A stretch of DNA of 64,000 nucleotides from Hymenobacter sp. 15J16-1T3B (GTDB lineage: Bacteria; Bacteroidota; Bacteroidia; Cytophagales; Hymenobacteraceae): the NCBI RefSeq assembly GCF_020711235.1, contig NZ_JAJFAV010000002.1, positions 496,001 through 560,000 of the forward strand, given 5' to 3'. This document shows positions 1-64,000 of this stretch, one piece after another (positions within the stretch are counted from its first letter, which is position 1; every line of letters begins with the position of its first letter). Below the pieces are notes generated by a model, which saw nothing but the letters and a program-made list of their open reading frames with translations, searched no databases and was not told the origin of the DNA. A program made the position numbers and the translations under genes.

Positions 1-749
1 TCGCGCAGGTCCTCGAGCTTGCGCGAGGAAGCGGCCAGCTTGGTTTCCAGCGCCACTACGCGGGCGCTGTTTTGCTTGGCCGTGGCCGAGTCCTGGCCCA
101 GCAGCTGAAACATGCGCTGCACGTGGCGGCCGTACTGCTGGCGGATGTTGCGCGTGCGCGTGTCCTTGTTGAAGTAATAGTCGCGGTTGGGCAAGCCCAG
201 GCCGCTCTGGTAGAGGTGCAGGGCCATTTTCTCGCTGTTCTTGGCATCCTGCCCCACGTAGGGCCCGATGAGCGCGTCGACGCCAATCATCTGCAGGCGG
301 GCCACTTCAGCGGGCACGTCGGCGCCGGAACGGATGGCGGCAATGCGGTCCAGCTCGGCTTTCAAGGGCGCGGCGCCCTGCTTGTTGATGGCCACTGAGT
401 CCATGCCGGTGCCCCAGAAGTCCCCGATTTTCTGCTGGGTGCTGCCGGCTTTGGCGTTGGCTTTGGCCGCGTCTTCGCTCAGGGCGCGCAGGCGGGCGTA
501 CACCTCGTTCTGCACCTCCTTGCCGATGCCCCAGTTGCTTTCCGACGCCGGAATGGGGTGCTGCTTGAGCCAGGTGCCGTTGGCGTACTGGAAAAAGTCG
601 TCGCCGGGGCGGGCGGTGGTGTCGAGGCTGGCCTGCAGCACATCGGGCTTGTTCGAGGAGGAGCCGCCCGATTGGCAGCCGGTAAGCAGCGCAGTGCCCA
701 GCAGGGGCGCGGCCAGCAGCCAGCGGCCGATGGCAGAAGTGTGGGTCAT
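1..749 (-). CDS. M13 family (neprilysin/PepO-like) zinc metallopeptidase, N-terminal part
   Basis: The gene runs off the left edge; about 249 N-terminal residues are present. The start is the ATG whose complement lies at 747-749. The first residues form a lipoprotein signal with lipobox LTGC near residue 25, so the enzyme is probably anchored in the outer or inner membrane. After it come the M13-typical DDFFQYANGTW segment and a region starting NWGIG, which belong to the helical N-terminal domain of neprilysin-like peptidases. The HExxH zinc site lies in the missing C-terminal part, so catalysis cannot be checked. The family cleaves small extracytoplasmic peptides. A terminator and a repeat element separate it from the lacI-type gene upstream, so it is probably its own unit. 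Confidence 0.9.
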   Translation of the reverse strand, partial: MTHTSAIGRWLLAAPLLGTALLTGCQSGGSSSNKPDVLQASLDTTARPGDDFFQYANGTWLKQHPIPASESNWGIGKEVQNEVYARLRALSEDAAKANAKAGSTQQKIGDFWGTGMDSVAINKQGAAPLKAELDRIAAIRSGADVPAEVARLQMIGVDALIGPYVGQDAKNSEKMALHLYQSGLGLPNRDYYFNKDTRTRNIRQQYGRHVQRMFQLLGQDSATAKQNSARVVALETKLAASSRKLEDLR

Positions 750-856
750 GGACAGAAAGAAGGAGAGTGGAAAAGTGAAGGTAACAGACGCACCGACGAG
801 TTGGGAGGCTGCAAGGGCGGGCTAGCCGTTAATTGGCCCAGCCTTGTGCCAGCAAA

Positions 857-884
857 AAGCCCGCTTCTGGCAGGAAGCGGGCTT
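857..884 (-). terminator. Rho-independent terminator
   Basis: An 11-bp perfect stem (AAGCCCGCTTC / GAAGCGGGCTT) has a 6-nt loop and is followed on the minus strand by a short T run. It lies downstream of the leftward LacI-type gene and before the M13 peptidase, so it most likely ends transcription of the regulator. Confidence 0.75.
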
Positions 885-914
885 GAAGCGGAGTTGAGGA
901 AAATGGATACTGGC

Positions 915-1019
915 CGTCATGTCGAGCTTGTCGAGACATCTCGCGGGCTGATGTCCGAGAGTAACCCAATGATTGACATTACTATCCGGCGAGATGTCTC
1001 GGCTGCGCTCGACATGACG
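915..1019. repeat. Dispersed inverted-repeat element, copy 1
   Basis: The ends are inverted copies: CGTCATGTCGAG at 915-926 and its complement at 1008-1019. Inside are GAGACATCTCGC-type arms and a short AGTA/TACT inverted segment. A closely similar element occurs at 61723-61832, and a variant at 10721-10859. There is no open reading frame of its own. It behaves like a REP/MITE-type intergenic element. Nothing else is seen in the 750-1075 gap apart from this element and the terminator at 857-884. Confidence 0.8.
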
Positions 1020-1075
1020 TTTGGGTGGAAATATGCGCAGCAGCGTTGCACGCAGCACTACTAAGTCAATGGCCG

Positions 1076-2104
1076 CTACGCCCCGAGCCGCTGCGAGGAG
1101 CCGCGCACCAGTAGCTCGGGCTGCAGCACGATCTGGCGCGGGGCCAGCGTGCGGGATTGGTCCTCCACCATGTCGAGGAGCAGGCGCACGGCGGTGCGGC
1201 CCATCTCCTCGCAGCGCTGGTCGACGGTGGTCAGGTGCGGCTCGGTGAGCAGGGTGAACAGCTCGTTGCTGAAGCCGGCCAGCGCCACATCCTGCGGAAT
1301 GCGCAGCCCCCGGGCCCGCAGCACCTGCATGGCGCCGGCCAGGGCCAGGTCGTTGGCGGCAAACACGGCGTCGAAGGGCGCGTTGCGGCCGAGCAGTACC
1401 TCGGCCGCCTGCAGGCCGTCGGGCAGGGTCAGGTCGCAGAAGTACACCAAGTGTTCGTCGTAGGGCAGGCCGTGGGCTTGCAGGGCGTCGACGTAGGCGC
1501 GGTAGCGGTTTTTGCAGATGTTCAGGTGCTGGGGCCCGCCGATGTGGGCAATGCGCCGGCAGCCCTGGCCGATCAGGTGCGCCACGGCCTGGTAGGCGCC
1601 CTGGTAATCATCGAGCACCACGGCCGACACGTCGGGCGCCTCCAGAATGCGGTCGAAGAACACCAGCGGCAGGTGGCGGCGGCGCACTTCCTCGAAGTGC
1701 TGCACGTCCTTGCTGGTCAGCGACAGCGACACCAGAATGCCTTCCACCTGGGCGTTGAGCAGGGTTTCCAGGTTTTTCTTCTCGTGGGCCGCGTTTTCGT
1801 TCGACTGGCAGATCATCACGTTGAAGCCGGCTTGGTTGGCCCCGTTCTCGATGCCTTTGAGCACCAAGGCGAAAAAATGCCCGTCGATGTGGGGCACGAT
1901 GACGCCCAGGGTGTTGCTGCGGCCCTTGCGCAGGGCGGCGGCCAGCTGGTTGGGCTGGTAGTTGAGCGCGCGGGCCAGGTCCCACACCCGGCGCTTGGTG
2001 GCCTCGCTGATGCTGCTGTGGTCACTGAGCGCCCGCGAAATGGTGGAAACGGACAGATTCAGCTGGGCAGCCAGATCCGAAATGGAAGCGCGGTGCGTGG
2101 ACAC
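1076..2104 (-). CDS. LacI/GalR family transcriptional regulator
   Basis: A 342-residue DNA-binding repressor or activator. The N-terminal helix-turn-helix reads ISDLAAQLNLSVSTISRALSD, typical of LacI proteins, and is followed by the hinge with NQLAAALRKGRSNTLGVIVP and a periplasmic-binding-like effector domain (about residues 60-330). I chose the GTG start at 2104 because it puts the helix-turn-helix at the usual distance from the N-terminus; a frame extension back to a TTG at 2224 adds about 40 residues with no LacI counterpart. It is the last gene of the leftward xylan/glucuronate cluster, separated from uxuA by a terminator. It probably senses a sugar or sugar acid and controls uxuA and its neighbours (inference). 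Confidence 0.9.
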   Translation of the reverse strand: MSTHRASISDLAAQLNLSVSTISRALSDHSSISEATKRRVWDLARALNYQPNQLAAALRKGRSNTLGVIVPHIDGHFFALVLKGIENGANQAGFNVMICQSNENAAHEKKNLETLLNAQVEGILVSLSLTSKDVQHFEEVRRRHLPLVFFDRILEAPDVSAVVLDDYQGAYQAVAHLIGQGCRRIAHIGGPQHLNICKNRYRAYVDALQAHGLPYDEHLVYFCDLTLPDGLQAAEVLLGRNAPFDAVFAANDLALAGAMQVLRARGLRIPQDVALAGFSNELFTLLTEPHLTTVDQRCEEMGRTAVRLLLDMVEDQSRTLAPRQIVLQPELLVRGSSQRLGA

Positions 2105-2167
2105 GGGACGGGAAAACGATGGGGAAGCAAGTTCGGCAAATTGGGCGGTTTGGCGCCACGGTTCCGT

Positions 2168-2182
2168 TTGGCACGGTGCCAA
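2168..2182. promoter_or_regulatory. Candidate operator palindrome upstream of the LacI-type gene
   Basis: TTGGCAC-G-GTGCCAA is a perfect 7-bp inverted repeat around one base. It lies about 64 bases upstream of the chosen GTG start. Between it and the gene, the minus strand reads CCAATTTG, a weak match to the Bacteroidota -7 box. Position and symmetry suit an autoregulatory site, but only one copy was noticed. Confidence 0.4.
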
Positions 2183-2244
2183 GTCCACAACTGCGCCGGC
2201 CCGGGCCAAGTTCAGCCGACGCAACCGCTGGTCCTCTTCGAAAA

Positions 2245-2276
2245 AAAGCCTGCTTCCATCGGCGGAAGCAGGCTTT
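2245..2276 (-). terminator. Rho-independent terminator after uxuA
   Basis: AAAGCCTGCTTCC pairs perfectly with GGAAGCAGGCTTT across a 6-nt loop. On the minus strand the stem is followed by a run of T. It lies directly downstream of the uxuA stop codon and upstream of the LacI-type gene, so the regulator is probably transcribed separately. Confidence 0.88.
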
Positions 2277-2300
2277 CTTTGGGTTCAGCGGCGCCGGGAA

Positions 2301-3464
2301 TTACAGGCTGCGCGTGATGCCCAGCTCGAGGCCGCGCAGCTCGGCCAGCCCGCGCAGGCGGCCGATGGCGGAGTAGCCGGGGTTGGTCTTCTTGTGCAGG
2401 TCGTCGAGCATCTGGTGGCCGTGGTCGGGGCGCATGGGCAGGCTCTGCTGGCGGCGCTGCATGGTCAGCACCAGCTCCCGCATCACCGCGTACATATCCA
2501 CGTCGCCTTCCAGGTGGTTGGCCTCGTAAAAGTCGCCCTGTTCGTTGCGCTGGGTGCTGCGCAGGTGAATGAAGTGGATGCGGTCGGCGAACTGGCGCAC
2601 CATGGCCGGCAGGTCGTTGTCGGGGCGCACGCCGAACGAGCCGGTGCAGAAGCAGAGGCCGTTGCTGAGCGAGGGCACCGCGTCGGCCAGGGCCTGCACG
2701 TCGGCGGCGGTACTCACCACCCGGGGCAGCCCGAGGATGGGGTAGGGCGGGTCGTCGGGGTGAATGGCCAGCACCACGCCCACTTCCTCCGCCACCGGCA
2801 CGATTTCCCGCAGAAACAAAATCAGGTGCTCCCGTAGCTGGTCGGCGTCGATGCCCTGGTAGGCGTCCAGGGCCTGCTGAAACTGCTGCAGGGTGAAGCT
2901 TTCCTCCGAGCCGGGCAGGCCCGCAATGAGGTTGCGCACCAGCAGCTCCCGCTCGGCCTCGCTCATGCCGCGGAGGCGGGCTTCGGCGGTGGCCAGCTCC
3001 GCGGCCGAGTACTCCGCCCGGGCGCCCGGGCGCTGGAGCAGCAGCGCGTCGAAGGCCACGAAGGCGGCGCGCTCGAAGCGCAGGGCCTTGGAACCGTCTT
3101 CCACCGCGAAGCTCAGGTCGGTGCGCGTCCAGTCGAGCACCGGCATGAAGTTGTAAGTGACGGTGCGGATGCCGCAGGCCGCCAGGTTGCGCAACGACGT
3201 CTTGTAGTGGTCGATGTGCTGCTGGAAGGCGCCGGTGCGCGTCTTGATTTGCTCGTGCACCGGCACGCTCTCGACCACGCTCCAGGTGAGGCCGGCAGCT
3301 GCTACCTCGGCCTGGCGCTTTTGGATTTCTTCGACGGTCCAGACCTGGCCGTTCGGGACGTGGTGCAGGGCCGTGACGACGTCGGTGGCGCCGGCCTGGC
3401 GGATGTCGGCGAGGCTGACCGGGTCGTTCGGACCGTACCAGCGCCAGCTTTGGATGATGGGCAT
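2301..3464 (-). CDS. uxuA: Mannonate dehydratase
   Basis: A 387-residue cytoplasmic enzyme that dehydrates D-mannonate to 2-keto-3-deoxygluconate, a step of D-glucuronate catabolism. Family features seen are the start [18 protein letters not shown], the AIHPDDPP metal-site segment, [25 protein letters not shown] and the C-terminal [12 protein letters not shown]. Length is normal for UxuA. I start at the ATG whose complement is 3462-3464; an upstream in-frame extension would translate an intergenic repeat. It follows the SDR mannonate oxidoreductase gene, and both fit the beta-glucuronidase-like and xylanase genes upstream: released glucuronate would enter central metabolism here. No glucuronate isomerase gene is in the window. 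Confidence 0.95.
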
Positions 3465-3494
3465 TGCGAGTTGGTGGTGCGCCTCACCCCCTGC

Positions 3495-3516
3495 CCCCTC
3501 CCCGGAAAGGAGAGGG
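3495..3516. repeat. Short GC-rich imperfect palindrome
   Basis: CCCCTCCCC and GGAGAGGG flank a short loop, in the 185-bp gap between the SDR and uxuA genes. A close relative (CCCCCTCTCC...GGAGAGGGGG) is found inside the repeat element at 10721-10859, so this looks like a member of a dispersed palindrome family rather than a gene-specific signal. Confidence 0.5.
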
Positions 3517-3649
3517 AAGCCTGACAATTGACGAGCGGGACGGTGAAGCGGGTTTCAGGGAAAAAAGCCGTCGGGGGCGAAAGTAGTTGTCAGTTATTCT
3601 CCACTCTCCTGTGCTCTGCTTGCTGAGCGGCAGCAGGCGGCGCGAGGCC

Positions 3650-4507
3650 TTACACCCCGCTGTAGGCGTTGAAGCCGCCGTCGACGAGCACCGTTTCGCC
3701 GCTGACGAAGCGGGAGGCGTCGCTGAGCAGGTAAATGAGGGTGCCGGTCAGCTCCTCGGGCTGGCCGAAGCGCTGGTAGGGCGTGCCGGCAATGAACTGC
3801 CGGGCGCGGGCCGTGGGCGTGCCGTCGGGGTTGACGAGCAGGGCGCGGTTCTGCTCGGTGAGAAACACGCCGGGCGCAATGGCGTTCATGCGCACCCCGC
3901 CGCCGTAGCGCAGGCCCAGCTCCACGGCCATCCACTGAGTGTAGGCCTCAATGGCTTTTTTGCCCAGGGTGTAGCCCAGCACCCGCGTCAGGGGCCGCTG
4001 CGCCGTCAGCGACGACACGTTCACGATGCTGCCCTTGCCCTTCTCGGCCATCACCCGCCCGAACACGTTGGTCGGAATGACCGTGCCGAACAGGTTCAGG
4101 TCGACGGCGCGGCGGGTGTGGTCGATGTTGAGGTCGAACAGGTCCTGGTCGGGGCCCACGACGGCGCCGGGCATGTTGCCGCCGGCGGCATTCACCAGTC
4201 CATCGATGGTGCCCCAGGTGCGGATGATTTCGTCGCAGGCGGCCTGCATCTGGGCCGGGTCGAGCACGTCGGCCAGCAGCGGAATGGCCTCGCCGCCGAT
4301 GGCTTCGATGGCGGCCACGCGGGCCTGGGCGCGGGTGGCGTCGCGGCCGAGAATGGCCACTTTGGCGCCGGCTTCGGCCACGGCCAGGGACATGGCCTCG
4401 CCCAGCACACCCGTGGCGCCGGTCATGACGATGACTTTGCCGTCAAGGGAAAACTGACTGAGGGCGGACAAGGCCGGGGCCGGAGGAGTGTCGGGGGAAA
4501 GGCTCAT
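3650..4507 (-). CDS. SDR family oxidoreductase, probable D-mannonate oxidoreductase (fructuronate reductase)
   Basis: A 285-residue short-chain dehydrogenase. The NAD-binding motif TGATGVLG is at residues 29-36, NAAGG near 106-110, and the catalytic triad is Ser165/166, Tyr179 and Lys183 (YTLGK). The C-terminal SGETVLVDGGF is typical of the family. SDR enzymes next to uxuA are often annotated as D-mannonate oxidoreductase, converting fructuronate to mannonate; adjacency supports that here, but sequence alone would also allow another sugar-acid or gluconate dehydrogenase. I start at MSLSPDTPPAP (ATG complement 4505-4507), since the longer frame runs into a perfect hairpin at 4555-4610. It is leftward and co-directional with uxuA. 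Confidence 0.85.
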   Translation of the reverse strand: MSLSPDTPPAPALSALSQFSLDGKVIVMTGATGVLGEAMSLAVAEAGAKVAILGRDATRAQARVAAIEAIGGEAIPLLADVLDPAQMQAACDEIIRTWGTIDGLVNAAGGNMPGAVVGPDQDLFDLNIDHTRRAVDLNLFGTVIPTNVFGRVMAEKGKGSIVNVSSLTAQRPLTRVLGYTLGKKAIEAYTQWMAVELGLRYGGGVRMNAIAPGVFLTEQNRALLVNPDGTPTARARQFIAGTPYQRFGQPEELTGTLIYLLSDASRFVSGETVLVDGGFNAYSGV

Positions 4508-4554
4508 GGATAGGTTGGAGGGGATGGAGCGGGGGTAGAAGAGGTGGTTTGGGC

Positions 4555-4610
4555 GGTCCTTCCCGGCCGTCGTGTCGCGCGCAGTCGAGACACGACGGCC
4601 GGGAAGGACC
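4555..4610. repeat. Perfect 22-bp inverted repeat (hairpin)
   Basis: Arms of 22 bp at 4555-4576 and 4589-4610 are exactly complementary around a 12-nt loop containing GCAGTCGA. The inner part (TCGTGTC...GACACGA) resembles the GTCATGTCGAG family elements elsewhere in the window. It sits between the GH3 stop and the SDR start and could end or attenuate leftward transcription; there is no clear T tract. Confidence 0.85.
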
Positions 4611-4618
4611 ATTCGGTG

Positions 4619-6901
4619 TTACTGCAGCGTCAGCTTGCTTTCGAGGCGGATGTCGTCGGAGGCGGAGCCAATCATCAGCTGGAAGTCGCCGGGCTCGGCC
4701 ACCCATTCCAGCTTCGCGTTGTAAAAGGCCAGCTTGTCCTTGTCGATGGTGAAAGTGAGGGTCTTGGTTTCGCCGGGTTTGAGGCTGATTTTCTGGAAGT
4801 CCTTCAGCTCCTTGAGCGGGCGGGCCACCGAGGCCACCAGGTCGCGCAGGTAGAGCTGCACCACTTCCTCGCCGGCCACTTTGCCGGTGTTGGTGACGGT
4901 GCACTGCACCTGCACCGCCTGGCCCGCGGTTAGCGTGGGCTGGCTGAGCCGGAGCCCGTCGTACTTGAACGAGGTGTAGCTCAGGCCGTGGCCGAAGGCG
5001 TAGCGCGGGGTGTTGGGCGAGTCGATGTAGGCCGACTTGTAGCGAATGTCGCCGGGCTTGGTGACGGGACGGCCGGTGTTGTAGAGCTGGTAGCTGATGG
5101 GAATCTGGCCTACCGAGCGCGGAAACGTGCTGGGCAGCTTGCCCGAGGGGTTGTAGTCGCCGAAGAGTACGTCGGCCAGGGCGTTGCCGCCTTCCGCGCC
5201 GGGCCACCAGGCGTAGACAATGGCGTCGGCCTGGTCAGCAATCTGGTTGAATACCAGCGGGCGGCCGGCCATCAGCACCACCACCACGGGCTTGCCGGTG
5301 GCTTTCAGGGTCTGGAACAGCTCGTTTTGCACGCCGGGCAGGCCGATGTCGGTGCGCGACTTGGACTCCCCGCTCATGTCCCAGGTTTCGCCCACGCAGA
5401 GCACCACCACGTCGGAGGCCTGGGCGGCTTCCACGGCCGCGGCGAAGCCGGCGCGGGAGTCGCCCTGCACCTCGCAGCCCTTGGCGTAGCGCACCTGGGC
5501 GGTTTTGCCGGCGCGCTTGCTCAAGCCTTCGTACACCGAAGTAATCTGGGCGGTGTCGGCCAGCACCACCCAGCTGCCGGCCAGGTCGCGCTTGGCCTTG
5601 GCCAGCGGCCCGACGAGGGCAATGCGGCGCGGCGCGGCCAGCGGCAGCGTGGCGTTGTCATTTCTCAGCAGCACCATCGATTTGCGGGCCACGTCGCGGG
5701 CGGCCACGCGGTGCTGCGGGTCGCTGAGCACCTGCTTTTCGCGCTTCTCGTCCGAAAAACGGTAGGGGTCGTCGAACAGGCCCAGCTCGAATTTCTTGCG
5801 CAGGATGCGGCGCACGGCGTCATCGAGCAGGGCCATATCGGCTTTGCCGGCCTGGATGGACTGGGCCAGCGTGGTGTGGTAGGAGTCGCTTTCCATGTCC
5901 ATGTCGGAGCCGGCGGCCAAGGCTTTGCGGGCGGCGTCGGCCTTGTCGGTGGCGTAGCCCCAGGGCACCATCTCGCCGATGCTGCCCCAGTCGGACACCA
6001 CGAAGCCGGGGTACTGCCACTGGCCCTTCAGGATGTCGCGCTGCAGGTAGCGGTTGCCGGTGGCCGGCACGCCGTTGAGCGTGTTGAAGGAGTTCATGAA
6101 GGTGGCCACGCCCGCGTCGGCGGCGGCTTTGAACGGCGGCAGGTAGGTTTGCCAAAGCTGCTGCTCGCTCACATCCACGGCGTTGTACTCGCGGCCGGCA
6201 ATGGCGGCGCCGTAGGCCGCGAAGTGCTTGGCGCAGGCCATGATGGCGTCGGTGCCGCCCAGCTTTTCGCCCTGAAAGCCGAGCACCCGGGCCTTGGCAA
6301 TCAGGGAGCCGAGGTAGGTGTCTTCGCCGGCGCCTTCCATCACCCGGCCCCAGCGCGGGTCGCGGCCCACGTCCACCATGGGCGCAAACGTCCAGTGGAT
6401 GCCCGACGCGGCGGCTTCGCGGGCGGCTACGTGCGCCGACTCGCGGATGGCCGCCAGGTCCCAGCTGGCGGCTTCGGCCAGCGGAATCGGAAACACCGTC
6501 TGGTAGCCGTGGATGACGTCGAGGGAGAAGAGCAGCGGAATCTTGAGCCGCGACTTCAGCGCCTCGGCCTGGATGAGGCGGGTATCGGCCACGCCCTTCA
6601 CGTTCAGCATGGAGCCCACCTGCCCCGCGCGGATGCTGTTGAGCAGGTCGGTTTTGCGGTTGCTGGCCGGGCCGGTCACTTCGCGGCCGGAGTACTGGTT
6701 GAGCTGGCCGATTTTTTCCTCCAGGGTCATCTGCCCGAGCAGCGCCGTGATGCGCGGCTCGAGGTCGGCCGCGGGGGCCGGGGCGGGGGCGGCCGAAGCG
6801 GCCGTTTTCTTGACCTTCACTTTGGTCTTTTGCGCCAGCGCGGCGGGGCCGGCGGCGAGCAGCAAACCGAGGAGCAACGGATGATAGCGGAGTACGCGCA
6901 T
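4619..6901 (-). CDS. Glycoside hydrolase family 3 beta-glycosidase (BglX-like)
   Basis: A 760-residue secreted exo-glycosidase. A Sec signal peptide covers about residues 1-23 (LLLGLLLAAGPAALAQ). The GH3 N-terminal domain includes HWTFAPMVDVGRDPRWGR at about 169-186, KHF at 225-227 and the nucleophile Asp304 in VVSDWG. The GH3 C-terminal domain and a fibronectin-III-like tail (GEEVVQLYLRD) follow. This is the usual BglX layout and length. Family members remove terminal glucose or xylose; within this xylanase cluster a beta-xylosidase or beta-glucosidase role is plausible (inference). The start chosen is the internal Met that gives the signal peptide. Its gene follows GH10 after a roughly 290-bp gap that contains only a short palindrome. 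Confidence 0.93.
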   Translation of the reverse strand: MRVLRYHPLLLGLLLAAGPAALAQKTKVKVKKTAASAAPAPAPAADLEPRITALLGQMTLEEKIGQLNQYSGREVTGPASNRKTDLLNSIRAGQVGSMLNVKGVADTRLIQAEALKSRLKIPLLFSLDVIHGYQTVFPIPLAEAASWDLAAIRESAHVAAREAAASGIHWTFAPMVDVGRDPRWGRVMEGAGEDTYLGSLIAKARVLGFQGEKLGGTDAIMACAKHFAAYGAAIAGREYNAVDVSEQQLWQTYLPPFKAAADAGVATFMNSFNTLNGVPATGNRYLQRDILKGQWQYPGFVVSDWGSIGEMVPWGYATDKADAARKALAAGSDMDMESDSYHTTLAQSIQAGKADMALLDDAVRRILRKKFELGLFDDPYRFSDEKREKQVLSDPQHRVAARDVARKSMVLLRNDNATLPLAAPRRIALVGPLAKAKRDLAGSWVVLADTAQITSVYEGLSKRAGKTAQVRYAKGCEVQGDSRAGFAAAVEAAQASDVVVLCVGETWDMSGESKSRTDIGLPGVQNELFQTLKATGKPVVVVLMAGRPLVFNQIADQADAIVYAWWPGAEGGNALADVLFGDYNPSGKLPSTFPRSVGQIPISYQLYNTGRPVTKPGDIRYKSAYIDSPNTPRYAFGHGLSYTSFKYDGLRLSQPTLTAGQAVQVQCTVTNTGKVAGEEVVQLYLRDLVASVARPLKELKDFQKISLKPGETKTLTFTIDKDKLAFYNAKLEWVAEPGDFQLMIGSASDDIRLESKLTLQ

Positions 6902-7121
6902 GCGAATCGGGGAATAAAACCGGGAACGGACCCGGCAACAAATGGTCGTTGAACTCACTGGCGGCTGTCGGCTGCAACTGCTTCCTCAGTGCCGGCACCC
7001 CTCACTCACCAAGGTGTGCGGCTCCTGTTCCCTGCGAAACAGCTGCTTTCCCCATTCCCCAATGCGGCCGGCAGCCGCCAGGTGAGTCAACGAATGAAAT
7101 GCCGCCTCCGGTCCTCTGGCC

Positions 7122-7138
7122 CCGCGGCTTAGCCGCGG
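7122..7138. repeat. Short palindrome in the GH10-GH3 spacer
   Basis: CCGCGGCT and AGCCGCGG face each other around a single base. It is the only structured element I see in the 6902-7193 gap between the GH10 stop and the GH3 start. Being too tight for a normal hairpin loop, it may be a cruciform or a chance palindrome. Confidence 0.35.
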
Positions 7139-7193
7139 CGGAGCCAGGAAGCGCGGCTGGGGCCCAGGCGCGGCCCGGGAGGCGGTTTGATGG

Positions 7194-8249
7194 TTACTGC
7201 AAGCCTTCCACGATGCCGTCGTAGGCGGGTTTTTTCTGGTACTGCTCGTTGAAGGGCAAGGGCCAGTCGGGGCAGCCGCAGGCGCCGCGCACCCAGGTGT
7301 CGGCGTCGGTGACGTTCCAGGTGGTGATGCCGAAGCGCTGGGCGGCCGGCAGGGCGTTGAAGGTTTGCACGATGAGCTTGTACTTGGCTTTCTGGGCGGC
7401 GGCCAGGGCATCCGACCACGCCAGGCCGGCTTGGTTACCGGGGTTCACGGCCACGTCCAGCTCCGAAATGTGTACCAGCAGGCCCGTCTGGGCAGCCGAG
7501 GTAATGGCCGTGGCCAGGTTGGCGTCTGAGCGGGTGAGCGAGGTGTGCAGCTGCAGGCCGATGCCGTCGATGGGAATGCCGCGGGCTTTGAGGCTACTGA
7601 CCAAGTTCAGGATAGCCGTGCGCTTGGTGGGGCCATACTCGTGGCCGTAGTCGTTGTAGAACAGCTTGGCATCGGGGTCGGCTTGGCGGGCGTACTGAAA
7701 GGCGCGGGCCACGTAGTCGGGCCCGAGGTGCTGCAGCCACGGGCTGGGGCGCAGGGTGCCGTCCTCGGCCACGGCTTCGTTGACCACGTCCCAGGAGGCC
7801 ACCTGCCCGCGGAAGTGCCCCACTACGGTCTGGATGTGCGTCTTCATCAGGGTTTCCCAGGCGGCCGAGTCGCCCTGAAAGCCGGTCACCCAGGCGGGCA
7901 GGGAGTTGTGCCAGATCAGGGTGTGGCCGTGCACGCGGCTGTTGGTTTGGCGAGCGTACTGCACCAGGTAGTCGGCGTCCGTCCAGGCGTAAGTGGCCGC
8001 GTCCGGGTGCAGGCTGCGGAATTTCATGGCGTTTTCGGCCGTCACGCTGCGGTACTCCCGCGTCACCACGCCCTGGTAGGCCGCGCTGCTGCGCAGCAGG
8101 TTCACGTTGACGGCCGCCCCGAAGGGAAACGCCGCTTCGCGCAGGCTGCCGAGAGCCGGCGGCAGGGGTGGCTCCGGCTGAGGCTCGGAGCCGGAGCCGC
8201 CGCAGCTGCTCAGCAGCAGGCTCAGGAGTAGGAGGGAAGTCGTTTTCAT
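7194..8249 (-). CDS. Endo-1,4-beta-xylanase, GH10
   Basis: A 351-residue lipoprotein xylanase. The N-terminus is a lipoprotein signal with Cys16 in LLSSCGG, followed by a Pro-rich linker. The GH10 barrel shows TAENAMKF (about 70-77), HGHTLIWH (107-114), the acid/base Glu158 in WDVVNEA and the nucleophile Glu263 in ISELDV, with the expected TTWNVTD segment near the end. All catalytic residues are present. It would cut the xylan backbone at the cell surface to oligosaccharides for the SusC/SusD pair. It lies between the CE6-like esterase and the GH3 gene, all leftward. I chose the ATG at 8249 because it gives the lipoprotein signal. Confidence 0.96.
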   Translation of the reverse strand: MKTTSLLLLSLLLSSCGGSGSEPQPEPPLPPALGSLREAAFPFGAAVNVNLLRSSAAYQGVVTREYRSVTAENAMKFRSLHPDAATYAWTDADYLVQYARQTNSRVHGHTLIWHNSLPAWVTGFQGDSAAWETLMKTHIQTVVGHFRGQVASWDVVNEAVAEDGTLRPSPWLQHLGPDYVARAFQYARQADPDAKLFYNDYGHEYGPTKRTAILNLVSSLKARGIPIDGIGLQLHTSLTRSDANLATAITSAAQTGLLVHISELDVAVNPGNQAGLAWSDALAAAQKAKYKLIVQTFNALPAAQRFGITTWNVTDADTWVRGACGCPDWPLPFNEQYQKKPAYDGIVEGLQ

Positions 8250-8337
8250 AAGCGCCTCACCCGCCGGCCTCCGCTCCGCACAGGGCGAGGAGGGGCCAGA
8301 CGAAGGTGGTGGAGAGTTGGTGAGCAGGCGTTTGCGG

Positions 8338-9270
8338 CTAGGTGCGGGACTTGGTGGGTTTGGCCGGGGCCCTGGATTTGGGTTTCGGTGCCGGGGGTGA
8401 TGTGGCCTCGGCCTGCAGCCGGAGCATGGCCGCGGCGTAGCGCCGGCCCAGCAGCCGGGCCGAAGCCGCATCGTAGTGCAACTGGTCGCCGCGATGCCGG
8501 GTGCCCTCCGTCGTGATGTAGGCGTAGTGCGGCACGGTTTGGGCCAGGCCGGCTACGGTTGCGTTCAGCTGCACGGCCCCGGCACTGGCGCGGCGCGGGC
8601 CCAGGCTGTCGGGCCGCTCGTACTGAAACGCGGGCAACTGCGCGGCCACGAAGGGCACCGCGGGCGCGCCCAGGTCCTGGCGCAGACGGCCGATGAGCGC
8701 CGCGAGGTGCTGGGCGTAGGCCTGGCTTTTCTCGGGGCTGCTGTCGGCCTCGCCCTGGTTCCAGAGGATGCCGGCCAGCGTACCGCTCTGCAGGGCCACG
8801 CGGGCGCGGCGTAGGGCGTCGTCGTAGGGGTGGGTGTTGGTGGCCGCGTCGAGGGCGCCGGGCTGCCAGGTGCTGATGGCCGTGCCGCCCACCGCGCAGG
8901 GCACCAGGCCGATGACGGCCTCCGGCTCGGCGGCGGCCATGGCCCGGCCGAAGCTCAGCCCCGGCCCCACGCCGGCCACCGGCTTATCGAAGTGCAGCGG
9001 GTCTTTGGCCTGCTCCCACTGTCCGGCGGGGTTCAGCCGCCACACCCGGGCCGGAGCCGTGGTATCCGCGGCCTCCACCACCCCGCGCCCCGCCATGTTC
9101 GACTGCCCCAGCAGCAGGTACACCCGCAGCTGCTCCCGGCGCGCCGGCGCCGCTGCCACCGGGCGCACTTTCGGCCGCAGCCCCACGGGCACGGACGGCG
9201 CCGGCACCTGGGCCCGTGGGGCTGCGGGCAACAGCAGAGCGCCGCAAAGCAGGGCGGTGAGGCGGTTCAT
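8338..9270 (-). CDS. Sialate O-acetylesterase-like / CE6-type carbohydrate acetylesterase
   Basis: A 310-residue secreted SGNH-type esterase. It has a signal peptide (residues 1-20, ending APRAQ), a nucleophile block YLLLGQSNMAGRG with Ser57, the oxyanion/substrate block VPCAVGGTAISTW, the WNQGEAD motif typical of the DUF303/SASA family, and a C-terminal Asp-His site in GDQLHYD. The Lys/Pro-rich tail (about residues 285-310) is probably disordered. Relatives remove acetyl groups from xylan (CE6). The neighbouring GH10 and GH2 genes favour acetyl-xylan over sialic acid here. It starts 5 bases after the upstream glycosidase stop, so the two are probably translated from one mRNA. Confidence 0.88.
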   Translation of the reverse strand: MNRLTALLCGALLLPAAPRAQVPAPSVPVGLRPKVRPVAAAPARREQLRVYLLLGQSNMAGRGVVEAADTTAPARVWRLNPAGQWEQAKDPLHFDKPVAGVGPGLSFGRAMAAAEPEAVIGLVPCAVGGTAISTWQPGALDAATNTHPYDDALRRARVALQSGTLAGILWNQGEADSSPEKSQAYAQHLAALIGRLRQDLGAPAVPFVAAQLPAFQYERPDSLGPRRASAGAVQLNATVAGLAQTVPHYAYITTEGTRHRGDQLHYDAASARLLGRRYAAAMLRLQAEATSPPAPKPKSRAPAKPTKSRT

Positions 9271-9275
9271 GAGCT

Positions 9276-10745
9276 TTATTGGGTAGCGCGTTTGTCGAAA
9301 TAGTCGGCCAGGCGGTACATCTGCTGGTTCAACTCGCGCATGGGCAGCAGCAGCGGCTGGTAGGGCTCGAAGCGGTAGTTGACGATGCCCTTGTTGGCGT
9401 CGGTGTTGGAGGGCTCGGCGCCTTTCAGGGTAGGGTCGTTGTCCTGGTACTTAAACCAGTGCCAGCCCACGCAATTCTTCGATTCCAGGAGGCCCAGCGT
9501 GAAGTTCTGGTAGAACTTGCCGCGGTCGGCCTGGGTGCGCACCACCCAACCGGCGCCGGCGGTGTTGGCCAGGCCGGGGGCGTCTTCGCCCTTCACGTAC
9601 CACTCCGTCACCATAAAGGGCTTCTGGGCCAGCTTTTCCCACTCGCTCACCCACTTCGGCTCGGGTGTCCAGTGGTTGTAGTAGTTGATGCTGACCACGT
9701 CCACGTACTTGCCCGTCACTTGCATCAGCTCGGGGTAGTAGCGCTGGGCGCCGTGGAAACGGCAGCCCAAATACATGTGGTTCGGGTCGTACTTTTTCAG
9801 GGCCTTGGCCACCGTGCCGAAGTACTTGTCGGCCACGAAGGCCAGGAAGTCCTGCCGGTGCTGGTCCGTTATGGTTTCCAGGGTGATGCCGCGCTGATCG
9901 GCCCAGAGCTTGGCGGCCTGGTAGCCGGGCTCGGCCTGGGGCAGCTTGAGGTAGCCGTCGAGGTTTTTGCGCAGCAGCGGCATCTCGTTGTCGGAGAAGT
10001 AGCCGAACAGGTTCGGGTCGTCCTTGTACTTGCTGAGCTGCTGGGCGTACTGCTCGCAGAACTCCGCGAAGCCCGGGTCGAAGGCGAAGATGACGTCGTT
10101 GGGGTAGCCCTTGTGGCCGGGCTGCACGTAGGTGCCGCCGCGCTTGTCGCCGTACTTGGCCATGAAATCCAGGTTCACGGTGTAGGCCAGCGGCTTATCG
10201 GTTTTGGCGTTTTCCGCCCGGATTTCCTCGTTGGCCGACCATGCACCCGCCCCGTTGAAGCCGTTGTCGATAAACAGCTGCCGGGTTTTGCGCATCCAGC
10301 CGGCCTTGTCGCCGAATTGATCCTTCAAGGCCTGCTGGGCCCGCTCCGAGCCGTTGGCCTGCACGTTGTTCGGCGCGTTGTGCAAGAAGTAGTAGCCCTC
10401 CGGGTCCACGGCCCACCAGCGCCCGTCCACCTTCTTCACGTAGTAGAAGCCCGTGGCCGTGGTGCGCTTGTCGAGGCGCCCGCCGTACTTGCTGAGCTTG
10501 GTTTTGCCCGGCTTAAAGCCCCGCAGCTGCGCGATGGTGCGCGTGGCGTAGCTCTTGTAGGGCGAAAACGAGGCCGTGCCGTCGATTTTGGAGTTGTTGA
10601 GCGTCTTCTTCGCGTCGACGCGCAGGGTGTACTCGGTGGTGTCGAGCTGCTGGGCCTGGGCAGCGGTGAAGCCCGTGAGGAACAAGCCGCCAAGAAGCAG
10701 AAACTGACTTGCTTTTAGAACGTCATGCTGAGCTTGTCGAAGCAT
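9276..10745 (-). CDS. Agarase-like glycoside hydrolase (TIM-barrel), secreted
   Basis: A roughly 489-residue secreted protein. The signal-peptide core is FLLLGGLFLTGFTAAQA. The body contains WWAVDPEGYYFLHN, LFGYFSDNEMP (Asn-Glu acid/base candidate), VDVVSINYY, FMVTEWY (nucleophile candidate) and GWHWFKYQDND, which resemble clan-A enzymes annotated as beta-agarase or related galactan hydrolases. The exact GH family is unsure. The N-terminus is unusual: no ATG, GTG or usable start lies between the repeat element at 10721-10859 and the signal core. Translation therefore starts either at the ATG inside the repeat (10745, used here, giving a normal signal peptide) or at the ATG at 10886, which overlaps the GH2 stop as ATGA but adds 47 Arg-rich residues encoded by the repeat. 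Confidence 0.72.
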   Translation of the reverse strand: MLRQAQHDVLKASQFLLLGGLFLTGFTAAQAQQLDTTEYTLRVDAKKTLNNSKIDGTASFSPYKSYATRTIAQLRGFKPGKTKLSKYGGRLDKRTTATGFYYVKKVDGRWWAVDPEGYYFLHNAPNNVQANGSERAQQALKDQFGDKAGWMRKTRQLFIDNGFNGAGAWSANEEIRAENAKTDKPLAYTVNLDFMAKYGDKRGGTYVQPGHKGYPNDVIFAFDPGFAEFCEQYAQQLSKYKDDPNLFGYFSDNEMPLLRKNLDGYLKLPQAEPGYQAAKLWADQRGITLETITDQHRQDFLAFVADKYFGTVAKALKKYDPNHMYLGCRFHGAQRYYPELMQVTGKYVDVVSINYYNHWTPEPKWVSEWEKLAQKPFMVTEWYVKGEDAPGLANTAGAGWVVRTQADRGKFYQNFTLGLLESKNCVGWHWFKYQDNDPTLKGAEPSNTDANKGIVNYRFEPYQPLLLPMRELNQQMYRLADYFDKRATQ

Positions 10746-10859
10746 CTTTACCGCTTCGTTGGAGCCCAACGTGCGCTTCCCCCCCCGGCCCCCTCTCCGA
10801 ACAGGAGAGGGGGAGTCTGGCGGCAGCCCGCGAGATGCTTCGACAAGCGCAGCATGACG
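10721..10859. repeat. Dispersed inverted-repeat element, copy 2, at a gene start
   Basis: Outer arms CGTCATGCTGAGCTTGTCG and their near-complement (CGACAAGCGCAGCATGACG) bound 139 bp. Inside is a second palindrome, CCCCCTCTCC (10789-10798) and GGAGAGGGGG (10804-10813). It is a variant of the elements at 915-1019 and 61723-61832. It lies across the 5' end of the agarase-like gene and stays open in that frame. Confidence 0.85.
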
Positions 10860-10882
10860 GTGTTGATTCGGGTTCAGCTTAT

Positions 10883-12751
10883 TCATTTTCCGTCGTATTT
10901 CTGGGCCATCTGGCGGTAGTACTCCTGCAGCACGTAGAAAGCCTTTTTCTTCGTGCCGGTGCTCGAAATCAGGCCTTTGCGGTTGAAACCCTGTTGGTAC
11001 ACCGGGTGCTGCCGGCGGGTGGCGCGGAAGTCGGCCAGAATCCACGGCGTCATGCCGCGCAGGTTCTTGATGGTGCTCAGCATCTTGATCTGCTGCTGGT
11101 ACAGCGCCTCCTGGTACTCTTCGCTCCAGCGCGTGTCCGCGTCGGCGTGGTAGCCACCCAGCGCGTCGCCGCCAAACTCGCTGATGGTGACGGGCTTGTT
11201 GTACTTGATGTCGAAGGTGTACTTGGTAATTTCGCTGGGCTTGCCGCCCCAGTACCAGCCGGCGTACTCGTTGATGCTGGTCAAATCCAGGTACTCGCCC
11301 AGCGGGTCGTCCACATGGATGACATTGTCGGGGGTGCGGTGCAGCTCCAGGGCGGCCGAAATCAGGCGGGTGTCGTCGAGGCTGCGGGCTTTCTGGGCCA
11401 GGCTGCTCATGAATTTCAGGCGCGGCTCGCTCAGCGGCGTTTCATTGCCGATGCTCCACACGACCACGCTGGCGCGGTTTTTCCCGAGCGAAATCAGGTC
11501 GGTGAGCTGCTGTTCGGCGTTTTGGTAGGTAGCGGGGTTCTGCCAGGCAATGGTCCAGTACACCGGCACCTCGCCCCACACCAGCAGGCCCATTTCGTCG
11601 GCCAGCTTGAGCATGGTTTCGTTGTGCGGGTAGTGGGCCAAGCGCACGTAGTTGCAGCCCAGCTCCTTGGCCCAGGTCAGCAGCATGCGCAGGTCCCCCT
11701 CGCCCCGGGCCCGGCCCGGAATCAGCGGATTCTCGTCGTGCATCGAGATGCCGCGCATGAAAATCGACTTGCCGTTGAGCAGAATGTCGGCGCCCTTGGT
11801 TTCGATGGTGCGGAAGCCGATGCGGTCCTGCACCTGGTCGGCGCCGGTGCTCAAGGTCACGGCGTACAGCTTGGGCTGCTGCGGCGACCAAAGCGTGAGC
11901 TTCTTGGCCGGCACCGAGAACGTGGCGCGGCCTTCCGCGTCGGTTTTCACCTGCTGGGTGAGCTTGGCCTCCGGAATGCTCAGCGTCACCGTCTGGCCTG
12001 CGCGGCCCTCGCCGGTGAGCTGCACGTAGCCGGCCAGCTTGCCCATATCACCCTTGGCCAGCTGCACTTTGTAGTCGCTGATGAAGGTGGCGGGCGTTTC
12101 GGCCACGAACACGTCCCGCGTCATGCCGCCGTAGTTCCACCAGTCGGTGTTGATGGTCGGCACCTCGTCGGGGCGGCGGGTGTTGTCGGCTTTCACCACC
12201 ACGAAGTTCTCGCCGCTGGGGTCGAGCCGGTCGGTGATGTCGAACTGAATCGGGGTGAAGCCGCCCTTGTGCATGCCCAGCTTCTTGCCGTTCAAGTACA
12301 CGTGCGCCTCGTAGTTGATGGCCCCGAAATACAGGTGGTAGCGCTTGCCGGCCGTGGGCTTCAGCGAGAAGCTTTTCTTGTACCAGATGGTGCCCTCGTA
12401 GTAGAGCAGCTCCGGCCGCTGGGAGTTCCAGTCGCCGGGCACCTGCAGGGCGTCGGCGTGGTCAAAGTCGTACTCGATCAGCTCGGTTTCCTGCCGGGAG
12501 CTGGGCTTCTGGTTGTCGTAGTAGCCGCCCTTGCCGCTTTTCGACTGATCAAAAGCCTCCCGGCGGTAGTCGTAGAAGCCGTTTTCGTAGGGGTCGATGA
12601 TGTAGTTCCAGCGGCCGTTCAGGCTAAGCACCCGGCGGCCGGGCGCGTTTTGCAGCAGGGCCGATTGGGCCTGCCCCGGCTGGGCAGTGAAAGCGCCGGC
12701 CAGCAGCAGGGCCGCGGCGGCCAGCGTCTTCAGCGAGGAGGAGAAAGTCAT
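10883..12751 (-). CDS. GH2 glycosidase, beta-glucuronidase-like
   Basis: A 622-residue secreted enzyme with a signal peptide at 1-28 (ending PGQAQ). It has the GH2 sugar-binding jelly roll (about 40-220), an immunoglobulin-like domain (220-315) and a catalytic barrel (320-615). The acid/base Glu437 is in WSIGNE and the nucleophile Glu525 in ISEFGGDALGG. The segment after the nucleophile (WSEEYQEALYQQQ) resembles beta-glucuronidases (SEYGAD..., TEEYQ...) more than LacZ-type beta-galactosidases. Downstream uxuA and the mannonate oxidoreductase agree with release of glucuronate. A beta-galactosidase activity cannot be excluded. It starts 181 bp after the SusD stop, across two palindromes. Confidence 0.88.
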   Translation of the reverse strand: MTFSSSLKTLAAAALLLAGAFTAQPGQAQSALLQNAPGRRVLSLNGRWNYIIDPYENGFYDYRREAFDQSKSGKGGYYDNQKPSSRQETELIEYDFDHADALQVPGDWNSQRPELLYYEGTIWYKKSFSLKPTAGKRYHLYFGAINYEAHVYLNGKKLGMHKGGFTPIQFDITDRLDPSGENFVVVKADNTRRPDEVPTINTDWWNYGGMTRDVFVAETPATFISDYKVQLAKGDMGKLAGYVQLTGEGRAGQTVTLSIPEAKLTQQVKTDAEGRATFSVPAKKLTLWSPQQPKLYAVTLSTGADQVQDRIGFRTIETKGADILLNGKSIFMRGISMHDENPLIPGRARGEGDLRMLLTWAKELGCNYVRLAHYPHNETMLKLADEMGLLVWGEVPVYWTIAWQNPATYQNAEQQLTDLISLGKNRASVVVWSIGNETPLSEPRLKFMSSLAQKARSLDDTRLISAALELHRTPDNVIHVDDPLGEYLDLTSINEYAGWYWGGKPSEITKYTFDIKYNKPVTISEFGGDALGGYHADADTRWSEEYQEALYQQQIKMLSTIKNLRGMTPWILADFRATRRQHPVYQQGFNRKGLISSTGTKKKAFYVLQEYYRQMAQKYDGK

Positions 12752-12799
12752 TAAGCGGGTGTTGGGGAGGAAAGCGGAATGCGTAAGCGAAGGGTAGTG

Positions 12800-12819
12800 C
12801 CCTCCTGCGCGCAGGAGGG
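12800..12819. repeat. Perfect 20-bp palindrome
   Basis: CCCTCCTGCGCGCAGGAGGG is self-complementary and lies in the susD-GH2 gap, 48 bases before the GH2 start. It could form a hairpin that attenuates or stabilises the mRNA between the transporter and enzyme genes. Confidence 0.6.
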
Positions 12820-12890
12820 GTAAGTGAATCAGCGCGAGCAATAAGCGGGTAGCAAATCGGGGTAGCAAGGGGCGTGGTCAGGGCCCCTGG

Positions 12891-12912
12891 CCCCGCCTCG
12901 GCGGAGGCGGGG
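12891..12912 (-). terminator. GC hairpin after susD (attenuator-like)
   Basis: CCCCGCCTC and GAGGCGGGG form a 9-bp stem with a 4-nt loop, 20 bases beyond the susD stop. There is no clear T tract, so partial termination or 3'-end protection of susCD mRNA is more likely than full termination. Confidence 0.5.
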
Positions 12913-12931
12913 CGCTAGCGGTATAGGTTTA

Positions 12932-14446
12932 TTAGTAGCCCGGGTTCTGGCTCAGAATCGGGTTGGTCTGGATTTCCTGCACCGGGATGGGGAACAGCAA
13001 GTCGTTCTGGTCGATGCGGATGGAGGAGTTGTTGCGGGCAAAGAAGGCGTTCATCACCGGAATGGCGCGGTCGGTGCGCACCAGGTCAAACCAGCGGTGG
13101 CCTTCGAAGCTCAGTTCCAGGCGACGCTCCAGCTCGATGCGGCTGCGCAGGGCTTCCTTGCTGATGCTGGCCGGCAGGTCCACGGTGGCGTTGGCGGTGT
13201 TCACCGGCAAGTTGCGCGAGCGGCGAATCACCTGGTTGATGGCCGTCAGGGCCGGGGCGGTGGGGCCGCTCTGCTCGTTCACGGCCTCGGCGTACATCAG
13301 CAGCACGTCGGCGTGGCGCAGCACAATCCAGTCGTTTTCCGCGTCGGTGGCGCTGGTGGGCGTGTCGATGTACTTTTTGGTGTAGTAGCCCAGCGTGGTG
13401 GCGGCGCCGGCGGGCAGCACGTAAGAGGTGGCCGCGCGCACATCGGTGCTGCCGCTGGCCGTGAAGGCCGCAATCAGGTCCGGGTCCACGGTGTTGAACT
13501 GCTGCCCGGTGAAGGCCGCGCCCAGCAGCGCCGTGCTCTGCGCCGTGCTGTAGGCGGGCATAAACCAGGTGGTGAAGGCGCTGCCCAGCCCCAGCGTGCC
13601 CTTGGTGTAGCGCGCCGCGAAGATGATTTCGTTGTTCAGCTCGTTGTTGGTGGCGAAGATATTGGCGTAGGTAGCCTGCAGCGAGTAGGTAGTGCCGGTG
13701 GCCAGGGCCTGCAGCTTATTGGCCGCGTCCTGGTAGCGCTTCTGGGTGAGGTACACCTTGCCGAGCAGGGCCGTGGCGGCGCCCTTGGTGGCGCGGCCCA
13801 GGTTGTTGCCGGTCTGCGTCACGGGCAGGTTGTTTTCGGCAAATTCCAGGTCGGCAATGATCTGCGCGTACACCTCGGCCGTGGGCTTGCGCCCAAACTG
13901 GTAGGCGTCCGGAATCGACTCGATTTCCTGGGTCACCAGCGGAATATCACCCCAGATGCGCACGGCGTTGAAGTAGGTCAAGGCCCGGATAAAGCGCACC
14001 TCGCCGTAGTAGCGGTTGCGGGTGGCCTCGGTGAGCTTCACGCCGCCGGCGCGGCTGAGCACGATGTTGCAGCGGGCAATGGCACGGTAGGTCGACAGCC
14101 AGTAGCTCTGCACGTGCTGGTTGTCGCTGACCAGGGTGAAGTCGTTGAACTCGTTGAGCCGCTCGCCGGAGGTAACGGTGTAGCTGTTGTCCGACGGGAT
14201 TTCGGCGAAGACAAACCAGCCGCGGCTGCCGCCCGAGCGGCCGTACAAATCCTGCAGCGAGGAGTAGGCCGCCGTCACCCCGTTGAGGATGCTCAGGGAG
14301 TCCTGGTAGCTCTCGGTGGTGGGCACCCGAGTGGGGTCGTTCAGCTCCAGGAATTCTTTGTCGCAGGACGAGGTGCCGAAGGCCAGCGCGCCGAGCAGCG
14401 CCGCCAAACCAGTCCCGGTGAGTATGTTTTTGTAGTTGAAAGTCAT
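12932..14446 (-). CDS. SusD/RagB-family nutrient-binding outer membrane lipoprotein
   Basis: A 504-residue surface glycan-binding lipoprotein paired with the SusC-like gene upstream. The lipoprotein signal ends in FGTSSC with Cys28. SusD features seen are the EFLELNDPTRVPTTESY start, YGEVRFIRALTYFNAVRIWGDIPLVT in the TPR region, KGAATALLGKVYLTQKRY, VLRHADVLLMYAEAVNE and the C-terminal LELSFEGHRWFDLVRT with LFPIPVQEIQTNP. It would bind oligosaccharides and hand them to the TonB-dependent channel. It starts 117 bp after the SusC stop. Confidence 0.96.
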   Translation of the reverse strand: MTFNYKNILTGTGLAALLGALAFGTSSCDKEFLELNDPTRVPTTESYQDSLSILNGVTAAYSSLQDLYGRSGGSRGWFVFAEIPSDNSYTVTSGERLNEFNDFTLVSDNQHVQSYWLSTYRAIARCNIVLSRAGGVKLTEATRNRYYGEVRFIRALTYFNAVRIWGDIPLVTQEIESIPDAYQFGRKPTAEVYAQIIADLEFAENNLPVTQTGNNLGRATKGAATALLGKVYLTQKRYQDAANKLQALATGTTYSLQATYANIFATNNELNNEIIFAARYTKGTLGLGSAFTTWFMPAYSTAQSTALLGAAFTGQQFNTVDPDLIAAFTASGSTDVRAATSYVLPAGAATTLGYYTKKYIDTPTSATDAENDWIVLRHADVLLMYAEAVNEQSGPTAPALTAINQVIRRSRNLPVNTANATVDLPASISKEALRSRIELERRLELSFEGHRWFDLVRTDRAIPVMNAFFARNNSSIRIDQNDLLFPIPVQEIQTNPILSQNPGY

Positions 14447-14563
14447 GGTGGGAAGGGAGATTGTAGTGCTTGGTTGGTAGTGCGCGGTGCTAGGGCTGTT
14501 CAGGGCCGATTCAGATCAAAAGGAGTATGAACGACCTAAGCACCACCCACTAAGCACTATTGA

Positions 14564-17500
14564 TTAGAAGCCAACTTGCACGCCCACGGTGAGGGTGCGG
14601 TTCATCGGGTACGAGCCCTGGTCCACGCCGTAAGTGGGGTTGGTGGTGTTGCCGTAGTTGTTGGCTTCGGGGTTGTAGCCCACGTACTTGGTGAAGGTGT
14701 AGAGGTTCTGCACCGAGGTGTAGATGCTCGCGCTCTGCAGGCTGGCCTTCTTGGCCCAGTCGGCGGGCAGGTTGTAGCGCAGGGTGATGTTGCGCACGCG
14801 CAGGAAGGAAGCGTCGTGGATGAAGTAGGAGTTGAACACCGTGCGCAGGGAGCCGGATGAGGTGGCGCGGGGCGTTTTGCCGTCGCCGGGCTCCTCGGGG
14901 CTGCGCCAGCGGTCCACCAGCGCCACGCGGCCGTTGGTCTGGCCCGGCGAGTTGAAGGTGTACCGGTCGCCGCCGTAGAGCACGTCGTTGCCCTGCGAGC
15001 CTTGCAGCGTCACGGCCAAGGACAGCGCCTTGTAGCCGAAGGTGTTCTGCAGGCCGTAGGTGAAGTCGGGGAAGGGGTTGCCGATGACGCCGATGTCGTT
15101 GGTGTCAATCTTGCCGTCCCCGTTTTTGTCCTTGAATTTGAAGTCGCCGGGCACCACGGCCTGGTTGCTGGCCGTCCACTTCGGGCTGCTGTCCACGTCG
15201 GCTTGGTCGCGGTACACGCCTTCCTGCTCGTAGCCGTAGAACACGCCCAACGGCTGGCCCGGCACCACCCGGATGGAACCGGTGTAGCCAAACACCGCGT
15301 CGAAGGTAATCTGCTCGTTGGCGCCCGAGAGGGCCATTACCTGGTTGCGGTTCAAGGAGAAGTTGGCCGCGGTGCTCCAGGTGAAGGCCCCGTCCACGAG
15401 GTTGGCCGTGTTCAGCTGCACTTCCAGGCCGCGGTTGCGCACCTCACCCACGTTGGCCAGGGCCCGCGAGGAGTAGCCGAGCACGGCCGGAATGTTGCGG
15501 TTCAGCAGCAGGTCGGTGGTGTTGCGCTGGTAGGCGGCCACCGTCAGGTAAATCCGGTCCCGCCACAGGCCCAGGTCGAAGCCGGCGTCGAACTGCGTGT
15601 TGGTTTCCCAGCCCAGGTTGCGCAGGGCCACGCCGTTGGGCGAGAAGCCGTAGTTGCGGGTGCCGTTGCCGGCGCCGAACACGTAGTTGGCCGCCGTCTG
15701 GTAGCTCTGGTAGTTGTAGTCGCCGATGTTGTTGTTGCCGGTCACGCCGTAGGAGGCGCGCAGCTTCAGCTCCGAAATCGTGGGAATGGCCTTGATGAAA
15801 TTCTCTTCGCCCACGCGCCAGGCCAACGCCACCGAGGGGAAGGTGGCGTAGCGGTTGTCGGGCCCGAAGCGCGACGAGCCGTCGGTGCGCAGCGCGGCCG
15901 TCAGGATGTAGCGCTCCTTGAAGGCGTAGTCGAGGCGGCCGAAGATGGAGGTAAGCGAGTTGGCCGCGTAGTTGGCCTGCCCGAACAGCTGCCCGGCGGC
16001 CGTGGCGTACTCGATGTCGGTGGTGGTGTAGGTGCCGGTCTGGCCGAGCACCGTGCTGCCCTCGTTGGTGTTGCGCTGGGCCGAGTAGCCCGCCAGCAGG
16101 GTCAGGTTGTGGTCGGTGCCGAACGCGCGGTTATACGTGGCCGTGTTTTCCCACACCCAGTTCAGGTTGGTGTTGTTCTGCTGGCGTGCATCGATGTTGG
16201 CCAGCACCGGGTTCGAGAGGTTGGCGGCGGCGTTGCTTACCGTGCCCAGCGTGGCCGGCACGTAGATGGCGCGGCGCGAGTTGAGCAGCTCCGCCCCGAA
16301 GTTGGTGCGGATGTTCAGGCCCTTGATGATTTCAAAGTCCAGGAACGAGGAGCCCAGGGCGCGTACGGCGCTGTTGCGGTCCTTGTACAGGTCGATAACG
16401 GCCAGCGGGCTGAGCAAGTCGCCGGGGGTGGTCAGGCCCACGCCCGCGTTGCGGATGGCGCCGTAGTCGCCGTTGGCCAGGCGCGCCGGCACCACGGGCG
16501 GCGCAATCAGGGCCGCCGTCACGATGGCCGTTTCGCCGCCGGGGCCGCCGCCCGAGATGTTGCCGCCGTTGTAGCTGCCCGAAATTGGCTTCACGTCGGT
16601 GCGCGAGAAGTTCGGCGCCAGGCTCAGGCCCAGCTTCAGCTTGTTGCTCAGCTGCGCGTCGTAGTTGGCGCGCAGCGAAAACCGGTCGTAGCCGGTGTTT
16701 TTGATGACGCCGGTTTGCTTGAAGTAGCCGCCCGAGATGTAGAAGCGCGACTTGTCGGTGCCGCCCGAGGCCGACAGCTGGTACTGCTGCTGCACGCCGG
16801 TGCCGAAGATTTCGTCCTGCCAGTCGGTGTTGGCCAGCTCGGGCGCGCCGGGCTGCAGCTGGGCCGGAATGGCGCGGTTGCCGTTGTTGAACGACTCGCG
16901 CAGGTAGTCCAGGTACTGGTCGCGGTCCATCAGGTCCACCTTCTTGGCCACCTGAATAATGCCGGTGTTGGCCGTGAAGTTGAAGCGCGTCTTGCCGTCG
17001 TTGCGCCCGCGTTTCGTGGTTACGATGACGATGCCGTTGCCGCCGCGCGAGCCGTAGATGGCGCAGGCCGCCGCGTCCTTCAGGATCTGAATGCTCTGAA
17101 TGTCGGCGGGCGGAATCTGGTTGTAGCTATCCGAGCTGTTGAGCGGGTAACCGTCAACCACGTACAGCGGGGAGTTGCCGGCCGAAATCGAGCCCAGGCC
17201 GCGGATGCGGATGACGGCGCCGGCGCCCGGCTCGCCCGAGGGCTCCGTCACCTGCGCGCCGGCCACCAGGCCCACCAGCGCCTCGTTGGGCGAGGCCACC
17301 GGCAGCAGCTCCACTTCCTTGGCCGAAATGGAGGCAATGGAGGTGCTCAGCAGCTTTTTCTCCTGCACGCCGTAGCCCACCACCACCACTTCGCTCAGCG
17401 TCTTGTTGTCGGGCTGCAAGGTCACGCCCACGGTGCTGCGGCCGCTCACCGGTACTTCCTGCGCCAGGTAGCCGATAAAGCTGAATACCAGCGTCGCACC

Positions 17501-17764
17501 CTCCGGCGCCGTGATTTTGTAGCGGCCGTCGGGGTCGGTCTGGGTGCCGTTGCTGGTGCCCTTCACCACCACGTTCACGCCGGGGATGCCCTGGCCTTTT
17601 TCGTCGACGACGCGGCCGGTCACGGTGCCGTCGGCCAGAATGGTGGTGGGGTCGGCGCTGGGCGTGGCGGCCGGGCTGGTGGTGGCCAGGGCCGCGGGCA
17701 CCGGCAGCAGCACCAGCGGCTTCACGAGCCAGCGCAGGGGAGCTTGGAGTAGAGAACGGGGCAT
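14564..17764 (-). CDS. SusC/RagA-family TonB-linked outer membrane transporter
   Basis: A 1066-residue outer membrane beta-barrel importer. A signal peptide is followed by a carboxypeptidase-like regulatory domain (GRVVDEKGQGIPGVNVVVKGT, about 48-68), a TonB-box region (LSEVVVVGYGVQEK, about 118-131), a plug (VEPLVG-like VALVAGAQVTEPSGEPGAGAVIRIRG) and the barrel, ending in VGVQVGF with a terminal Phe typical of outer membrane proteins. It imports oligosaccharides bound by the SusD partner. It is the first gene of the leftward cluster; the roughly 590-bp upstream region holds a LacI-type palindrome and a divergent LacI-family gene, so control by that regulator is likely. Confidence 0.97.
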   Translation of the reverse strand: MPRSLLQAPLRWLVKPLVLLPVPAALATTSPAATPSADPTTILADGTVTGRVVDEKGQGIPGVNVVVKGTSNGTQTDPDGRYKITAPEGATLVFSFIGYLAQEVPVSGRSTVGVTLQPDNKTLSEVVVVGYGVQEKKLLSTSIASISAKEVELLPVASPNEALVGLVAGAQVTEPSGEPGAGAVIRIRGLGSISAGNSPLYVVDGYPLNSSDSYNQIPPADIQSIQILKDAAACAIYGSRGGNGIVIVTTKRGRNDGKTRFNFTANTGIIQVAKKVDLMDRDQYLDYLRESFNNGNRAIPAQLQPGAPELANTDWQDEIFGTGVQQQYQLSASGGTDKSRFYISGGYFKQTGVIKNTGYDRFSLRANYDAQLSNKLKLGLSLAPNFSRTDVKPISGSYNGGNISGGGPGGETAIVTAALIAPPVVPARLANGDYGAIRNAGVGLTTPGDLLSPLAVIDLYKDRNSAVRALGSSFLDFEIIKGLNIRTNFGAELLNSRRAIYVPATLGTVSNAAANLSNPVLANIDARQQNNTNLNWVWENTATYNRAFGTDHNLTLLAGYSAQRNTNEGSTVLGQTGTYTTTDIEYATAAGQLFGQANYAANSLTSIFGRLDYAFKERYILTAALRTDGSSRFGPDNRYATFPSVALAWRVGEENFIKAIPTISELKLRASYGVTGNNNIGDYNYQSYQTAANYVFGAGNGTRNYGFSPNGVALRNLGWETNTQFDAGFDLGLWRDRIYLTVAAYQRNTTDLLLNRNIPAVLGYSSRALANVGEVRNRGLEVQLNTANLVDGAFTWSTAANFSLNRNQVMALSGANEQITFDAVFGYTGSIRVVPGQPLGVFYGYEQEGVYRDQADVDSSPKWTASNQAVVPGDFKFKDKNGDGKIDTNDIGVIGNPFPDFTYGLQNTFGYKALSLAVTLQGSQGNDVLYGGDRYTFNSPGQTNGRVALVDRWRSPEEPGDGKTPRATSSGSLRTVFNSYFIHDASFLRVRNITLRYNLPADWAKKASLQSASIYTSVQNLYTFTKYVGYNPEANNYGNTTNPTYGVDQGSYPMNRTLTVGVQVGF

Positions 17765-18072
17765 GCGAGTGAGTGGGAATAAAGGTGTGTGCAGGGGAAA
17801 AGGCCGGGGAAGGCCTCCAAGACCGGCTTGCGGGGCGGGCCGGCACCGATGCCGGGCGTAGCTCTACCGGCAGGTGCAGGCCGGCGGGGCCGGCAGGGTG
17901 AGTGCGTACTCAACGCGGTTCCGGCCAGCGTCTGGGCGACGGGCAGCGGCGGGCCGGCGGTGGGGTGGGCAAGGGGGGCGTTTCCGTCGTTTTGGGGCGT
18001 CTGAGCGCATTTGACAGAACTAAGTACAGCAAACTTGCAGGCCGCTGACCCTCGGGCTGTTGGGTTTATTTA

Positions 18073-18086
18073 CGGAAACGTTTTCG
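18073..18086. promoter_or_regulatory. LacI-type operator between susC and lacI-type gene
   Basis: CGGAAACGTTTTCG is a near-perfect palindrome centred on CG (one mismatched pair), matching the AAACGTTT core typical of LacI-family and cre-like operators. It lies about 310 bases upstream of susC and 270 upstream of the divergent regulator. The rest of the 17765-18356 gap shows no gene. Confidence 0.7.
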
Positions 18087-18170
18087 AAAAAAACGCCGCA
18101 ACTGGCCCGCTGCAAGGCCCAGAATGTGCCGTTTGCAGGGTTGGCCGGGAGCTGTAAGTAAGCAGTTACT

Positions 18171-18182
18171 CCAAACGCTTGG
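18171..18182. promoter_or_regulatory. Second LacI-like palindrome
   Basis: CCAAACGCTTGG is a near palindrome with the same central CG as the 18073 site and lies 97 bp from it centre to centre. Two such sites could let one tetramer or two dimers cover both divergent promoters. The match is weaker than the first. Confidence 0.4.
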
Positions 18183-18356
18183 CGGCGGCACCGGCTACGG
18201 CCCCTGGGCTAACTGCATCAGGGGCAAGTTCCTACGCCGGCGGCGCGTTTGGGCCAAAACGCGGGAAACTGCGCGCTAACCGCTATCTTCACCGGCCCAC
18301 CGTGCGGCTACGCCGCTGCCGCCGGGCGGTTTCTCTTCTTGCCCTCTGCTCCGCGG

Positions 18357-19385
18357 ATGCCCTCCTCGCCCATCAAACGCACCAACCTTAAACAGCTGGC
18401 GCACGAGCTTAACCTCTCGATTTCCACCGTTTCGCGGGCCCTCAACGACAGCTACGAAATAGCCGCCGACACCAAAGAGCGCGTGCGGCAAAAAGCCCAG
18501 GAGCTCGGCTACGAGCCCAACCCCTACGCCAGCGGCCTGCGCAGCCGCAAAAGCAAAACCATCGGCCTGGTCATCCCGGAAGTGGCCAACAACTTCTTTT
18601 CCCTGGCCATCGACGGGGTGGAGGAAATTGCGCGGGCCAACGACTACCACGTGCTCATCTACCTCACCCACGAAAGCCACGAGCGGGAAGCCACCATCGT
18701 GCAGCACCTCGCGGGCGGGCGCGTCGACGGCATTCTGATGTCGGTGGCCAGCGAAAGCCGCGACTCCCGCCACCTGGTGCCGCTGCTGGAGAGCAACGTG
18801 CCGCTGGTGTTTTTCGACCGCGTGTGCGAGGACATTGCCACGGCCCGCGTCACCACCGACGACTTCGCCAGCGGCTACCGCGCCACCGAGCACCTCGTCG
18901 AGCAGGGCTGCCGCCGCATTGCCCACCTGCTCATCTCCGATACGCTGTCCATCGGGCAGAAGCGCATGGACGGCTACCGCGCCGCCCTGCGCGCCCACGG
19001 CCTGCCCGACGACGACACCCTCATCCTGCCCGGTACCCTCGACCGCGACCAGAACACGGTGCGCATCCGCGAGCTGCTGCAGGCGGACCCGGCCATCGAC
19101 GGCATCTTTGCTTCCGTCGAGACGCTGGCCATCAGCAGCTACGAGGCCTGCCAGGAGCTGCGGCGGCGCGTGCCCGAGCAAGTCAAAATCATCAGCTTCT
19201 CCAACCTGGCTACCGCTGCTTACCTCAACCCGCCGCTGACCACCATCCGGCAGCCCGCCTACGAGATGGGCAAGAAGGCCGCCGAAATTCTGTTCCGCGC
19301 CATCAGCAAAAACCGCCCGGTGCTGCCTAGCCAGAGCGCCGAGCTGCAGTCGACGCTGGTGCCGCGCCGCTCCACGGGCGGCTAA
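18357..19385 (+). CDS. LacI/GalR family transcriptional regulator
   Basis: A 342-residue regulator, divergent from susC. The helix-turn-helix is NLKQLAHELNLSISTVSRALND (about 10-31), followed by the hinge NPYASGLRSRKSKTIGLVIPEV and a two-lobe sugar-binding domain with VPLVFFDRV, GCRRIAHL and TTIRQPAYEMGKKAAEIL. I start at MPSSPIKRTN because it puts the helix-turn-helix at the family position; a frame start at 18249 is too long. It probably controls the SusCD-GH2-GH10 cluster through the palindromes at 18073 and 18171. Regulation of such loci by LacI is less common than by hybrid two-component or ECF systems. Its length and domain order match the other LacI gene at 1076-2104, but the two differ widely in sequence. 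Confidence 0.92.
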   Translation: MPSSPIKRTNLKQLAHELNLSISTVSRALNDSYEIAADTKERVRQKAQELGYEPNPYASGLRSRKSKTIGLVIPEVANNFFSLAIDGVEEIARANDYHVLIYLTHESHEREATIVQHLAGGRVDGILMSVASESRDSRHLVPLLESNVPLVFFDRVCEDIATARVTTDDFASGYRATEHLVEQGCRRIAHLLISDTLSIGQKRMDGYRAALRAHGLPDDDTLILPGTLDRDQNTVRIRELLQADPAIDGIFASVETLAISSYEACQELRRRVPEQVKIISFSNLATAAYLNPPLTTIRQPAYEMGKKAAEILFRAISKNRPVLPSQSAELQSTLVPRRSTGG

Positions 19386-19479
19386 GCGGGTGGGCCCAGC
19401 GGTGCCGCCTACAGAGCAACGAAAGAGCGGCTGGAGGCGCGGCCCGGCGGCGCCCGCCCGGGGCCGGGGGAGCGGGCGG

Positions 19480-19491
19480 TGACAAAAGTCA
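19480..19491 (+). promoter_or_regulatory. CRP/FNR-like palindrome, site A
   Basis: TGACAAAAGTCA (TGAC-N4-GTCA) lies in the 208-bp gap before the BON-USP-Mla operon. Its centre is 58.5 bp before the last G of a CATCTTTG box. TGAC/GTCA half-sites spaced by four bases resemble CRP/FNR-superfamily sites. Related sites are at 29399, 36912, 38078 and 42452. Confidence 0.6.
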
Positions 19492-19536
19492 TGGCCGGGC
19501 ATAACGAGCGTCATGGCCGGCCGCGCCGGCGCGGGG

Positions 19537-19544
19537 CATCTTTG
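19537..19544 (+). promoter_or_regulatory. Bacteroidota-type -7 box for the BON-USP-Mla operon
   Basis: CATCTTTG fits TAnnTTTG except at the first position. It lies 49 bases before the BON gene start. No upstream TTTG (-33) element is visible, which suits activator dependence. An identical octamer is found on the minus strand at 36859-36866. Confidence 0.5.
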
Positions 19545-19593
19545 GCTTGCTGGCGGCCCATTCGCGGGGCGCCGGGCTAACGCCGAAACTGCC

Positions 19594-21045
19594 ATGGATT
19601 CGCTCGATCTTCGCCAAGAAACCGATGTGCTGGCTGACCGCGACATCACGGCCGCCGTGGAGCGCCTGCTGGCGTGCAAACAAGGGGTGGCCGCCCACCT
19701 CATCGACGTAAGCACCGCGGCGGGCATCACCACGCTCAGCGGCTGTACCGACTCCCTGCTGGCCCGCGACCGGGCCGAGGAAATAGCCCGGGCCGTGCGC
19801 GGGGTGCGCGGCGTCGTCAACGCCGTGGACGTGCGCGCCAGCGGCCTGCCCGATGCCACGCTGCGCCACGACGTGGAAGAAGCGCTGCGGCAAGACGCGG
19901 TGGCGGGCGCCTTCGACCTCAGCTGCACAGCGCGCGAAGGCGTGGTAATGCTGCTGGGCGAGGTGGCCTGCTGGTCCGAAAAAGAGCTGGCCCTGCGCCT
20001 GGCCCGGGGCGTGCGGGGCGTGCGCGGCCTCGAAGACCACCTGCGCTGCCGCCCCGCGCCCGCAGACCGACCGGCCGCGGCGCTGGCTGCTGACATCGAG
20101 GAGCGGCTGGCCTGGGACGTACACATCAACGGTGCCCAAGTGCAGGTGCTGGCCCATGACAACGGCGCCGTGGAGCTCAGCGGCGCGGTGGCCAGCGCCG
20201 CCGAACACCATCTCGCCCTGCGCGCGGCCTGGCTGGCCGGGGCCACCCGCGTGGAGGCCGCCGCGCTGCGCGTGGATCCGGCGGCGGCCAGCGCCGAGGT
20301 GGAGGGCGACAAATACCTCCCGAAATCCGACGAGGCGCTGGAGCAGGCCATTCGCACGTGCTGCCGCCACGACGCGCGCATCGGGGCCAGCCAGCCGGAC
20401 GTGGAGGTGCGCCGCGGCCGCGTGGCCCTGCGGGGCGCCGTGGGCAGCCTGCGGGCCCGGCACGCCGCCGAGCAGGTCGCCAGCGCTGTGGTGGGCGTGC
20501 GGCGGGTCGATAACTACTTGCGCGTGCGCCCCGCCCATTGCACCGCCGACGCGGAGCTGCAGCGCTGCGGCCAAGCCGCCCTGCAACGCGACGCCTACCT
20601 GCACCGCCACGCGCTGGAGGTGGTGGTCAGCAACGGCCGCGTGGGCCTGAGCGGCGCGGTGGACTCGGTGTTTGAACGGCAGCACGCCGAGCAGGTCGTG
20701 GCCAGCCTGCAGGGCGTGGTGGCCATCGACAACCGGCTGACGGTGCCGGCCGGAGCCGCCTTCGCCGAGGCGGACCACGCGGCCTGCCAGGTGGCCTACG
20801 CCGAGCCGTTGCCCGGCCGCCCCCTCGGCGACGCCGAAACCAAGCAGCGCATCCGGCAGCAGCTGTACTGGACGCCGGGCCTGCACGAGCAGGCCATCCG
20901 CGTGGGCCTGAAGCGGGGACGCGCCATCCTCGCCGGCACCGTGGACACGCCCCTGCAGCGGCAGCTGGCCACGTTGTGCGCCTACGAGGGCGGGGCGCAG
21001 GTCGTCGACAACCAGCTACACGTGCGCACCGACGCCCACGACTAG
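19594..21045 (+). CDS. Six-BON-domain protein, cytoplasmic
   Basis: A 483-residue protein built of six BON-like repeats (about 20-85, 90-155, 160-230, 250-315, 320-385 and 415-480). Each has the alternating pattern ...G.V.L.G.V.......A......GV..V.N.L. The first repeat carries LSGCTDSLLARDRAEEIARAVRGVRGVVNAV, nearly shared with the BON protein at 25549. BON domains in other bacteria (OsmY, Kbp) bind lipid surfaces or potassium, but usually in the periplasm; no signal peptide or membrane segment is seen here, so this one should be cytosolic. I start at MDSLDLRQETD because the longer frame has no support. It is the first gene of the operon with a USP and the Mla genes. Function is unknown; an envelope or osmotic stress role is a guess. 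Confidence 0.85.
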   Translation: MDSLDLRQETDVLADRDITAAVERLLACKQGVAAHLIDVSTAAGITTLSGCTDSLLARDRAEEIARAVRGVRGVVNAVDVRASGLPDATLRHDVEEALRQDAVAGAFDLSCTAREGVVMLLGEVACWSEKELALRLARGVRGVRGLEDHLRCRPAPADRPAAALAADIEERLAWDVHINGAQVQVLAHDNGAVELSGAVASAAEHHLALRAAWLAGATRVEAAALRVDPAAASAEVEGDKYLPKSDEALEQAIRTCCRHDARIGASQPDVEVRRGRVALRGAVGSLRARHAAEQVASAVVGVRRVDNYLRVRPAHCTADAELQRCGQAALQRDAYLHRHALEVVVSNGRVGLSGAVDSVFERQHAEQVVASLQGVVAIDNRLTVPAGAAFAEADHAACQVAYAEPLPGRPLGDAETKQRIRQQLYWTPGLHEQAIRVGLKRGRAILAGTVDTPLQRQLATLCAYEGGAQVVDNQLHVRTDAHD

Positions 21046-21090
21046 TTCCCAATCCCATTGGTGGCCCCCGCCGTCATTCCCCGAAACACC

Positions 21091-21975
21091 ATGAAACCCA
21101 CGTTTGTCGTGCTGACGGATTTGTCGCCCCGCGCTTTTCGGGCGGCCTATTTTGCGGCGGTGCTGGCCGCGGCGGTGGGCGCCGAGCTGCGGCTGCTCCA
21201 CCTCGAAGCCGAGGCGGTTATCGAGCCGGAATTCGGCATGCTGCCGCTGCCCGCCGACTACCTCGACCAGCAGCAGCGCGACGCCACGACGGCCTTGGCC
21301 GAACTGGTGCGGCTGCTGCCGGCCCCGGCGCAGGTGCAACCCCGCCGCGGCGCCCTCGCCGACACGCTGCAAGAGTTGGTGCGCCACGAGCCGCCCGCGC
21401 TGCTGGTGCTCAGCTACGCCGCCGGCTACGACCTATTCGACCAGCTGCTCCACAACTACGCCCTGCCAGCCCTGCGCGACACCCACCTGCCGCTGCTGCT
21501 GGTGCCCGAAGATGCCGCCCAGGACCCCGCCCCGCCGCGCCGGGTGGCGCTGGCCGTCGACGGAGAGTACTTCCGACTCAGCCCCGAAGCCTGCCGCACC
21601 GCCGCCCTGCTCCAGCAGTGCCAGCCTGAGTACACCGTGGTGCACGTGGCCGAGCCCAGCGGCCCGGCCCTCGACATGCGTAGTGCCCTCCGCACCGCCC
21701 GCAGCGGCGGGCTGCTGCCCGCCGACGCCCCCGACAGCACCTACCTGCTCCGCCACGACTCGCGCGGCGGGGGCTTGGCGCAGGCTGCCACAGACACCCA
21801 GGCCGACCTACTGGTACTGGTGAGCCGGCCGCGCAGCCTGCTGGCCGAGCTGCTGCCCTGCACCCTGGCCGCCACCGTGGCGCGTCACTGCCCGGTGCCC
21901 GTGCTGCTGCTGCCCGCCGTGGCCGTGCCCGTGCCGACGGCGGCCTACCCGGCCTACGACGGCCTGCGGTACTGA
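21091..21975 (+). CDS. Universal stress protein, two UspA domains
   Basis: A 294-residue double-domain Usp. Domain 1 begins TFVVLTDLSPRAFRAAYFAAVLA and has LVLSYAAGYDLFDQLL and PLLLVPED; domain 2 begins RRVALAVDGEYF and ends LVLVSRPRSLLAELLPCTLAATVARHCPVPVLLLP. The canonical ATP-binding motif G-x2-G-x9-G(S/T) is not preserved, as in the five other Usps of this island, and this copy also lacks their FHRSVT motif. Usp proteins act in starvation, oxygen and redox stress. The gene starts 45 bases after the BON gene and 60 bases before mlaE, so it is probably in the same operon. Start is the ATG at 21091. Confidence 0.88.
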   Translation: MKPTFVVLTDLSPRAFRAAYFAAVLAAAVGAELRLLHLEAEAVIEPEFGMLPLPADYLDQQQRDATTALAELVRLLPAPAQVQPRRGALADTLQELVRHEPPALLVLSYAAGYDLFDQLLHNYALPALRDTHLPLLLVPEDAAQDPAPPRRVALAVDGEYFRLSPEACRTAALLQQCQPEYTVVHVAEPSGPALDMRSALRTARSGGLLPADAPDSTYLLRHDSRGGGLAQAATDTQADLLVLVSRPRSLLAELLPCTLAATVARHCPVPVLLLPAVAVPVPTAAYPAYDGLRY

Positions 21976-22035
21976 GCCCCCGGCAATGGCCCGCCCGTAC
22001 CCGGCGGTTTTCGTCATCCTTTTTCGCCCTCCCCA

Positions 22036-22794
22036 GTGCCCAACTACCCCATTTTGGCCGAAGCCGGCGGCATGGCCCACTTTGCCGGCCGCTTTTTTCG
22101 CGACGGGTTTCGCCCCCGCTACGAGGTGAGCGAGTGGCTTTACCAGTGCTACGTCATCGGCTACCAGTCGCTGCCGCTGGTGGGCGTGACAGGCTTCATC
22201 ATGGGCATTGTGCTTACGCTGCAGAGTCGGCCGACCATGGCGCAGTTCGGCGCCGAGTCGTGGATACCGGCCATGGTGGGGCTGACCATTATCCGCGAGA
22301 TGGGACCCATCATCACCGCCTTGATTTTTGCCGGCAAAATCGGCTCCAGCATCGGGGCCGAGCTGGGCTCCATGCGCGTCACGGAGCAAATCGACGCCAT
22401 GGAAGTGTCGGGCACCAACCCGTTCAAGTACCTGGTTGTGACGCGGGTGCTGGCTACCACGCTGATGCTACCGGTGCTCACGCTGCTGGCCGACGCTATT
22501 GCCCTCTACGCCTCCTACATCGGGCTGAACATGCGCGGGGTGACCACGCTGGCGCTGTTCGTCAACAACGTGCTGTCGCGCTTGGCGTTCGGCGACGTGC
22601 TCCCGGCCTTCATCAAGACGTTCTTCTTCGGCTTCGCGGTGGGGCTGATCGGTTGCTACAAGGGCTTCTACGCCGACAAGGGCACCGAGGGCGTGGGGCA
22701 GGCAGCCAACTCGGCCGTGGTGGTGTCCTCGCTGGTCATCTTCATTCTCGACCTGGTGGCCGTGCAACTCACCGGCCTGCTGGGCCTCAACTAA
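22036..22794 (+). CDS. mlaE: MlaE-family ABC transporter permease
   Basis: A 252-residue inner membrane permease of the MlaE/YrbE family, with about five membrane segments. Hallmarks are GVTGFIMGIVLTLQSRPTMAQFGAE, REMGPIITALIFAGKIGSSIGAELGSMRVTEQIDAMEVSGTNPFKYLVVTRVLA and the GFYADKGTEGVGQAANSAVV tail. It works with the ATPase and Mce-domain protein encoded next to move lipids between membranes. The start is a GTG. Only these three components are present; no MlaB or MlaC gene is adjacent, as is common outside Proteobacteria. Confidence 0.95.
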   Translation: MPNYPILAEAGGMAHFAGRFFRDGFRPRYEVSEWLYQCYVIGYQSLPLVGVTGFIMGIVLTLQSRPTMAQFGAESWIPAMVGLTIIREMGPIITALIFAGKIGSSIGAELGSMRVTEQIDAMEVSGTNPFKYLVVTRVLATTLMLPVLTLLADAIALYASYIGLNMRGVTTLALFVNNVLSRLAFGDVLPAFIKTFFFGFAVGLIGCYKGFYADKGTEGVGQAANSAVVVSSLVIFILDLVAVQLTGLLGLN

Positions 22795-22804
22795 GCGCGC
22801 CCTA

Positions 22805-23599
22805 ATGCAGCCCGACCCATCCCTCGCTCCCACACCCGCCGCGCCGCCGGCCCGCCTGCCCGTGGCGCCGGCCGAGCCGGTGCTGATGGTGGAGCACGTC
22901 GACAAGTCCTTCGGCGACAACCACGTGCTGCGCGACTTTTCGCTCGCGCTGCACCGGGGCGAAAACGTGGTGGTGCTCGGCAAGTCGGGCTCGGGCAAGT
23001 CGGTGCTCATCAAGTGCATCATCGGCCTGCTGCTGCCCGACGCGGGCCGCATCACGGTGCTCGGGCAGGACGTGACGGGGCTGGGGCACCAGCAAATGGA
23101 CGAGCTGCGCGCCCGCGTGGGCTTTCTGTTTCAGAGCAACGCGCTCTACGATTCGATGACCGTGCGCGAAAACCTGTTGTTTCCGCTGCGCCGCCACTGG
23201 CTCCGCCACCGCCGCGCCGAGGAAGACGCGCTGGTGCGCGAGGTACTCGACGACGTGGGCCTGGCCCACACGGCCACGCTGATGCCGGCCGAGCTGTCGG
23301 GGGGCATGCGCAAGCGCATTGCCCTGGCCCGCACGCTTATCCTGCGCCCCGACATCATCCTCTACGACGAGCCCACCACCGGCCTCGACCCGGTGACTTC
23401 GCGCGAAATCAGCCACCTGATCCGGGCGGTACAGCAGAAATACAACGCCTCGGCCCTGATCATTTCGCACGACATGAGCTGCGTGCGCCTCACCGCCGAC
23501 CGCGTGGCCCTGCTACTCGACGGCCGCTGCTACGCCGACGGCCGCTACGAGGAGCTGGCCGCCAGCGCCGACCCGCGCATCCACGAATTCTTCGCCTAG
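22805..23599 (+). CDS. mlaF: MlaF-family ABC transporter ATP-binding protein
   Basis: A 264-residue ATPase with Walker A GKSGSGKS (59-66), Q-loop LFQSNALYDSMTV, signature LSGGMRKRIALARTL and Walker B ILYDEPTTGLDP, then the switch His in IISHDM. The LSGGMRKR and YDSMTV forms are typical of MlaF. It powers the lipid transport complex with the MlaE and Mce proteins. It starts 10 bases after the mlaE stop. Confidence 0.95.
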   Translation: MQPDPSLAPTPAAPPARLPVAPAEPVLMVEHVDKSFGDNHVLRDFSLALHRGENVVVLGKSGSGKSVLIKCIIGLLLPDAGRITVLGQDVTGLGHQQMDELRARVGFLFQSNALYDSMTVRENLLFPLRRHWLRHRRAEEDALVREVLDDVGLAHTATLMPAELSGGMRKRIALARTLILRPDIILYDEPTTGLDPVTSREISHLIRAVQQKYNASALIISHDMSCVRLTADRVALLLDGRCYADGRYEELAASADPRIHEFFA

Positions 23600-23613
23600 A
23601 TAGCCCGTTCGTT

Positions 23614-24606
23614 ATGTCCCAACGCACCGCCGCCAACCACGTCCGCCTCGGCCTGTTTGTGCTGGCCGGCTTGGCCTGCCTGGTCGTCACGCTGTTTTTG
23701 CTCGGCCGCCAGCAAAACCTGTTCAGCCGCAGCATGACGGTGCAGGCCGACTTCCGCAACGTGTCGGGCCTGCTCACCGGCAACAACGTGCGCCTGGGCG
23801 GCATCCCGGTGGGCACGGTGCGCCGCATCCAGCTCGTCAACGACAGCACCGTGCGGGTGACGATGAACCTGAACCGCGACGTGCAGCCCTTCGTGCGCCG
23901 CAACACGGTGGCCACCATCGGCACCGACGGGCTGGTGGGCAACACCATCATCAACCTGGCGGCCCAGCCCGGCGCGGCCCCGCCCGTGCAGCCCGGCGAC
24001 CGGCTGCCCGGCAGCAACCCCGTGGGCATCGACGAGATGCTGAGCACGCTGAACGTGTCGAACCGCAACCTCATCGGCATCACCCAGGACCTGCGCCAGA
24101 TAACGCGCAAGCTCAACGGCAGCGACGCCCTCTGGCAGCTGCTTGGCGACCAGGGCCTGGCCGCCGATGCCCGCCGCAGCCTGCGCAGCATGGCCACCGC
24201 CACCGCCCGCCTCGACGCCGCCGCCCGCGACGTGCAGCAGCTCACCGGCGGCGTGCGCCGGGGCCGGGGCGTGGCCGGCTACCTGCTCACCGACACGGCC
24301 TTCGCCGGCCAGCTGGGCCACGCCACCCGGCAGCTGGCCGGCACCTCCGATACGCTGGCCGCCACCCTGGCCGGGCTGAAGCGGCAGGTGCAAACCAAGC
24401 AAGGCCCGCTCAACACCCTGCTGGCCGACACCGCCTTCAGCCGGCAACTGCGCCAGAGCATGCAGCACGTGGAGCAGGGCACGGCCGGCTTCAGCCGGAG
24501 CATGGAGGCGCTGCAGCACAACGTGCTGGTGCGCGGCTACCTCAAGCGGCAGCAGAAAAAGCAGGCACGCGCCGCCCTCAGCGCCCGGCCGGGCGCGCAG
24601 CCCTAA
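23614..24606 (+). CDS. mlaD: MlaD-like Mce-domain substrate-binding protein
   Basis: A 330-residue protein with one N-terminal membrane anchor (LGLFVLAGLACLVVTLFLLG, about 12-31), an MCE domain (about 35-115: FRNVSGLLTGNNVRLGGIPVGTVRRI...GTDGLVGNTIINL) and a helical C-terminal part that should form the periplasmic tube. It is the lipid-handling partner of MlaE/MlaF. I start at MSQRTAANHV; the long frame reaching back into mlaF is a shadow. It is the last gene of the rightward operon and ends 21 bases before the oppositely oriented Usp gene. Confidence 0.93.
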   Translation: MSQRTAANHVRLGLFVLAGLACLVVTLFLLGRQQNLFSRSMTVQADFRNVSGLLTGNNVRLGGIPVGTVRRIQLVNDSTVRVTMNLNRDVQPFVRRNTVATIGTDGLVGNTIINLAAQPGAAPPVQPGDRLPGSNPVGIDEMLSTLNVSNRNLIGITQDLRQITRKLNGSDALWQLLGDQGLAADARRSLRSMATATARLDAAARDVQQLTGGVRRGRGVAGYLLTDTAFAGQLGHATRQLAGTSDTLAATLAGLKRQVQTKQGPLNTLLADTAFSRQLRQSMQHVEQGTAGFSRSMEALQHNVLVRGYLKRQQKKQARAALSARPGAQP

Positions 24607-24627
24607 ACGCCGCCGGGACCAGACCGC

Positions 24628-25446
24628 TCAGTCCAGGGCCGGCAGCAGCAGCAGCGGCAGCGTGCTTTGGCTGATGAGCTGGGCCGTGACGCTGCGGTGA
24701 AACAGGCTGCCGAGCAGGCTGTGGCGCCGGGCCACGAGCACTACCAGGTCCGCGTCGGTTTCGGCTGCCCCTTCCAGAATGCCTTCGGCGGCGTGCGCGT
24801 GGTACACCACGTGCGGCTGGCTGTGGGCGGGCAAGGTGGCCACCCCGCTGCGCCGCACCGACTGCACCACGCGGTGGCTGGTGGCCGCGCCGGGGTCCGG
24901 CTGGTCGGTCACGTGCAGCACCAGCAGCTCGGCCGGCAGCTGGGCCTGCAGGGCCGGCAGCAGCTGCGGCGCGCTGCGCAGGGCAAACGGCTCCCCGTCG
25001 ACGGCGAGCAACAGCCGCTGGGGCAGGGTGCATTGCCAGCCCACCGTGGGCACGATGAGCAGCGGGTACGGCGCGTGGCGCAGCAGGTCGAGGGCGGCGC
25101 TAGTTACTACTTCGGCGGGCGCCGAGGCCGTGCCCGGCCGGCCGAGCACCAGCAGCAGCGGGTGGTGGTGACGCACAGCCTCGGCCACGGCTTCGGGCAG
25201 AAACTCTTCGGAGGTTTCGACCTGGGCGGGCACGGGCTGGCTGGCGGCCAGTTGCTGCAAGGCCTGCCGGGCCTGCCGCTCGCCGGGGCGGTGGTGGTAC
25301 CCGTCGGGGGCCAACAGGCCGTCGTGGCGCACGTGCAGCAGCACCAGGTGGGCCTGCAGCGGTACGGCCAGGGCCGCCGCGTAGGCCAGGGCCCGGTTGG
25401 ACACGGCCAAAAAATCGGTTAGGACAACAATGGCGGGCGAGGGCAT
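24628..25446 (-). CDS. Universal stress protein, two UspA domains
   Basis: A 272-residue tandem Usp. Domain 1 starts AIVVLTDFLAVSNRALAYAAALA, domain 2 starts QRLLLAVDGEPFALRSA. The C-terminal block is LVVLVARRHSLLGSLFHRSVTAQLISQSTLPLLLLP; the G-x2-G-x9-GS ATP motif is replaced by an RH...FHRSVT form found in five Usps here. It is the last gene of a leftward series (BON 28265, DUF2892, Usp 27100, BON 25549, this). The close gaps support one operon, read toward the end of mlaD. Start is the ATG at 25446. Confidence 0.88.
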   Translation of the reverse strand: MPSPAIVVLTDFLAVSNRALAYAAALAVPLQAHLVLLHVRHDGLLAPDGYHHRPGERQARQALQQLAASQPVPAQVETSEEFLPEAVAEAVRHHHPLLLVLGRPGTASAPAEVVTSAALDLLRHAPYPLLIVPTVGWQCTLPQRLLLAVDGEPFALRSAPQLLPALQAQLPAELLVLHVTDQPDPGAATSHRVVQSVRRSGVATLPAHSQPHVVYHAHAAEGILEGAAETDADLVVLVARRHSLLGSLFHRSVTAQLISQSTLPLLLLPALD

Positions 25447-25548
25447 GGCGGTAAGCAGAAAAGGGTGAAGAATCAGGCTGGCAGACCGGTGCCGCACAAG
25501 CCCGCCCGAGTCGCAAAAGGCAGCGGCACCGGGCGGGCCTGTGCGGCA

Positions 25549-26943
25549 TTAGGGTGCGCCAGCTAGGCGCAGGTGATTGTGCACTTCGCGGGCGCCGCAG
25601 AGCAGCGCCTCTTCGGTGGCCCGCTCCCGGGTCAGGCGGGTGTCGACGGTGCCGCTGAGCGTCACGCAGCCGTGGCGGACCTGCACGTCGATGTCCTGGT
25701 CGTGCAGCGGGGCCGACCAGTAGAAGTGGGTGTGCAGGCGCTGGGCCAGCTCGGCATCGGGCTCGGGGGGCGCAGCTGGGGCGGCCGGCGCCACCTGCAC
25801 CCGGTTGTCCACGGCGGCCACGCCCCGGATGCCCGCGGCCACTTCGCCGGCGCGGATCTGGTCGGCGGGCGAGGCCACTTCGCCCGCCAGGCGCACGTGG
25901 CCATCGTGCACGCTCACGGCAAAGGCGCACCGGCCCACGTAAGCGTCGCGGGCCAGCGCGGCGGCCACCCGCTGGCGCGTCTCATCGTCGGAAGCCAGGT
26001 AGTGCGAGCGAACCAGCAAGTGATTCTCGACGCCGACGACGCCCACCACGTTGCCCGCGTCCTGGGCGGCGGCGTGGTGGGCCTGCAGGTGGCCCACGGT
26101 GCCAAACAGCGTCACCTGACCCTGGCGCACGTTGACCTGCAGCGTGGCGACGAAGGGCGCCACCCGCGGGTCGAGGCGCAGCGCGTCGCGCACGGCCTGC
26201 TCGATGGCGCCGTCGGCCTGGGGCACCGCCCGCGGCGGGCGCAGGTGCGGGTCCAGCGCCCAGGCGGCCACCGTCAGCCCGCTGGCGTCGATGTGGGCGG
26301 CCCCGGCGGCGTAAGCCAGGTGCAGCAGCTGCTCCCGCTCGGCCAGGGAGCCGACCTGGCCAGACACCCGCACGCCGTGGCCCACGGGCTCGATGCTCAC
26401 CAGGTCGCTTTTCAGGCGCAGGTCCCAGGCCAGCAAGGTGCGCAGGCGGGCCACCAGGTGCACCGGCGCGGCTTCGGGCTGAGGGTGCAGCTGCAGGCGG
26501 GGGTGGATCTGCCGCACGCCGCGCACGCCCCGGAGCACCTGCAGCACCAGTTGCTGCTCGGCCCAGGAGTGCACCGTGCCTTCCACCGTTACTTCGCCCT
26601 GCTGCACCCGGCAGTGCACGGGGTAATCGGCCGTGGCGGCGTTGTCGTGCAGGGCCTGCTGAACGCTGCGCAACAGAACGGCGTCGGGCACGGGCTGGGT
26701 GCGCACCTCGATGGCGTTGACCACCCCGCGCACCCCGCGCACTTCCTTGGCAATGGCCTCGGCCCGTTCGCGGGCCAGCAGGTTGTCGGTGCAGCCCGCT
26801 AGCTGCACGATGCCCTCGTGGGTTTCCACGTCGAGCTGCTGCGACGTTACGCCCTTGCAGGTCAGAAACAGCAGCTCAACGGCCCGGGTAATATTCTGGT
26901 CGGCCACCCGCTCTTCGGGAGGCGCTAAGTCGGAGCGCAGCAT
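25549..26943 (-). CDS. Six-BON-domain protein, cytoplasmic
   Basis: A 464-residue paralogue of the BON protein at 19594, with six BON repeats and no signal peptide. Shared signature in repeat 1: LAGCTDNLLARERAEAIAKEVRGVRGVVNAIEV. Repeat 6 (HTHFYWSAPLHDQDIDV...LSGTVDTRLTRERATEEALL) parallels the last repeat of the 19594 protein (QLYWTPGLHEQAIRV...AGTVDTPLQRQLATLCAY), so both copies inherited the same repeat order. I start at MLRSDLAPPEERVADQN, which matches the N-terminus of its paralogue. The gene lies between two Usp genes in the leftward operon. Molecular role unknown. Confidence 0.85.
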   Translation of the reverse strand: MLRSDLAPPEERVADQNITRAVELLFLTCKGVTSQQLDVETHEGIVQLAGCTDNLLARERAEAIAKEVRGVRGVVNAIEVRTQPVPDAVLLRSVQQALHDNAATADYPVHCRVQQGEVTVEGTVHSWAEQQLVLQVLRGVRGVRQIHPRLQLHPQPEAAPVHLVARLRTLLAWDLRLKSDLVSIEPVGHGVRVSGQVGSLAEREQLLHLAYAAGAAHIDASGLTVAAWALDPHLRPPRAVPQADGAIEQAVRDALRLDPRVAPFVATLQVNVRQGQVTLFGTVGHLQAHHAAAQDAGNVVGVVGVENHLLVRSHYLASDDETRQRVAAALARDAYVGRCAFAVSVHDGHVRLAGEVASPADQIRAGEVAAGIRGVAAVDNRVQVAPAAPAAPPEPDAELAQRLHTHFYWSAPLHDQDIDVQVRHGCVTLSGTVDTRLTRERATEEALLCGAREVHNHLRLAGAP

Positions 26944-27099
26944 GACATGGGGACGGAATGACGGGTGAAAACAGCCCCGGCGCCCGGCGCAAGGCCGGCG
27001 GCCGGCAGCTCGGAGAGTTGTGGCAAAACGCACGCCCCTGGCCGCGGCCGTTCACGCCGCCGGCCGTGGGCCCGCAACAGCGGCCGGAGTACCGGCCGC

Positions 27100-27924
27100 T
27101 CAGCGGGTGGTGGGCAGCACCAGCACCGGCACGGGGCTGCGGCGCAGCAGCTGGGCCGTGACGCTGCGGTGAAACAGCCCGTCGAGGAAGGTGTGCGGGC
27201 GCGCCAGCACCACCAGCAGCTCGGCTTGCAGCTCGGCGGCGGCGTGCAGAATGCCGTCGGCCGGGGCTTCTTCGCGCACTTCGTAGAGGTCGTTGTCGGA
27301 CAGCGGACCGAACAGGCCGCTGCGGCGCACCGCCTCAAACCCCACCGCCGCCCGCGACGGGCCGTGGGCCGGGCCCACGTGCACCACGGTGGTGGGGGCG
27401 TGCCAGCCGGCCAGCAGGCCTTGCAGCGCCAGCGCGGCCGGCGTCAGCCAGAACCCGTGGTCGTCGGCGGCCACCACGAGGCGGCGCGGGGGCTGGTCGG
27501 CGGCCCAGGCTTCGGGCACGAGCAGCAGGGGGTAGCGGGCTTCCTGCAGCACGGGCGTCACCTGCTGGCGCACCAGCCGCTCGAGCAAGCTGTCGTCGTG
27601 CGCGCGGCCAAGCACCAGCAGCAGCGGGTGGTGGCGCTGCACGGCGTCGGCCACGGTGGCCGCCAGCGTATCGACCGACAGCTCGGCGTCGGCGGGCAGG
27701 GTCAGCTGGCGGGCGCGGGCCGTCAGCTCGGCCAGGGCTTCCTGGCGGCTTTGCAGCACCAGCGGCACGGTGGCCATGGCGGATTCGGGCTCCAGCACCG
27801 GGTCTTGGTACACGTGCAGCAGCACCAAGCGGCCGCCGACCTGCTGCGCCAGCTGCGTGGAGTACCGGAGGGCCCGGGCGGCAGCGGGGGAAAAATCAGT
27901 GAGAACAACGAGAGCGGGTAGCAT
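27100..27924 (-). CDS. Universal stress protein, two UspA domains
   Basis: A 274-residue tandem Usp: domain 1 starts ALVVLTDFSPAAARALRYSTQLA, domain 2 RRLVVAADDHGFWLTPA, ending LLVVLARPHTFLDGLFHRSVTAQLLRRSPVPVLVLP. As in its neighbours, FHRSVT stands where GS of the ATP motif is expected. It is preceded by the DUF2892 gene with an 84-bp gap that holds a strong hairpin, and followed by the BON gene at 25549 after 156 bp with no gene. Confidence 0.88.
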   Translation of the reverse strand: MLPALVVLTDFSPAAARALRYSTQLAQQVGGRLVLLHVYQDPVLEPESAMATVPLVLQSRQEALAELTARARQLTLPADAELSVDTLAATVADAVQRHHPLLLVLGRAHDDSLLERLVRQQVTPVLQEARYPLLLVPEAWAADQPPRRLVVAADDHGFWLTPAALALQGLLAGWHAPTTVVHVGPAHGPSRAAVGFEAVRRSGLFGPLSDNDLYEVREEAPADGILHAAAELQAELLVVLARPHTFLDGLFHRSVTAQLLRRSPVPVLVLPTTR

Positions 27925-27974
27925 GGGCAGACGAAGTGAAAGGGGGAGGGAAACGGGGCCGACAAGCCAGGGAC

Positions 27975-28005
27975 TCAGGCCCCGCCCGGCGCAGGCGGGG
28001 CCTGA
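27975..28005 (-). terminator. Strong GC hairpin between DUF2892 and Usp genes
   Basis: A 12-bp perfect stem (TCAGGCCCCGCC / GGCGGGGCCTGA) has a 7-nt loop, placed 4 bases beyond the DUF2892 stop. It has no T tract on either strand, so it may only lower read-through into the Usp gene. Confidence 0.6.
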
Positions 28006-28008
28006 GCG

Positions 28009-28227
28009 TCAGCGTTGCCAGGGACGGTGGGTGCTGATGCCCAGCAGGCCGTAGAGGGGGCAGTAACCGGTGGCGCCGGTGAGCAGCAACAGCAGCGGCA
28101 CGAGCAGCCAAGCCAGCATTTGGGCGCCGCTAAGGCTGCGGCCGCCGAGCGTGAGCAGGCCCGCGGCCAGCACCACGGCCAGGGCAATGCGAATCACGCG
28201 GTCGTAAGAGCCAACGTTCTGGGTCAT
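28009..28227 (-). CDS. DUF2892 (YgaP-like) small inner membrane protein
   Basis: A 72-residue protein with the family start MTQNVGSYDRVIRIALAVV, two hydrophobic segments (about 12-30 and 37-55) and the conserved end TGATGYCPLYGLLGIST. DUF2892 proteins occur alone or fused to rhodanese domains and are common near sulfur, redox or stress genes; their function is unknown. The gene lies 38 bases upstream-adjacent to the BON gene stop (28265), in the same leftward operon. Confidence 0.93.
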   Translation of the reverse strand: MTQNVGSYDRVIRIALAVVLAAGLLTLGGRSLSGAQMLAWLLVPLLLLLTGATGYCPLYGLLGISTHRPWQR

Positions 28228-28264
28228 GGGGTGGGAGGGAGAAAAAGGTGAAACGGGGGAAGGC

Positions 28265-29320
28265 TCAGGCCGCGGCCAGCAGGGGCCGCTCGGGGGCCTG
28301 CACGCGCAGGTGGTTGACCACGCTGAGCACGCCCGGAATGCTGCCGGCCAGTTCGGCGAGGCGGGTCTTGGCAAACGGGGTGGGCACCACGCCGCGCACA
28401 ATGGCCCGGCCGTGGTCGAGCAGCCAGTGCACGGGCAGCGCTGCTACGGTGGCGTCGGCGGCCTGCGCCGCCTGCAGGGCCCGCCGCAGCGGCTCGTCGC
28501 CGGGCAGCTGCCGGGGCCACACCCGCAGGTGGTTGTTGACGTGCCAGATGCCGACGGCGTTGCGGGCGTCCTGCTCGGCGGCCTGCCGGGCCTGCACCGT
28601 CCCGACGGCGCCGGTGAGCGTAGCCACGCCGTGTTGCACGCGCAGGGCGGGCCGCTCGGGGCCCAGCCGCGAGTCGAGCTGCCACGCGTCGAGAATGGCC
28701 TGCTCGCCGTCTTCGTCGGGCACACGCTGGGCGTTGCTGAATGCCGGCGAAACTTCGGCGGCAGCGCCCGTAGCGGTGGGCCGGCGCCGCATAGCGCCGG
28801 GGCCGTCTGGGGTCAACGGCGCGGGCAGGTGACCGGCCCAGGCCGCGTCGGCATCGGACAGCCGAAACGGGCAAGCCAGTTGATCCTGCACCTGCCACAC
28901 GCCCGGCAGCCGCTTGGCTTGGCGCAGCAGCGCCTGCTTGGCCGCCCAGGAATCGACCGTGCCGGTGAAAGTAACCGTGGCTTGCTGCACGGCTACGCGC
29001 ACGTACGGCAGCCGGGTATCGGTGAGCAGGGCGGTCAGGCGGCGGTGCAGGATGGCATCGGGCACGGTGGTTTCGCGCAGGCGCAGCTCGCTGACCACGC
29101 CGCGCACGCCGGCCACCGACTGGGCCAGGGCTACGGCGCACTCCAGGCCGAGCAAGTGCCGGGTAAAGCCCGTCAGGTGCACAATGCCCCGCGCAACGGC
29201 CACCCGGATGGGCGCGGCGCCGGTGCGGGTGGGAAACTGGGCATACAAGCGCCGAACGGCGTGCGCCAGTTCGGCATCGGAGGCCGGCCGCGGCGGCTGA
29301 ATTTCGGAAGCGGGAAGCAT
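28265..29320 (-). CDS. BON-domain repeat protein (four repeats)
   Basis: A 351-residue protein with four BON-like repeats (about 18-80, 88-150, 210-265 and 280-340) and a linker of about 50 residues (150-205) rich in Ala, Pro and Arg in the middle. Repeat 2 carries QATVTFTGTVDSWAAKQALLRQAKRLPGVWQVQDQL. No signal peptide or membrane segment is seen. It looks like a shortened relative of the two six-BON proteins and is the first gene of the leftward BON/DUF2892/Usp operon. The region before it holds the CRP/FNR-like site at 29399. I start at MLPASEIQPP; an upstream Met is in frame but less likely. Confidence 0.8.
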   Translation of the reverse strand: MLPASEIQPPRPASDAELAHAVRRLYAQFPTRTGAAPIRVAVARGIVHLTGFTRHLLGLECAVALAQSVAGVRGVVSELRLRETTVPDAILHRRLTALLTDTRLPYVRVAVQQATVTFTGTVDSWAAKQALLRQAKRLPGVWQVQDQLACPFRLSDADAAWAGHLPAPLTPDGPGAMRRRPTATGAAAEVSPAFSNAQRVPDEDGEQAILDAWQLDSRLGPERPALRVQHGVATLTGAVGTVQARQAAEQDARNAVGIWHVNNHLRVWPRQLPGDEPLRRALQAAQAADATVAALPVHWLLDHGRAIVRGVVPTPFAKTRLAELAGSIPGVLSVVNHLRVQAPERPLLAAA

Positions 29321-29398
29321 GGGGTGAGCAACTAAAAAGACAGTCCCAAAATCGGCCAAACACCGCGCCGGTGCGATGATGCACGTTAGCTGACGGGG

Positions 29399-29410
29399 TG
29401 ATATATGTCA
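29399..29410. promoter_or_regulatory. CRP/FNR-like palindrome, site E, between divergent units
   Basis: TGATATATGTCA differs by one base from TGAC-N4-GTCA and lies in the 157-bp gap between the leftward BON gene and the rightward CPBP gene. On the plus strand a CATGTTTA box ends 36.5 bp from its centre; on the minus strand a TTTG ends 57.5 bp away. It may serve both directions. Confidence 0.45.
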
Positions 29411-29477
29411 TTGATTGGGCAGTAATTAGCGGGCATGTTTAGGACTTGATGCTCCCAGGCTTTTTCCTTCGTTCGCC

Positions 29478-30329
29478 ATGCGCCTGCACCCCGTACGAAC
29501 CTATCTGCTGCAGACGTTTGGCTGGAGTTGGCTGGTACTGCTGACGCTCTACACCGCCCACCGCCTTGGCTGGTTGAGCTACGCCAGTCTGCAGCTGGGC
29601 TACAACCTCGGCGCGGCGGGGCCGGCCCTGGGCGCGGTGCTGGCCGCCCGCCGCCACTACGGCGCGGCGGGCCTGCGGGCGCTGGGCCGCCGCCTCGGCC
29701 CGATGCCCTGGTCGGGGGTGGTGCGCGGGCTGGTGCTGGCGCCCCTGGTACTGCTCGGCGCGGGGTTGTTGAGCTACCCACTGGCGACGGGACAGGTGTT
29801 CCGCTTCGCCGTTACGCAGGCGCAGTTTCACCTGGGCACGCCCCTGAGCTACCTGCTGTGGGCCCTGCCCTTGCTGAGCTACGCCGTGCTGGAAGAAATT
29901 GGCTGGCGCGGGTTTCTGCTGCCGCACTTGCAGCAGCACCACTCGGCCCTGACGAGCACCGTGCTGCTCACCGGTATTTGGGGCTGCTGGCACGCGCCCA
30001 TGTTTCTGTACCGGCTGCAGTTCAGCCCGTGGATGACGGTGGGCTTTTTTCTGAGCCTGCTGGTGGGCGCGCTGCTGCTCACGGCCGTGTTCAACGCCTC
30101 CGGGGGCAGCGTGCTGGCCTGCGCCGCCTTTCACCTGGCCAACAACGCGGCCTCGGCCTTCGACCAAGAATACGTGGTCGTGGTTGTCGGGGCCGGCTAC
30201 GTGCTGCTGGCGGCGGGCCTGCTGGGGCGCTACGGTCCGGCCGCGCTGGCGCCCGGCGCCCGCATCGGCAACTACCTGCGCCACCCCGCTGCGGTCTTGG
30301 CGTCGGCCGCTTCCCGAGTCCGACGTTAG
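29478..30329 (+). CDS. CPBP family (Rce1/Abi-type) intramembrane protease
   Basis: A 283-residue polytopic membrane protein with about seven hydrophobic segments. The CPBP motifs are complete: EEIGWRG with Glu139, Glu140 and Arg144; WHAPMF with His172; and FHLANN with His219 and Asn223. Members cleave within membranes or act in bacteriocin self-immunity or protein processing; the substrate here is unknown. The gene is divergent from the BON/Usp operon and followed by an amidohydrolase gene 53 bp downstream, probably co-transcribed. The C-terminal Arg-rich tail should face the cytoplasm. Confidence 0.9.
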   Translation: MRLHPVRTYLLQTFGWSWLVLLTLYTAHRLGWLSYASLQLGYNLGAAGPALGAVLAARRHYGAAGLRALGRRLGPMPWSGVVRGLVLAPLVLLGAGLLSYPLATGQVFRFAVTQAQFHLGTPLSYLLWALPLLSYAVLEEIGWRGFLLPHLQQHHSALTSTVLLTGIWGCWHAPMFLYRLQFSPWMTVGFFLSLLVGALLLTAVFNASGGSVLACAAFHLANNAASAFDQEYVVVVVGAGYVLLAAGLLGRYGPAALAPGARIGNYLRHPAAVLASAASRVRR

Positions 30330-30382
30330 CGGCGGACTTCGGGCGGCCGAATAGTGTTCATTCACCTTTTACCTAGCTGGTT

Positions 30383-31807
30383 ATGGATCCTCGATTGTGT
30401 GCGCAGCGGCTGCTGGTAGGCAGCTGGCTGGCGGTGGCGCCCCTGGCCGGGCAGGCCCAGGCGCCTGCGGCGCCGACGGTGCCGGTGGTTATCCGCAACG
30501 TCAATGTGGTCGACGTGCGGGCCGGGCAGGTTATCAGCGGGCAGCTGGTCGTCATCCGCGGCGAGTGCATCGACGCGGTGGGCCGGCGCGCGCCCGCCGG
30601 CGGGGCTGTGCGGGTAATCGACGGCCGCGGTAAATACCTGATTCCGGGCCTCTGCGACGCGCACAGCCACGCCCTGGCCTCGGCCCAGCAAGCCAGCTTG
30701 GCCCTGCCGCAGTACTTGCTGAGCGGTGTGACCAGTGTGCGCGACGTGAGCAGCACCCGGCCCTACGCCGAGCTGGCCGCCACGGCGCAGGCCGTGGAAA
30801 CCGGCGCCCAGCCCGGTCCGCACCTCGTGCTATCCGGGGCCAACGTGGACGGCATGGCCGGCGCCGTGGCCGGCGCCCGGCTCGCCCAAACCGCGGCGCA
30901 AGCCCGCGAGCAGGCCGTGCAACTGGCGGCCGAAGGCTGGGCTAGCATCAGCGCGCAAGCTCTGCTGCCGGCGCCGGCCTACGCCGGCCTGGCCGCCGGG
31001 GCCGCCGAGCGTCGCGTGCCGCTAACGGGCCACGTGCCGGAAGCTGTGACGCTGGCCGAAGCCCTGCAGGCCGGGCAGCGCTGCCTCGAACACCTCGACA
31101 AGCTGCTGCTGGCCTGCTCGCCCCGCGAGGCGGAGCTGGTAGCCGAGCGCGCGGCGCTGCTGCAGGCCGGTCGCGCGGGGGGGGGCCTGGGGGAGCGCCG
31201 CCCGGTGGAGCGCCTGCAGCAGCGCCGCGCCCAACAGCAGGCCGCCGTCGACGCCGCCTTCAGCCCCGGCCGCTGCGCTCTGCTGGCCGAAGAGCTGGTG
31301 CGCCGCGGCAGCTTTGTGGTGCCGCTGCTGGGGGCCGATGCGGCCGGCGCCGTGCCGGCGGGCCCGCTCTCCTGCGCCCGCTGGCACGGCGCCGCCGACA
31401 GCACCACCCGCGCCCTGCACCGGGAGCTGGTGGCTATGCTGCACCACGAAGGCGTGCGGCTGCTGGCCGGTTCCGAGGCCAGCAGCGACGCTCCGGCCTA
31501 CGGCCGCGGCCTGCTCGAAGAGCTGGAGCGCCTGGTCGCCGCGGGGCTGCCCCCGGCCGACGCCCTGCTGGCCGCTACGCTGACGCCCGCCGCGTTGCTC
31601 GGCCGGCAGACGCAGCAGGGGGAGGTGGCGCCCAACCAGCAGGCCGATTTGGTGCTGCTTGACGCCAATCCGCTCGACGACATCCGCAACCTGCGTCGCG
31701 TACGGACGGTCATCGTACGCGGCCGCGTGTACGACCGGGCCGCCCTCGACGCGCTGGCGGCCGAAGCGGCGCAGCCCGTGCCCCAAGCCGCCGTCAAAGG
31801 CCGCTGA
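30383..31807 (+). CDS. Amidohydrolase-family protein with altered metal site
   Basis: A 474-residue secreted protein (signal peptide ending LAGQAQ, about residue 25). The fold is recognisable: an N-terminal strand part VVIRNVNVVDVRAGQVISGQLVVIRGECIDAV, the metal motif DAHSH (92-96), GHVPEA (His217), CLEHL (His237) and the C-terminal QGEVAPNQQADLVLLDANPLDDIRNLRRVRTVIVRGRVYD. The lysine that is normally carboxylated (as in DFIK) is absent: the matching place reads WASISAQ near 186-192. The usual GTD(A/S) metal aspartate site reads GSEASSD. It may be mono-metallic or inactive. Substrate is not predictable; relatives act on dipeptides or imidazolonepropionate. It follows the CPBP gene. Confidence 0.85.
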   Translation: MDPRLCAQRLLVGSWLAVAPLAGQAQAPAAPTVPVVIRNVNVVDVRAGQVISGQLVVIRGECIDAVGRRAPAGGAVRVIDGRGKYLIPGLCDAHSHALASAQQASLALPQYLLSGVTSVRDVSSTRPYAELAATAQAVETGAQPGPHLVLSGANVDGMAGAVAGARLAQTAAQAREQAVQLAAEGWASISAQALLPAPAYAGLAAGAAERRVPLTGHVPEAVTLAEALQAGQRCLEHLDKLLLACSPREAELVAERAALLQAGRAGGGLGERRPVERLQQRRAQQQAAVDAAFSPGRCALLAEELVRRGSFVVPLLGADAAGAVPAGPLSCARWHGAADSTTRALHRELVAMLHHEGVRLLAGSEASSDAPAYGRGLLEELERLVAAGLPPADALLAATLTPAALLGRQTQQGEVAPNQQADLVLLDANPLDDIRNLRRVRTVIVRGRVYDRAALDALAAEAAQPVPQAAVKGR

Positions 31808-31832
31808 AGCCTGCGCGGGCGGCCCCGCGCTA

Positions 31833-31860
31833 CTGCCGCCGCAGGGCTACTGTGCGGCAG
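31833..31860. terminator. Possible bidirectional terminator between convergent genes
   Basis: CTGCCGC and GCGGCAG form a 7-bp stem around 14 bases, in the 71-bp gap between the amidohydrolase and P-type ATPase stops. There is no T tract, so the evidence is mostly position. Confidence 0.35.
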
Positions 31861-31878
31861 GCATCCGCGTGCCGACAA

Positions 31879-34554
31879 TCAGGCCTGGTGTAGTGGTGCA
31901 GTTGAGGCCCGGACCGGCCAGTGGCTCAGCAGCCAGCCCAGCAGCTGGCCCAGTACCAGCACGGCCAGCGCCGGCGCCCCGATCAGTAGCAGCGCCGGCC
32001 CGGACAGCGGCTGCACCTCGAGCAGGTGCCGCAGCAAGGGCAGCAAATACGACAGCAGCAGCAGGCCCGTGCAAAGCCCGAGGGCCAGCCACACGTACCC
32101 GTTGCGCAGCACGTCGTTGTGGAGCAGGGGCGTGCCCACGCCAGCCATGTTGAACACGTGCAGCAGCTGGGCGGTGGCCAGGCCGTAGAACAGCACGTTG
32201 TTGCTGACCGCCGCCGGCAAGCCCACGTACTGCCGGCCGGTGTAGTGGGCCGCCAGCAGCGCCGCGGTCATCAGGGCCGCGTAGGCCACAGCCAGGCGCC
32301 AGTCGCCGGGGCGCATGATGGGGGCCTGTGGGTGGCGCGGCGGGTGCTGCATCACGCGGGCGCTGCCCCGGCCCACGCCCAGCGCCAGCGCCGGAAACAC
32401 GTCGGTGAGCAGGTTCAGAAACAGGATCTGCAGGGGCAGCAGGCCGGTGCCGTGCCCGAGTAGCCCCACCGCCGTCACCACCAGGATTTCGCTCAGGTTG
32501 CAGGAAACGAGGTAGAGCACGAAGCGGCGGATGTTGGTGAAGATGACGCGCCCCTGCTCGACGGCCGCCACGATGGAGGCAAAGGAGTCGTCGCGCAAGA
32601 CCAGGGCGGCGGCTTCGGCGGCTACTTGGGTGCCGCGCAGGCCCATGGCCACGCCGATGTCGGCTTTTTTCAGCGCGGGCGCGTCGTTCACCCCGTCGCC
32701 GGTCATGGCTACCACGTGGCCCTGCTGCTGGTAGAGGCTAATCAGGTCCAGCTTCTGCGCCGGGCTCACGCGGGCAAACACGGCCGCGCGCAGCAGCCGG
32801 CGCCGGCCCGCGCCGTTGGGGTGCTGCACCAGGGCGGGCAGTTCGGCGCCGGTGACGGCCGTGGCGTCGGCATCGATGGTCAGGTGCACTTGGCGGGCCA
32901 CGGTGAGGGCCGTGGCCGGATGGTCGCCGGTGACCATGATGACGCGGATGCCGGCCTGCCGGCAGGCGTCGAGGGCGGGGATGATTTCCGGGCGGGGCGG
33001 GTCGAGAAAGGCCACCAAGCCCAGCCAGGTCAGCTCGTGGGCCCAGGCGGGCGCCGCCGCGTCGGGCAGCACGCGGTAGGCCAGGGCCAGGGTGCGCAGC
33101 CCGCGTTGGGCCAGCTCCTCGGCGCGGGCCAGCCACTGAGCCCGCTCGGCGGGGGTGAGGGGCAGGGCGCCGTCGGCCGTTTGCACCTGGGTGCAGTGCC
33201 CGAGCACTTCCTCGGCGGCCCCTTTCACGGCGGCCCACGCCCGGGCGTGGTCGTGCCGGTGCAGGGTAGCCATCAGGCGGGTGTCGGAGTCGAAGGGCTG
33301 CTCGGCCAGGCGGTGGGCGCCGGCCTGGGCGGCGGCCGCGTCGTAGCCGCTGCGGTGGGCCAGGGCCAGCAGGGCCACCTCCAGCGGGTCGCCCAGGGCG
33401 GCGGCCGCGTCGGCGGGCGAGTAGGTGGCGTTGTTGCAGAGCACGGCCGCGCGCAGCAGGTGCTGGTAGGCCTCGGTGCGCAGCAGGGGCGTGGCCTCGA
33501 TTTCGATGCGGCCGGGCGCAAACTCCACCCGGCCCTCGGGCAGCCAGACGGTGTGCACGGCCATTTGGTTTTGCGTCAGCGTGCCGGTTTTGTCGGTGAA
33601 GATGACGTCGGTGCCGCCCAAGGTTTCCACCGCCGCGAGGCGCTTCACCAGCACGTGGCGCCGGGCCAGGCGCAGCATGCCGTGGGCCAGCGCCAGGGTG
33701 GCCACGATGCTCATGCCCTCGGGAATGGCTGCTACGGCCAGCACGATGGCCGTTTTGAGCAGCTGGTACGCCGATTGGCCCTGCCACAGCCCCACGGCCA
33801 CAAACACCGCGGCCAAGCCCAGCGTGAGCAGCACCAGTTGCCGGGCCAGGTGGTTGAGTTTGGCCTCCAGGGGCGTGGCCGCGTGCCGGGCCTGCTGCAC
33901 CAGCTGCGCAATGCCGCCGAGCTGGGTGTGGGCGCCCACGCCCAGCACCAAGGCGCGGCCGGTGCCGCCCACCACGGCCGTGCCCTTAAACAGGCGGTTG
34001 GTTTGCTCGGCCAGGGGCGCTTCGGGCGGCGCCGGGGTCAGTTCCTTCAGCACCGGCATCGACTCCCCCGTCAGCGCCGATTCGTTGACTTGCAGCTGCT
34101 GGGCGGCCAGTAACTCGGCGTCGGCGGCCACGACTTCGCCGGCCTCCACCAGCAGCACGTCGCCCACGGTCACCTGCTCGGCCGGCACGGCGCACACCTG
34201 CCCGTCGCGCAGCACGCGGGCGGTGCTGGCCCCGAGCCGGCGCAGGGCCGCCATGGAGGCCTGCGCGCGCCACTCCAGCCAAAACCCCATCAGCGCGTTG
34301 AGCAGCACGACGGCCAGGATGGCGTAGCCTTCGGCCCAGTCGCGGAAGGCGAAGGAAAAGACGGCCGCGGCGGCCAGCACCGCCACAATCAGGCTGCGGA
34401 ACTGCCGCAACAGCACGCGCAGCCACCCGGCGTCGACTACGGTTTCCAGGGCGTTGGGGCCGTATTGCAGCAGGCGCTGCCGGGCTTCGGTCGAGCTCAA
34501 GCCCCCGGCGGCCGGGGCCGTAGCGGGGGGGGCGGCGGGCGGCAAGGCTTCCAC
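31879..34554 (-). CDS. P-type cation-transporting ATPase (P2-like)
   Basis: An 891-residue membrane pump. Seen in order: cation-ATPase N-terminal segment (LSSTEARQRLLQYGPNAL, 19-36), actuator motif TGES (162-165), membrane motif AAIPEG (275-280) like SERCA and PMA pumps, phosphorylation site DKTGTLTQNQ with Asp321, the GDPLEVALL segment, MVTGDHPATA, and the hinge MTGDGVNDAPALKKADIGVAMG. About ten transmembrane segments are likely. The ion (Ca2+, Mg2+, Na+ or K+) cannot be told. No ATG is in place at the N-terminus, so I start at GTG 34554; the frame continues open upstream with no family likeness. It is the last gene of a leftward group headed by Usp genes. Confidence 0.92.
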   Translation of the reverse strand: MEALPPAAPPATAPAAGGLSSTEARQRLLQYGPNALETVVDAGWLRVLLRQFRSLIVAVLAAAAVFSFAFRDWAEGYAILAVVLLNALMGFWLEWRAQASMAALRRLGASTARVLRDGQVCAVPAEQVTVGDVLLVEAGEVVAADAELLAAQQLQVNESALTGESMPVLKELTPAPPEAPLAEQTNRLFKGTAVVGGTGRALVLGVGAHTQLGGIAQLVQQARHAATPLEAKLNHLARQLVLLTLGLAAVFVAVGLWQGQSAYQLLKTAIVLAVAAIPEGMSIVATLALAHGMLRLARRHVLVKRLAAVETLGGTDVIFTDKTGTLTQNQMAVHTVWLPEGRVEFAPGRIEIEATPLLRTEAYQHLLRAAVLCNNATYSPADAAAALGDPLEVALLALAHRSGYDAAAAQAGAHRLAEQPFDSDTRLMATLHRHDHARAWAAVKGAAEEVLGHCTQVQTADGALPLTPAERAQWLARAEELAQRGLRTLALAYRVLPDAAAPAWAHELTWLGLVAFLDPPRPEIIPALDACRQAGIRVIMVTGDHPATALTVARQVHLTIDADATAVTGAELPALVQHPNGAGRRRLLRAAVFARVSPAQKLDLISLYQQQGHVVAMTGDGVNDAPALKKADIGVAMGLRGTQVAAEAAALVLRDDSFASIVAAVEQGRVIFTNIRRFVLYLVSCNLSEILVVTAVGLLGHGTGLLPLQILFLNLLTDVFPALALGVGRGSARVMQHPPRHPQAPIMRPGDWRLAVAYAALMTAALLAAHYTGRQYVGLPAAVSNNVLFYGLATAQLLHVFNMAGVGTPLLHNDVLRNGYVWLALGLCTGLLLLSYLLPLLRHLLEVQPLSGPALLLIGAPALAVLVLGQLLGWLLSHWPVRASTAPLHQA

Positions 34555-34721
34555 GGGAGCTAGGGAGATGGTACGGCGGCCGGCCGAAGCGGACTGGCAA
34601 TGGGGAAGTATAGGCAAAAAGACGGCAACCACGCGGCGGCCGCTCCGCCGAAGCAGCGGCAGGCTTCGGCAGGACGGCCGCCGGGGAGGCGGAGGAAAGG
34701 CGCTCAGCGACTGGGCGCGGG

Positions 34722-35606
34722 CTACCGCAGCGCCGACGATTGCGCGGCGGCCGGCTGCGGGGCCGCGGCCTCCGCTGGTTCGGCTACCGGCAGCAGCAGC
34801 ACGGGCAGGGCGCTGCGGTGCAGCACCTGAGCCGTGACGCTGCGGTGAAATAGTTCGCCGAGGTAGCTGCGCGGGCGCGCCAGCAGCACCAGCAAATCGG
34901 CCTGGGCATCGGCGGCGGCGCTGAGCAGGCCGGCCGCCGGCTGGGCGTGCAGGCTGCCGCGCAGCTCGGTCGGGGCGCCGGCGCCGATCAGCCCGCTGCC
35001 CTGCACGGCACGCAGGGCCCGGGCGCAGCCGGCGTCGTCTTCCACCGCCGACACGTGCGCGACGGTTACCTCGGCCCCCAGCTCGCGCAGCCACCCGGCG
35101 GCCGGGGCGCTGGCCGGCGTCAGCACGAAGCCCTCCCGGTCGGCGGCGATGAGCACGCGCTGCGGTGGTTCGGTGGCGGTGGTGGTTTCGGGCACCAGCA
35201 GCACGGGAAACTGCGCGGCCCGCAGCAGCTCCAGCGTCGTGTGGCTGAGCTGCTCGGGCGAGGCGTCGGGGGCGGCGGGCAGGCCGAGCACGAACAGGGC
35301 CGGCGCGTAGCGCTGCGTCAGCTCCGCCAGGCCCTGGGGCAGCAAATCCGTCAGCAGCTCCACCGAGGTCGGGGCGTGCAGCTGGCCGCCGAGCTCGGCC
35401 AGCAGGGCGGCCGTGTCAGCGTCGTCGGCCAGCTCCTGCCGCCGCATGGCCTCGCCGGCGAAGATGTACGGATCGTAGAGGGAGGCGCGGCGGGCGTGCA
35501 GCAGCACCAAGCGGCCCCCCTGGGCGCTGGCCAGTGCGTCGGCGTAGCGAATGGCGCGTTGCTCGGGCGGGTAAAAGCCAGCGAGGACCAGCAGGGTAGG
35601 GGCCAT
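34722..35606 (-). CDS. Universal stress protein, two UspA domains
   Basis: A 294-residue tandem Usp: domain 1 TLLVLAGFYPPEQRAIRYADALA, domain 2 QRVLIAADREGFVLTPASA, ending LLVLLARPRSYLGELFHRSVTAQVLHRSALPVLLLP and a low-complexity Ala/Pro tail. The FHRSVT block replaces the usual GS ATP motif. It is in series with the Usp at 35681 (74 bp upstream) and the P-type ATPase (167 bp downstream; that spacer holds only GC-rich imperfect repeats). Confidence 0.87.
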   Translation of the reverse strand: MAPTLLVLAGFYPPEQRAIRYADALASAQGGRLVLLHARRASLYDPYIFAGEAMRRQELADDADTAALLAELGGQLHAPTSVELLTDLLPQGLAELTQRYAPALFVLGLPAAPDASPEQLSHTTLELLRAAQFPVLLVPETTTATEPPQRVLIAADREGFVLTPASAPAAGWLRELGAEVTVAHVSAVEDDAGCARALRAVQGSGLIGAGAPTELRGSLHAQPAAGLLSAAADAQADLLVLLARPRSYLGELFHRSVTAQVLHRSALPVLLLPVAEPAEAAAPQPAAAQSSALR

Positions 35607-35680
35607 GATACGGGTGATAAAAGGTGAAGGCGGGTGCCAGAAAACGGCGCAACAACCTCAGCCGGCTGCGCGGCCGGCGG

Positions 35681-36502
35681 CTAATCCAGGGCGGGCAGCA
35701 GCAGCAGCGGCAGCGGGCTCTGGCCGATGAGCTGGGCCACGACGCTGCGGTGAAACAGGCGGCTGAGCGAGGTGTGCCGCCGGGCTACGAGCACCAGCAG
35801 GTCGGCGCCTACTTCGGCCGCGCCCTGCAAAATGCCCTCGGCCGCGTCGGTGTGGGTAACGCAGTGGGGGTGGCAGTCGGCGGACAGCGGGGCCACCCCG
35901 CTGCGCTCCACTTCGCGCCGCACGCGCTGCTCGGCCGAGGCGCCCGCCGGCTCGGGCACCACGTGCAGAATGCTCAACGAGCCTCCGAGGGCCCCCAGCA
36001 GTTCCGGCACCAGGTGTTCGTTTTCATAAAGCGAAAACGGCTCCCCGTCGACGGCCAGGGCGAAGCGGCGCGGCGGAAACGCGCCCCAGCCCACGTGGGG
36101 CACCACGAGCAGCGGGCACGGCACGTGGCGCAGCACATCCTGGGCCGCGCCCACCACCACGGCCGTGGGCGTGACCTCGTCGGCGGGGCGGCTGAGCACC
36201 AGCAGCTGCGGCTGGTGCTGGTGCACGGCTTCGGCCACCGCCGCCGGCAGGTAGCCTTCCTCCACGTCCACTTGCGTGGGCACCGGCTGCGCGTCGGCCA
36301 GGGCGTTGAGGGCCTGCCGCAACTGGCCCGGACTGCGCCGCGCGGCTTCCGCCAGCTCGGGCGGGGCCAGCAGCTCGTCGTGGGGCACGTGCAGCAGCAC
36401 CAAGTGGGCCTGCAGCGGCACGGCCAGCCCGGCCGCGTAGGAAAGGGCCCGGTTCGACACGGCGTAGAAATCGGTGAGGACGACGATGGGGCGCGAGGGC
36501 AT
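35681..36502 (-). CDS. Universal stress protein, two UspA domains
   Basis: A 273-residue tandem Usp, closest in the window to the one at 24628: both start PSPAIVVLTDF/PSRPIVVLTDF ...AVSNRAL, both have PLQAHLVLLHV and VAEAVHQHQPQLLVL-type segments, and both end LVARRH..L..LFHRSV.AQLI.QS.LPLLLLPALD. This points to duplication between the two sub-clusters. The C-terminal block has Val instead of Thr (FHRSVVAQ). The ATG at 36502 is preceded by a roughly 98-bp gap after the small membrane ORF at 36601. Confidence 0.88.
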   Translation of the reverse strand: MPSRPIVVLTDFYAVSNRALSYAAGLAVPLQAHLVLLHVPHDELLAPPELAEAARRSPGQLRQALNALADAQPVPTQVDVEEGYLPAAVAEAVHQHQPQLLVLSRPADEVTPTAVVVGAAQDVLRHVPCPLLVVPHVGWGAFPPRRFALAVDGEPFSLYENEHLVPELLGALGGSLSILHVVPEPAGASAEQRVRREVERSGVAPLSADCHPHCVTHTDAAEGILQGAAEVGADLLVLVARRHTSLSRLFHRSVVAQLIGQSPLPLLLLPALD

Positions 36503-36600
36503 GGCGGTAGGGGCGAATGGGTAAGGAGAAACCAGCGGCCGAATCGGGGCCGCAATGCTGCAGGGGCCGAATCAAGCGAGGGCGTAAGCCGGGCGCTGGG

Positions 36601-36699
36601 TTAGCGGAGCGGGGCCACCGACGCGGGGCGCAGGGCGTGCCAGGCGGCCGCCGCCAGGGTCAGCATCAGCACGGAAAACCAGAAAGTGGGCGTAACCAT
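36601..36699 (-). CDS. Possible 32-residue single-pass membrane peptide
   Basis: The reading frame from ATG 36699 to TAA 36601 gives MVTPTFWFSVLMLTLAAAAW followed by HALRPASVAPLR: one hydrophobic helix (about 4-20) and a short basic tail. It lies first in the group with the Usp at 35681, and upstream of it is a promoter-like CATCTTTG (36859-36866) and a CRP/FNR-like site. That a regulated promoter points at so small a frame makes it worth listing, but no homologue is known to me and it could also be only a leader. Confidence 0.4.
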   Translation of the reverse strand: MVTPTFWFSVLMLTLAAAAWHALRPASVAPLR

Positions 36700-36780
36700 G
36701 ACCGTAGAGGAAAAGGTGATGGGATGTAGACAAAGAGCCGCCGGCCGCGTCGAACCGCCTAGGCGGGCCTCAGGTGCCGC

Positions 36781-36802
36781 CCGGACCCGGGCATGGGTCC
36801 GG
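36781..36802 (-). other. Hairpin in the 5' leader of the small ORF
   Basis: CCGGACCC and GGGTCCGG form a perfect 8-bp stem with a 6-nt loop, between the CATCTTTG box and the small ORF. If transcription starts near 36852, it would be an mRNA leader structure. The 36700-37107 gap otherwise holds only the promoter elements and the hairpin at 36976. Confidence 0.45.
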
Positions 36803-36858
36803 TTCGGGAGTCGTCCGCTGAGCAGGCGGTAGCCAGGGTGGCGCGCGGCCTTCTTCTC

Positions 36859-36866
36859 CAAAGATG
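36859..36866 (-). promoter_or_regulatory. Bacteroidota-type -7 box
   Basis: On the minus strand this reads CATCTTTG, identical to the plus-strand box at 19537. It ends 58.5 bp from the centre of the palindrome at 36912, the same distance as in the 19480/19537 pair. It would drive the small ORF, two Usp genes and the P-type ATPase. Confidence 0.5.
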
Positions 36867-36911
36867 GCGGCGGAGGGCGGGTAAGGCGCTGACAACCATC
36901 ACGCCGGCGGG

Positions 36912-36923
36912 TGACATTGGTCA
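36912..36923 (-). promoter_or_regulatory. CRP/FNR-like palindrome, site B
   Basis: TGACATTGGTCA (TGAC-N4-GTCA, perfect half-sites), in the gap between the Usp at 37108 and the small ORF. It lies upstream, on the minus strand, of the CATCTTTG box at 36859. Confidence 0.6.
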
Positions 36924-36975
36924 TCATTTGACTAAGCCAGCGGCGCCTGTTGGCCGCCGGCGCTTTGGCCGCAGC

Positions 36976-37007
36976 GCAGGTGCCAGTAGCTTGCTTCCGG
37001 CACCTGC
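36976..37007 (-). terminator. Hairpin downstream of the Usp gene at 37108
   Basis: GCAGGTGCC and GGCACCTGC form a perfect 9-bp stem with a 14-nt loop, about 100 bases after the Usp stop. No T tract follows on the minus strand; it probably separates that gene from the next promoter. Confidence 0.45.
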
Positions 37008-37107
37008 AGCCGCCCCGGTCGGAGGAGCGGCGCCCGCACAGGATGGGTTGACGCTTCCAATACCGGGCGCACCGCCCGGCCCCTGCAGATGAGGTACGCG
37101 GCGGCAG

Positions 37108-37974
37108 TTATTCGTCGGAGGCGGGCAGCAGCAGCAGGGGCACCGGGCTGGCGTGCAGCAGGCGGCTGGTGACGCTGCGGTGAAACATGGCGCCCAGGAA
37201 GCTGCGCCGCCGGGCAATAACGACCAGCAGATTAGCCTCCGTCTGCTCGATAGCGCGCAGCAGCCCGGCCACCGGCGACACGTGGTGCATGGCCTCCACG
37301 GTGAGGCGGCCGGCCGCGGCCGCTAGTCCACTGGCCTGCACCTGGTGCAGCGCCGCCGCGCAGGCCTGGTCGTCTTCAATGGCCGATACCTTCACCACCG
37401 TCAGCGCGGGTTCGACCTGCGCCAGTAGCTGCCGGGCGGCCTCGGGGCGGCTGAGGGCAAACGGCTCCCCGTCGGCGGCCACCAGCACCTGGCGCGGGGG
37501 CACGGCGCCGCGGTAAGCCTCGGGCACGATGAGCAGCGGAAACTCGCCGCTGCGCAGCACTTCCCGCACGGCGGCGGCCACTTCGCCTTCCTCCGCCGGC
37601 TCGGCGGCCTGCCCGAGCACGAACACGGCCGGGGCGTAGCGCTGGGCCAGGGCGGCGGCCGTGCTCAGCTGCAAATCCGCCACCAGCTCCACCGTGGTGG
37701 GCACGTAGGTTTCGTCGGCCAGGGCCTGCACGGCCACCAGCAGCTCCCCGGCGCGCTCCTCGGTATCGGGGTAGAGCAGCTCTCCCTCGAGCACCGACAC
37801 CTCGCGCACGTGCAGCAGCACCAGCTGCGCGCCCAGCGGCGCGGCCAGCTCGGCCGCGTAGCGGATGGCGCGGCGGGCGGCGGGGAGGAAGTTCGTCAGC
37901 ACAATCAACGACAACGTGGGCGTGTCGGCGGCGGGCACGGCGGAGGGGGTAGCCTGGGGTTGGAGAGTTGTCAT
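37108..37974 (-). CDS. Universal stress protein, two UspA domains
   Basis: A 288-residue tandem Usp with a short polar N-terminal extension (MTTLQPQATPSAVPAADT). Domain 1 starts SLIVLTNFLPAARRAIRYAAELA, domain 2 RQVLVAADGEPFALSRPEA; the end is LLVVIARRRSFLGAMFHRSVTSRLLHASPVPLLLLP. Again MFHRSVT replaces the ATP-motif GS. A CRP/FNR-like site lies 104 bp upstream. It follows the L,D-transpeptidase gene in the same direction with a 99-bp gap. Confidence 0.87.
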   Translation of the reverse strand: MTTLQPQATPSAVPAADTPTLSLIVLTNFLPAARRAIRYAAELAAPLGAQLVLLHVREVSVLEGELLYPDTEERAGELLVAVQALADETYVPTTVELVADLQLSTAAALAQRYAPAVFVLGQAAEPAEEGEVAAAVREVLRSGEFPLLIVPEAYRGAVPPRQVLVAADGEPFALSRPEAARQLLAQVEPALTVVKVSAIEDDQACAAALHQVQASGLAAAAGRLTVEAMHHVSPVAGLLRAIEQTEANLLVVIARRRSFLGAMFHRSVTSRLLHASPVPLLLLPASDE

Positions 37975-38073
37975 GAGTGAAACAAGGTTGAGCCGGGGCA
38001 GCAGCCGGGCCGGCGACCTGCCGGGCCTTGGCGGATGCTGCCAGGTAAAGTACGCCGCGGCCCGGGGCCGTAG

Positions 38074-39564
38074 TCAATGACGGATGTCATGAAAGACAGC
38101 GGTAGTGGCCTGACTGTTAGCGTGATGATCCGCTGGGCAGCCGGGGCGCGCTCGGCCGAACAAAGCCTGGCGCAAGGCCTCGTCGCGGTGGTAGAGGTCG
38201 GCGTAAAAACGCAGCTGGCCCTGCTCCACCCCGCAGGTGGCGTAGCAGATGTGCAGCGGCAGCGGGCGGCGCAGCGCCACATTGCGCGGCCGGGACTGCC
38301 GGGCGCAGGCGGCTTCGTCGGGTAGGCGCACCGGGCGGCCGTCGCGGCGCAGCAGGTAAGCGGCCAGTTGCAGGGGCTGCTCGAGGCGGATGCAGCCGTG
38401 GCTAAAGGCGCGCTGCGGCTGCTCGAAAAACTGCCGCATGGGCGTGTCGTGCAAGTACACGTTGTAGGGGTTCGGAAACCGGAATACGATGTTGCCCAAG
38501 GCGTTGTCGCAGCCCGCCGATTGCCGGATTGAGTAGGCAAAGTTCTGCGCCGTGACCCGCTGCCAGTTCACCTGCCCGGGGTCGAGTACCTGTCCCTGCG
38601 CGGAGTACAGCGTATAGTTGTTGCGGGCCAAGTACCCCGCATCGCCCCGCAGCCGGGGCAAAATTTCCTTGGTGGCAATGGAGCGGGGCACGTGCCAGTC
38701 GGGGGCCAGCGTGAAGGACGTGATGCGGCTGCGCAGCGTGGGCGTGGGCGTCTGGGGTTTGCCGATAATCACGCGGTGGCGCCGGAGCACGGTGTCGCCC
38801 CGCACCACTTGCAGCTCAAAGGTGGGCAGGTTGATCAGCGCGTACTCCGAATCGGCCGGGGCCTGCCAGCGCCAGCGTTCCAGCGTCAGCGCTACCTGCT
38901 GGTAGCGGCGCTGCCCCGGCCCGCCGCTGACGGCCGCCGCCGAATCCTGCAGCCAGCGGGCCAGGGCCCGCTGCAGTTGCCGGTAGGCGCGGTGCGGAGG
39001 CTGGCAGGCCAGCACGGCCGCGGCCACGCGGCCGGCGGCCAACCCCGCGCGCAGCCGCTCGGCCGGGAGAAATGCGCCGCCCGGGCCGTGCTCCAGGGGC
39101 GAGGGCACGGCCGGGTGCAGCCGCCCGCGGTGCAGGTCGCGCATCAACGTGAGTACGGCGTCGCTCAGGGCCACGTCGAACCGGGCCCGGCGCTGTGCCT
39201 GGGCGCTGTCGGGGCGGGGCGCGAGCGAGTCGGCGGCGGCGCGCAAGTCGGCCAGGGCGTAGTAGGCCGGTTGCAGCCCGTAGGCCGGGGCGCGCGCCAG
39301 CAGGTCGAGCAGGTCTTCGGCCGCCGGCGTCAGCCCAGCGGCCTGCGTCCAGAGCGGGGCGGCGGCCGTATCGTAGAGCGCCCGCACCGCCGCCGGGCTT
39401 TGCCAGCTAGCCGTATCGGCCGGGTTGCCGCGCAGCAGCCGGCGGATGTGGCGGCTGACCGGATCGGTTGCGCGCGGCCGTGCCGAAGCCGACCGCTGCC
39501 GCTCGGCACAGGGCCGCGCCAGCAGCAGCAGGGCCGCGGTCAGCAGGAGCGCGGGGTACGACAC
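38074..39564 (-). CDS. L,D-transpeptidase, YcbB/LdtD-like
   Basis: A 496-residue periplasmic enzyme that forms 3-3 crosslinks in peptidoglycan or anchors proteins to it. A signal peptide (YPALLLTAALLLLARPCA, 3-20) precedes a helical scaffold domain (about 35-235) with a peptidoglycan-binding-like part, and the YkuD domain (about 240-400) carries the catalytic motif HGCIRLEQ with Cys391, plus NVYLHDTP. The scaffold and insertion length match the YcbB type. The GTG start at 39564, 4 bases after the dehydrogenase stop, gives a clean signal peptide; longer starts overlap that gene. L,D-crosslinking is linked to stationary phase and envelope stress, in line with its neighbours. Confidence 0.93.
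   Translation of the reverse strand: MSYPALLLTAALLLLARPCAERQRSASARPRATDPVSRHIRRLLRGNPADTASWQSPAAVRALYDTAAAPLWTQAAGLTPAAEDLLDLLARAPAYGLQPAYYALADLRAAADSLAPRPDSAQAQRRARFDVALSDAVLTLMRDLHRGRLHPAVPSPLEHGPGGAFLPAERLRAGLAAGRVAAAVLACQPPHRAYRQLQRALARWLQDSAAAVSGGPGQRRYQQVALTLERWRWQAPADSEYALINLPTFELQVVRGDTVLRRHRVIIGKPQTPTPTLRSRITSFTLAPDWHVPRSIATKEILPRLRGDAGYLARNNYTLYSAQGQVLDPGQVNWQRVTAQNFAYSIRQSAGCDNALGNIVFRFPNPYNVYLHDTPMRQFFEQPQRAFSHGCIRLEQPLQLAAYLLRRDGRPVRLPDEAACARQSRPRNVALRRPLPLHICYATCGVEQGQLRFYADLYHRDEALRQALFGRARPGCPADHHANSQATTAVFHDIRH
38078..38089 (-). promoter_or_regulatory. CRP/FNR-like palindrome, site C
   Basis: TGACGGATGTCA (TGAC-N4-GTCA) lies inside the last codons of the L,D-transpeptidase gene, upstream of the Usp gene at 37108-37974. 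On the minus strand a TACTTTAC box ends 39.5 bp from its centre. The overlap with coding sequence lowers certainty. Confidence 0.45.
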
Positions 39565-39568
39565 GGCG

Positions 39569-40585
39569 CTACGCCGGTTGGAGCGCCGGCGGGACCGGGC
39601 GCAGCTCGTGCGCCGCGGCCCGTCCCTGGGCCCAGGCGCTGAGGTTGGCCACGGTTGCGTCGGCAATGTTGGTCAGGGCTTCCCGGGTCAGGAAAGCCTG
39701 GTGGCCGGTCACCAGCACATTGGGCTGGGCCAGCAGCTCGTCGAGCAGCGGGTCGGCCGCCGGTTCGTGGGAGTGGTCTTGGAAGAACAGGCCCTTTTCG
39801 TGCTCGTACACGTCTAGGCCCAGGTAGGCCAGGTAACCCGAGCGCAGCGCCGCCAGGGCGGCGGCGGTATCGAGCACGCCGCCGCGGCCGGTGTTGAGGA
39901 GCATGGCCCCGGGCTTGAGGCGGGCCAGCCGCGCTGCGTCGAACAAGTAGCGCGTCTGCGGGGTGAGCGGCGCGTGCACCGTCACGATGTCGGCCTGGGC
40001 ACACAGCTCGTCAAGCCCGACGTAGCGCAGCCCGTAGCGCCGCACCAGTTGGGGGTTGGGCTGCACGTCGTAGCCCAGCAGGTGGCAGCCGAAGCCGTGC
40101 AGAATGCCCGCCAGCACCCCGCCGATGCGCCCGCAGCCCACGATGCCCACCGTCTTGCCATGCAGGTCGAAGCCCACCAGGTTGTCGAGGCAGAAGTTGT
40201 AGTCGCGCAGTTGCTGATCGGCCTGGCGCAGGCGGCGGTTGAGGGCCAGCAGCAAGGCCACGGTGTGCTCGGCAATGGCGTAGGGCGAATATTCCGGCAC
40301 GTGGGCCACGCGCAGGCCCAGGCGGGCCGCCGCCGCCAGGTCCACGTTGTCGTGGCCCGCGGCCCGCACGGCCACGTAGCGCACCCCGAGGGCGGCCAGG
40401 CGCTCCAGCACGGGCGCCGAAGCGTCGTCGCTGGTAAACAGGGCCACGGCCGGGCTGCCGTGGGCCAGCGCAACGGTTTCGGGGCCGAGGCGGTCGGCCA
40501 CGAAGTGCAGCTCGTGCTGCCGCCCAGCCGCAGCGGCGAGAAATGGCTGCTCAAAGGCATGGGCGCTATAAACGGTGACGTGCAT
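39569..40585 (-). CDS. ldhA: D-2-hydroxyacid dehydrogenase, fermentative D-lactate dehydrogenase-like
   Basis: A 338-residue NAD-dependent enzyme reducing pyruvate to D-lactate. Seen: VRAAGHDNVDL, EYSPYAIAEHTVALLLALNR, nucleotide motif GCGRIG (150-155), catalytic Arg234 in NTGRGGV, Glu near 263 in VYEHEKGLFF and His295 in VTGHQAFLT. The EHEKGLFF and GHQAFLT forms are those of LdhA rather than of phosphoglycerate or other hydroxyacid dehydrogenases. It would regenerate NAD+ when oxygen is short. I start at MHVTVYSAHAF. The L,D-transpeptidase gene follows after 4 bases. The 40586-40832 gap upstream holds no gene and no site that I see. Confidence 0.92.
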   Translation of the reverse strand: MHVTVYSAHAFEQPFLAAAAGRQHELHFVADRLGPETVALAHGSPAVALFTSDDASAPVLERLAALGVRYVAVRAAGHDNVDLAAAARLGLRVAHVPEYSPYAIAEHTVALLLALNRRLRQADQQLRDYNFCLDNLVGFDLHGKTVGIVGCGRIGGVLAGILHGFGCHLLGYDVQPNPQLVRRYGLRYVGLDELCAQADIVTVHAPLTPQTRYLFDAARLARLKPGAMLLNTGRGGVLDTAAALAALRSGYLAYLGLDVYEHEKGLFFQDHSHEPAADPLLDELLAQPNVLVTGHQAFLTREALTNIADATVANLSAWAQGRAAAHELRPVPPALQPA

Positions 40586-40832
40586 ACGACGGAGGATGGA
40601 AGAAGCGCCGGGCGTGGCCCCGACGGCAAGGAGTGAGTTGTAGTTGCTTGAGTGGGCTCTACTGCCAGCCCCAAGCGCCGGGGTGCTGGCGCGCAAGCGT
40701 TGGCAAGTGCAAGGGAGCCGGCTTCGCGCAGCAGTTTGCCACTGGCGGCACTCATTTCCGCAGGGTGGTTGCCGATGCCGTGCGCAGGCGTTGAAGCATT
40801 GCGGAGCTGAAAACCCGCGGTCCGGGCAGCTG

Positions 40833-42374
40833 CTACACGCCGGTGAAAAGGACCGCGGAGTCGCCGTAGTCGGGCACCACCACGTTGGGCCAGTGCGCGC
40901 CCTCGCGCAGGGCCAGGGCCAGACTGGCCGCGGCGGCCGGCTCGCCGTGCACCACAAACGTGCGCTTGGGCGGGTGCTGGAAGCCCTGCAGCCAGCGCAG
41001 CAGCTCGGTGCGGTCAGCGTGGGCCGAGAAGCCGTCGAGCTCGGCCACGTGGCAGCGCACCGGCACCCAGTCGCCGAACATTTTGATTTGCTGCTCCCCG
41101 TCCTGCAGGCGCCGGCCGCGGGTGCCCTCGGCCTGGTAGCCCACCAGTAGCAAGGTGTCCTGCGGGTGGGGCAGGCGGTGGTGCAGGTGGTGCACGATGC
41201 GCCCGCCCGTGCACATGCCACTGGCCGACAGGATGATGGCCGGCCCCGGCAGGCGGTTCAGGGCTTTCGACTGCTGCTGATCCGTCACAAACGTGAGCCC
41301 GTCGAAATGGAAGGGGTTGTCGGGGCCCAGGCGGTGGGCCGTGGGATGGTGGCCAAACAAGTGGGTGACCCGGATGCCCATGGGGCTGTCCACGTATACC
41401 GGCACCAGGGGCACGCGGCCTTCGCGGCGCAGCTTGCGCAGGTAGTACAGCAGCGTTTGGGTGCGGCCCACGGCAAAGGCGGCAATGAGCAGCACCCCAC
41501 CCCGGTCCAGCGCCGCGTTGACCACCCGCGCCAGCTCGGCTTCGGGGTCGGCCAGGCGCGTGTCCCGGTCGCCGTAGGTAGACTCGACCAGCAGCACGTC
41601 GGCCTCGGAAATGGTGGTCGGGTCGTACAGCACGGGGTTGTCGTAGCGGCCCAAGTCGCCGGAAAACACCAGTTTTTTTGCTTGGCGGGCGCCCTGCACC
41701 TGCATTTCCACGATGGCCGAGCCCAAAATGTGGCCCGCGTCGCGGAAGGTGACCTGCACGTGTTCGGCCACGGGCACCGGGGTGCCGTAGGGCACGGCGC
41801 GCAGCAGCAGCAGCACCCGCTCGGCGTCGGTCACTGAGTAGAGCGGCTGGGCCGGGTGGTGCTTGGAGTAGCCTTCCGCGTTGGCATACGCCGCTTCTTC
41901 TTCCTGCAGCCGGGCCGAGTCCAGCAGCATGATGCGCAGCAGATCGGCCGTGGCCTCGGTGCAGTAGATAGGGCCCTGAAAGCCGTCCTTCACGAGCCGG
42001 GGCAGGTAGCCGCTGTGGTCGATGTGGGCGTGGGTGAGCACCACTGCGTCCAGGTCGGCCGCGTCCACGGGCGGTTCGGTCCAGTTGCGCAGGCGTAGCT
42101 CTTTCAGGCCCTGAAACAGCCCGCAGTCGACCAGCAATTGCTGTTGGCGCGGGCCTTGGGTCAGGGTCAGCAGGTACTTGGAGCCGGTCACCGTCTGGGC
42201 GGCGCCCAGAAACGTGAGGCGTACGTCGAGACCCGCCGCGGCGGCCGCGGCTCCGAGCTCAACCTGCGACGCGGCGGGCGTAGCCGCGGCGGCCGTCAGG
42301 GGGGCGGCTGCAAAGCGCCCCGGCCACCCCGCGGCCGGATCGGTAACACTGGAAAAGGGCTGGGCAGTAGGCAT
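40833..42374 (-). CDS. MBL-fold/beta-CASP ribonuclease-like protein (CPSF73-like)
   Basis: A 513-residue predicted metal-dependent RNase. After a low-complexity Ala-rich start (about 1-48), the metallo-beta-lactamase core has the zinc motif HAHIDH (115-120), FRDAGHILGSA and FSGDLG; the beta-CASP domain has AFAVGRTQTLLYYL, SASGMCTGGRI and the RMMBL end ELDGFSAHADRTELLRWL and TFVVHGEP. All metal ligands are present. Relatives (Ysh1/CPSF73-type) process RNA. It is often found with Usp and D-lactate dehydrogenase genes in stress gene sets of other bacteria (my recollection, not checked). A CRP/FNR-like site at 42452 lies 78 bases upstream of the ATG. Confidence 0.93.
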   Translation of the reverse strand: MPTAQPFSSVTDPAAGWPGRFAAAPLTAAAATPAASQVELGAAAAAAGLDVRLTFLGAAQTVTGSKYLLTLTQGPRQQQLLVDCGLFQGLKELRLRNWTEPPVDAADLDAVVLTHAHIDHSGYLPRLVKDGFQGPIYCTEATADLLRIMLLDSARLQEEEAAYANAEGYSKHHPAQPLYSVTDAERVLLLLRAVPYGTPVPVAEHVQVTFRDAGHILGSAIVEMQVQGARQAKKLVFSGDLGRYDNPVLYDPTTISEADVLLVESTYGDRDTRLADPEAELARVVNAALDRGGVLLIAAFAVGRTQTLLYYLRKLRREGRVPLVPVYVDSPMGIRVTHLFGHHPTAHRLGPDNPFHFDGLTFVTDQQQSKALNRLPGPAIILSASGMCTGGRIVHHLHHRLPHPQDTLLLVGYQAEGTRGRRLQDGEQQIKMFGDWVPVRCHVAELDGFSAHADRTELLRWLQGFQHPPKRTFVVHGEPAAAASLALALREGAHWPNVVVPDYGDSAVLFTGV

Positions 42375-42451
42375 AAGCGCAGGCAGTGAAGGTCAACGAA
42401 GAATGTGCGCGACGACGGGGCAAGTATACCGGGGTGGTGGCGGGAAAAAGA

Positions 42452-42463
42452 TGACATAAATCA
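42452..42463 (-). promoter_or_regulatory. CRP/FNR-like palindrome, site D
   Basis: TGACATAAATCA has one full TGAC half and one ATCA half, as in hybrid CRP/FNR-type sites. On the minus strand a TATACTTG box (42421-42428) ends 36.5 bp from its centre, a class II-like position for the MBL gene promoter. Confidence 0.5.
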
Positions 42464-42543
42464 CTGACGGGAAGAAAGTTTGCTTCTTGCCCGCGGCCCG
42501 CAAGCGTGCCCGGGCCTGCACAGGCCAAACCGGTTCAAACAAC

Positions 42544-42576
42544 AACACCGCGCTTCCGGAAAGGAAACGCGGTGTT
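42544..42576 (-). terminator. Terminator hairpin after the GH30 gene
   Basis: AACACCGCG and CGCGGTGTT pair, and the inner TTCC/GGAA extends the stem. It lies about 100 bases past the first GH30 gene stop and closes the leftward GH30 locus before the MBL gene promoter. Confidence 0.7.
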
Positions 42577-42673
42577 GGGGCGGGCCCACGCCCAAGCGGA
42601 GAATTATCGAACTACGGGCAGCCGGCCAGCGTGGTATTCCGGGCCGTTGCCGCCGCGCCCGGCCTTGCGCCGC

Positions 42674-44149
42674 TTAGTTGATTACAAACGTCATAATGGA
42701 GTGCGCCTGGCTGGCGACGGGCACTGCCTGGCCCTGCATCCACAGCTGAAAGTCCTGGGCCTTGTCGCTGTTGTTCATCACCACCACGGCCACTTTGCCG
42801 TCGGGGTTCAGGAAGGCTGTGGTGCTCAGAAAGTCGCGGTTCGACGAACTGCTGATGCGCTTGGCGCCGGGCCGGATAAACTTGGAGAAGTGCCCGATGT
42901 AGTAGTAGATGTTGGTGTAGATGAGTTGGCCGCTGCGGGTGTCGGCAATGACCGGGGCGAAACAGAAGTTGCCCACGTGGTTGGGGCCGCCTTTTTCATC
43001 CAGCAGCACGTTCCAGTCGGTCCAGCCCACGGTGCCGGCGTTGAAGTCGTTGATCATCGAGTAGCCGTATTTCTCGCCCAGCTGCCAGTCGCTGACCTTG
43101 CTCAGGTCGAACTTTTCGATGCAGCCCTCGGTGAAAATAAGGTTGGTTGCGGGGTAAGCCTCGTGCACGCGGCGCAGGTTGTCGAAGAGCATGCCGGAGC
43201 CGGTCCAGGTCTCGTACCAGTGGTAGCCAATGCCCCACACGTACTGGGCCGTCTGCGGGTCGTTGAGAATGGTGCTGGCGCGCTGAAACACCTGGTCGCG
43301 GTTGTGGTCCCAGGCAATGAGCTTGCGGGTGGCCAGGCCGCTCTTTTTCAGCGTCGGGCCGAGGTAGTCGCGGATAAAGTCACGCTCCTCCTCGGCGGTG
43401 AAAATGCACGACTCCCAGCGCTGTTTGGCCATGGGCTCGTTTTGCACCGACAAGCCCCAGATGGGCAGCCCCTGCCGCTCGTACTCCCGGATGAACTTCA
43501 CGTAATGGTCGGCCCAGGCCTGGCGGTACTCGGGCAGCAGCTTGCCGCCCTTCAGCAGGCTCTGGTTGTCTTTCATCCAGGCCGGCGGGCTCCAGGGGCT
43601 CACAAACAAGGGCAACTTGCCGCCCGCCGCTGCCACGGCCTGCTTCAGCATGGGAATGCGGTACTGCTCGTCGTGCTTCACGCTGAAGCTCTTGAGGTGC
43701 TTGTCGCCGTCCTGCACGTAGCTGTAGGGCGCGCTGCTGAAGTCGCAGCTGGCAATGTTGGTGCGGGCCAGGGAGTAGCCGATGCCCTGGGTGGGGCTGT
43801 AGTAGGCGCGCATAAACTCCTGCTGCTGGGCCGGGGGCAGCTTGGCGTAGGTTTCGGCCGAGGCGTCGGTCAGCGCCCCGCCGATGCCCAGCAGGGTCTG
43901 AAACGTGCGCGTGGGGTCCAGAAACACGCAGACCTGGGTTTCGAGCGGCTGGGGCGTGGGCTGAAAGGTTAGCACCGGCCCCGGCGCCAGGCGCTGGGTG
44001 GTGCCCGCCGCCGTCACGTACACCTGCGTGGTGCGGCCCGCCGCGGAGTACTGCTTCGGGGTGGGCGGGGCGGCGGCCGGGCGTTGGGCCGGCAGCGGGC
44101 CGGCGCTCAGAGCGGCCAGCAGCGCCGCCGGTAGGAATTTGTGTAGCAT
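42674..44149 (-). CDS. GH30 glycosidase (beta-1,6-glucanase/glucocerebrosidase-like), secreted
   Basis: A 491-residue secreted enzyme. The signal peptide is about 1-22 (ending GPLPAQ), not a lipoprotein signal, unlike its two neighbours. It has the GH30 (beta/alpha)8 barrel with side beta-domain: GIGGALTDASAETYAKL (88-104), SPWSPPAWMK, acid/base Glu238 in SVQNEP and nucleophile Glu341 in IFTEGC. Members hydrolyse beta-1,6-glucan, beta-glucosides or beta-xylosides. It is last of three GH30 genes transcribed from the SusCD of this locus and lacks the GGCxxCRG segment of the other two, so its specificity may differ. Confidence 0.92.
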   Translation of the reverse strand: MLHKFLPAALLAALSAGPLPAQRPAAAPPTPKQYSAAGRTTQVYVTAAGTTQRLAPGPVLTFQPTPQPLETQVCVFLDPTRTFQTLLGIGGALTDASAETYAKLPPAQQQEFMRAYYSPTQGIGYSLARTNIASCDFSSAPYSYVQDGDKHLKSFSVKHDEQYRIPMLKQAVAAAGGKLPLFVSPWSPPAWMKDNQSLLKGGKLLPEYRQAWADHYVKFIREYERQGLPIWGLSVQNEPMAKQRWESCIFTAEEERDFIRDYLGPTLKKSGLATRKLIAWDHNRDQVFQRASTILNDPQTAQYVWGIGYHWYETWTGSGMLFDNLRRVHEAYPATNLIFTEGCIEKFDLSKVSDWQLGEKYGYSMINDFNAGTVGWTDWNVLLDEKGGPNHVGNFCFAPVIADTRSGQLIYTNIYYYIGHFSKFIRPGAKRISSSSNRDFLSTTAFLNPDGKVAVVVMNNSDKAQDFQLWMQGQAVPVASQAHSIMTFVIN

Positions 44150-44278
44150 AAACAGGGGTAGAGGAGGTACGCAGCGGGAGGCCCCGCCGGGCCGAAGTGG
44201 GAGGTGTCGGCTCGGGAGAATGAGTAATTGAGCGGCTGGCCGGCCCAGCTCCGAAGAGGAAGCCAGGGCCGGCCCGGC

Positions 44279-45781
44279 TTACACGCTCCACTTGAACGTG
44301 ACCACCGCGCCGGCGGGCAGGGTGAAGCCCAGGTACTTGCCGTTGTATTTCAGGCGGAAGCTCTGGGTCTGGCTCTGGTCGTTGAGCACCAACAGCACCT
44401 TTGAGCCGTCCGGGTTCAGGAAGGCCACGTTGGGAAAGGCCGACGAAGCGGTGGAAGCCACGCGCACCGCGCCGGGGCGCACAAAGCGGCTGGCGTGGCC
44501 CAGCACGTAGTATTCCACGTTGCGCGTCACGGTGCCGCTGGTCTGGGCAATGGTCACCACCCCGCGGCAGTTGGCGCAGCCCCCGTTGATGGGGCCGTAG
44601 TTTTCGTCGAGGGCCAGGTTCCAGAGCAGCACGTTGCGCGACCAGTTCCGAGTCGTGCCGATGATCAGGTCGCGGGTCATGCCGCGCAGGTTGTCGGCAA
44701 AGCTGGGCGCCCACTGCCCGCCCGACTGCTCGGTGAAGTACAGGTCTTTGTCGGGGTGGGCGTCGTGCACCGTGGTCATGGCCGGCACCGAGCCGCCGTA
44801 GCCGTGGAAGGCCGAGCCGGCCACGTAGCGCCGGGCCGCCGCGTCGTTGAGCACCGTAATGGGGTACTCCGGGTGGTCCCAGTTGTGGTCGTAGGCAATG
44901 ATTTTGGCCGTGATGTTGTGGGCGCTGAAAGCCGGGCCGAGATGGTTCTTGATGAAGTCCGTCTGCTCGGCGGCCGACATGAGCATGCCCGGGTAGCCCG
45001 CGGGCTCGTACAGCGGCTCGTTCTGCACCGTAATGGCGTCGACGGGCACGCCGGCGGCCCCGAAGGCCTGCACGTACTTTACGAAGTACTGCGCAAAGGC
45101 CGGGTAGGCACTCGGGTTCAGCCGGCCCCGGATCATGCTCTGCGAGCTTTTCATCCAGGCCGGCGCGCTCCAGGGCGAGCCCAGCAGCTTCACGCCGGCA
45201 TTGAGCGCCCAAATCTGCTGCAGCGTGGGCAGCAGGTCGGCTTGGTCCGGGGCAATGCTGAAGTAGGCCAGCGTGGGGTCGGGCTGGCCCGCGGGCGGGT
45301 CGTCGTAGGAGTAGTTGCCCAGCGAAAAATCCGACGACCCGATGCTCATGCGCAAATAGCTCAGCCCGATGCCGTTGCCGGTGGTGGTGAACAAGTCCTG
45401 CAGCAGCGCCTCGCGCTGGGCGGCGTTGAGCTTGCGTTGCAGCAGGTACGCCGCGGAACCCGTCAAGGCCGCCCCAAACCCGTCGATGGTCTGGTACTGC
45501 TGCGCGGTGCTCACCTCCAGCACGGGCACGTTGGCGTCGCCGGGCGCCGTGGCGAAGCTGAGCGCGTCGGGCTGCTTGGTGAGGCGGGCGCCGCTCTGCT
45601 CGGGCGTGGTCAGCCAGGCGTCCACCTCGCTGGTAGTGGGCGGCGCGGGCGGCTGCGGGGCCGGTCCCGGGCCGTTGCCGGGGTCTTTCCGGCAGCTGGC
45701 CAGCGCCAGGGCGGCGAGCAGGCCGGCCGCCAGCCAGGGCCGGGCGCCGCGAAGAATAGCGGGCGTAAACGGGTTCATCAT
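44279..45781 (-). CDS. GH30 glycosidase, lipoprotein
   Basis: A 500-residue surface lipoprotein: the signal ends in LALASC (Cys30), followed by a Pro-rich linker to about residue 52. Catalytic residues are Glu255 in TVQNEP and Glu351 in YFTEQ. A pair of cysteines in GGCANCRG near residue 400 is shared only with the third GH30. Two ATGs stand in tandem at the start; I take the first. The enzyme probably cuts glycan at the cell surface. It follows the GH30 at 46013 after a 231-bp gap containing GC-rich imperfect repeats and no gene. Confidence 0.92.
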   Translation of the reverse strand: MMNPFTPAILRGARPWLAAGLLAALALASCRKDPGNGPGPAPQPPAPPTTSEVDAWLTTPEQSGARLTKQPDALSFATAPGDANVPVLEVSTAQQYQTIDGFGAALTGSAAYLLQRKLNAAQREALLQDLFTTTGNGIGLSYLRMSIGSSDFSLGNYSYDDPPAGQPDPTLAYFSIAPDQADLLPTLQQIWALNAGVKLLGSPWSAPAWMKSSQSMIRGRLNPSAYPAFAQYFVKYVQAFGAAGVPVDAITVQNEPLYEPAGYPGMLMSAAEQTDFIKNHLGPAFSAHNITAKIIAYDHNWDHPEYPITVLNDAAARRYVAGSAFHGYGGSVPAMTTVHDAHPDKDLYFTEQSGGQWAPSFADNLRGMTRDLIIGTTRNWSRNVLLWNLALDENYGPINGGCANCRGVVTIAQTSGTVTRNVEYYVLGHASRFVRPGAVRVASTASSAFPNVAFLNPDGSKVLLVLNDQSQTQSFRLKYNGKYLGFTLPAGAVVTFKWSV

Positions 45782-46012
45782 CGGGAGCGGAATGCGGTGG
45801 AGGACCGCGCGTGAATCGGACGGGAAGAGCGGGAAAAAGCCGGCGGCTGTGGCGCCGCCGGCCTCCCCTGCAAAGCCGGTCCGCCGCTTTCCCACGAGCA
45901 GCGGATCGGCCGAAGCGAGGTTCCCAGGCCCCGCTTCGGTGGTGGCCCGCCGCGTGGCGGGCCCGGCGGCCGGTGAGCTACAACCCGCCGCCGTAGGTGA
46001 ACGGGCGGCCCG

Positions 46013-47452
46013 CTACCACACGTAGGTGCCCACGGCGCCCGCCGGCAGCGTGGCCGCCAGCTGCTGCCCGCGCGCGCGGATGTTGAAGGCCTGGGCCGCC
46101 GGCGAATGGTTCTGCACCAGCACCACGTGGTGGCCGTCGGGGGTGCGGAAGGCCACATTGGGCAGCTGGTCGGACAGGGTGGAGGCAATGCGCACCGAGC
46201 CGGGCCGCACAAACTTGCTGGCGTGGGCAATGATGTAGTAAGCGTCCTCGCGGGTCACGGCGTTGCCGTCGAGGGTGAGGGCGCCGCGGCACTGGGTGCA
46301 GCCGCCGGGCGTGTGCGGGTTCTGCTGCGGGTCGGCCGCGAGGTTCCACTCCAGCACGGTGCGGGCCCAGTTGCGGGTGGCCCCGATGAGCAGCGTGCGC
46401 GCGTGCCAGGTCAGGTTGTCGGCAAACTGGCTGCGCGAGCCGACCCACTGCTCGGTGAAATACACGTGCTTTTGCGGAAACGCGTCGTGCACCTGGCCCA
46501 TGGCCTCGATCTTGCCGGCGTACAGGTGAAACGCCGAGCCGTCGACGTATTGGGCCGCTTCCGGGTCGCGCAGGATGGTGAGCGGGTACTCGGGCTTGTC
46601 GCAGTTGTGGTCGTAGACGATGATTTTGGTGGCGAGCTTGGCGGCTTTAAATGCCGGCCCCAGCGCCTGCTTGATAAACGCGGCCTGCTGCTCGGCGGGC
46701 ATGAGCAGGCTGGGGTTGTTGCCCGGGTGCAGCGGCTCGTTCTGAATGGTAATGGCGTCGATGCGTACGCCCTCCTGGGCCATGCCCTGGATGTACTTGA
46801 CGAAGTAGCGGGCGTACGCGTCGTAGAACTCCGGCTTCAAGGAGCCTCCCTTCGACTCGCCGTTGGTCTTCATCCACACGGGCGGCGACCAGGGCGAGCC
46901 AAGCAGCTTGAGCTGCGGATTGATGGCCAGAATTTCCTTGAGCACCGGCAGCAGGTGCGCCCGGTCGGGCGCCAGGCTGAACTGCTTGAGCTCCGGGTCG
47001 GTCTGGCCGGCAGGCAGGTCGTCGTAGCTGAACACCTGCGCGTCCAGGTCCGAGGCGCCGATGCTCAGGCGCAGGTAGCTCACGCCGATGCTGGTTCCGT
47101 CGGTGGCAAACAGCTCGCGCAGCAGCCGCGCCCGCTCCGCCGCGCCCATGCGGTGCAGCAGCTCGGCCGAGCCGCCCGTCAGGCAGTAGCCGAAGCCGTC
47201 GATGCTCTGAAACTGCTGCTGCGCGTCGACGTCGATGTTGGGGTTGGCGTTGGGGGCCGCCGTGAAGGGCAGGCGGGCCGGCTGCCGCTGAAACAGCACC
47301 GTTTTGTCGGGGGTGCTCAGCCACACTTCGGCGTCGCGGGCGGCGTCGCCGCGGGTGCCGGGCGTCTTTTGCGACTGGCAGGCCGTCGGCCCGCTCAGCG
47401 CGGCCAGGCAGCCGCCAACCAGCAACAGTCGCTTGAAAAGGGAAAAAAGCAT
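46013..47452 (-). CDS. GH30 glycosidase, lipoprotein
   Basis: A 479-residue lipoprotein (lipobox GPTAC, Cys25). Motifs: SIDGFGYCLTGGSAELL, GSPWSPPVWMK, acid/base Glu239 in TIQNEP, nucleophile Glu334 in YFTEQWVG, and the GGCTQCRG cysteine pair near residue 385. It is the closest relative of the 44279 product, with which it shares VWLSTPDK/AWLTTPEQ at the mature N-terminus and the RNWARTVLEWNLA-type segment, so they look like a tandem duplication. It is the first enzyme after SusD. The 47453-47675 gap holds only GC-rich imperfect repeats. Confidence 0.92.
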   Translation of the reverse strand: MLFSLFKRLLLVGGCLAALSGPTACQSQKTPGTRGDAARDAEVWLSTPDKTVLFQRQPARLPFTAAPNANPNIDVDAQQQFQSIDGFGYCLTGGSAELLHRMGAAERARLLRELFATDGTSIGVSYLRLSIGASDLDAQVFSYDDLPAGQTDPELKQFSLAPDRAHLLPVLKEILAINPQLKLLGSPWSPPVWMKTNGESKGGSLKPEFYDAYARYFVKYIQGMAQEGVRIDAITIQNEPLHPGNNPSLLMPAEQQAAFIKQALGPAFKAAKLATKIIVYDHNCDKPEYPLTILRDPEAAQYVDGSAFHLYAGKIEAMGQVHDAFPQKHVYFTEQWVGSRSQFADNLTWHARTLLIGATRNWARTVLEWNLAADPQQNPHTPGGCTQCRGALTLDGNAVTREDAYYIIAHASKFVRPGSVRIASTLSDQLPNVAFRTPDGHHVVLVQNHSPAAQAFNIRARGQQLAATLPAGAVGTYVW

Positions 47453-47675
47453 GCGGAAAAAGGAAAGCAGGAGAAATGCGGGCGGGTACGCCCGCGGCGG
47501 TAAGCAGCTTCGCGGGCCGTACCGGGTGAGGCGGCGCTAGCAGCGCGCGGGCCCTGCGGGGCCGCCCAGGTCGCCGCAGCGGCCACACCGGGCAGCCCGG
47601 CGCCGGGCGGGGTTTCGAGGCGGGCCCCAGCTCACTCACTTCCGTGGCCCGCCCCGAAACGCCCACCCAGCGGGG

Positions 47676-49166
47676 TCAGAACCCGGGGTTTTGCTGGGTC
47701 TTGGCGTTGTTGTTGATTTCCGACTGCGGCAGCGGGAAGAGCAGGTAGTTGGCGTCGGCCGAGCCCTTCTGCTGCTGAATGATGTCCAGCGCGGTAATGG
47801 CGTGGGCGCCGGCTTCGGCCTGGTTGTGGCGGGCGTAGCGCAGCAGGTCAAACCACCGCTCCCCCTCGAAAGCCAGCTCCAGGCGGCGCTGCTTGTCCAC
47901 TTCGGCGCGGAACAGCTGCTTGGTGCCGAGCGTGGCCAGCGTGGCGGCGGGCAGGCCGGCGCGCTGCCGGATGGCGTTCAGGCGGGTCAGCGCGTCCGCG
48001 TTGGGGCCGTTTTGCTCGTTGCTGGCCTCGGTGTACATCAAATACACGTCGGCCAGGCGCAGCAGGTAGTAGTTGTCGGCCGAGTTGAAAGCTGCCACCG
48101 AGGTGCTCGTCCACTTGTACACGAACGGGCCCCGGTCGTTGGCGCCGCGGCTGCGCGGGCCGTCCACCCAGCTCACGTGGTCCCGGCCGGCGTTGGTGGT
48201 GCCCACGTACTTCCAGCGCAGGTCGGTGAGGGTGTCGACGGCGAAGGTCAGGTCGGTGGGCTTGCTGCTGGCCGCCGACTGGTACAAGGTCGGGATGTTG
48301 AACTTGGCGAAGGAATAGGTGGCCGGCGGCGTGGGCAGCACCAGGTCGGGCAGCAGGAAGCCGCCGTCGGTGGAGCCGGCAAACTGCACCTCGAAGATGG
48401 ATTCGGCCTTGTTTTCGGCCGGGTACAGGGCCTTGGGCGTGGCCACCAGCGACGCCACGGTGGTGCCCAGCACCTTGCCGGCGGCCGCTTGCGCGTCGCT
48501 CCAGCGGCGCATGGTCAGGTACACCCGGGCCTGCAGGGCGTTGACGGTGGGCTTGTTGACGCGGGTGCGGTTGAGCGCGCCCTGGTCGGCGGCCACTAGG
48601 CCCTCGGCGGCGGTCAGGTCCTGCACAATCTGGTTGTACACCTCATCGGCCGAGGCGCGGGGCAGGGCCACCACGTCCTGGGAGCTGCTTTCCACCGGCT
48701 CGGTGTGCAGGGAGACGCCGCCGTAGAGGCGTACCAGGTTGAAGTAGAACAGGGCGCGCAGAAAGCGGGCCTCGCCCAGAATTTGGTCACGGCGGGCGGC
48801 GGGCATCTCCACGGTGGGCACGTACTTGAGCACGGCGTTGGCGCGGTTGATGCCGATGTACATGTCGCGGAACACGTTGCCTACCTGCGAGGTGGTCGGC
48901 GTCCAGGTGATGCGCTCCATGGCGTTGACGTCGCCGTTGAGCGAGGTGCAGTTGTCGGAGGGCATTTCGCCCACCACGTTCAGGTCCTGGCCGTAGGCGC
49001 CGGTAAACTGCAGCACGTCGTAGACGGCCGTAATGCCCGATTCGGCGTCGTCGGCCGACTTAAAGAAGTTGGTGGGCGCAATGGTGGTCAGCGGCTCTTT
49101 GTCCAGCACGTTGCAGCTGGCGGCCAGCAGCAGCAGGGCCGCTGCGGGAATGACAATTTTTTTCAC
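47676..49166 (-). CDS. SusD/RagB-family glycan-binding lipoprotein
   Basis: A 496-residue surface lipoprotein with GTG start. The signal ends in LLLAASC (Cys18), followed by NVLDKEPLTTIAPTNFFKSADDAE. TPR and C-terminal SusD signatures: LGEARFLRALFYFNLVRLYGGVSLHT, VNALQARVYLTMRRWSDAQ, LLRLADVYLMYTEASNE and LELAFEGERWFDLLRYARHN with LLFPLPQSEINNN. It is the partner of the SusC-like gene 25 bases upstream, and binds the oligosaccharides produced by the GH30 enzymes. Confidence 0.96.
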   Translation of the reverse strand: MKKIVIPAAALLLLAASCNVLDKEPLTTIAPTNFFKSADDAESGITAVYDVLQFTGAYGQDLNVVGEMPSDNCTSLNGDVNAMERITWTPTTSQVGNVFRDMYIGINRANAVLKYVPTVEMPAARRDQILGEARFLRALFYFNLVRLYGGVSLHTEPVESSSQDVVALPRASADEVYNQIVQDLTAAEGLVAADQGALNRTRVNKPTVNALQARVYLTMRRWSDAQAAAGKVLGTTVASLVATPKALYPAENKAESIFEVQFAGSTDGGFLLPDLVLPTPPATYSFAKFNIPTLYQSAASSKPTDLTFAVDTLTDLRWKYVGTTNAGRDHVSWVDGPRSRGANDRGPFVYKWTSTSVAAFNSADNYYLLRLADVYLMYTEASNEQNGPNADALTRLNAIRQRAGLPAATLATLGTKQLFRAEVDKQRRLELAFEGERWFDLLRYARHNQAEAGAHAITALDIIQQQKGSADANYLLFPLPQSEINNNAKTQQNPGF

Positions 49167-49191
49167 GGTCGGGAAGGGCAGGGGGTGGGAA

Positions 49192-52100
49192 TTAGAAGGA
49201 GGCGTTCAGGCCCACGGTGTAAGTGCGGGCTTGCGGGTACACGCCCAGGTCGCGGCCGAAGCCGGTGGCCGAGAAGGGGTCGGCCGATACTTCCGGGTCG
49301 AAGCCGGAGTAGTTGGTCCAGGTCACCAGGTTCTGGGCCGTCACGTAGAGGCGCAGGTTGCTGATGTGGGCCGGTTGCAGCAGGCCGGTGGGGAAGGCGT
49401 ACGCCAGCTGCAGGTTCTTGAGCCGCACGTAGGTGCCGTCCTCGACGAAGCGGTCCGAAAACCGGTTGTTCTGGTTCGGGTCGCCGGTAATGGCCCGCGG
49501 AATGTCGGTGTTGGTGTTGGTCGGCGTCCATCGGTTCAGCACGGCCTTGGTCTGGTTGTAGGGCCCGTTCATGCCCTCGATGGTTTGCCGGTTCTGGTTG
49601 TAGATGTCGTTGCCGAAGCTGCCCTGGAAGAAGAAGCTCAGCTCCAGGCCCTTCCACGACAGGGTGTTAGTCACGCCGCCGATGAACTTCGGGTTGGGGT
49701 TGCCGATGATGGTGCGGTCGTTGTTGTCAATCTTGTTGTCGCCGTTCACGTCCACGAAGCGGATGTCGCCGGGCTTGGGGTTGTTGGGCTGGGTCGGGGC
49801 CGCGTTGATTTCGTCCTGGCTCTGGAAGATGCTCTGCACCTTGAAGCCGAAGAAGGCGCCCAGCGGCTGGTTTTGGCGCGTCACCGAGTAGCTGTTGATG
49901 ATGTCGCGCTCCACGTCCTGGCCCTGGTCGTTGCGCAGCTTGCCCAGCTCGATGACCTTGTTGCGGTTGGCCGACACGTTGACGTTGGTCGTCCAGCTGA
50001 AGCCGTTGTTGTCGCCGCGCACGTTCACCGTGTTCAGCTGCAGCTCCACGCCCTTGTTCTCGATGTCGCCCACGTTGCCGATGTAAGTGAGCGGCTGCAA
50101 GCCCGTGCTGGTGGGCAGCGGCACGCTCTGGAGCAGGCCCGTGGTGCGCTTGCGGTAGGCGTCGATGGTGAGCAGCAGGCGGTCCTGCACCAGGCCGATG
50201 TCCAGGCCGGCGTCGAGCTGCTTGGTGGTTTCCCACTTCACGTCGGGGTTGCCCACACGGCCCGGCGAGATGCCGCCCGCAATGCCGCCCGCGCCGGCGT
50301 AGTTCGAGCCCACGTTGTACACCGAAAACCGGTCGTAGGCCCCGATTTCGGAGTTGCCCACCAGCCCGTAGCTCAGGCGCGCTTTCAGGTCCGACATCAC
50401 CCCGCTCTGCGGAAAGAACGATTCCTTGGCAATGCGCCAGCCGACGCTGGCGGCCGGGAAGTAGCCGAATTTGTTGTCGCCGCCGAAGCGCGAGGAGCCG
50501 TCGGCCCGCACGCTGGCCGAGAGCAGGTAGCGCTGGTCGTAGTTGTAGGTGGCCCGGCCGAAAAACGACATCAGGCCCCACTGGTCCTCGTAGCTGTAGG
50601 GCGCCGTAAACACCGTGCCGGCCGAGAGGTAGGGCACCGCGTTGGAGGCGAAATTGCTCACCGACGCGCCCGAGGTGAAGCGGTCCGACGACTGCGCGGC
50701 TTGGCCGGCCAGCAGGGTCAGGTTGTGCCGCTCGCCCAGCTCCGGGTTGTAGGTCAGCGTGTTTTCCACCAGCCAGATGGTCTGCTGGTTGGTGCCGGTG
50801 CGGGCGCTGCCGCGGTTGGCCGACTGCGAGGTGCCGGGGTAGTCGCGGGTGATAAACTGGTTTTCGAGCTGGGAGCGGTAGTCGATGCTGGCCTGGCTGC
50901 GCAGCGTGAGGTTCTTGAGCACGTCCAGCTCCCCGTACACGTTGCCGATGACCTGGTAAATCATCGACTTGTTGCGCGTCTCCAGCAGGTTGCCCACCGG
51001 GTTGTCGAGCAGGGTAAAGGGGTTGGTGCTGTAGCGGCCGTCGGCGGTGCGCACGGGCACCGTCGGGATATAGGCCAGCGCGCCGGCCACCACGCCCGAG
51101 TTGCCCAGCGCCAGCTCCGAGCGGACGCTGTTGTTGTTCAGCGTGCGGCTCAGGTTCAGACTAGTACCCGCCCGGAAGCGCGAAGTCAGCTGCTGGTCCA
51201 GGTTCAGCTTCACGGTGTAGCGGTCGAAGCCCGAGTTCAGGATGATGCCGTCCTGCTTGAAGTAGCCGCCCGAGAGGTAGTACTTCGTCTTGTCGGAGCC
51301 CCCGCGCACGGCCACCTGGTAGTTCTGCATGTGGCCGGTGCGGAAGATGGCGTCCTGCCAGTCGGTGTCGTAGGGCGGCAGGTTGTTCAGGTCGGGGAAG
51401 CCCTGGGCGGGGTTGGTGATGTCGCGGCCGCCGGCCTGCTGGGCCTCGTTGAAGTACTGGGCAAACTCGCGGGCGTTGAGCAGGTCGAGCTTTTTGCGCA
51501 CCTGCTGCACGCCGGCGTAGGCATTGAAGCTGATTTCGGGCTTGCCGGCCTTGCCGCGCTTGGTGGTGATGACAACCACCCCGTTGGAGGCGCGCAAACC
51601 GTAAATGGCGGCCGCCGCGGCATCTTTCAGCACGTCGATGCTCTCGATGTCGGCCGGGTTGATGGCGTTCAGCGGGTTGGGCTTCTGGTTGCCCACGCCC
51701 ACTTCCTGCTCGTAGGTCGGCAGCACCGGCACCCCGTCGATGACGTAGAGCGGGGAGTTGGTCAGGCTAAAGGAGTTGTTGCCGCGGATGCGCACGTTGA
51801 TGCCCGCGCCGGGGGCCCCGGAAGGCGCCGTCACCTGCACACCGGCCACCTGGCCCTGCAGCGCCTGGTCGAAGCCGGCCACCGTCTGCTTGGCCAGCTC
51901 CTTCCCGTTGACCGACGAAACGGCCGTGGTCAGGTTCTGGCGCGACTGGGTGCCGTAACCAACCACCACCACTTCGCCCAGGCCCTGCGTGCTTTCCGAC
52001 AGCGTGGCCTGCGGCACCTGCGTGGTTTGCCCGTCGACGACGGTGATGGATACGCGCGCCGAGCTGAAGCCCACCGACGAGATGATGAGCACGTGCGGCC

Positions 52101-52398
52101 CGGCCGGCACGCTCTGGATGAAGTAGACGCCATCGGCCCCGGTGGCGCTGCCCAGCGTGGTGCCTTCCACCAGCACCGTGACGCCCGGCAGCGGCTGGCC
52201 CCGGTCGTCCACCACCCGGCCCGAAACCGGCCCGTTGACGGCCGCCGCGGTCGGTGCTGCGACCGTAAGGGGTGCAGCCGCGCGGAGGGTCATCGGGTGA
52301 GCCAGGACCAGGCCGGTGAGCAGCACCCCGCTCAGCGTTGGGGTCAGGAGTCTTTGGGCGAAAGGCCGCCCGTGTGGGAAGCGTAGACGTGACGACAT
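49192..52398 (-). CDS. SusC/RagA-family TonB-linked outer membrane transporter
   Basis: A 1068-residue outer membrane importer. Signal region 1-40, carboxypeptidase-like regulatory domain (GRVVDDRGQPLPGVTVLVEGT), TonB-box area LGEVVVVGYGTQSRQ, plug (VAGVQVTAPSGAPGAGINVRIRG) and a barrel ending VGLNASF. I start at MSSRLRFPHGRPF. It is the first structural gene of the GH30 locus, downstream of the hybrid regulator gene; the 52399-52707 gap between them holds the regulator's terminator and probably the SusC promoter, which I could not pin down. Confidence 0.97.
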   Translation of the reverse strand: MSSRLRFPHGRPFAQRLLTPTLSGVLLTGLVLAHPMTLRAAAPLTVAAPTAAAVNGPVSGRVVDDRGQPLPGVTVLVEGTTLGSATGADGVYFIQSVPAGPHVLIISSVGFSSARVSITVVDGQTTQVPQATLSESTQGLGEVVVVGYGTQSRQNLTTAVSSVNGKELAKQTVAGFDQALQGQVAGVQVTAPSGAPGAGINVRIRGNNSFSLTNSPLYVIDGVPVLPTYEQEVGVGNQKPNPLNAINPADIESIDVLKDAAAAAIYGLRASNGVVVITTKRGKAGKPEISFNAYAGVQQVRKKLDLLNAREFAQYFNEAQQAGGRDITNPAQGFPDLNNLPPYDTDWQDAIFRTGHMQNYQVAVRGGSDKTKYYLSGGYFKQDGIILNSGFDRYTVKLNLDQQLTSRFRAGTSLNLSRTLNNNSVRSELALGNSGVVAGALAYIPTVPVRTADGRYSTNPFTLLDNPVGNLLETRNKSMIYQVIGNVYGELDVLKNLTLRSQASIDYRSQLENQFITRDYPGTSQSANRGSARTGTNQQTIWLVENTLTYNPELGERHNLTLLAGQAAQSSDRFTSGASVSNFASNAVPYLSAGTVFTAPYSYEDQWGLMSFFGRATYNYDQRYLLSASVRADGSSRFGGDNKFGYFPAASVGWRIAKESFFPQSGVMSDLKARLSYGLVGNSEIGAYDRFSVYNVGSNYAGAGGIAGGISPGRVGNPDVKWETTKQLDAGLDIGLVQDRLLLTIDAYRKRTTGLLQSVPLPTSTGLQPLTYIGNVGDIENKGVELQLNTVNVRGDNNGFSWTTNVNVSANRNKVIELGKLRNDQGQDVERDIINSYSVTRQNQPLGAFFGFKVQSIFQSQDEINAAPTQPNNPKPGDIRFVDVNGDNKIDNNDRTIIGNPNPKFIGGVTNTLSWKGLELSFFFQGSFGNDIYNQNRQTIEGMNGPYNQTKAVLNRWTPTNTNTDIPRAITGDPNQNNRFSDRFVEDGTYVRLKNLQLAYAFPTGLLQPAHISNLRLYVTAQNLVTWTNYSGFDPEVSADPFSATGFGRDLGVYPQARTYTVGLNASF

Positions 52399-52641
52399 GT
52401 AGGAAAGGAGTGAAGTGGGAATTGAGTGACGAGCAGTGGGGGCGAAGAGCAGGCGCCGCCGGAAGGGCCAGGCGGGCCTGGCCGCGAGCCGGCAGGCGTG
52501 CTGCAATCGTTTGCGGCGTTGTGGCCTAGGTGGTCCTGCTGTGCAAATGTCCCCGGGGCATGACGCCCGCACTTGCTCATTTCTTTCAAAAGCCGTTCAC
52601 GTAGTGATTTTGCCTTAACAGACAGATAATCAGCAGGTATA

Positions 52642-52684
52642 AAAAGCAACAGGCCGCCCCGAAAAGGAGCGGCCTGTTGCTTTT
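52642..52684 (-). terminator. Strong Rho-independent terminator
   Basis: A 16-bp perfect stem (AAAAGCAACAGGCCGC / GCGGCCTGTTGCTTTT) has an 11-nt loop and T-rich end on the minus strand, 24 bases after the hybrid regulator stop. The A-rich other side means it could also work in the opposite direction. Confidence 0.92.
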
Positions 52685-52707
52685 CTTGCAGGGCTTTCGA
52701 TATTATT

Positions 52708-55596
52708 TCAGTGCGGACGCGCGACGTGAAGCGCCCGGAACTCGGACGGTGAAATCTGGTAGCGCGCTTTGAAGCTGCTGGAGAAATAGGAGGGCGAGGA
52801 GAAGCCCAGCTCGTAGGCCACGTCGGCAATGGTGAGGGCGTCGTTGAGCAGCAGCTCGCGGGCTTTGGTCAGGCGCAGGTTCAGGATGAAGTCGGTGACG
52901 CCGGTACCCAGCAGCGCCTTCACTTTGCGGTAAAGCTGCATGCGCGAGATGCCCAGGCTGCGGGCAATGTCCTCCACCGCCAGGTCGGTTTTGGTCAGGC
53001 TGGTTTCCACCACGGCCGTCAGGTCGGTCAGGAATTTTTGGTCGGGGCTGTTGGGCGCTACCGTGGCCGCGTCCACGGCCAGCTCCCGGCGGAAATGCTC
53101 CCGTTGCCGGGCGCGGTTGGCCAGCAAGGTGCGCACGCTTTCGAGCAGGAAGGCGGGGTTGAAGGGCTTGGTCAGGTACACGTCGGCGCCGGCCTGCACG
53201 CCTTCCACCTGCTGCTCGGCGGCGGTGCGCGCCGTGAGCAGGATGACCGGGACGTGCGAGGTGCGCCAGTCGGCCCGCAGCTGCTGCACCACCTCCAGCC
53301 CGCTCAGGCCCGGCATCATCACGTCGCACACCACCAGGTCGGGTATCAGCTCGGTGGCGAGGCGGAAGCCGCTGTGGCCGTCGGTGGCGGCGCGCACCTG
53401 GAAGGCCGTGCTCAGCCGGCGCACCAGAAAGTCGTTGACCTCGGGGTTGTCCTCGATGACCAATACCAGGGTGTCGGGGCCTTCGGGCGCAGGGGCGGCG
53501 GGTGGGGCCTCGGCGGCGGGCAGGCTGAGCTGCGCCTCGCGGGCCACAAACGCCGCGGGCGCATCGGCGGAGGCGCGCAGCTCGGCGGGCAGCTCGCAGG
53601 GCAGCGTCACCACGAAGGTGCTGCCCTGGCCCGGCTGGCTGGTAAACGTCAGCTCGCCCAGGTGCAGGCGCACCAAGCCTTGGGCCAGGGCCAGGCCCAT
53701 GCCCGAGCCCTTGGTCCCGGCCTCCGACTCGCCCTGGTAAAACCACTCGAAGATGTGGGCCCGGTCGCGCTCGGCAATGCCGCAGCCGGTGTCGGCGAAG
53801 CTCACGCGCAGGCGGCGGCCCTGGTCGGCGGGCTGCAGGCTGATGGTGATGCGGCCGCCGTCGGGGGTGAATTTGAGAGCGTTGCTGAGCAGGTTGAAGA
53901 ACACCTTGTCGAGCACGTTGGCGTCGAACCAGATGGGCAGCACCGGCGCGGCGGCCTCGAAGCGCAGCTCCACGCCGCGCAGGCGGGCGGGCTGGGCGAA
54001 GGCGTCCACGATGTCGCGCACGAAATCGACCAGGTTGCCCTCGGTGGCGCGCACCGGCATCTTGCCCACTTCAATCTTGCGGAAGTCGAGCAGCTGATTC
54101 ACCAGCTGCAGCAGGCGCTGGGCGTTGCGGCGCACCAGCGTCAGCTCGTGGCGCTGCGAGCCGTCCAGCGCCTGCCCGTTGGTGAGCAGCTCTTCCACCG
54201 GCCCCATGATGAGCGTGAGCGGGGTGCGCAGCTCGTGGGAGAAGTTGGTGAAGAAGCGCAGCTTGGCCTCGGTGTCGGCGCGGGCCTGGGCTGCCAGCTC
54301 CTCCAGTTGGTTGCGCTGCTGCCGGATTTCCTCGTTTTGGCGGAGCAGCTGCTGGTTGATCCGGTCGTTTTCCGCGTTGCGCTGCACCAGCTGCTGGTTG
54401 ATCTGGTCAATTTCCACGTTTTGCGCGGCCAGCTGCCGGTTGATCTGCCCGTTGCGCCGGGCCGAGCGCCAAGTCACCGCGCCCAGCGCCAGCGCCCCGA
54501 GCAGGGTGGCCAGCAGCGTGTAGAGCATGGTGCGCTGGCTGGCGTAGGTGACCTGCAGGTGATGCAGCAGGCTTTGCTGGTGCTCAATTTCCTGCTGCTG
54601 GTTGGCCATTTGCTCGCTTTGCTGCAGCATGGTCTGCGCGTTGGTCGAGTCGATGACCATCGTGCCCAGGATGTTTTCGCGGCGGAAGGGCTTGTGTTGC
54701 AAGATCTGCAGGGCAGTGCGAATGGCCTCCTCGCCCCCCGGCGAGTACAGAATGGAAGCCTGCAGGATGCCCTGCTGAATCATCGTCCGGCTGCCGCCCA
54801 GCCCGTCCACCCCGATGATTTGCATGCGGTCGGCCAGGCCCAGGCGCTGGCAAACGGTGTAGGCGCTCCGGCCCATGCCGTCGTTGTGGGTAAAGATGAG
54901 GCGCACTTCCGGGTGGGCTTTGAGCGCGGCCGTGAGGGCCGGTTGCAGGGCGCCTTCCCGCCAGTCGCCGGTCACTTGGCTTACCACCTGCAGGTTGGGG
55001 TAGGCCTGCAAACCCTGCGCAAAGCCCTGGTGCCGGCCCTCGGTGGCCGACGAGCCGGGTGTGCCCGTTACCTCGATCAGGTGGCCGCGCTGGTGCAGCA
55101 GCTGCGCCGCGTAGCGGGCCGCCGTCTGCCCGACTTCCACGTTGTCGCCGCCGACAAACGCGGTGTACTGCGGGGAGGTGGTGCGCCGGTCGAGCAGCAC
55201 CACCGGTACACCTTTAAAATAGGCCTCCTCCACCGCCGGCGTCACCGGCCCCGACTCGTAGGGCGACACGATCAGCAGGTCGATGCCCTCCCGGACCAGC
55301 TCCCGAATCTGGCGGGCCTGGCGGGCGCTGTTGTCTTGCGCGTCCAGCACGTGCAGCGACACTTCGGGGTGGAAGCTCAGCTCCCGCCGCATGCCGGCCA
55401 TCATGGCCTGGCGCCACGGGCCGTCGGTGCTGCACTGCGCGAAGCCGATGCGGTAGGCGGGGGCTTTGGTGGCCGGCGCGCAGCCGGCCAGCAGCCCCAG
55501 TACGGATGCCGCCAGCAGCCGCCAGCGGCGAACCAAGAGGTAGAGGGTAGTCAAGGGGAACCGGGCGGCGGGTGGGCGAGGTGGGAGGCGCCGCAT
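52708..55596 (-). CDS. Hybrid two-component regulator with sugar-binding sensor (HTCS)
   Basis: A 962-residue one-piece sensor-regulator. N-terminal signal or lipobox-like LLAGC (35-39), periplasmic sugar-binding (RbsB-like) domain about 47-320, membrane segment about 358-375, Q/N-rich coiled coil about 380-445 with three INxQL...QN-type repeats, histidine kinase with His454 in NFSHELRTPL, ATPase domain with N572 box and GCGI/GSGMGLAL, receiver about 708-825 with Asp758 in VVCDVMMPG and Lys810, and an AraC-type DNA-binding domain about 860-958. It would sense a released sugar and activate the SusCD-GH30 genes. I start at ATG 55596; a TTG at 55611 is also in frame. Confidence 0.94.
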   Translation of the reverse strand: MRRLPPRPPAARFPLTTLYLLVRRWRLLAASVLGLLAGCAPATKAPAYRIGFAQCSTDGPWRQAMMAGMRRELSFHPEVSLHVLDAQDNSARQARQIRELVREGIDLLIVSPYESGPVTPAVEEAYFKGVPVVLLDRRTTSPQYTAFVGGDNVEVGQTAARYAAQLLHQRGHLIEVTGTPGSSATEGRHQGFAQGLQAYPNLQVVSQVTGDWREGALQPALTAALKAHPEVRLIFTHNDGMGRSAYTVCQRLGLADRMQIIGVDGLGGSRTMIQQGILQASILYSPGGEEAIRTALQILQHKPFRRENILGTMVIDSTNAQTMLQQSEQMANQQQEIEHQQSLLHHLQVTYASQRTMLYTLLATLLGALALGAVTWRSARRNGQINRQLAAQNVEIDQINQQLVQRNAENDRINQQLLRQNEEIRQQRNQLEELAAQARADTEAKLRFFTNFSHELRTPLTLIMGPVEELLTNGQALDGSQRHELTLVRRNAQRLLQLVNQLLDFRKIEVGKMPVRATEGNLVDFVRDIVDAFAQPARLRGVELRFEAAAPVLPIWFDANVLDKVFFNLLSNALKFTPDGGRITISLQPADQGRRLRVSFADTGCGIAERDRAHIFEWFYQGESEAGTKGSGMGLALAQGLVRLHLGELTFTSQPGQGSTFVVTLPCELPAELRASADAPAAFVAREAQLSLPAAEAPPAAPAPEGPDTLVLVIEDNPEVNDFLVRRLSTAFQVRAATDGHSGFRLATELIPDLVVCDVMMPGLSGLEVVQQLRADWRTSHVPVILLTARTAAEQQVEGVQAGADVYLTKPFNPAFLLESVRTLLANRARQREHFRRELAVDAATVAPNSPDQKFLTDLTAVVETSLTKTDLAVEDIARSLGISRMQLYRKVKALLGTGVTDFILNLRLTKARELLLNDALTIADVAYELGFSSPSYFSSSFKARYQISPSEFRALHVARPH

Positions 55597-55731
55597 CACC
55601 AAATATAGCAATTCCGGTTCCTGGAAACGTACACCTCAATTCAGCGGCGCCGGCGGCCCGCGGCGTAGTGCCACCGGAGCGCGTGGGCCCGAGCGCCACC
55701 TGGGAGTGCTTGGGGCGGACTGCTGGGCATG

Positions 55732-55779
55732 TCTACCGCAATCGGCTGTCACGACGCATGTAGTCGTAGAGTCGGTAGA
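55732..55779. repeat. Nested inverted repeats in the HTCS-AraC gap
   Basis: TCTACCG (55732) pairs with CGGTAGA (55773), and inside them ACGAC (55751) pairs with GTCGT (55763). The pair lies in the 55597-55915 gap between divergent genes and might be a cruciform operator or a leader structure; nothing else was recognised there. Confidence 0.35.
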
Positions 55780-55915
55780 TGCAGTTCGGCCACTGTTCCT
55801 TGCTGGTGCGGCTGGCAGCCTAGCCTAGCGCAGTTTCAATAGTGAAGTCGCCGCTTTACCTTAGGAACTGCGCGAAGCTCCAACGGCGGCAGCAAACGGC
55901 TTTCCCCCACGTCCT

Positions 55916-56797
55916 ATGTACACTATTCCAGACGAGCTGCCGCGGGCAGCGGGCGAGCCGGACGATGTGCGGCTAGTTGCCTATGCCAACCCCCTCGCCG
56001 GGGTGCCCGACCGCAACCCGGTTACCCTCACCCGCCACGTCCTGAGCTTGGTGGAAGCGGGCGAAAAGCGCGTGTACCTGCCCCACCAGTCCCTGTGCTG
56101 CCCGGCCGGTAGCCTGCTGCTGCTGGCGGCCGGGCGCTGCCTGATGAGCGAGCGGCGGCCGGCCACCGACGCCTACCGCAGCACCCTGCTGTTCTTCGAC
56201 GATGCGCACCTGCAGGGCTTTCTGAGCCGCTACGCCACCCGGTTGCCTTTCCGGCGGGCGGCAGGGAACGGGCCGCGGCACCCAGCCTTCTGCTTCGCCG
56301 GCAGCGCGTTTTTGCAGCATTACTTCGCGGCCTTGAGTGCCTGGGCGGCCGGTGGGAAGCTGGGCGGCGAGCTGATGCTGCGGTTGAAAATCGATGAGTT
56401 GCTGTTGTACCTCGCCACGGTGCACCCCGAAGCATTTGGCCAGTTCGTGGCCGGCGTGGCCTGGGGGCCGGCGGCGGTTTTTCACCAAGTGGTGGAGAGT
56501 CCGGCCACGCAGAGCCTGTCGCTGCCGGAGCTGGCCTTTCTGTGCCACATGAGCCTGGCCACGTTCAAACGGCGGTTTCAGGCGACGTACGGCTGCAGTC
56601 CGGAACGCTGGCGGCAGCAGCGGCGCTTGCAGCAGGCCGCCCAGCTGCTGGAGCGGCCCGGCACCCGCCCCAGCGACGTGTTCGAGGCCGTGGGCTACGA
56701 AAGCCTGTCGAGCTTCAGCCACGCGTTCAAACAAGCCTTTGGCTACACGCCCACCCAGTACCAGCAAGAACGGCTCAGCGCCGAAATGAGCGTTTAG
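55916..56797 (+). CDS. AraC family transcriptional regulator
   Basis: A 293-residue regulator with an N-terminal cupin-like region (YLPHQSLCCPAGSLLLLAAGRCLMSER, about 53-80) and a C-terminal pair of helix-turn-helix motifs (SLPELAFLCHMSLATFKRRFQATYGCSPERW and PSDVFEAVGYESLSSFSHAFKQAFGYTPTQY, about 200-283). The family controls sugar, stress or metabolic genes. It lies 82 bp before the PEBP gene in the same direction, so it may control that gene, but this is inference. Start is the ATG at 55916. Confidence 0.9.
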   Translation: MYTIPDELPRAAGEPDDVRLVAYANPLAGVPDRNPVTLTRHVLSLVEAGEKRVYLPHQSLCCPAGSLLLLAAGRCLMSERRPATDAYRSTLLFFDDAHLQGFLSRYATRLPFRRAAGNGPRHPAFCFAGSAFLQHYFAALSAWAAGGKLGGELMLRLKIDELLLYLATVHPEAFGQFVAGVAWGPAAVFHQVVESPATQSLSLPELAFLCHMSLATFKRRFQATYGCSPERWRQQRRLQQAAQLLERPGTRPSDVFEAVGYESLSSFSHAFKQAFGYTPTQYQQERLSAEMSV

Positions 56798-56845
56798 CCA
56801 CACTTTTTGAGCGTTTTGCGACATCCGCACGGGCCGGGCGGCGGA

Positions 56846-56853
56846 TACTTTTG
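56846..56853 (+). promoter_or_regulatory. Bacteroidota -7 box before the PEBP gene
   Basis: TACTTTTG matches the TAnnTTTG consensus exactly and lies 26 bases before the ATG. The nearest TTTG upstream (56815-56818) is 27 bases away, longer than the usual spacing, so only the -7 element is well supported. Confidence 0.55.
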
Positions 56854-56879
56854 GGCGGTTCGTTTAGCCTCATCAGATC

Positions 56880-57416
56880 ATGAAACACCTCTTTCTCCTG
56901 CTCGGTGCTGGCCTGTTGGCCGCGGGCAGCCACGCCCAAACATTTACCCTGAAAAGCAACGAGTTGGGCGGGCAAGCCACGGCCCGTCAGTTTTTTAACG
57001 GCAACGGCTGCTCGGGCGGCAACGTCTCGCCGCAGCTAACCTGGGAAAACGCGCCCAAGGGCACCCAAAGCTTCGCCGTGACCATGTACGACAAGGACGC
57101 GCCCACCGGCAGCGGCTGGTGGCACTGGGTGGTGTTCAATATTCCGGCTTCGGCCACCGAGCTAAAGGCCGGCGTCGGCGACGTGAGCAAGGCTCTGGCC
57201 CCGGCCGGCAGCGTGCAAAGCCTGACCGACTTCGGCCGCCCCGGCTACGGCGGCCCCTGCCCGCCGCCGGGGGCGCCGCATCAGTACCTCATTACCGTCT
57301 ACGCCCTGGGCTCCCGTCTGCCCCTAGACCAAACGGCTTCGCCGGCCTTGGTGGGCTTTTACCTGGGGCAAGCGGCGCTGGCCCGGGCTTCGCTGGTAGT
57401 GTACGGGCAGCGCTGA
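56880..57416 (+). CDS. PEBP family protein (YbhB/YbcL, Raf-kinase-inhibitor-like), secreted
   Basis: A 178-residue protein with a signal peptide (1-20, GSHAQT). The phosphatidylethanolamine-binding fold motifs are YDKDAPTGSGWWHWVVFNIP and YGGPCPPPGAPHQYLITVYAL, forming the anion-binding pocket. Bacterial members have unknown ligands. Length is typical. The next 205 bp (57417-57622) contain a small inverted repeat and no gene. Confidence 0.92.
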   Translation: MKHLFLLLGAGLLAAGSHAQTFTLKSNELGGQATARQFFNGNGCSGGNVSPQLTWENAPKGTQSFAVTMYDKDAPTGSGWWHWVVFNIPASATELKAGVGDVSKALAPAGSVQSLTDFGRPGYGGPCPPPGAPHQYLITVYALGSRLPLDQTASPALVGFYLGQAALARASLVVYGQR

Positions 57417-57431
57417 AGCGGCAGGTAAACG

Positions 57432-57457
57432 TCCTGCTGAGCGCAGTCGCAGCAGGA
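57432..57457. repeat. Short inverted repeat of the GTC-type family
   Basis: TCCTGCTG and CAGCAGGA pair around AGCGCAGTCG. It resembles the outer arms of the larger elements (CGTCATGCTGAGC...GTCG) with changed letters, so it may be a remnant or an isolated arm. It may also end the PEBP transcript. Confidence 0.5.
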
Positions 57458-57622
57458 TGGTGTTTTCTATACGCTTGCTGCTGACGTGCTCAAATGGCCC
57501 CGAACGGCCGGTGCGCCCGGCAACTGTACCGGTTCAATAAGCCGAAAAGTGCCTCTGTTTTGCCGGTACGAAGACCCGCACTTTTGGTGGGTTCATCGAC
57601 GGCATCCTTTTATGTTCTGCAT

Positions 57623-57994
57623 ATGACCCAAGAACAAGCCACCGCCTTTGCCCGCGACTGGGTGGACAGCTGGAACGCCCACGACCTGGAACGCATCATG
57701 GCCCACTACGCCGAGGAGCTGGATTTCAGCTCCCCGCTGATTCAGCAGCTCGGGGCGGACGCCAGCGGCGTGCTCCGCACGAAAACCGCCTTGCGCGCCT
57801 ACTTTGCCACCGGGCTGGCCCGCTACCCGGACCTGCAGTTTGAGCTGCGGCAGGTACTGCCCGGCGTGCAGTCGGTGGTGCTCTATTACCGGAGCATCAA
57901 CGACTGGCCCGCCGCCGAGTACATGGAGCTGGACGCCCAGGCCCGCGTGCGGCGGGTGCGGGCCCACTACGCCGCCCCCGCGGCCGGCGGCTAA
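57623..57994 (+). CDS. SnoaL/NTF2-like protein
   Basis: A 123-residue single-domain protein. It has the pattern FARDWVDSWNAHDLERIMAHYAEELDFSSPL followed by a beta-sheet part (DLQFELRQVLPGVQSVVLYYRSINDWPAAEYMELDAQARVRRVRAHY), typical of nuclear-transport-factor-2-like folds that often act as small enzymes or binding proteins. I chose the ATG at 57623 because it begins right before this domain. The MocR gene follows 43 bases later. Confidence 0.85.
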   Translation: MTQEQATAFARDWVDSWNAHDLERIMAHYAEELDFSSPLIQQLGADASGVLRTKTALRAYFATGLARYPDLQFELRQVLPGVQSVVLYYRSINDWPAAEYMELDAQARVRRVRAHYAAPAAGG

Positions 57995-58037
57995 GCCCGG
58001 CAAGTCAGCAACCCGCTCCCGCTTATTCGTTCCTGCC

Positions 58038-59495
58038 ATGCATCCTGCCCTGACCCTCGCTATTGCTCCCCACAAATACCAGGTGGTGGCCGACCACCTG
58101 GCGGCCCAGATCCGGGGTGGCGCGCTGCGCCCGGGCGACAAGCTGCCCTCGGTGCGGGTGCTGAGTCGGGAGCAGGGCCTGAGCGTGAGTACCATTCTGC
58201 AGGCCTACTACGCGCTGGAAGCCGGCGGTTTGGTGGAGGTCCGGCCCCAGTCGGGCTACTACGTGCGGCTCGGGCGGCCGGCGGCCCTGCCCACGCCCAC
58301 GCGGCCCTCGGCGCAGCCGCCGGAAGCCTCGGGCTTCAGCGAAGCCGAGGACCTGATTGCCGAGTACGCCGCGCACATGCACCGGCCGGAGCTGCTGCCG
58401 CTTTCGGTGTCGGTGCCCGACCCCTCGGTGCTGCCCATTGCCCGGCTGGCCGCGGCCGTCCGGCAGGCCCAGCAGCAGCTCGGGCAGGCCGGCACCCGCT
58501 ACGAGCCCGCGCAGGGCAACCAACTGCTGCGCCAGCAGATTGCCCGCTACAGCGTGCTGTGGGGCGGGCAGCTCACCGAGCACGAGCTGCTCACCACCGA
58601 GGGCTGCATGGCGGCCATATCCCTGTGCCTGCTGGCCATTACCAAGCCCGGCGATACGCTGGCCGTGGAAAGCCCCACCTACCTGGGCGTGCTGCAGCTG
58701 GCCCGGGCCCTGGGCCGGCGGGTGCTGGAGCTGCCCACCCACCCCGAAACGGGCGTGGAACTGGACGCGCTGGCCGACCACCTGGCGGCGGGCCGCGTGC
58801 AGGCCTGCCTGCTCACGCCCAACTTCAACAACCCCATGGGCAGCTGCATGCCCGAGGCGCACAAGCGCCGGCTGGTGCAGCTGCTGGAGCACTACCAGGT
58901 ACCGCTCATCGAGGACGACCTGTACGGCGACCTATACTTTGGGGCGCAGCGCCCCAAGCCCTGCAAGTCCTTCGACCGCAGCGGGCTGGTGCTCTGGTGC
59001 GGCTCGGTGAGCAAAACGCTGGCCCCGGGCTACCGCGTGGGCTGGGTGGCACCAGGCCGCTACCTCGAGCAGCTCAAGCGCCTGAAGCTCTACCAGCAAG
59101 TGGCTTCGCCCGGCCTTACCCACCAGGCCATCGGCCACTTGCTGGCCACCGGCCGCTACGAGCTGCACCTGCGGCGGCTGCGGCGCTTTCTGCTCGATAA
59201 TTACCGGCGCTACGCCCAGGTTATCGAGGCGGAATTCACGGGCACGAAAGTGAGCCGGCCCCAGGGAGGCTTCCTGCTGTGGGTGGAGTTGCCGGCCCAG
59301 GTCAGCGCCACGGAGCTGTTTCGGCAAGCGGCGGCGGCCGGCATCAGTTTGGCGCCCGGCCGCATGTTCACCCTGCACGAGCAGTACCACAACTGCTTCC
59401 GCCTCAGCTACGGCCTGCCCTTTACGCCGGAGGTGGAAGCCGGCCTGGTGCGCCTGGGCGGGCTCATTCGCGACGCCATTCGCGCGGCCGGCTAA
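58038..59495 (+). CDS. MocR-type regulator (GntR helix-turn-helix fused to class I aminotransferase-like domain)
   Basis: A 485-residue regulator. The winged-helix GntR domain is at about 10-78 (RPGDKLPSVRVLSREQGLSVSTILQAYYALEAGGLVEVRPQSGYYV), then a linker, then the fold-type-I aminotransferase domain from about 115, with NFNNPMGSCMPE, EDDLYGDLYF and the PLP-binding Lys326 in GSVSKTLAPGYRVGW. Such proteins bind PLP and control vitamin B6, amino acid or other genes. No pdx genes are nearby, so the target is not evident. It starts 43 bases after the SnoaL gene and ends 47 bases before a DinB gene. Confidence 0.93.
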   Translation: MHPALTLAIAPHKYQVVADHLAAQIRGGALRPGDKLPSVRVLSREQGLSVSTILQAYYALEAGGLVEVRPQSGYYVRLGRPAALPTPTRPSAQPPEASGFSEAEDLIAEYAAHMHRPELLPLSVSVPDPSVLPIARLAAAVRQAQQQLGQAGTRYEPAQGNQLLRQQIARYSVLWGGQLTEHELLTTEGCMAAISLCLLAITKPGDTLAVESPTYLGVLQLARALGRRVLELPTHPETGVELDALADHLAAGRVQACLLTPNFNNPMGSCMPEAHKRRLVQLLEHYQVPLIEDDLYGDLYFGAQRPKPCKSFDRSGLVLWCGSVSKTLAPGYRVGWVAPGRYLEQLKRLKLYQQVASPGLTHQAIGHLLATGRYELHLRRLRRFLLDNYRRYAQVIEAEFTGTKVSRPQGGFLLWVELPAQVSATELFRQAAAAGISLAPGRMFTLHEQYHNCFRLSYGLPFTPEVEAGLVRLGGLIRDAIRAAG

Positions 59496-59542
59496 TTGGC
59501 GCCGGGCTACTTGCTTTTACTTCCACCTAACCTTAGAACTGC

Positions 59543-60109
59543 ATGAAACAACCGAACTGGTTTGAGCGCGACTTTTCCCGTCCCGTCGACCCGCGCCTGC
59601 TGCCCGCGCTGCTGGAGCGGCTGCTGGGCACCCCGGCCCGGCTCGAAGAAAAGCTGGCCGGCATAGCCCCCGAATGGTTGACGACGCGGGTAGATGGGAC
59701 GTGGACCATTCAGGAAAACGTGGGCCACCTGGCCGATCTGGAGCCCCTGTGGCTGGGCCGGCTGGAAGACATCGTCGACGGGGCGGCCGAGCTGCGCTCT
59801 ACCGACCTGAACAACGAGGCCACCACCCGGGCCGGGCACAACGCCGTGCCGCTGGCCGCGCTACTGCAGAGCTTCCGGCAGCAGCGCCTGCGCACGGTGC
59901 ACCGCCTGCAGGCGCTGAGCGACGACGTGCTGGACCGCGCGGCGCTGCACCCGCGCCTGCGCACCCCCATGCGGCCGGTGGACCTGTTCGCGTTTGTGGC
60001 CGAGCACGACGACCATCACTTGGCCCGCATCAGTGCCCTGGCCCGCCAGCTGGCCGGCGCCCAGGCCGCGGATATGATTTCGCCCGCTGCTACTCCCTTG
60101 CCCGCATGA
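59543..60109 (+). CDS. DinB-superfamily protein
   Basis: A 188-residue four-helix metal-binding protein: WTIQENVGHLADLEPLWLGRLEDI supplies the first His, and FVAEHDDHHLARISAL the C-terminal His pair, the usual DinB triad. DinB members include thiol transferases (BstA/DinB), but substrates are mostly unknown. The stop overlaps the start of the permease gene by 4 bases (ATGA), so translation is probably coupled. Confidence 0.9.
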   Translation: MKQPNWFERDFSRPVDPRLLPALLERLLGTPARLEEKLAGIAPEWLTTRVDGTWTIQENVGHLADLEPLWLGRLEDIVDGAAELRSTDLNNEATTRAGHNAVPLAALLQSFRQQRLRTVHRLQALSDDVLDRAALHPRLRTPMRPVDLFAFVAEHDDHHLARISALARQLAGAQAADMISPAATPLPA

Positions 60110-61662
60110 GCCGCCTCTTCGCCACCAAACCCCTGGCCGTGCTGCTGGGCGAGGCCAACGCGGCCGGCGCCCTGAAGCGCACCCTCGGCGCGGGGCACCT
60201 GACGGCCCTGGGCGTCGGGGCCATCATCGGCTCGGGCCTGTTTATCCGCACCGCCAACGCCGTTTCGCAGGCCTCGGGCCCGGCCGTGACGCTGGCCTTC
60301 GTGCTGGCCGCCCTGGGCTGCGTGTTTGCCGGGCTGTGCTACGCCGAATTCGCCGCCATGATTCCCATTGCCGGCTCGGCCTACACCTACGCCTACACCA
60401 CCATGGGCGAGTTTGTGGCCTGGGTGATTGGCTGGGCGCTGATCATGGAATACGCCCTGGGCGCGGCCACCGTGAGCATCGGCTGGAGCGAGTACCTGAG
60501 CAAGCTCCTGGACGCCTTCGGCGTGCACCTGCCCTACGGGCTCACGCACTCGCCCCTGGAAAGCGCCGTGCTGGGCGGCGTGACCGAGCACGGCCTTGTC
60601 AACCTGCCGGCGGTGCTGGTGGTGGTGGCCCTGAGCCTGCTGCTGATCAAGGGCACCCAGGAATCGGCCGTGTTCAACTCCGTAATGGTGGTGGTGAAAG
60701 TAACCGTCGTGCTGCTCTTCATCGGGGTGGGCTGGCAGTTCATCAACCCCGCCAACCACACGCCCTACCTGATTCCGGACGACGCCGCGCCGGTGCGCAA
60801 CGCCGCCGGGCAAATCGTGCGCGAGTACTCGGCCTGGAACAAGCACGGGCTGGGCGGCATCCTGGGCGGGGCGGCCATTGTGTTCTTTGCCTTCATCGGG
60901 TTTGATGCCGTGAGCACGGCCGCGCAGGAAGCCCGCAACCCCCGGCGCGACATGCCCATCAGCATCCTGGGCTCCTTGGCCATTTGCACCGTGCTCTACG
61001 TGCTGTTTGGCCACGTGCTGACGGGCGTGGCCCACTGGCGCGAGTTTGCCGACCCCTCGCTCGGGGCGGAGGCCTCGGTGGCTTACGCCATCCGGGCGCA
61101 CATGCCCGGTTACGGCTGGCTGGCCACGGCCGTCACGCTGGCCATTCTGCTGGGCTTCTCGTCGGTGGTGCTGGTGATGCTTATGGGCCAGAGCCGGGTG
61201 TTCTTCTCCATGGCCCAGGACGGGCTGATGCCCCGGGCCTTTGCCGAGCTGCACCCGCGCTACCGCACGCCCTACAAGTCCAACCTCGTGCTCATGGGCT
61301 TCGTGGGCGTGTTTGCCGCCTTCGTGCCCGGCTCCCTGGCCGGCGACCTGACCTCCTTCGGCACCCTGCTGGCCTTCGTGCTGGTGTCTATCGGCGTGTG
61401 GCTGATGCGCCGTTCGCACCCCGCGCAGCCCCGCCCGTTCCGGGCCCCGCTCTCCTCGCCGCGCTTTCCGCTGATACCGCTGCTGGGCGCCATGCTCTGC
61501 GCCGCGCTGATTGCGGCCCTGGATGCCTTTACGCTGCAGGTAGCCGCCATCTGGATGCTGTTGGGCTTCGCGGTGTACTTTCTCTACGGCCGCAAAAACT
61601 CCAAGCTGCAGCAAGGCATTGTGGTGCTGCCCGAGGAGCTGGCCGAGCCGGTAGGCAAGTAG
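60106..61662 (+). CDS. Amino acid permease, APC superfamily
   Basis: A 518-residue inner membrane transporter with about 12 membrane segments. Characteristic is the first helix GVGAIIGSGLFIRTANAVS and YAEFAAMIPIAGSAYTYAYTTMGEF, then FIGFDAVSTAAQEARNPRRDMPISILGS. These match cationic-amino-acid-transporter-like (CAT) bacterial permeases. The substrate is not certain. The ATG overlaps the DinB stop. Downstream is the repeat at 61723. Confidence 0.93.
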   Translation: MSRLFATKPLAVLLGEANAAGALKRTLGAGHLTALGVGAIIGSGLFIRTANAVSQASGPAVTLAFVLAALGCVFAGLCYAEFAAMIPIAGSAYTYAYTTMGEFVAWVIGWALIMEYALGAATVSIGWSEYLSKLLDAFGVHLPYGLTHSPLESAVLGGVTEHGLVNLPAVLVVVALSLLLIKGTQESAVFNSVMVVVKVTVVLLFIGVGWQFINPANHTPYLIPDDAAPVRNAAGQIVREYSAWNKHGLGGILGGAAIVFFAFIGFDAVSTAAQEARNPRRDMPISILGSLAICTVLYVLFGHVLTGVAHWREFADPSLGAEASVAYAIRAHMPGYGWLATAVTLAILLGFSSVVLVMLMGQSRVFFSMAQDGLMPRAFAELHPRYRTPYKSNLVLMGFVGVFAAFVPGSLAGDLTSFGTLLAFVLVSIGVWLMRRSHPAQPRPFRAPLSSPRFPLIPLLGAMLCAALIAALDAFTLQVAAIWMLLGFAVYFLYGRKNSKLQQGIVVLPEELAEPVGK

Positions 61663-61722
61663 GGCGGCTGTTTAGGAACGTCCTGCCGAGCCTCACAAGA
61701 CTACTGCCCGCTGCTAGAAAAA

Positions 61723-61832
61723 CGTCATGTCGAGCTTGTCGAGACATCTCGCGTGCTGATGCCGGATAGTAGAATCATGTACAACGAGAAGAATACTATC
61801 CAGCGAGATGTCTCGACCAGCTCGACATGACG
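61723..61832. repeat. Dispersed inverted-repeat element, copy 3
   Basis: The outer arm CGTCATGTCGAG and its complement CTCGACATGACG bound 110 bp; inside are GAGACATCTCGC/GCGAGATGTCTC and a GGATAGTA/TACTATCC pair. It is close to the element at 915-1019 in both layers. It lies in the gap between the permease and DUF1572 genes and has no frame of its own. Confidence 0.85.
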
Positions 61833-61916
61833 GCCTAGCGTTGTCGGACTGGCTCTTGACCGGTTGCAGGCACAATTCCCGCTACTCTTTTTCATCACCT
61901 TACACCCCCTTTCGTC

Positions 61917-62498
61917 ATGGCTCCGGACTACCTCACCAGCGTAAGAAAACAGTTCGAGTACTACAAGCTGCTTGGCGACAAAACCTTCGCGCAACTCCCG
62001 GACGAGGCCTTATTCTGGCAGTACAACGCCGAAAGCAACAGCATTGCCATCCTCGTGCAGCACCTGTGGGGCAACATGCTCTCCCGCTGGACTGATTTTC
62101 TGACCTCCGACGGCGAGAAGGACTGGCGCAACCGCGACGCGGAATTTGAAGCCGGCATTCAGACCCGGCAGGAGCTGCTGGCCAAGTGGGAAGCGGGCTG
62201 GGCGTGCTTGTTCACGGCCCTGGATTCCGTTACGGAAGCCAACGCGGACACCATCGTCTACATCCGCAACCAGGGCCACTCCGTGACCGAGGCCGTGAAC
62301 CGGCAGCTGGCGCACTACCCCTACCACGTGGGCCAGATTGTCTTCCTCGGTAAGATGGCCCTCGACGGGCAGTGGAAGTCCCTGTCCATTCCGCGGGGCA
62401 ACTCGCAGGGCTACAACGCGGAAAAGTTTGCCCAGCCCAAGCGCACGGCCCATTTCACCGACGAGTACCTGCAAGGCGCGGCCCCGACAGCGTCCTAA
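61917..62498 (+). CDS. DUF1572 / DinB-superfamily protein
   Basis: A 193-residue protein starting MAPDYLTSVRKQFEYYKLLGDKTFAQLPDEALFW. It has the DUF1572 features NSIAILVQHLWGNMLSRWTDFLTSDGEKDWRNRDAEFE, and LAHYPYHVGQIVFLGKM with the second His set. It is a likely metal-binding relative of DinB of unknown function. The gene follows the repeat at 61723 and precedes a GNAT gene by 85 bp. Confidence 0.9.
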   Translation: MAPDYLTSVRKQFEYYKLLGDKTFAQLPDEALFWQYNAESNSIAILVQHLWGNMLSRWTDFLTSDGEKDWRNRDAEFEAGIQTRQELLAKWEAGWACLFTALDSVTEANADTIVYIRNQGHSVTEAVNRQLAHYPYHVGQIVFLGKMALDGQWKSLSIPRGNSQGYNAEKFAQPKRTAHFTDEYLQGAAPTAS

Positions 62499-62583
62499 GC
62501 CGAGCACTGAAAAGCAACCACCGCGCGTAAGTCCACCCCGCCGGCCAGAACACACTTCTCGTAGACGCATTCCCCTTAATGGT

Positions 62584-63132
62584 ATGTCCGCTTCTGATTC
62601 AATAGGCCACACAGAACCCACTGTCCGCCCCGAGGCCGGGGGCGCCACCAGCGCCGCGGCGCAGCCGGTGCGCATCCTCGCCTACCAGCCGCAGTACGCC
62701 CCGGATTTCAAGCGCCTGAACGTTGCCTGGATCGAGCAGTATTTCGTGCTGGAAGCCGCCGACCTGAAGATGCTGGACCACCCGGAGGATTACGTGCTGC
62801 GGCCGGGCGGCCAGATTCTGCTAGCCGAGTACCAGGGGCAGATAGTAGGGGCCTGCGCGCTGGTGCGCATGAGCGCCGACACGCTGGAGCTAGCGAAAAT
62901 GGCCGTGTCGCCGGCGGCGCAGGGCTTAGGCATTGGCCAGCTGCTCGCGGAGGAAGCCCTGGCTACGGCCCGGCGCATGGGCGCGCGGCGGGTGTATCTG
63001 GAAAGCAACACCGCCCTCACGGCGGCCATCGGGCTGTATTACAAACTTGGCTTCCGCAAAATTGAACCGGACCGTCCCTCGCCCTACGAGCGGGTCAACA
63101 TCCACATGGAGCTGCTCCTGGCCGAAGGGTAG
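62584..63132 (+). CDS. GNAT family N-acetyltransferase
   Basis: A 182-residue acetyltransferase. The acetyl-CoA site reads LAKMAVSPAAQGLGIGQLLAEEALATARRMGARRVYLESN and the end is YYKLGFRKIE. About 28 N-terminal residues are low-complexity. Substrate unknown. I start at MSASDSIGHTE. The DinB gene at 63161 follows 28 bases later. Confidence 0.9.
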   Translation: MSASDSIGHTEPTVRPEAGGATSAAAQPVRILAYQPQYAPDFKRLNVAWIEQYFVLEAADLKMLDHPEDYVLRPGGQILLAEYQGQIVGACALVRMSADTLELAKMAVSPAAQGLGIGQLLAEEALATARRMGARRVYLESNTALTAAIGLYYKLGFRKIEPDRPSPYERVNIHMELLLAEG

Positions 63133-63160
63133 CGCCCCGCGCGAACAACCGGCTCCGCAA

Positions 63161-63667
63161 ATGGAAATTCCAACCATTGCCTCGTTTCTGGACTACCGGG
63201 AGAAACTCGGCCAGCGCACCATCCGCCTGGTGACGCTGGTGCCCCCGGCCCAGCTGGAGTGGCGCTGCCGCCCCGGCGGCTTCACCATCGGCGACACGAT
63301 TCGCCACCTGGCCGCCATCGAGCGGTATCTGTACGCCGAAATTGCGGCCGGTAGGCCCGCGGCTTATGCGGGTTGCGGCCGGGATTTGGCCGACGGGCCC
63401 GCGCAGGTACTGAACTTCTACCGACGCCTGCGCGCCGAGTCGACGGCCATCTTCAGCGGCCTTGCGGATGCGGACCTGCACCGGAACTGCCGGACGCCCG
63501 GCAACGGACAGATTGCTCTGTGGAAATGGCTCCGGGCTTTGCTCGATCATGAAATTCACCACCGGGGGCAGCTGTACGTGTACCTGGGCCTGCTAGGCGT
63601 GCCGGCTCCGCCGCTGTTGGGCCTTACTTCCGAAGAAGTAATTGGGCTGAGCACCTCTGCCCGGTAA
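63161..63667 (+). CDS. DinB-superfamily protein
   Basis: A 168-residue DinB protein with FTIGDTIRHLAAIERYLYAEI (first His) and LRALLDHEIHHRGQLYVYLGLLGV (His pair), the third DinB-like protein in 4 kb. Function unknown. It is the last protein-coding gene of the window; nothing is seen in the 63668-63905 stretch after it. Confidence 0.9.
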   Translation: MEIPTIASFLDYREKLGQRTIRLVTLVPPAQLEWRCRPGGFTIGDTIRHLAAIERYLYAEIAAGRPAAYAGCGRDLADGPAQVLNFYRRLRAESTAIFSGLADADLHRNCRTPGNGQIALWKWLRALLDHEIHHRGQLYVYLGLLGVPAPPLLGLTSEEVIGLSTSAR

Positions 63668-63905
63668 TGCACCGCACAATGTCAACGCTTTGGTACCAGC
63701 TAAGGCGGCCTGCGGACGTCGTCGTTACACGACCAACGCGGGTTGCCCCGTCGAGGTTTCTTGCTCAGTGGGTTGCTCTTATCGTCGGCTAAGAACTAGT
63801 TACCCAGCGTCAGCTCGCAGGGCTCGACGGAACGGCCGGTGTTTTTTTGCTAGACTTTTTGGCTTGCCCGCTGCTCTGCAGGTTACCGTTAGCTTGCCTA
63901 TAAGG

Positions 63906-63929
63906 TCTTGTAAACCGGTATTTACAAGA
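63906..63929 (-). terminator. Perfect hairpin after the tRNA gene
   Basis: TCTTGTAAA and TTTACAAGA form a 9-bp stem with the 6-nt loop CCGGTA, starting 7 bases beyond the 3' end of the tRNA-Arg on the minus strand. There is no T tract, yet position suggests a terminator or a processing signal. Confidence 0.65.
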
Positions 63930-63936
63930 TAGTTAG

Positions 63937-64000
63937 TAGCCGCGACGGGAATCGAACCCATATCAAGCGTTTAGGAAACGCCTATTCTATCCGTTGAACT
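63937..64000 (-). tRNA. tRNA-Arg(CCU), 3' part
   Basis: The gene begins beyond the right edge. On the minus strand the sequence shows a D-arm part, anticodon stem GGCGT/ACGCT with loop TTCCTAA (anticodon CCT at 63973-63975), T arm GGGTTCGATTCCC and 3' acceptor half CGCGGCT with discriminator A. CCA is not encoded. The 5' acceptor should read AGCCGCG. Confidence 0.85.

Follow-up and report, generated by a model that had tools for sequence, protein, structure and literature searches.

Gene content and palindromic sites of the island

The window, that is, the entire 64 000-nt stretch of Hymenobacter DNA analyzed here (C22:496001-560000), contains a 23-kb island that encodes universal stress proteins (Usp), BON-domain proteins and Mla proteins along with a P-type ATPase, a dehydrogenase, an L,D-transpeptidase and a beta-CASP RNase (Table 1). 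The longest ORF of the ATPase overlaps a Usp gene in its 5' part, so the true start of the ATPase probably lies lower. The small membrane protein with a YgaP-like domain is the one given as DUF2892 in the earlier note. An alignment scan of the named genomes with the RNase recovered three loci only, and an Acidobacteria locus (L142) that appeared in one ORF scan provided nothing of use.

Table 1. Genes, palindromic sites and promoter elements of the island, in window coordinates
Feature	Coordinates	Strand	Remark
Strong distal site TGACAAAAGTCA, ahead of BON-USP-MlaE-MlaF-MlaD	19480..19491	+	Rank 3, held-out matrix
Weak proximal site TAACGAGCGTCA	19502..19513	+	Exactly 22 bp downstream of 19480 site
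-7 box CATCTTTG	19537..19544	+	23 nt past proximal site; rank 1 of 55 offsets
BON-domain protein, six BON stretches	19594..21045	+	Pfam BON, 1.3e-69; start picked by eye
Usp	21058..21975	+	
MlaE permease	22036..22794	+	
MlaF-like ABC ATPase	22805..23599	+	
MlaD-family protein	23596..24606	+	PF02470, 8.5e-17; 87.5% to G006
Usp	24628..25497	-	
BON-domain protein	25549..27033	-	
Usp	27100..27924	-	
Small membrane protein, YgaP-like TM domain	28015..28227	-	PF11127, 3e-18; 73-82% across four island loci
BON-domain protein	28265..29359	-	
Weak proximal site TAACGTGCATCA, leftward unit	29377..29388	-	22 bp from 29399
Site TGATATATGTCA, common to divergent BON (-) and CPBP (+) units	29399..29410	.	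Rank 2, held-out matrix
-7 box CATGTTTA, CPBP unit	29434..29441	+	23 nt past 29399 site; rank 1 of 55
CPBP/Rce1-like membrane protease	29478..30329	+	
Amidohydrolase	30383..31807	+	
P-type cation ATPase, longest ORF	31879..35094	-	
Usp, overlapped by longest ATPase ORF	34785..35606	-	73% to G006 Usp at equivalent place
Usp	35681..36502	-	
32-aa small ORF heading its unit	36601..36699	-	ORF only, conservation not assessed
-7 box CATCTTTG	36859..36866	-	23 nt from proximal site; rank 1 of 55
Weak proximal site TGATGGTTGTCA	36890..36901	-	22 bp from 36912
Strong distal site TGACCAATGTCA	36912..36923	-	Rank 5, held-out matrix
Usp	37108..37974	-	
-7 box region CGTACTTT (TACTTTAC with 2-nt shift)	38047..38054	-	Rank 1 of 55
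L,D-transpeptidase (YkuD)	38074..39666	-	
Single site TGACATCCGTCA, ahead of Usp	38078..38089	-	Rank 4, held-out matrix
D-2-hydroxyacid (lactate-type) dehydrogenase	39575..40585	-	PF02826, 6.1e-51; 76-84% to relatives
Metallo-beta-lactamase/beta-CASP RNase	40833..42374	-	
-7 box TATACTTG	42421..42428	-	23 nt from site; rank 1 of 55
Single site TGATTTATGTCA, ahead of RNase-dehydrogenase-YkuD	42452..42463	-	Rank 1, held-out matrix

The five 12-mers that the earlier note placed at 19480, 29399, 36912, 38078 and 42452 are all present there, and these five intergenic sites indeed precede the first genes of all six inferred transcription units. Their description as a TGAC-N4-GTCA set is exact for 19480, 36912 and 38078 but not for the other two, which carry TGAT (29399) and ATCA (42452); these variants represent true degeneracy of the motif (TGAY/RTCA), the fuller form of which is aTGAY-N4-RTCAt. 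The proposed CRP/FNR-like spacing stands, TGAY-N4-RTCA having the FNR/FixK geometry, a dyad of TGA-containing half-sites. The weak partner sites at 19502, 36890 and 29377, each 22 bp off, are absent from the earlier note. The 38078 site is overlapped by the last codons of the L,D-transpeptidase gene.

Enrichment of the sites in the island

With one mismatch allowed, the window contains 22 matches compared with 13.9 ± 3.7 in shuffled sequences, and one of 100 shuffles reached 22, so that this count alone is too weak to decide the matter. Perfect sites number 81 genome-wide, compared with 33 for the reversed pattern, and three of them are in the 23-kb island where 0.29 are expected (P = 0.003). 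For the AT-rich form, TGAYWWWWRTCA, the genome has 18 occurrences and one of the reversed control; three of the 18 fall in this island and three in another BON/USP island, located on contig C5 (P = 1.5e-9; 0.10 expected). A matrix trained on 16 sites that came only from three other Hymenobacter genomes (G002, G003 and G006), with the window held out, puts the five sites at ranks 1 to 5 over all window positions (scores 27.2, 25.3, 20.7, 19.5 and 16.0; next 14.0). The training sites were chosen by eye using the previously suggested motif, so that the test, although held out, is not blind to the motif. Conservation in relatives and frequency elsewhere in the genome had been set beforehand as refuting checks: the motif is kept in related genomes, and it is far denser before the island genes than across the genome, judging by the matrix ranks and the TGAYWWWWRTCA enrichment.

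Promoter geometry

The sites lie at a constant distance from putative promoters. A gap of 23 nt to the -7 box ranks first among 55 offsets for five of the six site orientations in the window (P about 4e-7, two anchors being allowed for each), the leftward unit at 29399 having a poor box (rank 9 of 55). The box and the gap of the 42452 promoter are identical in G002, G003 and G006. Among the other sites from the same genus, 7 of 8 rank first of 55, these eight representing only three orthologous promoters, and in the C5 island only one of the three sites does so. In Flavobacterium, the -7 box spans positions -12 to -5, according to the available part of the source (PMC9723704), so that a gap of 23 nt would center the dyad at -41.5. 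The placement expected of class II CRP/FNR promoters, near -41.5, is thus met by prediction, no start site having been mapped in this organism.

A weaker second site is often located exactly 22 bp downstream of the strong one: TCA is found at +20 in 16 of the 29 collected sites and at any other offset in no more than three, many of these sites belonging to orthologous promoters. The base before TGA is A in 19 sites, G in 7, C in 2 and T in 1, and the strict FNR box, with the outer T and A (TTGAT-N4-ATCAA), is not met by the set.

The receiver-CRP protein and its kinase

None of the eight HTH_Crp_2 matches in the genome (E ≤ 1e-3) falls within the window, in agreement with the earlier observation that no regulator gene is present there. 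The best candidate, a protein of 349 aa (RECCRP_a, hereafter REC-CRP), is encoded at C2:85.5 kb, outside both the island and the window, and has the receiver-CRP architecture, with the Pfam domains Response_reg, cNMP_binding and HTH_Crp_2. The receiver keeps all phosphorylation residues, and its E, D, D, T and K, together with E and R of the DNA-reading helix, are invariant in 50 of 50 REC-CRPs. REC-CRP differs from FNR in the absence of a CxxC motif and in the residue at the position of FNR Ser212, which is Ile, not Ser, in 43 of 50 proteins. The residue in this position has a role in reading the base outside TGA, and the predominance of A there fits Ile over Ser.

The REC-CRP gene overlaps a kinase gene carrying a FixL-like PAS domain, for which the PDB matches are FixL, then DosP (13 of the 14 among the matches listed). 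The column of the heme-ligand His is kept in 36 of the 37 PAS rows that were obtained (8 of 55 loci yielded none). The distal Arg of FixL is present in the kinase of this genome and varies across the 37 rows (13 R, 13 M, 8 L, 3 other), and only 23 of the 30 small REC-CRP loci, many of them incomplete, gave a match to a FixL-like PAS. By sequence homology, the domain qualifies as a heme-PAS with the proximal His; heme binding and oxygen-regulated autophosphorylation are inferred.

A link between regulator and motif is suggested by related genomes. REC-CRP is encoded in 142 of 295 Bacteroidia genomes (E ≤ 1e-60). The motif occurs upstream of 17 of 24 kinase/REC-CRP operons, that of this genome included, compared with 0, 0, 0, 0 and 1 for five control palindromes; in the remaining seven operons, a strict upstream site is missing. 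In 19 REC-CRP neighborhoods, there are 89 sites where 26.7 are expected from genome density, all eight close site pairs are exactly 22 bp apart, and Usp genes are found in 10 of the 19. In a related genus (g5), TGAY-N4-RTCA lies within 500 bp upstream of 21 of 25 BON genes and within 1.5 kb of 24 (five control palindromes: 0, 1, 0, 0 and 1 of 25), many of these sites being accompanied by the 22-bp partner and by a box at a distance of 23 nt. Genes of the CRP/FNR family lie in or near homologous islands of other species. The sites, their phasing and spacing to the -7 box, their conservation, their presence before most kinase-REC-CRP operons and the linkage with USP/BON genes elsewhere can all be regarded as firmly documented, as properties of the sequences. 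Within the genus, there is no phyletic match because REC-CRP is also encoded in the BON-less G001, G004, G005 and G007; these genomes hold 3, 11, 16 and 12 TGAYWWWWRTCA sites, respectively, so that the motif is not confined to genomes with the island. Across Bacteroidia, genome-wide motif counts do not differ with the presence of REC-CRP (median real/control ratio 2.75 without and 2.62 with, among the genomes listed, 20 each).

Alternative explanations

That the sites are chance AT-rich palindromes, or a generic promoter feature, could be suspected from the window count that barely exceeds the shuffles and from the abundance of TGAY-N4-RTCA in the genome (307 sites). The concentration of sites in islands, the ranking by the held-out matrix, the exact 23-nt and 22-bp phasing and the recurrence before BON genes in another genus render this explanation extremely improbable. 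A more serious contender, even if an unlikely one, is an oxygen sensor of the FNR type that would carry a 4Fe-4S cluster and bind the sites directly. A gene of the FNR type is located on the contig of the window (C22:340.7 kb, 237 aa; best PDB matches, a Crp/Fnr protein (2gau), then FNR), and its CxxC and fourth Cys align with those of FNR, with the third Cys a few residues out of register. In some species, the island itself contains a relative, FNR-D; FNR-type genes lie in or near the BON island in five genomes (G006, G093, G129, G111 and G073), with a perfect site between the regulator and the BON gene in G006 (L039:10590). Furthermore, in five Hymenobacter genomes, 22-bp tandem sites with a box at 23 nt follow just downstream of this FNR gene, so that FNR may read the identical promoter architecture. 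However, no CxxC motif is present in the island FNR-types of G093, G129 and G073, and G005 encodes the FNR without any BON match. The outer T of TTGAT is found in only one of the 29 sites, namely the one beside the FNR gene.

Co-occurrence cannot settle the choice of regulator because FNR is found in 17 of 26 BON-bearing genomes of the family (E ≤ 1e-60). Nevertheless, it is missing from the other nine (E ≤ 1e-40), six of which retain a strict site within 500 bp of a BON gene. In eight of these nine, the sole HTH_Crp_2 proteins (E ≤ 1e-8) are one to three REC-CRPs; G140 encodes one REC-CRP and two shorter CRP ORFs. In the five FNR-less genomes with both genes on one contig (G020, G064, G089, G095 and G099), REC-CRP is 3-27 kb away from BON, and three sites of G020 have a box 23 nt away. 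There is also a second receiver-CRP protein with the same three Pfam domains (RECCRP_b, C11:528.6 kb, helix ETVSR), which would be the island regulator in this genome (G000), G002 and G003. Among eight genomes of the genus, it was seen only where the BON island occurs, and the one island genome without it, G006, has an island FNR-type gene of its own. Its candidacy appears quite improbable because it covers only three of the four island genomes, the kinase gene preceding it has no PAS by Pfam, and sites of this kind adjoin relatives of RECCRP_a across Bacteroidia.

Proposed mechanism and relation to known systems

Under the preferred reading, the palindromes would be bound by an activator of the CRP/FNR family, which would turn on the island as a whole. 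A fall in oxygen would lead the kinase to phosphorylate REC-CRP, and REC-CRP in turn would occupy TGAY-N4-RTCA upstream of its own operon and of the USP, BON, Mla, ATPase, dehydrogenase and RNase genes. The strong site, or the weak partner located 22 bp (two helical turns) further down, ends 23 nt before the -7 box, which would place a dimer at -41.5, where class II CRP/FNR activators contact RNA polymerase. Promoters with a site pair would carry another dimer two turns upstream on the same DNA face. We estimate the probability that REC-CRP, via the FixL-like PAS kinase, activates the whole island through the palindromes at roughly 0.7, in the absence of expression or binding data. Binding by REC-CRP, its activation by phosphate, heme binding and oxygen sensing by the PAS domain and the activating effect are inferences. 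The direct regulator is likely to be the receiver-CRP fusion, with sensing left to a separate kinase, and not an FNR that senses by itself. The initial proposal of one CRP/FNR-type regulator is best supported as to type, by the site geometry, the class II position and the CRP/FNR genes near homologous islands; that there is only one is not proven because this genome also encodes an FNR-type protein that has most of the Fe-S cysteines. The redox or oxygen link suggested along with it remains the best-supported reading, given the FixL-like PAS in the kinase encoded with the best candidate.

The arrangement resembles rhizobial FixL-FixJ-FixK in the FixL-like PAS kinase, the CRP/FNR-type output, the FixK/FNR-geometry sites and the oxygen theme, but the distal residue of the kinase PAS is variable and the oxygen response is inferred. 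Fusion of the receiver with the CRP unit would dispense with the transcription step from FixJ to fixK. The consensus of the FNR/Anr anaerobox is TTGAT-N4-ATCAA; the sites here share with it the TGAY-N4-RTCA core, the 4-bp center and the class II position but differ in the outer base, mostly A instead of T, and in the second site 22 bp off. It is conceivable, at little better than even odds, that much of Bacteroidia uses such a shortened circuit, in which a FixL-like heme kinase acts directly on REC-CRP and REC-CRP, through phased tandem class II sites (23 nt from the -7 box and with a period of 22 bp), activates its own operon and USP/BON hypoxia-survival islands, and that FNR-type proteins, with or without the Fe-S cysteines, have been recruited to the same promoters in some lineages.

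DosR combines a sensor kinase with a response regulator that is of the LuxR type and recognizes another DNA site; its regulon is a USP-rich hypoxia gene set like the island. The available part of one source (PMC6127331) names this mycobacterial dormancy regulon beside the low-oxygen-activated lxa locus of Burkholderia cenocepacia, which has six USPs and a BON protein and for which a CRP-family regulator was proposed, and states that FixLJ controls FixK in Burkholderia dolosa. In its USPs clustered with a BON gene in one locus, the island resembles the lxa/DosR hypoxia loci; low-oxygen induction is inferred. It belongs to a different phylum and includes Mla genes, a beta-CASP RNase and an L,D-transpeptidase (lxa was not compared in this respect). 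No description of a Bacteroidota FixL/REC-CRP system or of this island, and no account of how such Bacteroidota sense a fall in oxygen and enter a survival mode, was found in the open literature searched (titles and beginnings of abstracts), which is no proof of absence in print. The analysis provides a regulator candidate, a sensor, an operator with its promoter geometry and a set of targets, and a single strain would suffice to test them all; with sites before every gene group and the regulator link from related genomes, a whole low-oxygen survival program becomes testable. If the proposed mechanism is correct, it would add to DosR and Anr/FixLJ-FixK a third way in which USP-rich hypoxia loci came under oxygen control in unrelated bacteria. 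Judging from the part of the source available (PMC11841059), NmpRSTU of Myxococcus xanthus likewise places a heme-dependent sensor kinase over an oxygen-utilization regulon, with universal stress proteins mentioned, but there the output is an NtrC-like regulator and the sensor a protoglobin.

Organization of the stress island and its shared promoter site

The stress-gene island of Hymenobacter sp. 15J16-1T3B (genome size, 6.33 Mb) comprises six inferred transcription units, with the gene starts called by a simple GC-frame caller. The five TGAC-N4-GTCA-type 12-mers listed in an earlier note, at 19480, 29399, 36912, 38078 and 42452, are all present in the window, and one strong site lies upstream of every inferred unit, the one at 29399 being common to two divergent units, so that the assertion of that note that the palindrome marks the whole island is fair. 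SusC/SusD-type genes flank the island on either side (12932-17764 and 42674-52572), with three GH30 genes on one side only.

Features of the island and related loci (window positions unless a locus handle is given)
Feature	Coordinates	Strand	Remark
Island	BON gene at 19594 to RNase at 42374
LacI-type regulator gene	18249-19385		one border of the island
GH30 glycosidase genes			border opposite the LacI-type regulator
BON-USP-MlaE-MlaF-MlaD unit		+
BON-YgaP-like-USP-BON-USP unit		-
CPBP-amidohydrolase unit		+
Small ORF-USP-USP-P-type ATPase unit		-
USP unit		-
RNase-dehydrogenase-YkuD unit		-
TGACATAAATCA-CATATTTG locus, G004	L129:3433-4014
TGACATAAATCA-CATATTTG locus, G005	L126:3640-4173

Homologues of the BON gene are found in three of the seven other Hymenobacter genomes, and the comparison with related genomes was favorable to the note, with similar sites occupying intergenic spaces of the islands in these three genomes. 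Their consensus, aTGAY-N4-RTCAt, is AT-rich at the center. When the window was scanned with a matrix trained on 16 sites from the islands of other Hymenobacter genomes and none from the genome under study, the five sites took ranks 1 to 5 among all positions; rank 6, at 42682, falls within a GH30 gene. The two BON/USP islands of this genome, which account for 0.6% of it, hold 6 of the 18 genome-wide TGAYWWWWRTCA sites, and 6 of 17 such sites in another Hymenobacter genome, G006, are inside the island of that genome (P 5e-9); the four Hymenobacter genomes without a BON match contain 3 to 16 each. In H. jeollabukensis, 7-bp repeats that include TGTCAGTTGTCA, arranged in tandem arrays (L034:460-527 and 7731-7805), raise the one-mismatch motif counts.

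In another genus of the same family (25 BON genes in 22 genomes), a strict site is located within 500 bp upstream of the BON match for 21 genes and within 1.5 kb for 24; for the five control palindromes, the 500-bp counts were 0, 1, 0, 0 and 1 of 25. Many of these promoters carry a partner TCA 22 bp on, followed, 23 nt further, by a box like GAAATTTG or GACTTTTG.

Promoter geometry

A -7 box lies 23 nt after the promoter-proximal site. With the window held out, this offset ranked first among 55 in five of the six window orientations (P ~4e-7, both anchors allowed; whether a site was single or paired was decided by eye). The same offset ranked first for seven of eight further same-genus sites, which represent only three orthologous promoters, and for one of the three sites of the second BON/USP island of this genome. 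At class II promoters, CRP and FNR bind at -41.5. The Flavobacterium -7 box, TAnnTTTG, extends from -12 to -5 (PMC9723704) and, given the 23-nt gap, the dyad center would be at -41.5, in the class II position. In a set of 29 sites that includes several orthologous promoters, TCA occurs at offset +20 in 16, compared with 0 to 3 for each of the other 58 offsets; this TCA belongs to a second dyad, weaker than the first and 22 bp downstream of it, at a distance of two helical turns.

Candidate regulators

Control of the island by an activator of the CRP/FNR family is nearly certain as far as sequence alone can tell, and the likeliest regulator is a receiver-CRP fusion (REC-CRP) under a FixL-like kinase, although there are no binding or expression data for either inference. 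Three proteins of this genome exceed the HTH_Crp_2 cut-off: one is FNR-like (C22:340.7 kb) and the other two are REC-CRPs, RECCRP_a (C2:85.5 kb), present in all eight Hymenobacter genomes, and RECCRP_b (C11:528.6 kb), seen in only three of these (G000, G002 and G003). FNR is the serious rival. The BON gene was detected in 26 of the 150 family genomes, 17 of which have a full-length FNR relative and nine of which have none. In eight of these nine, REC-CRPs are the sole HTH_Crp_2 proteins at E<=1e-8, a tally that leaves out more divergent cNMP-binding proteins, and the remaining one (G140) encodes one REC-CRP and two shorter CRP ORFs; six of the nine carry a strict site no more than 500 bp from the BON gene. 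Where the two genes share a contig (G020, G064, G089, G095 and G099), REC-CRP is 3-27 kb away from BON, and in G020, sites with 23-nt boxes precede the BON-USP-ATPase unit, the USP gene and the RNase gene, the latter two placed as those at 38078 and 42452 in the window. On the side of FNR, five genomes have an FNR-type gene, instead of REC-CRP, in or near the island; the CxxC motif is present in those of G006 and G111 and absent in those of G093, G129 and G073. With the N-terminal CxxC missing, the latter (L173:11659-12357, L174:7884-8582 and L181:15364-16062) perhaps do not sense oxygen via an Fe-S cluster. REC-CRP and FNR may also both act on the same promoters.

The preference for REC-CRP rests, in addition, on its distribution and neighborhoods in Bacteroidia. 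At E<=1e-60, REC-CRP is found in 142 of 295 class-level genomes and 77 of 156 genera, and of 30 small loci, 29 have a detected relative of the histidine kinase of this genome and 23 a detected FixL-like PAS domain. Nineteen neighborhoods of about 20 kb contain 89 TGAY-N4-RTCA sites compared with 26.7 expected from the genome-wide density and 14-34 for five other palindromes; all eight site pairs within 60 bp, from five of the loci, are exactly 22 bp apart, and the controls yielded only one pair, at 21 bp. Ten of these neighborhoods include Usp genes, without a background rate for comparison. Among 24 kinase/REC-CRP operons (of 25 loci; L242 was excluded because the kinase is on the opposite strand), 17 have a site upstream, 24 sites in total where the density in 19 genomes would predict 0.7, and five control palindromes gave 0, 0, 0, 0 and 1; an autoregulated operon would look like this. 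The RECCRP_a operon itself has TGATATTCGTCA 106 bp upstream of the likely kinase start. All 50 REC-CRPs aligned share the same receiver residues and the helix Glu/Arg without exception, one more locus having yielded no protein. Across the class-level genomes, REC-CRP presence does not track the genome-wide motif count.

The kinase and its signal

The kinase gene that overlaps RECCRP_a encodes PAS, HisKA and HATPase domains. In the PDB, the PAS domain matches FixL of S. meliloti (5.6e-12), FixL of B. japonicum and DosP, and 13 of the 14 matches listed are haem-PAS sensors. In an alignment of 37 rows (8 of the 55 loci gave none, and a few rows share one genome), the proximal His is kept in 36, and at the position of the FixL distal Arg, 13 rows have R, 13 have M and 8 have L. 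The exception for the His is the second copy in G003 (L037:1094-3837, C8), a duplicate kinase/REC-CRP pair near an extra BON/Mla cluster, in which the haem-ligand His is replaced by Leu. The signal is probably oxygen, an inference from what the sensor and the targets are homologous to, in the absence of haem or expression data. A similar design, in a different phylum, is that of the lxa locus of B. cenocepacia, where six USPs and a BON protein go together with a CRP-type regulator; in B. dolosa, FixLJ controls the homologue of this regulator (PMC6127331).

Similar sites at other loci

Directly downstream of the FNR gene, five Hymenobacter genomes (L028, L132, L133, L134 and L135) have tandem FNR-like boxes, TTTGATGAGAATCAAA and ATTGACCGCGGTCAT, spaced by 22 bp and followed at 23 nt by a -7-like box; in this genome, they are at L028:8507-8540 (C22:341.5 kb), and the ORF after them, of 126 aa, has no Pfam match. 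The second BON/USP island of this genome (C5:100000-113400; L027, L115) is partly decayed, its BON match containing an internal stop, and retains three strong sites. In G004 and G005, which have no BON match, TGACATAAATCA-23 nt-CATATTTG is retained before a gene of ~180-190 aa without a Pfam match. Within the 15 kb covered in G002, all that is left of the RNase gene is a C-terminal remnant of 19 residues (L033:11532-12850), and its promoter site, TGATTTATGTCA-23-TATACTTG, is still present ahead of the genes for the dehydrogenase and YkuD. The same site-box geometry may serve other CRP paralogs: at L137:3919 in G002, a CRP-like match and the gene of a fatty acid hydroxylase are separated by a similar site, TGATATTTGTCA (gene strand), with the box GACTTTTG at 23 nt.
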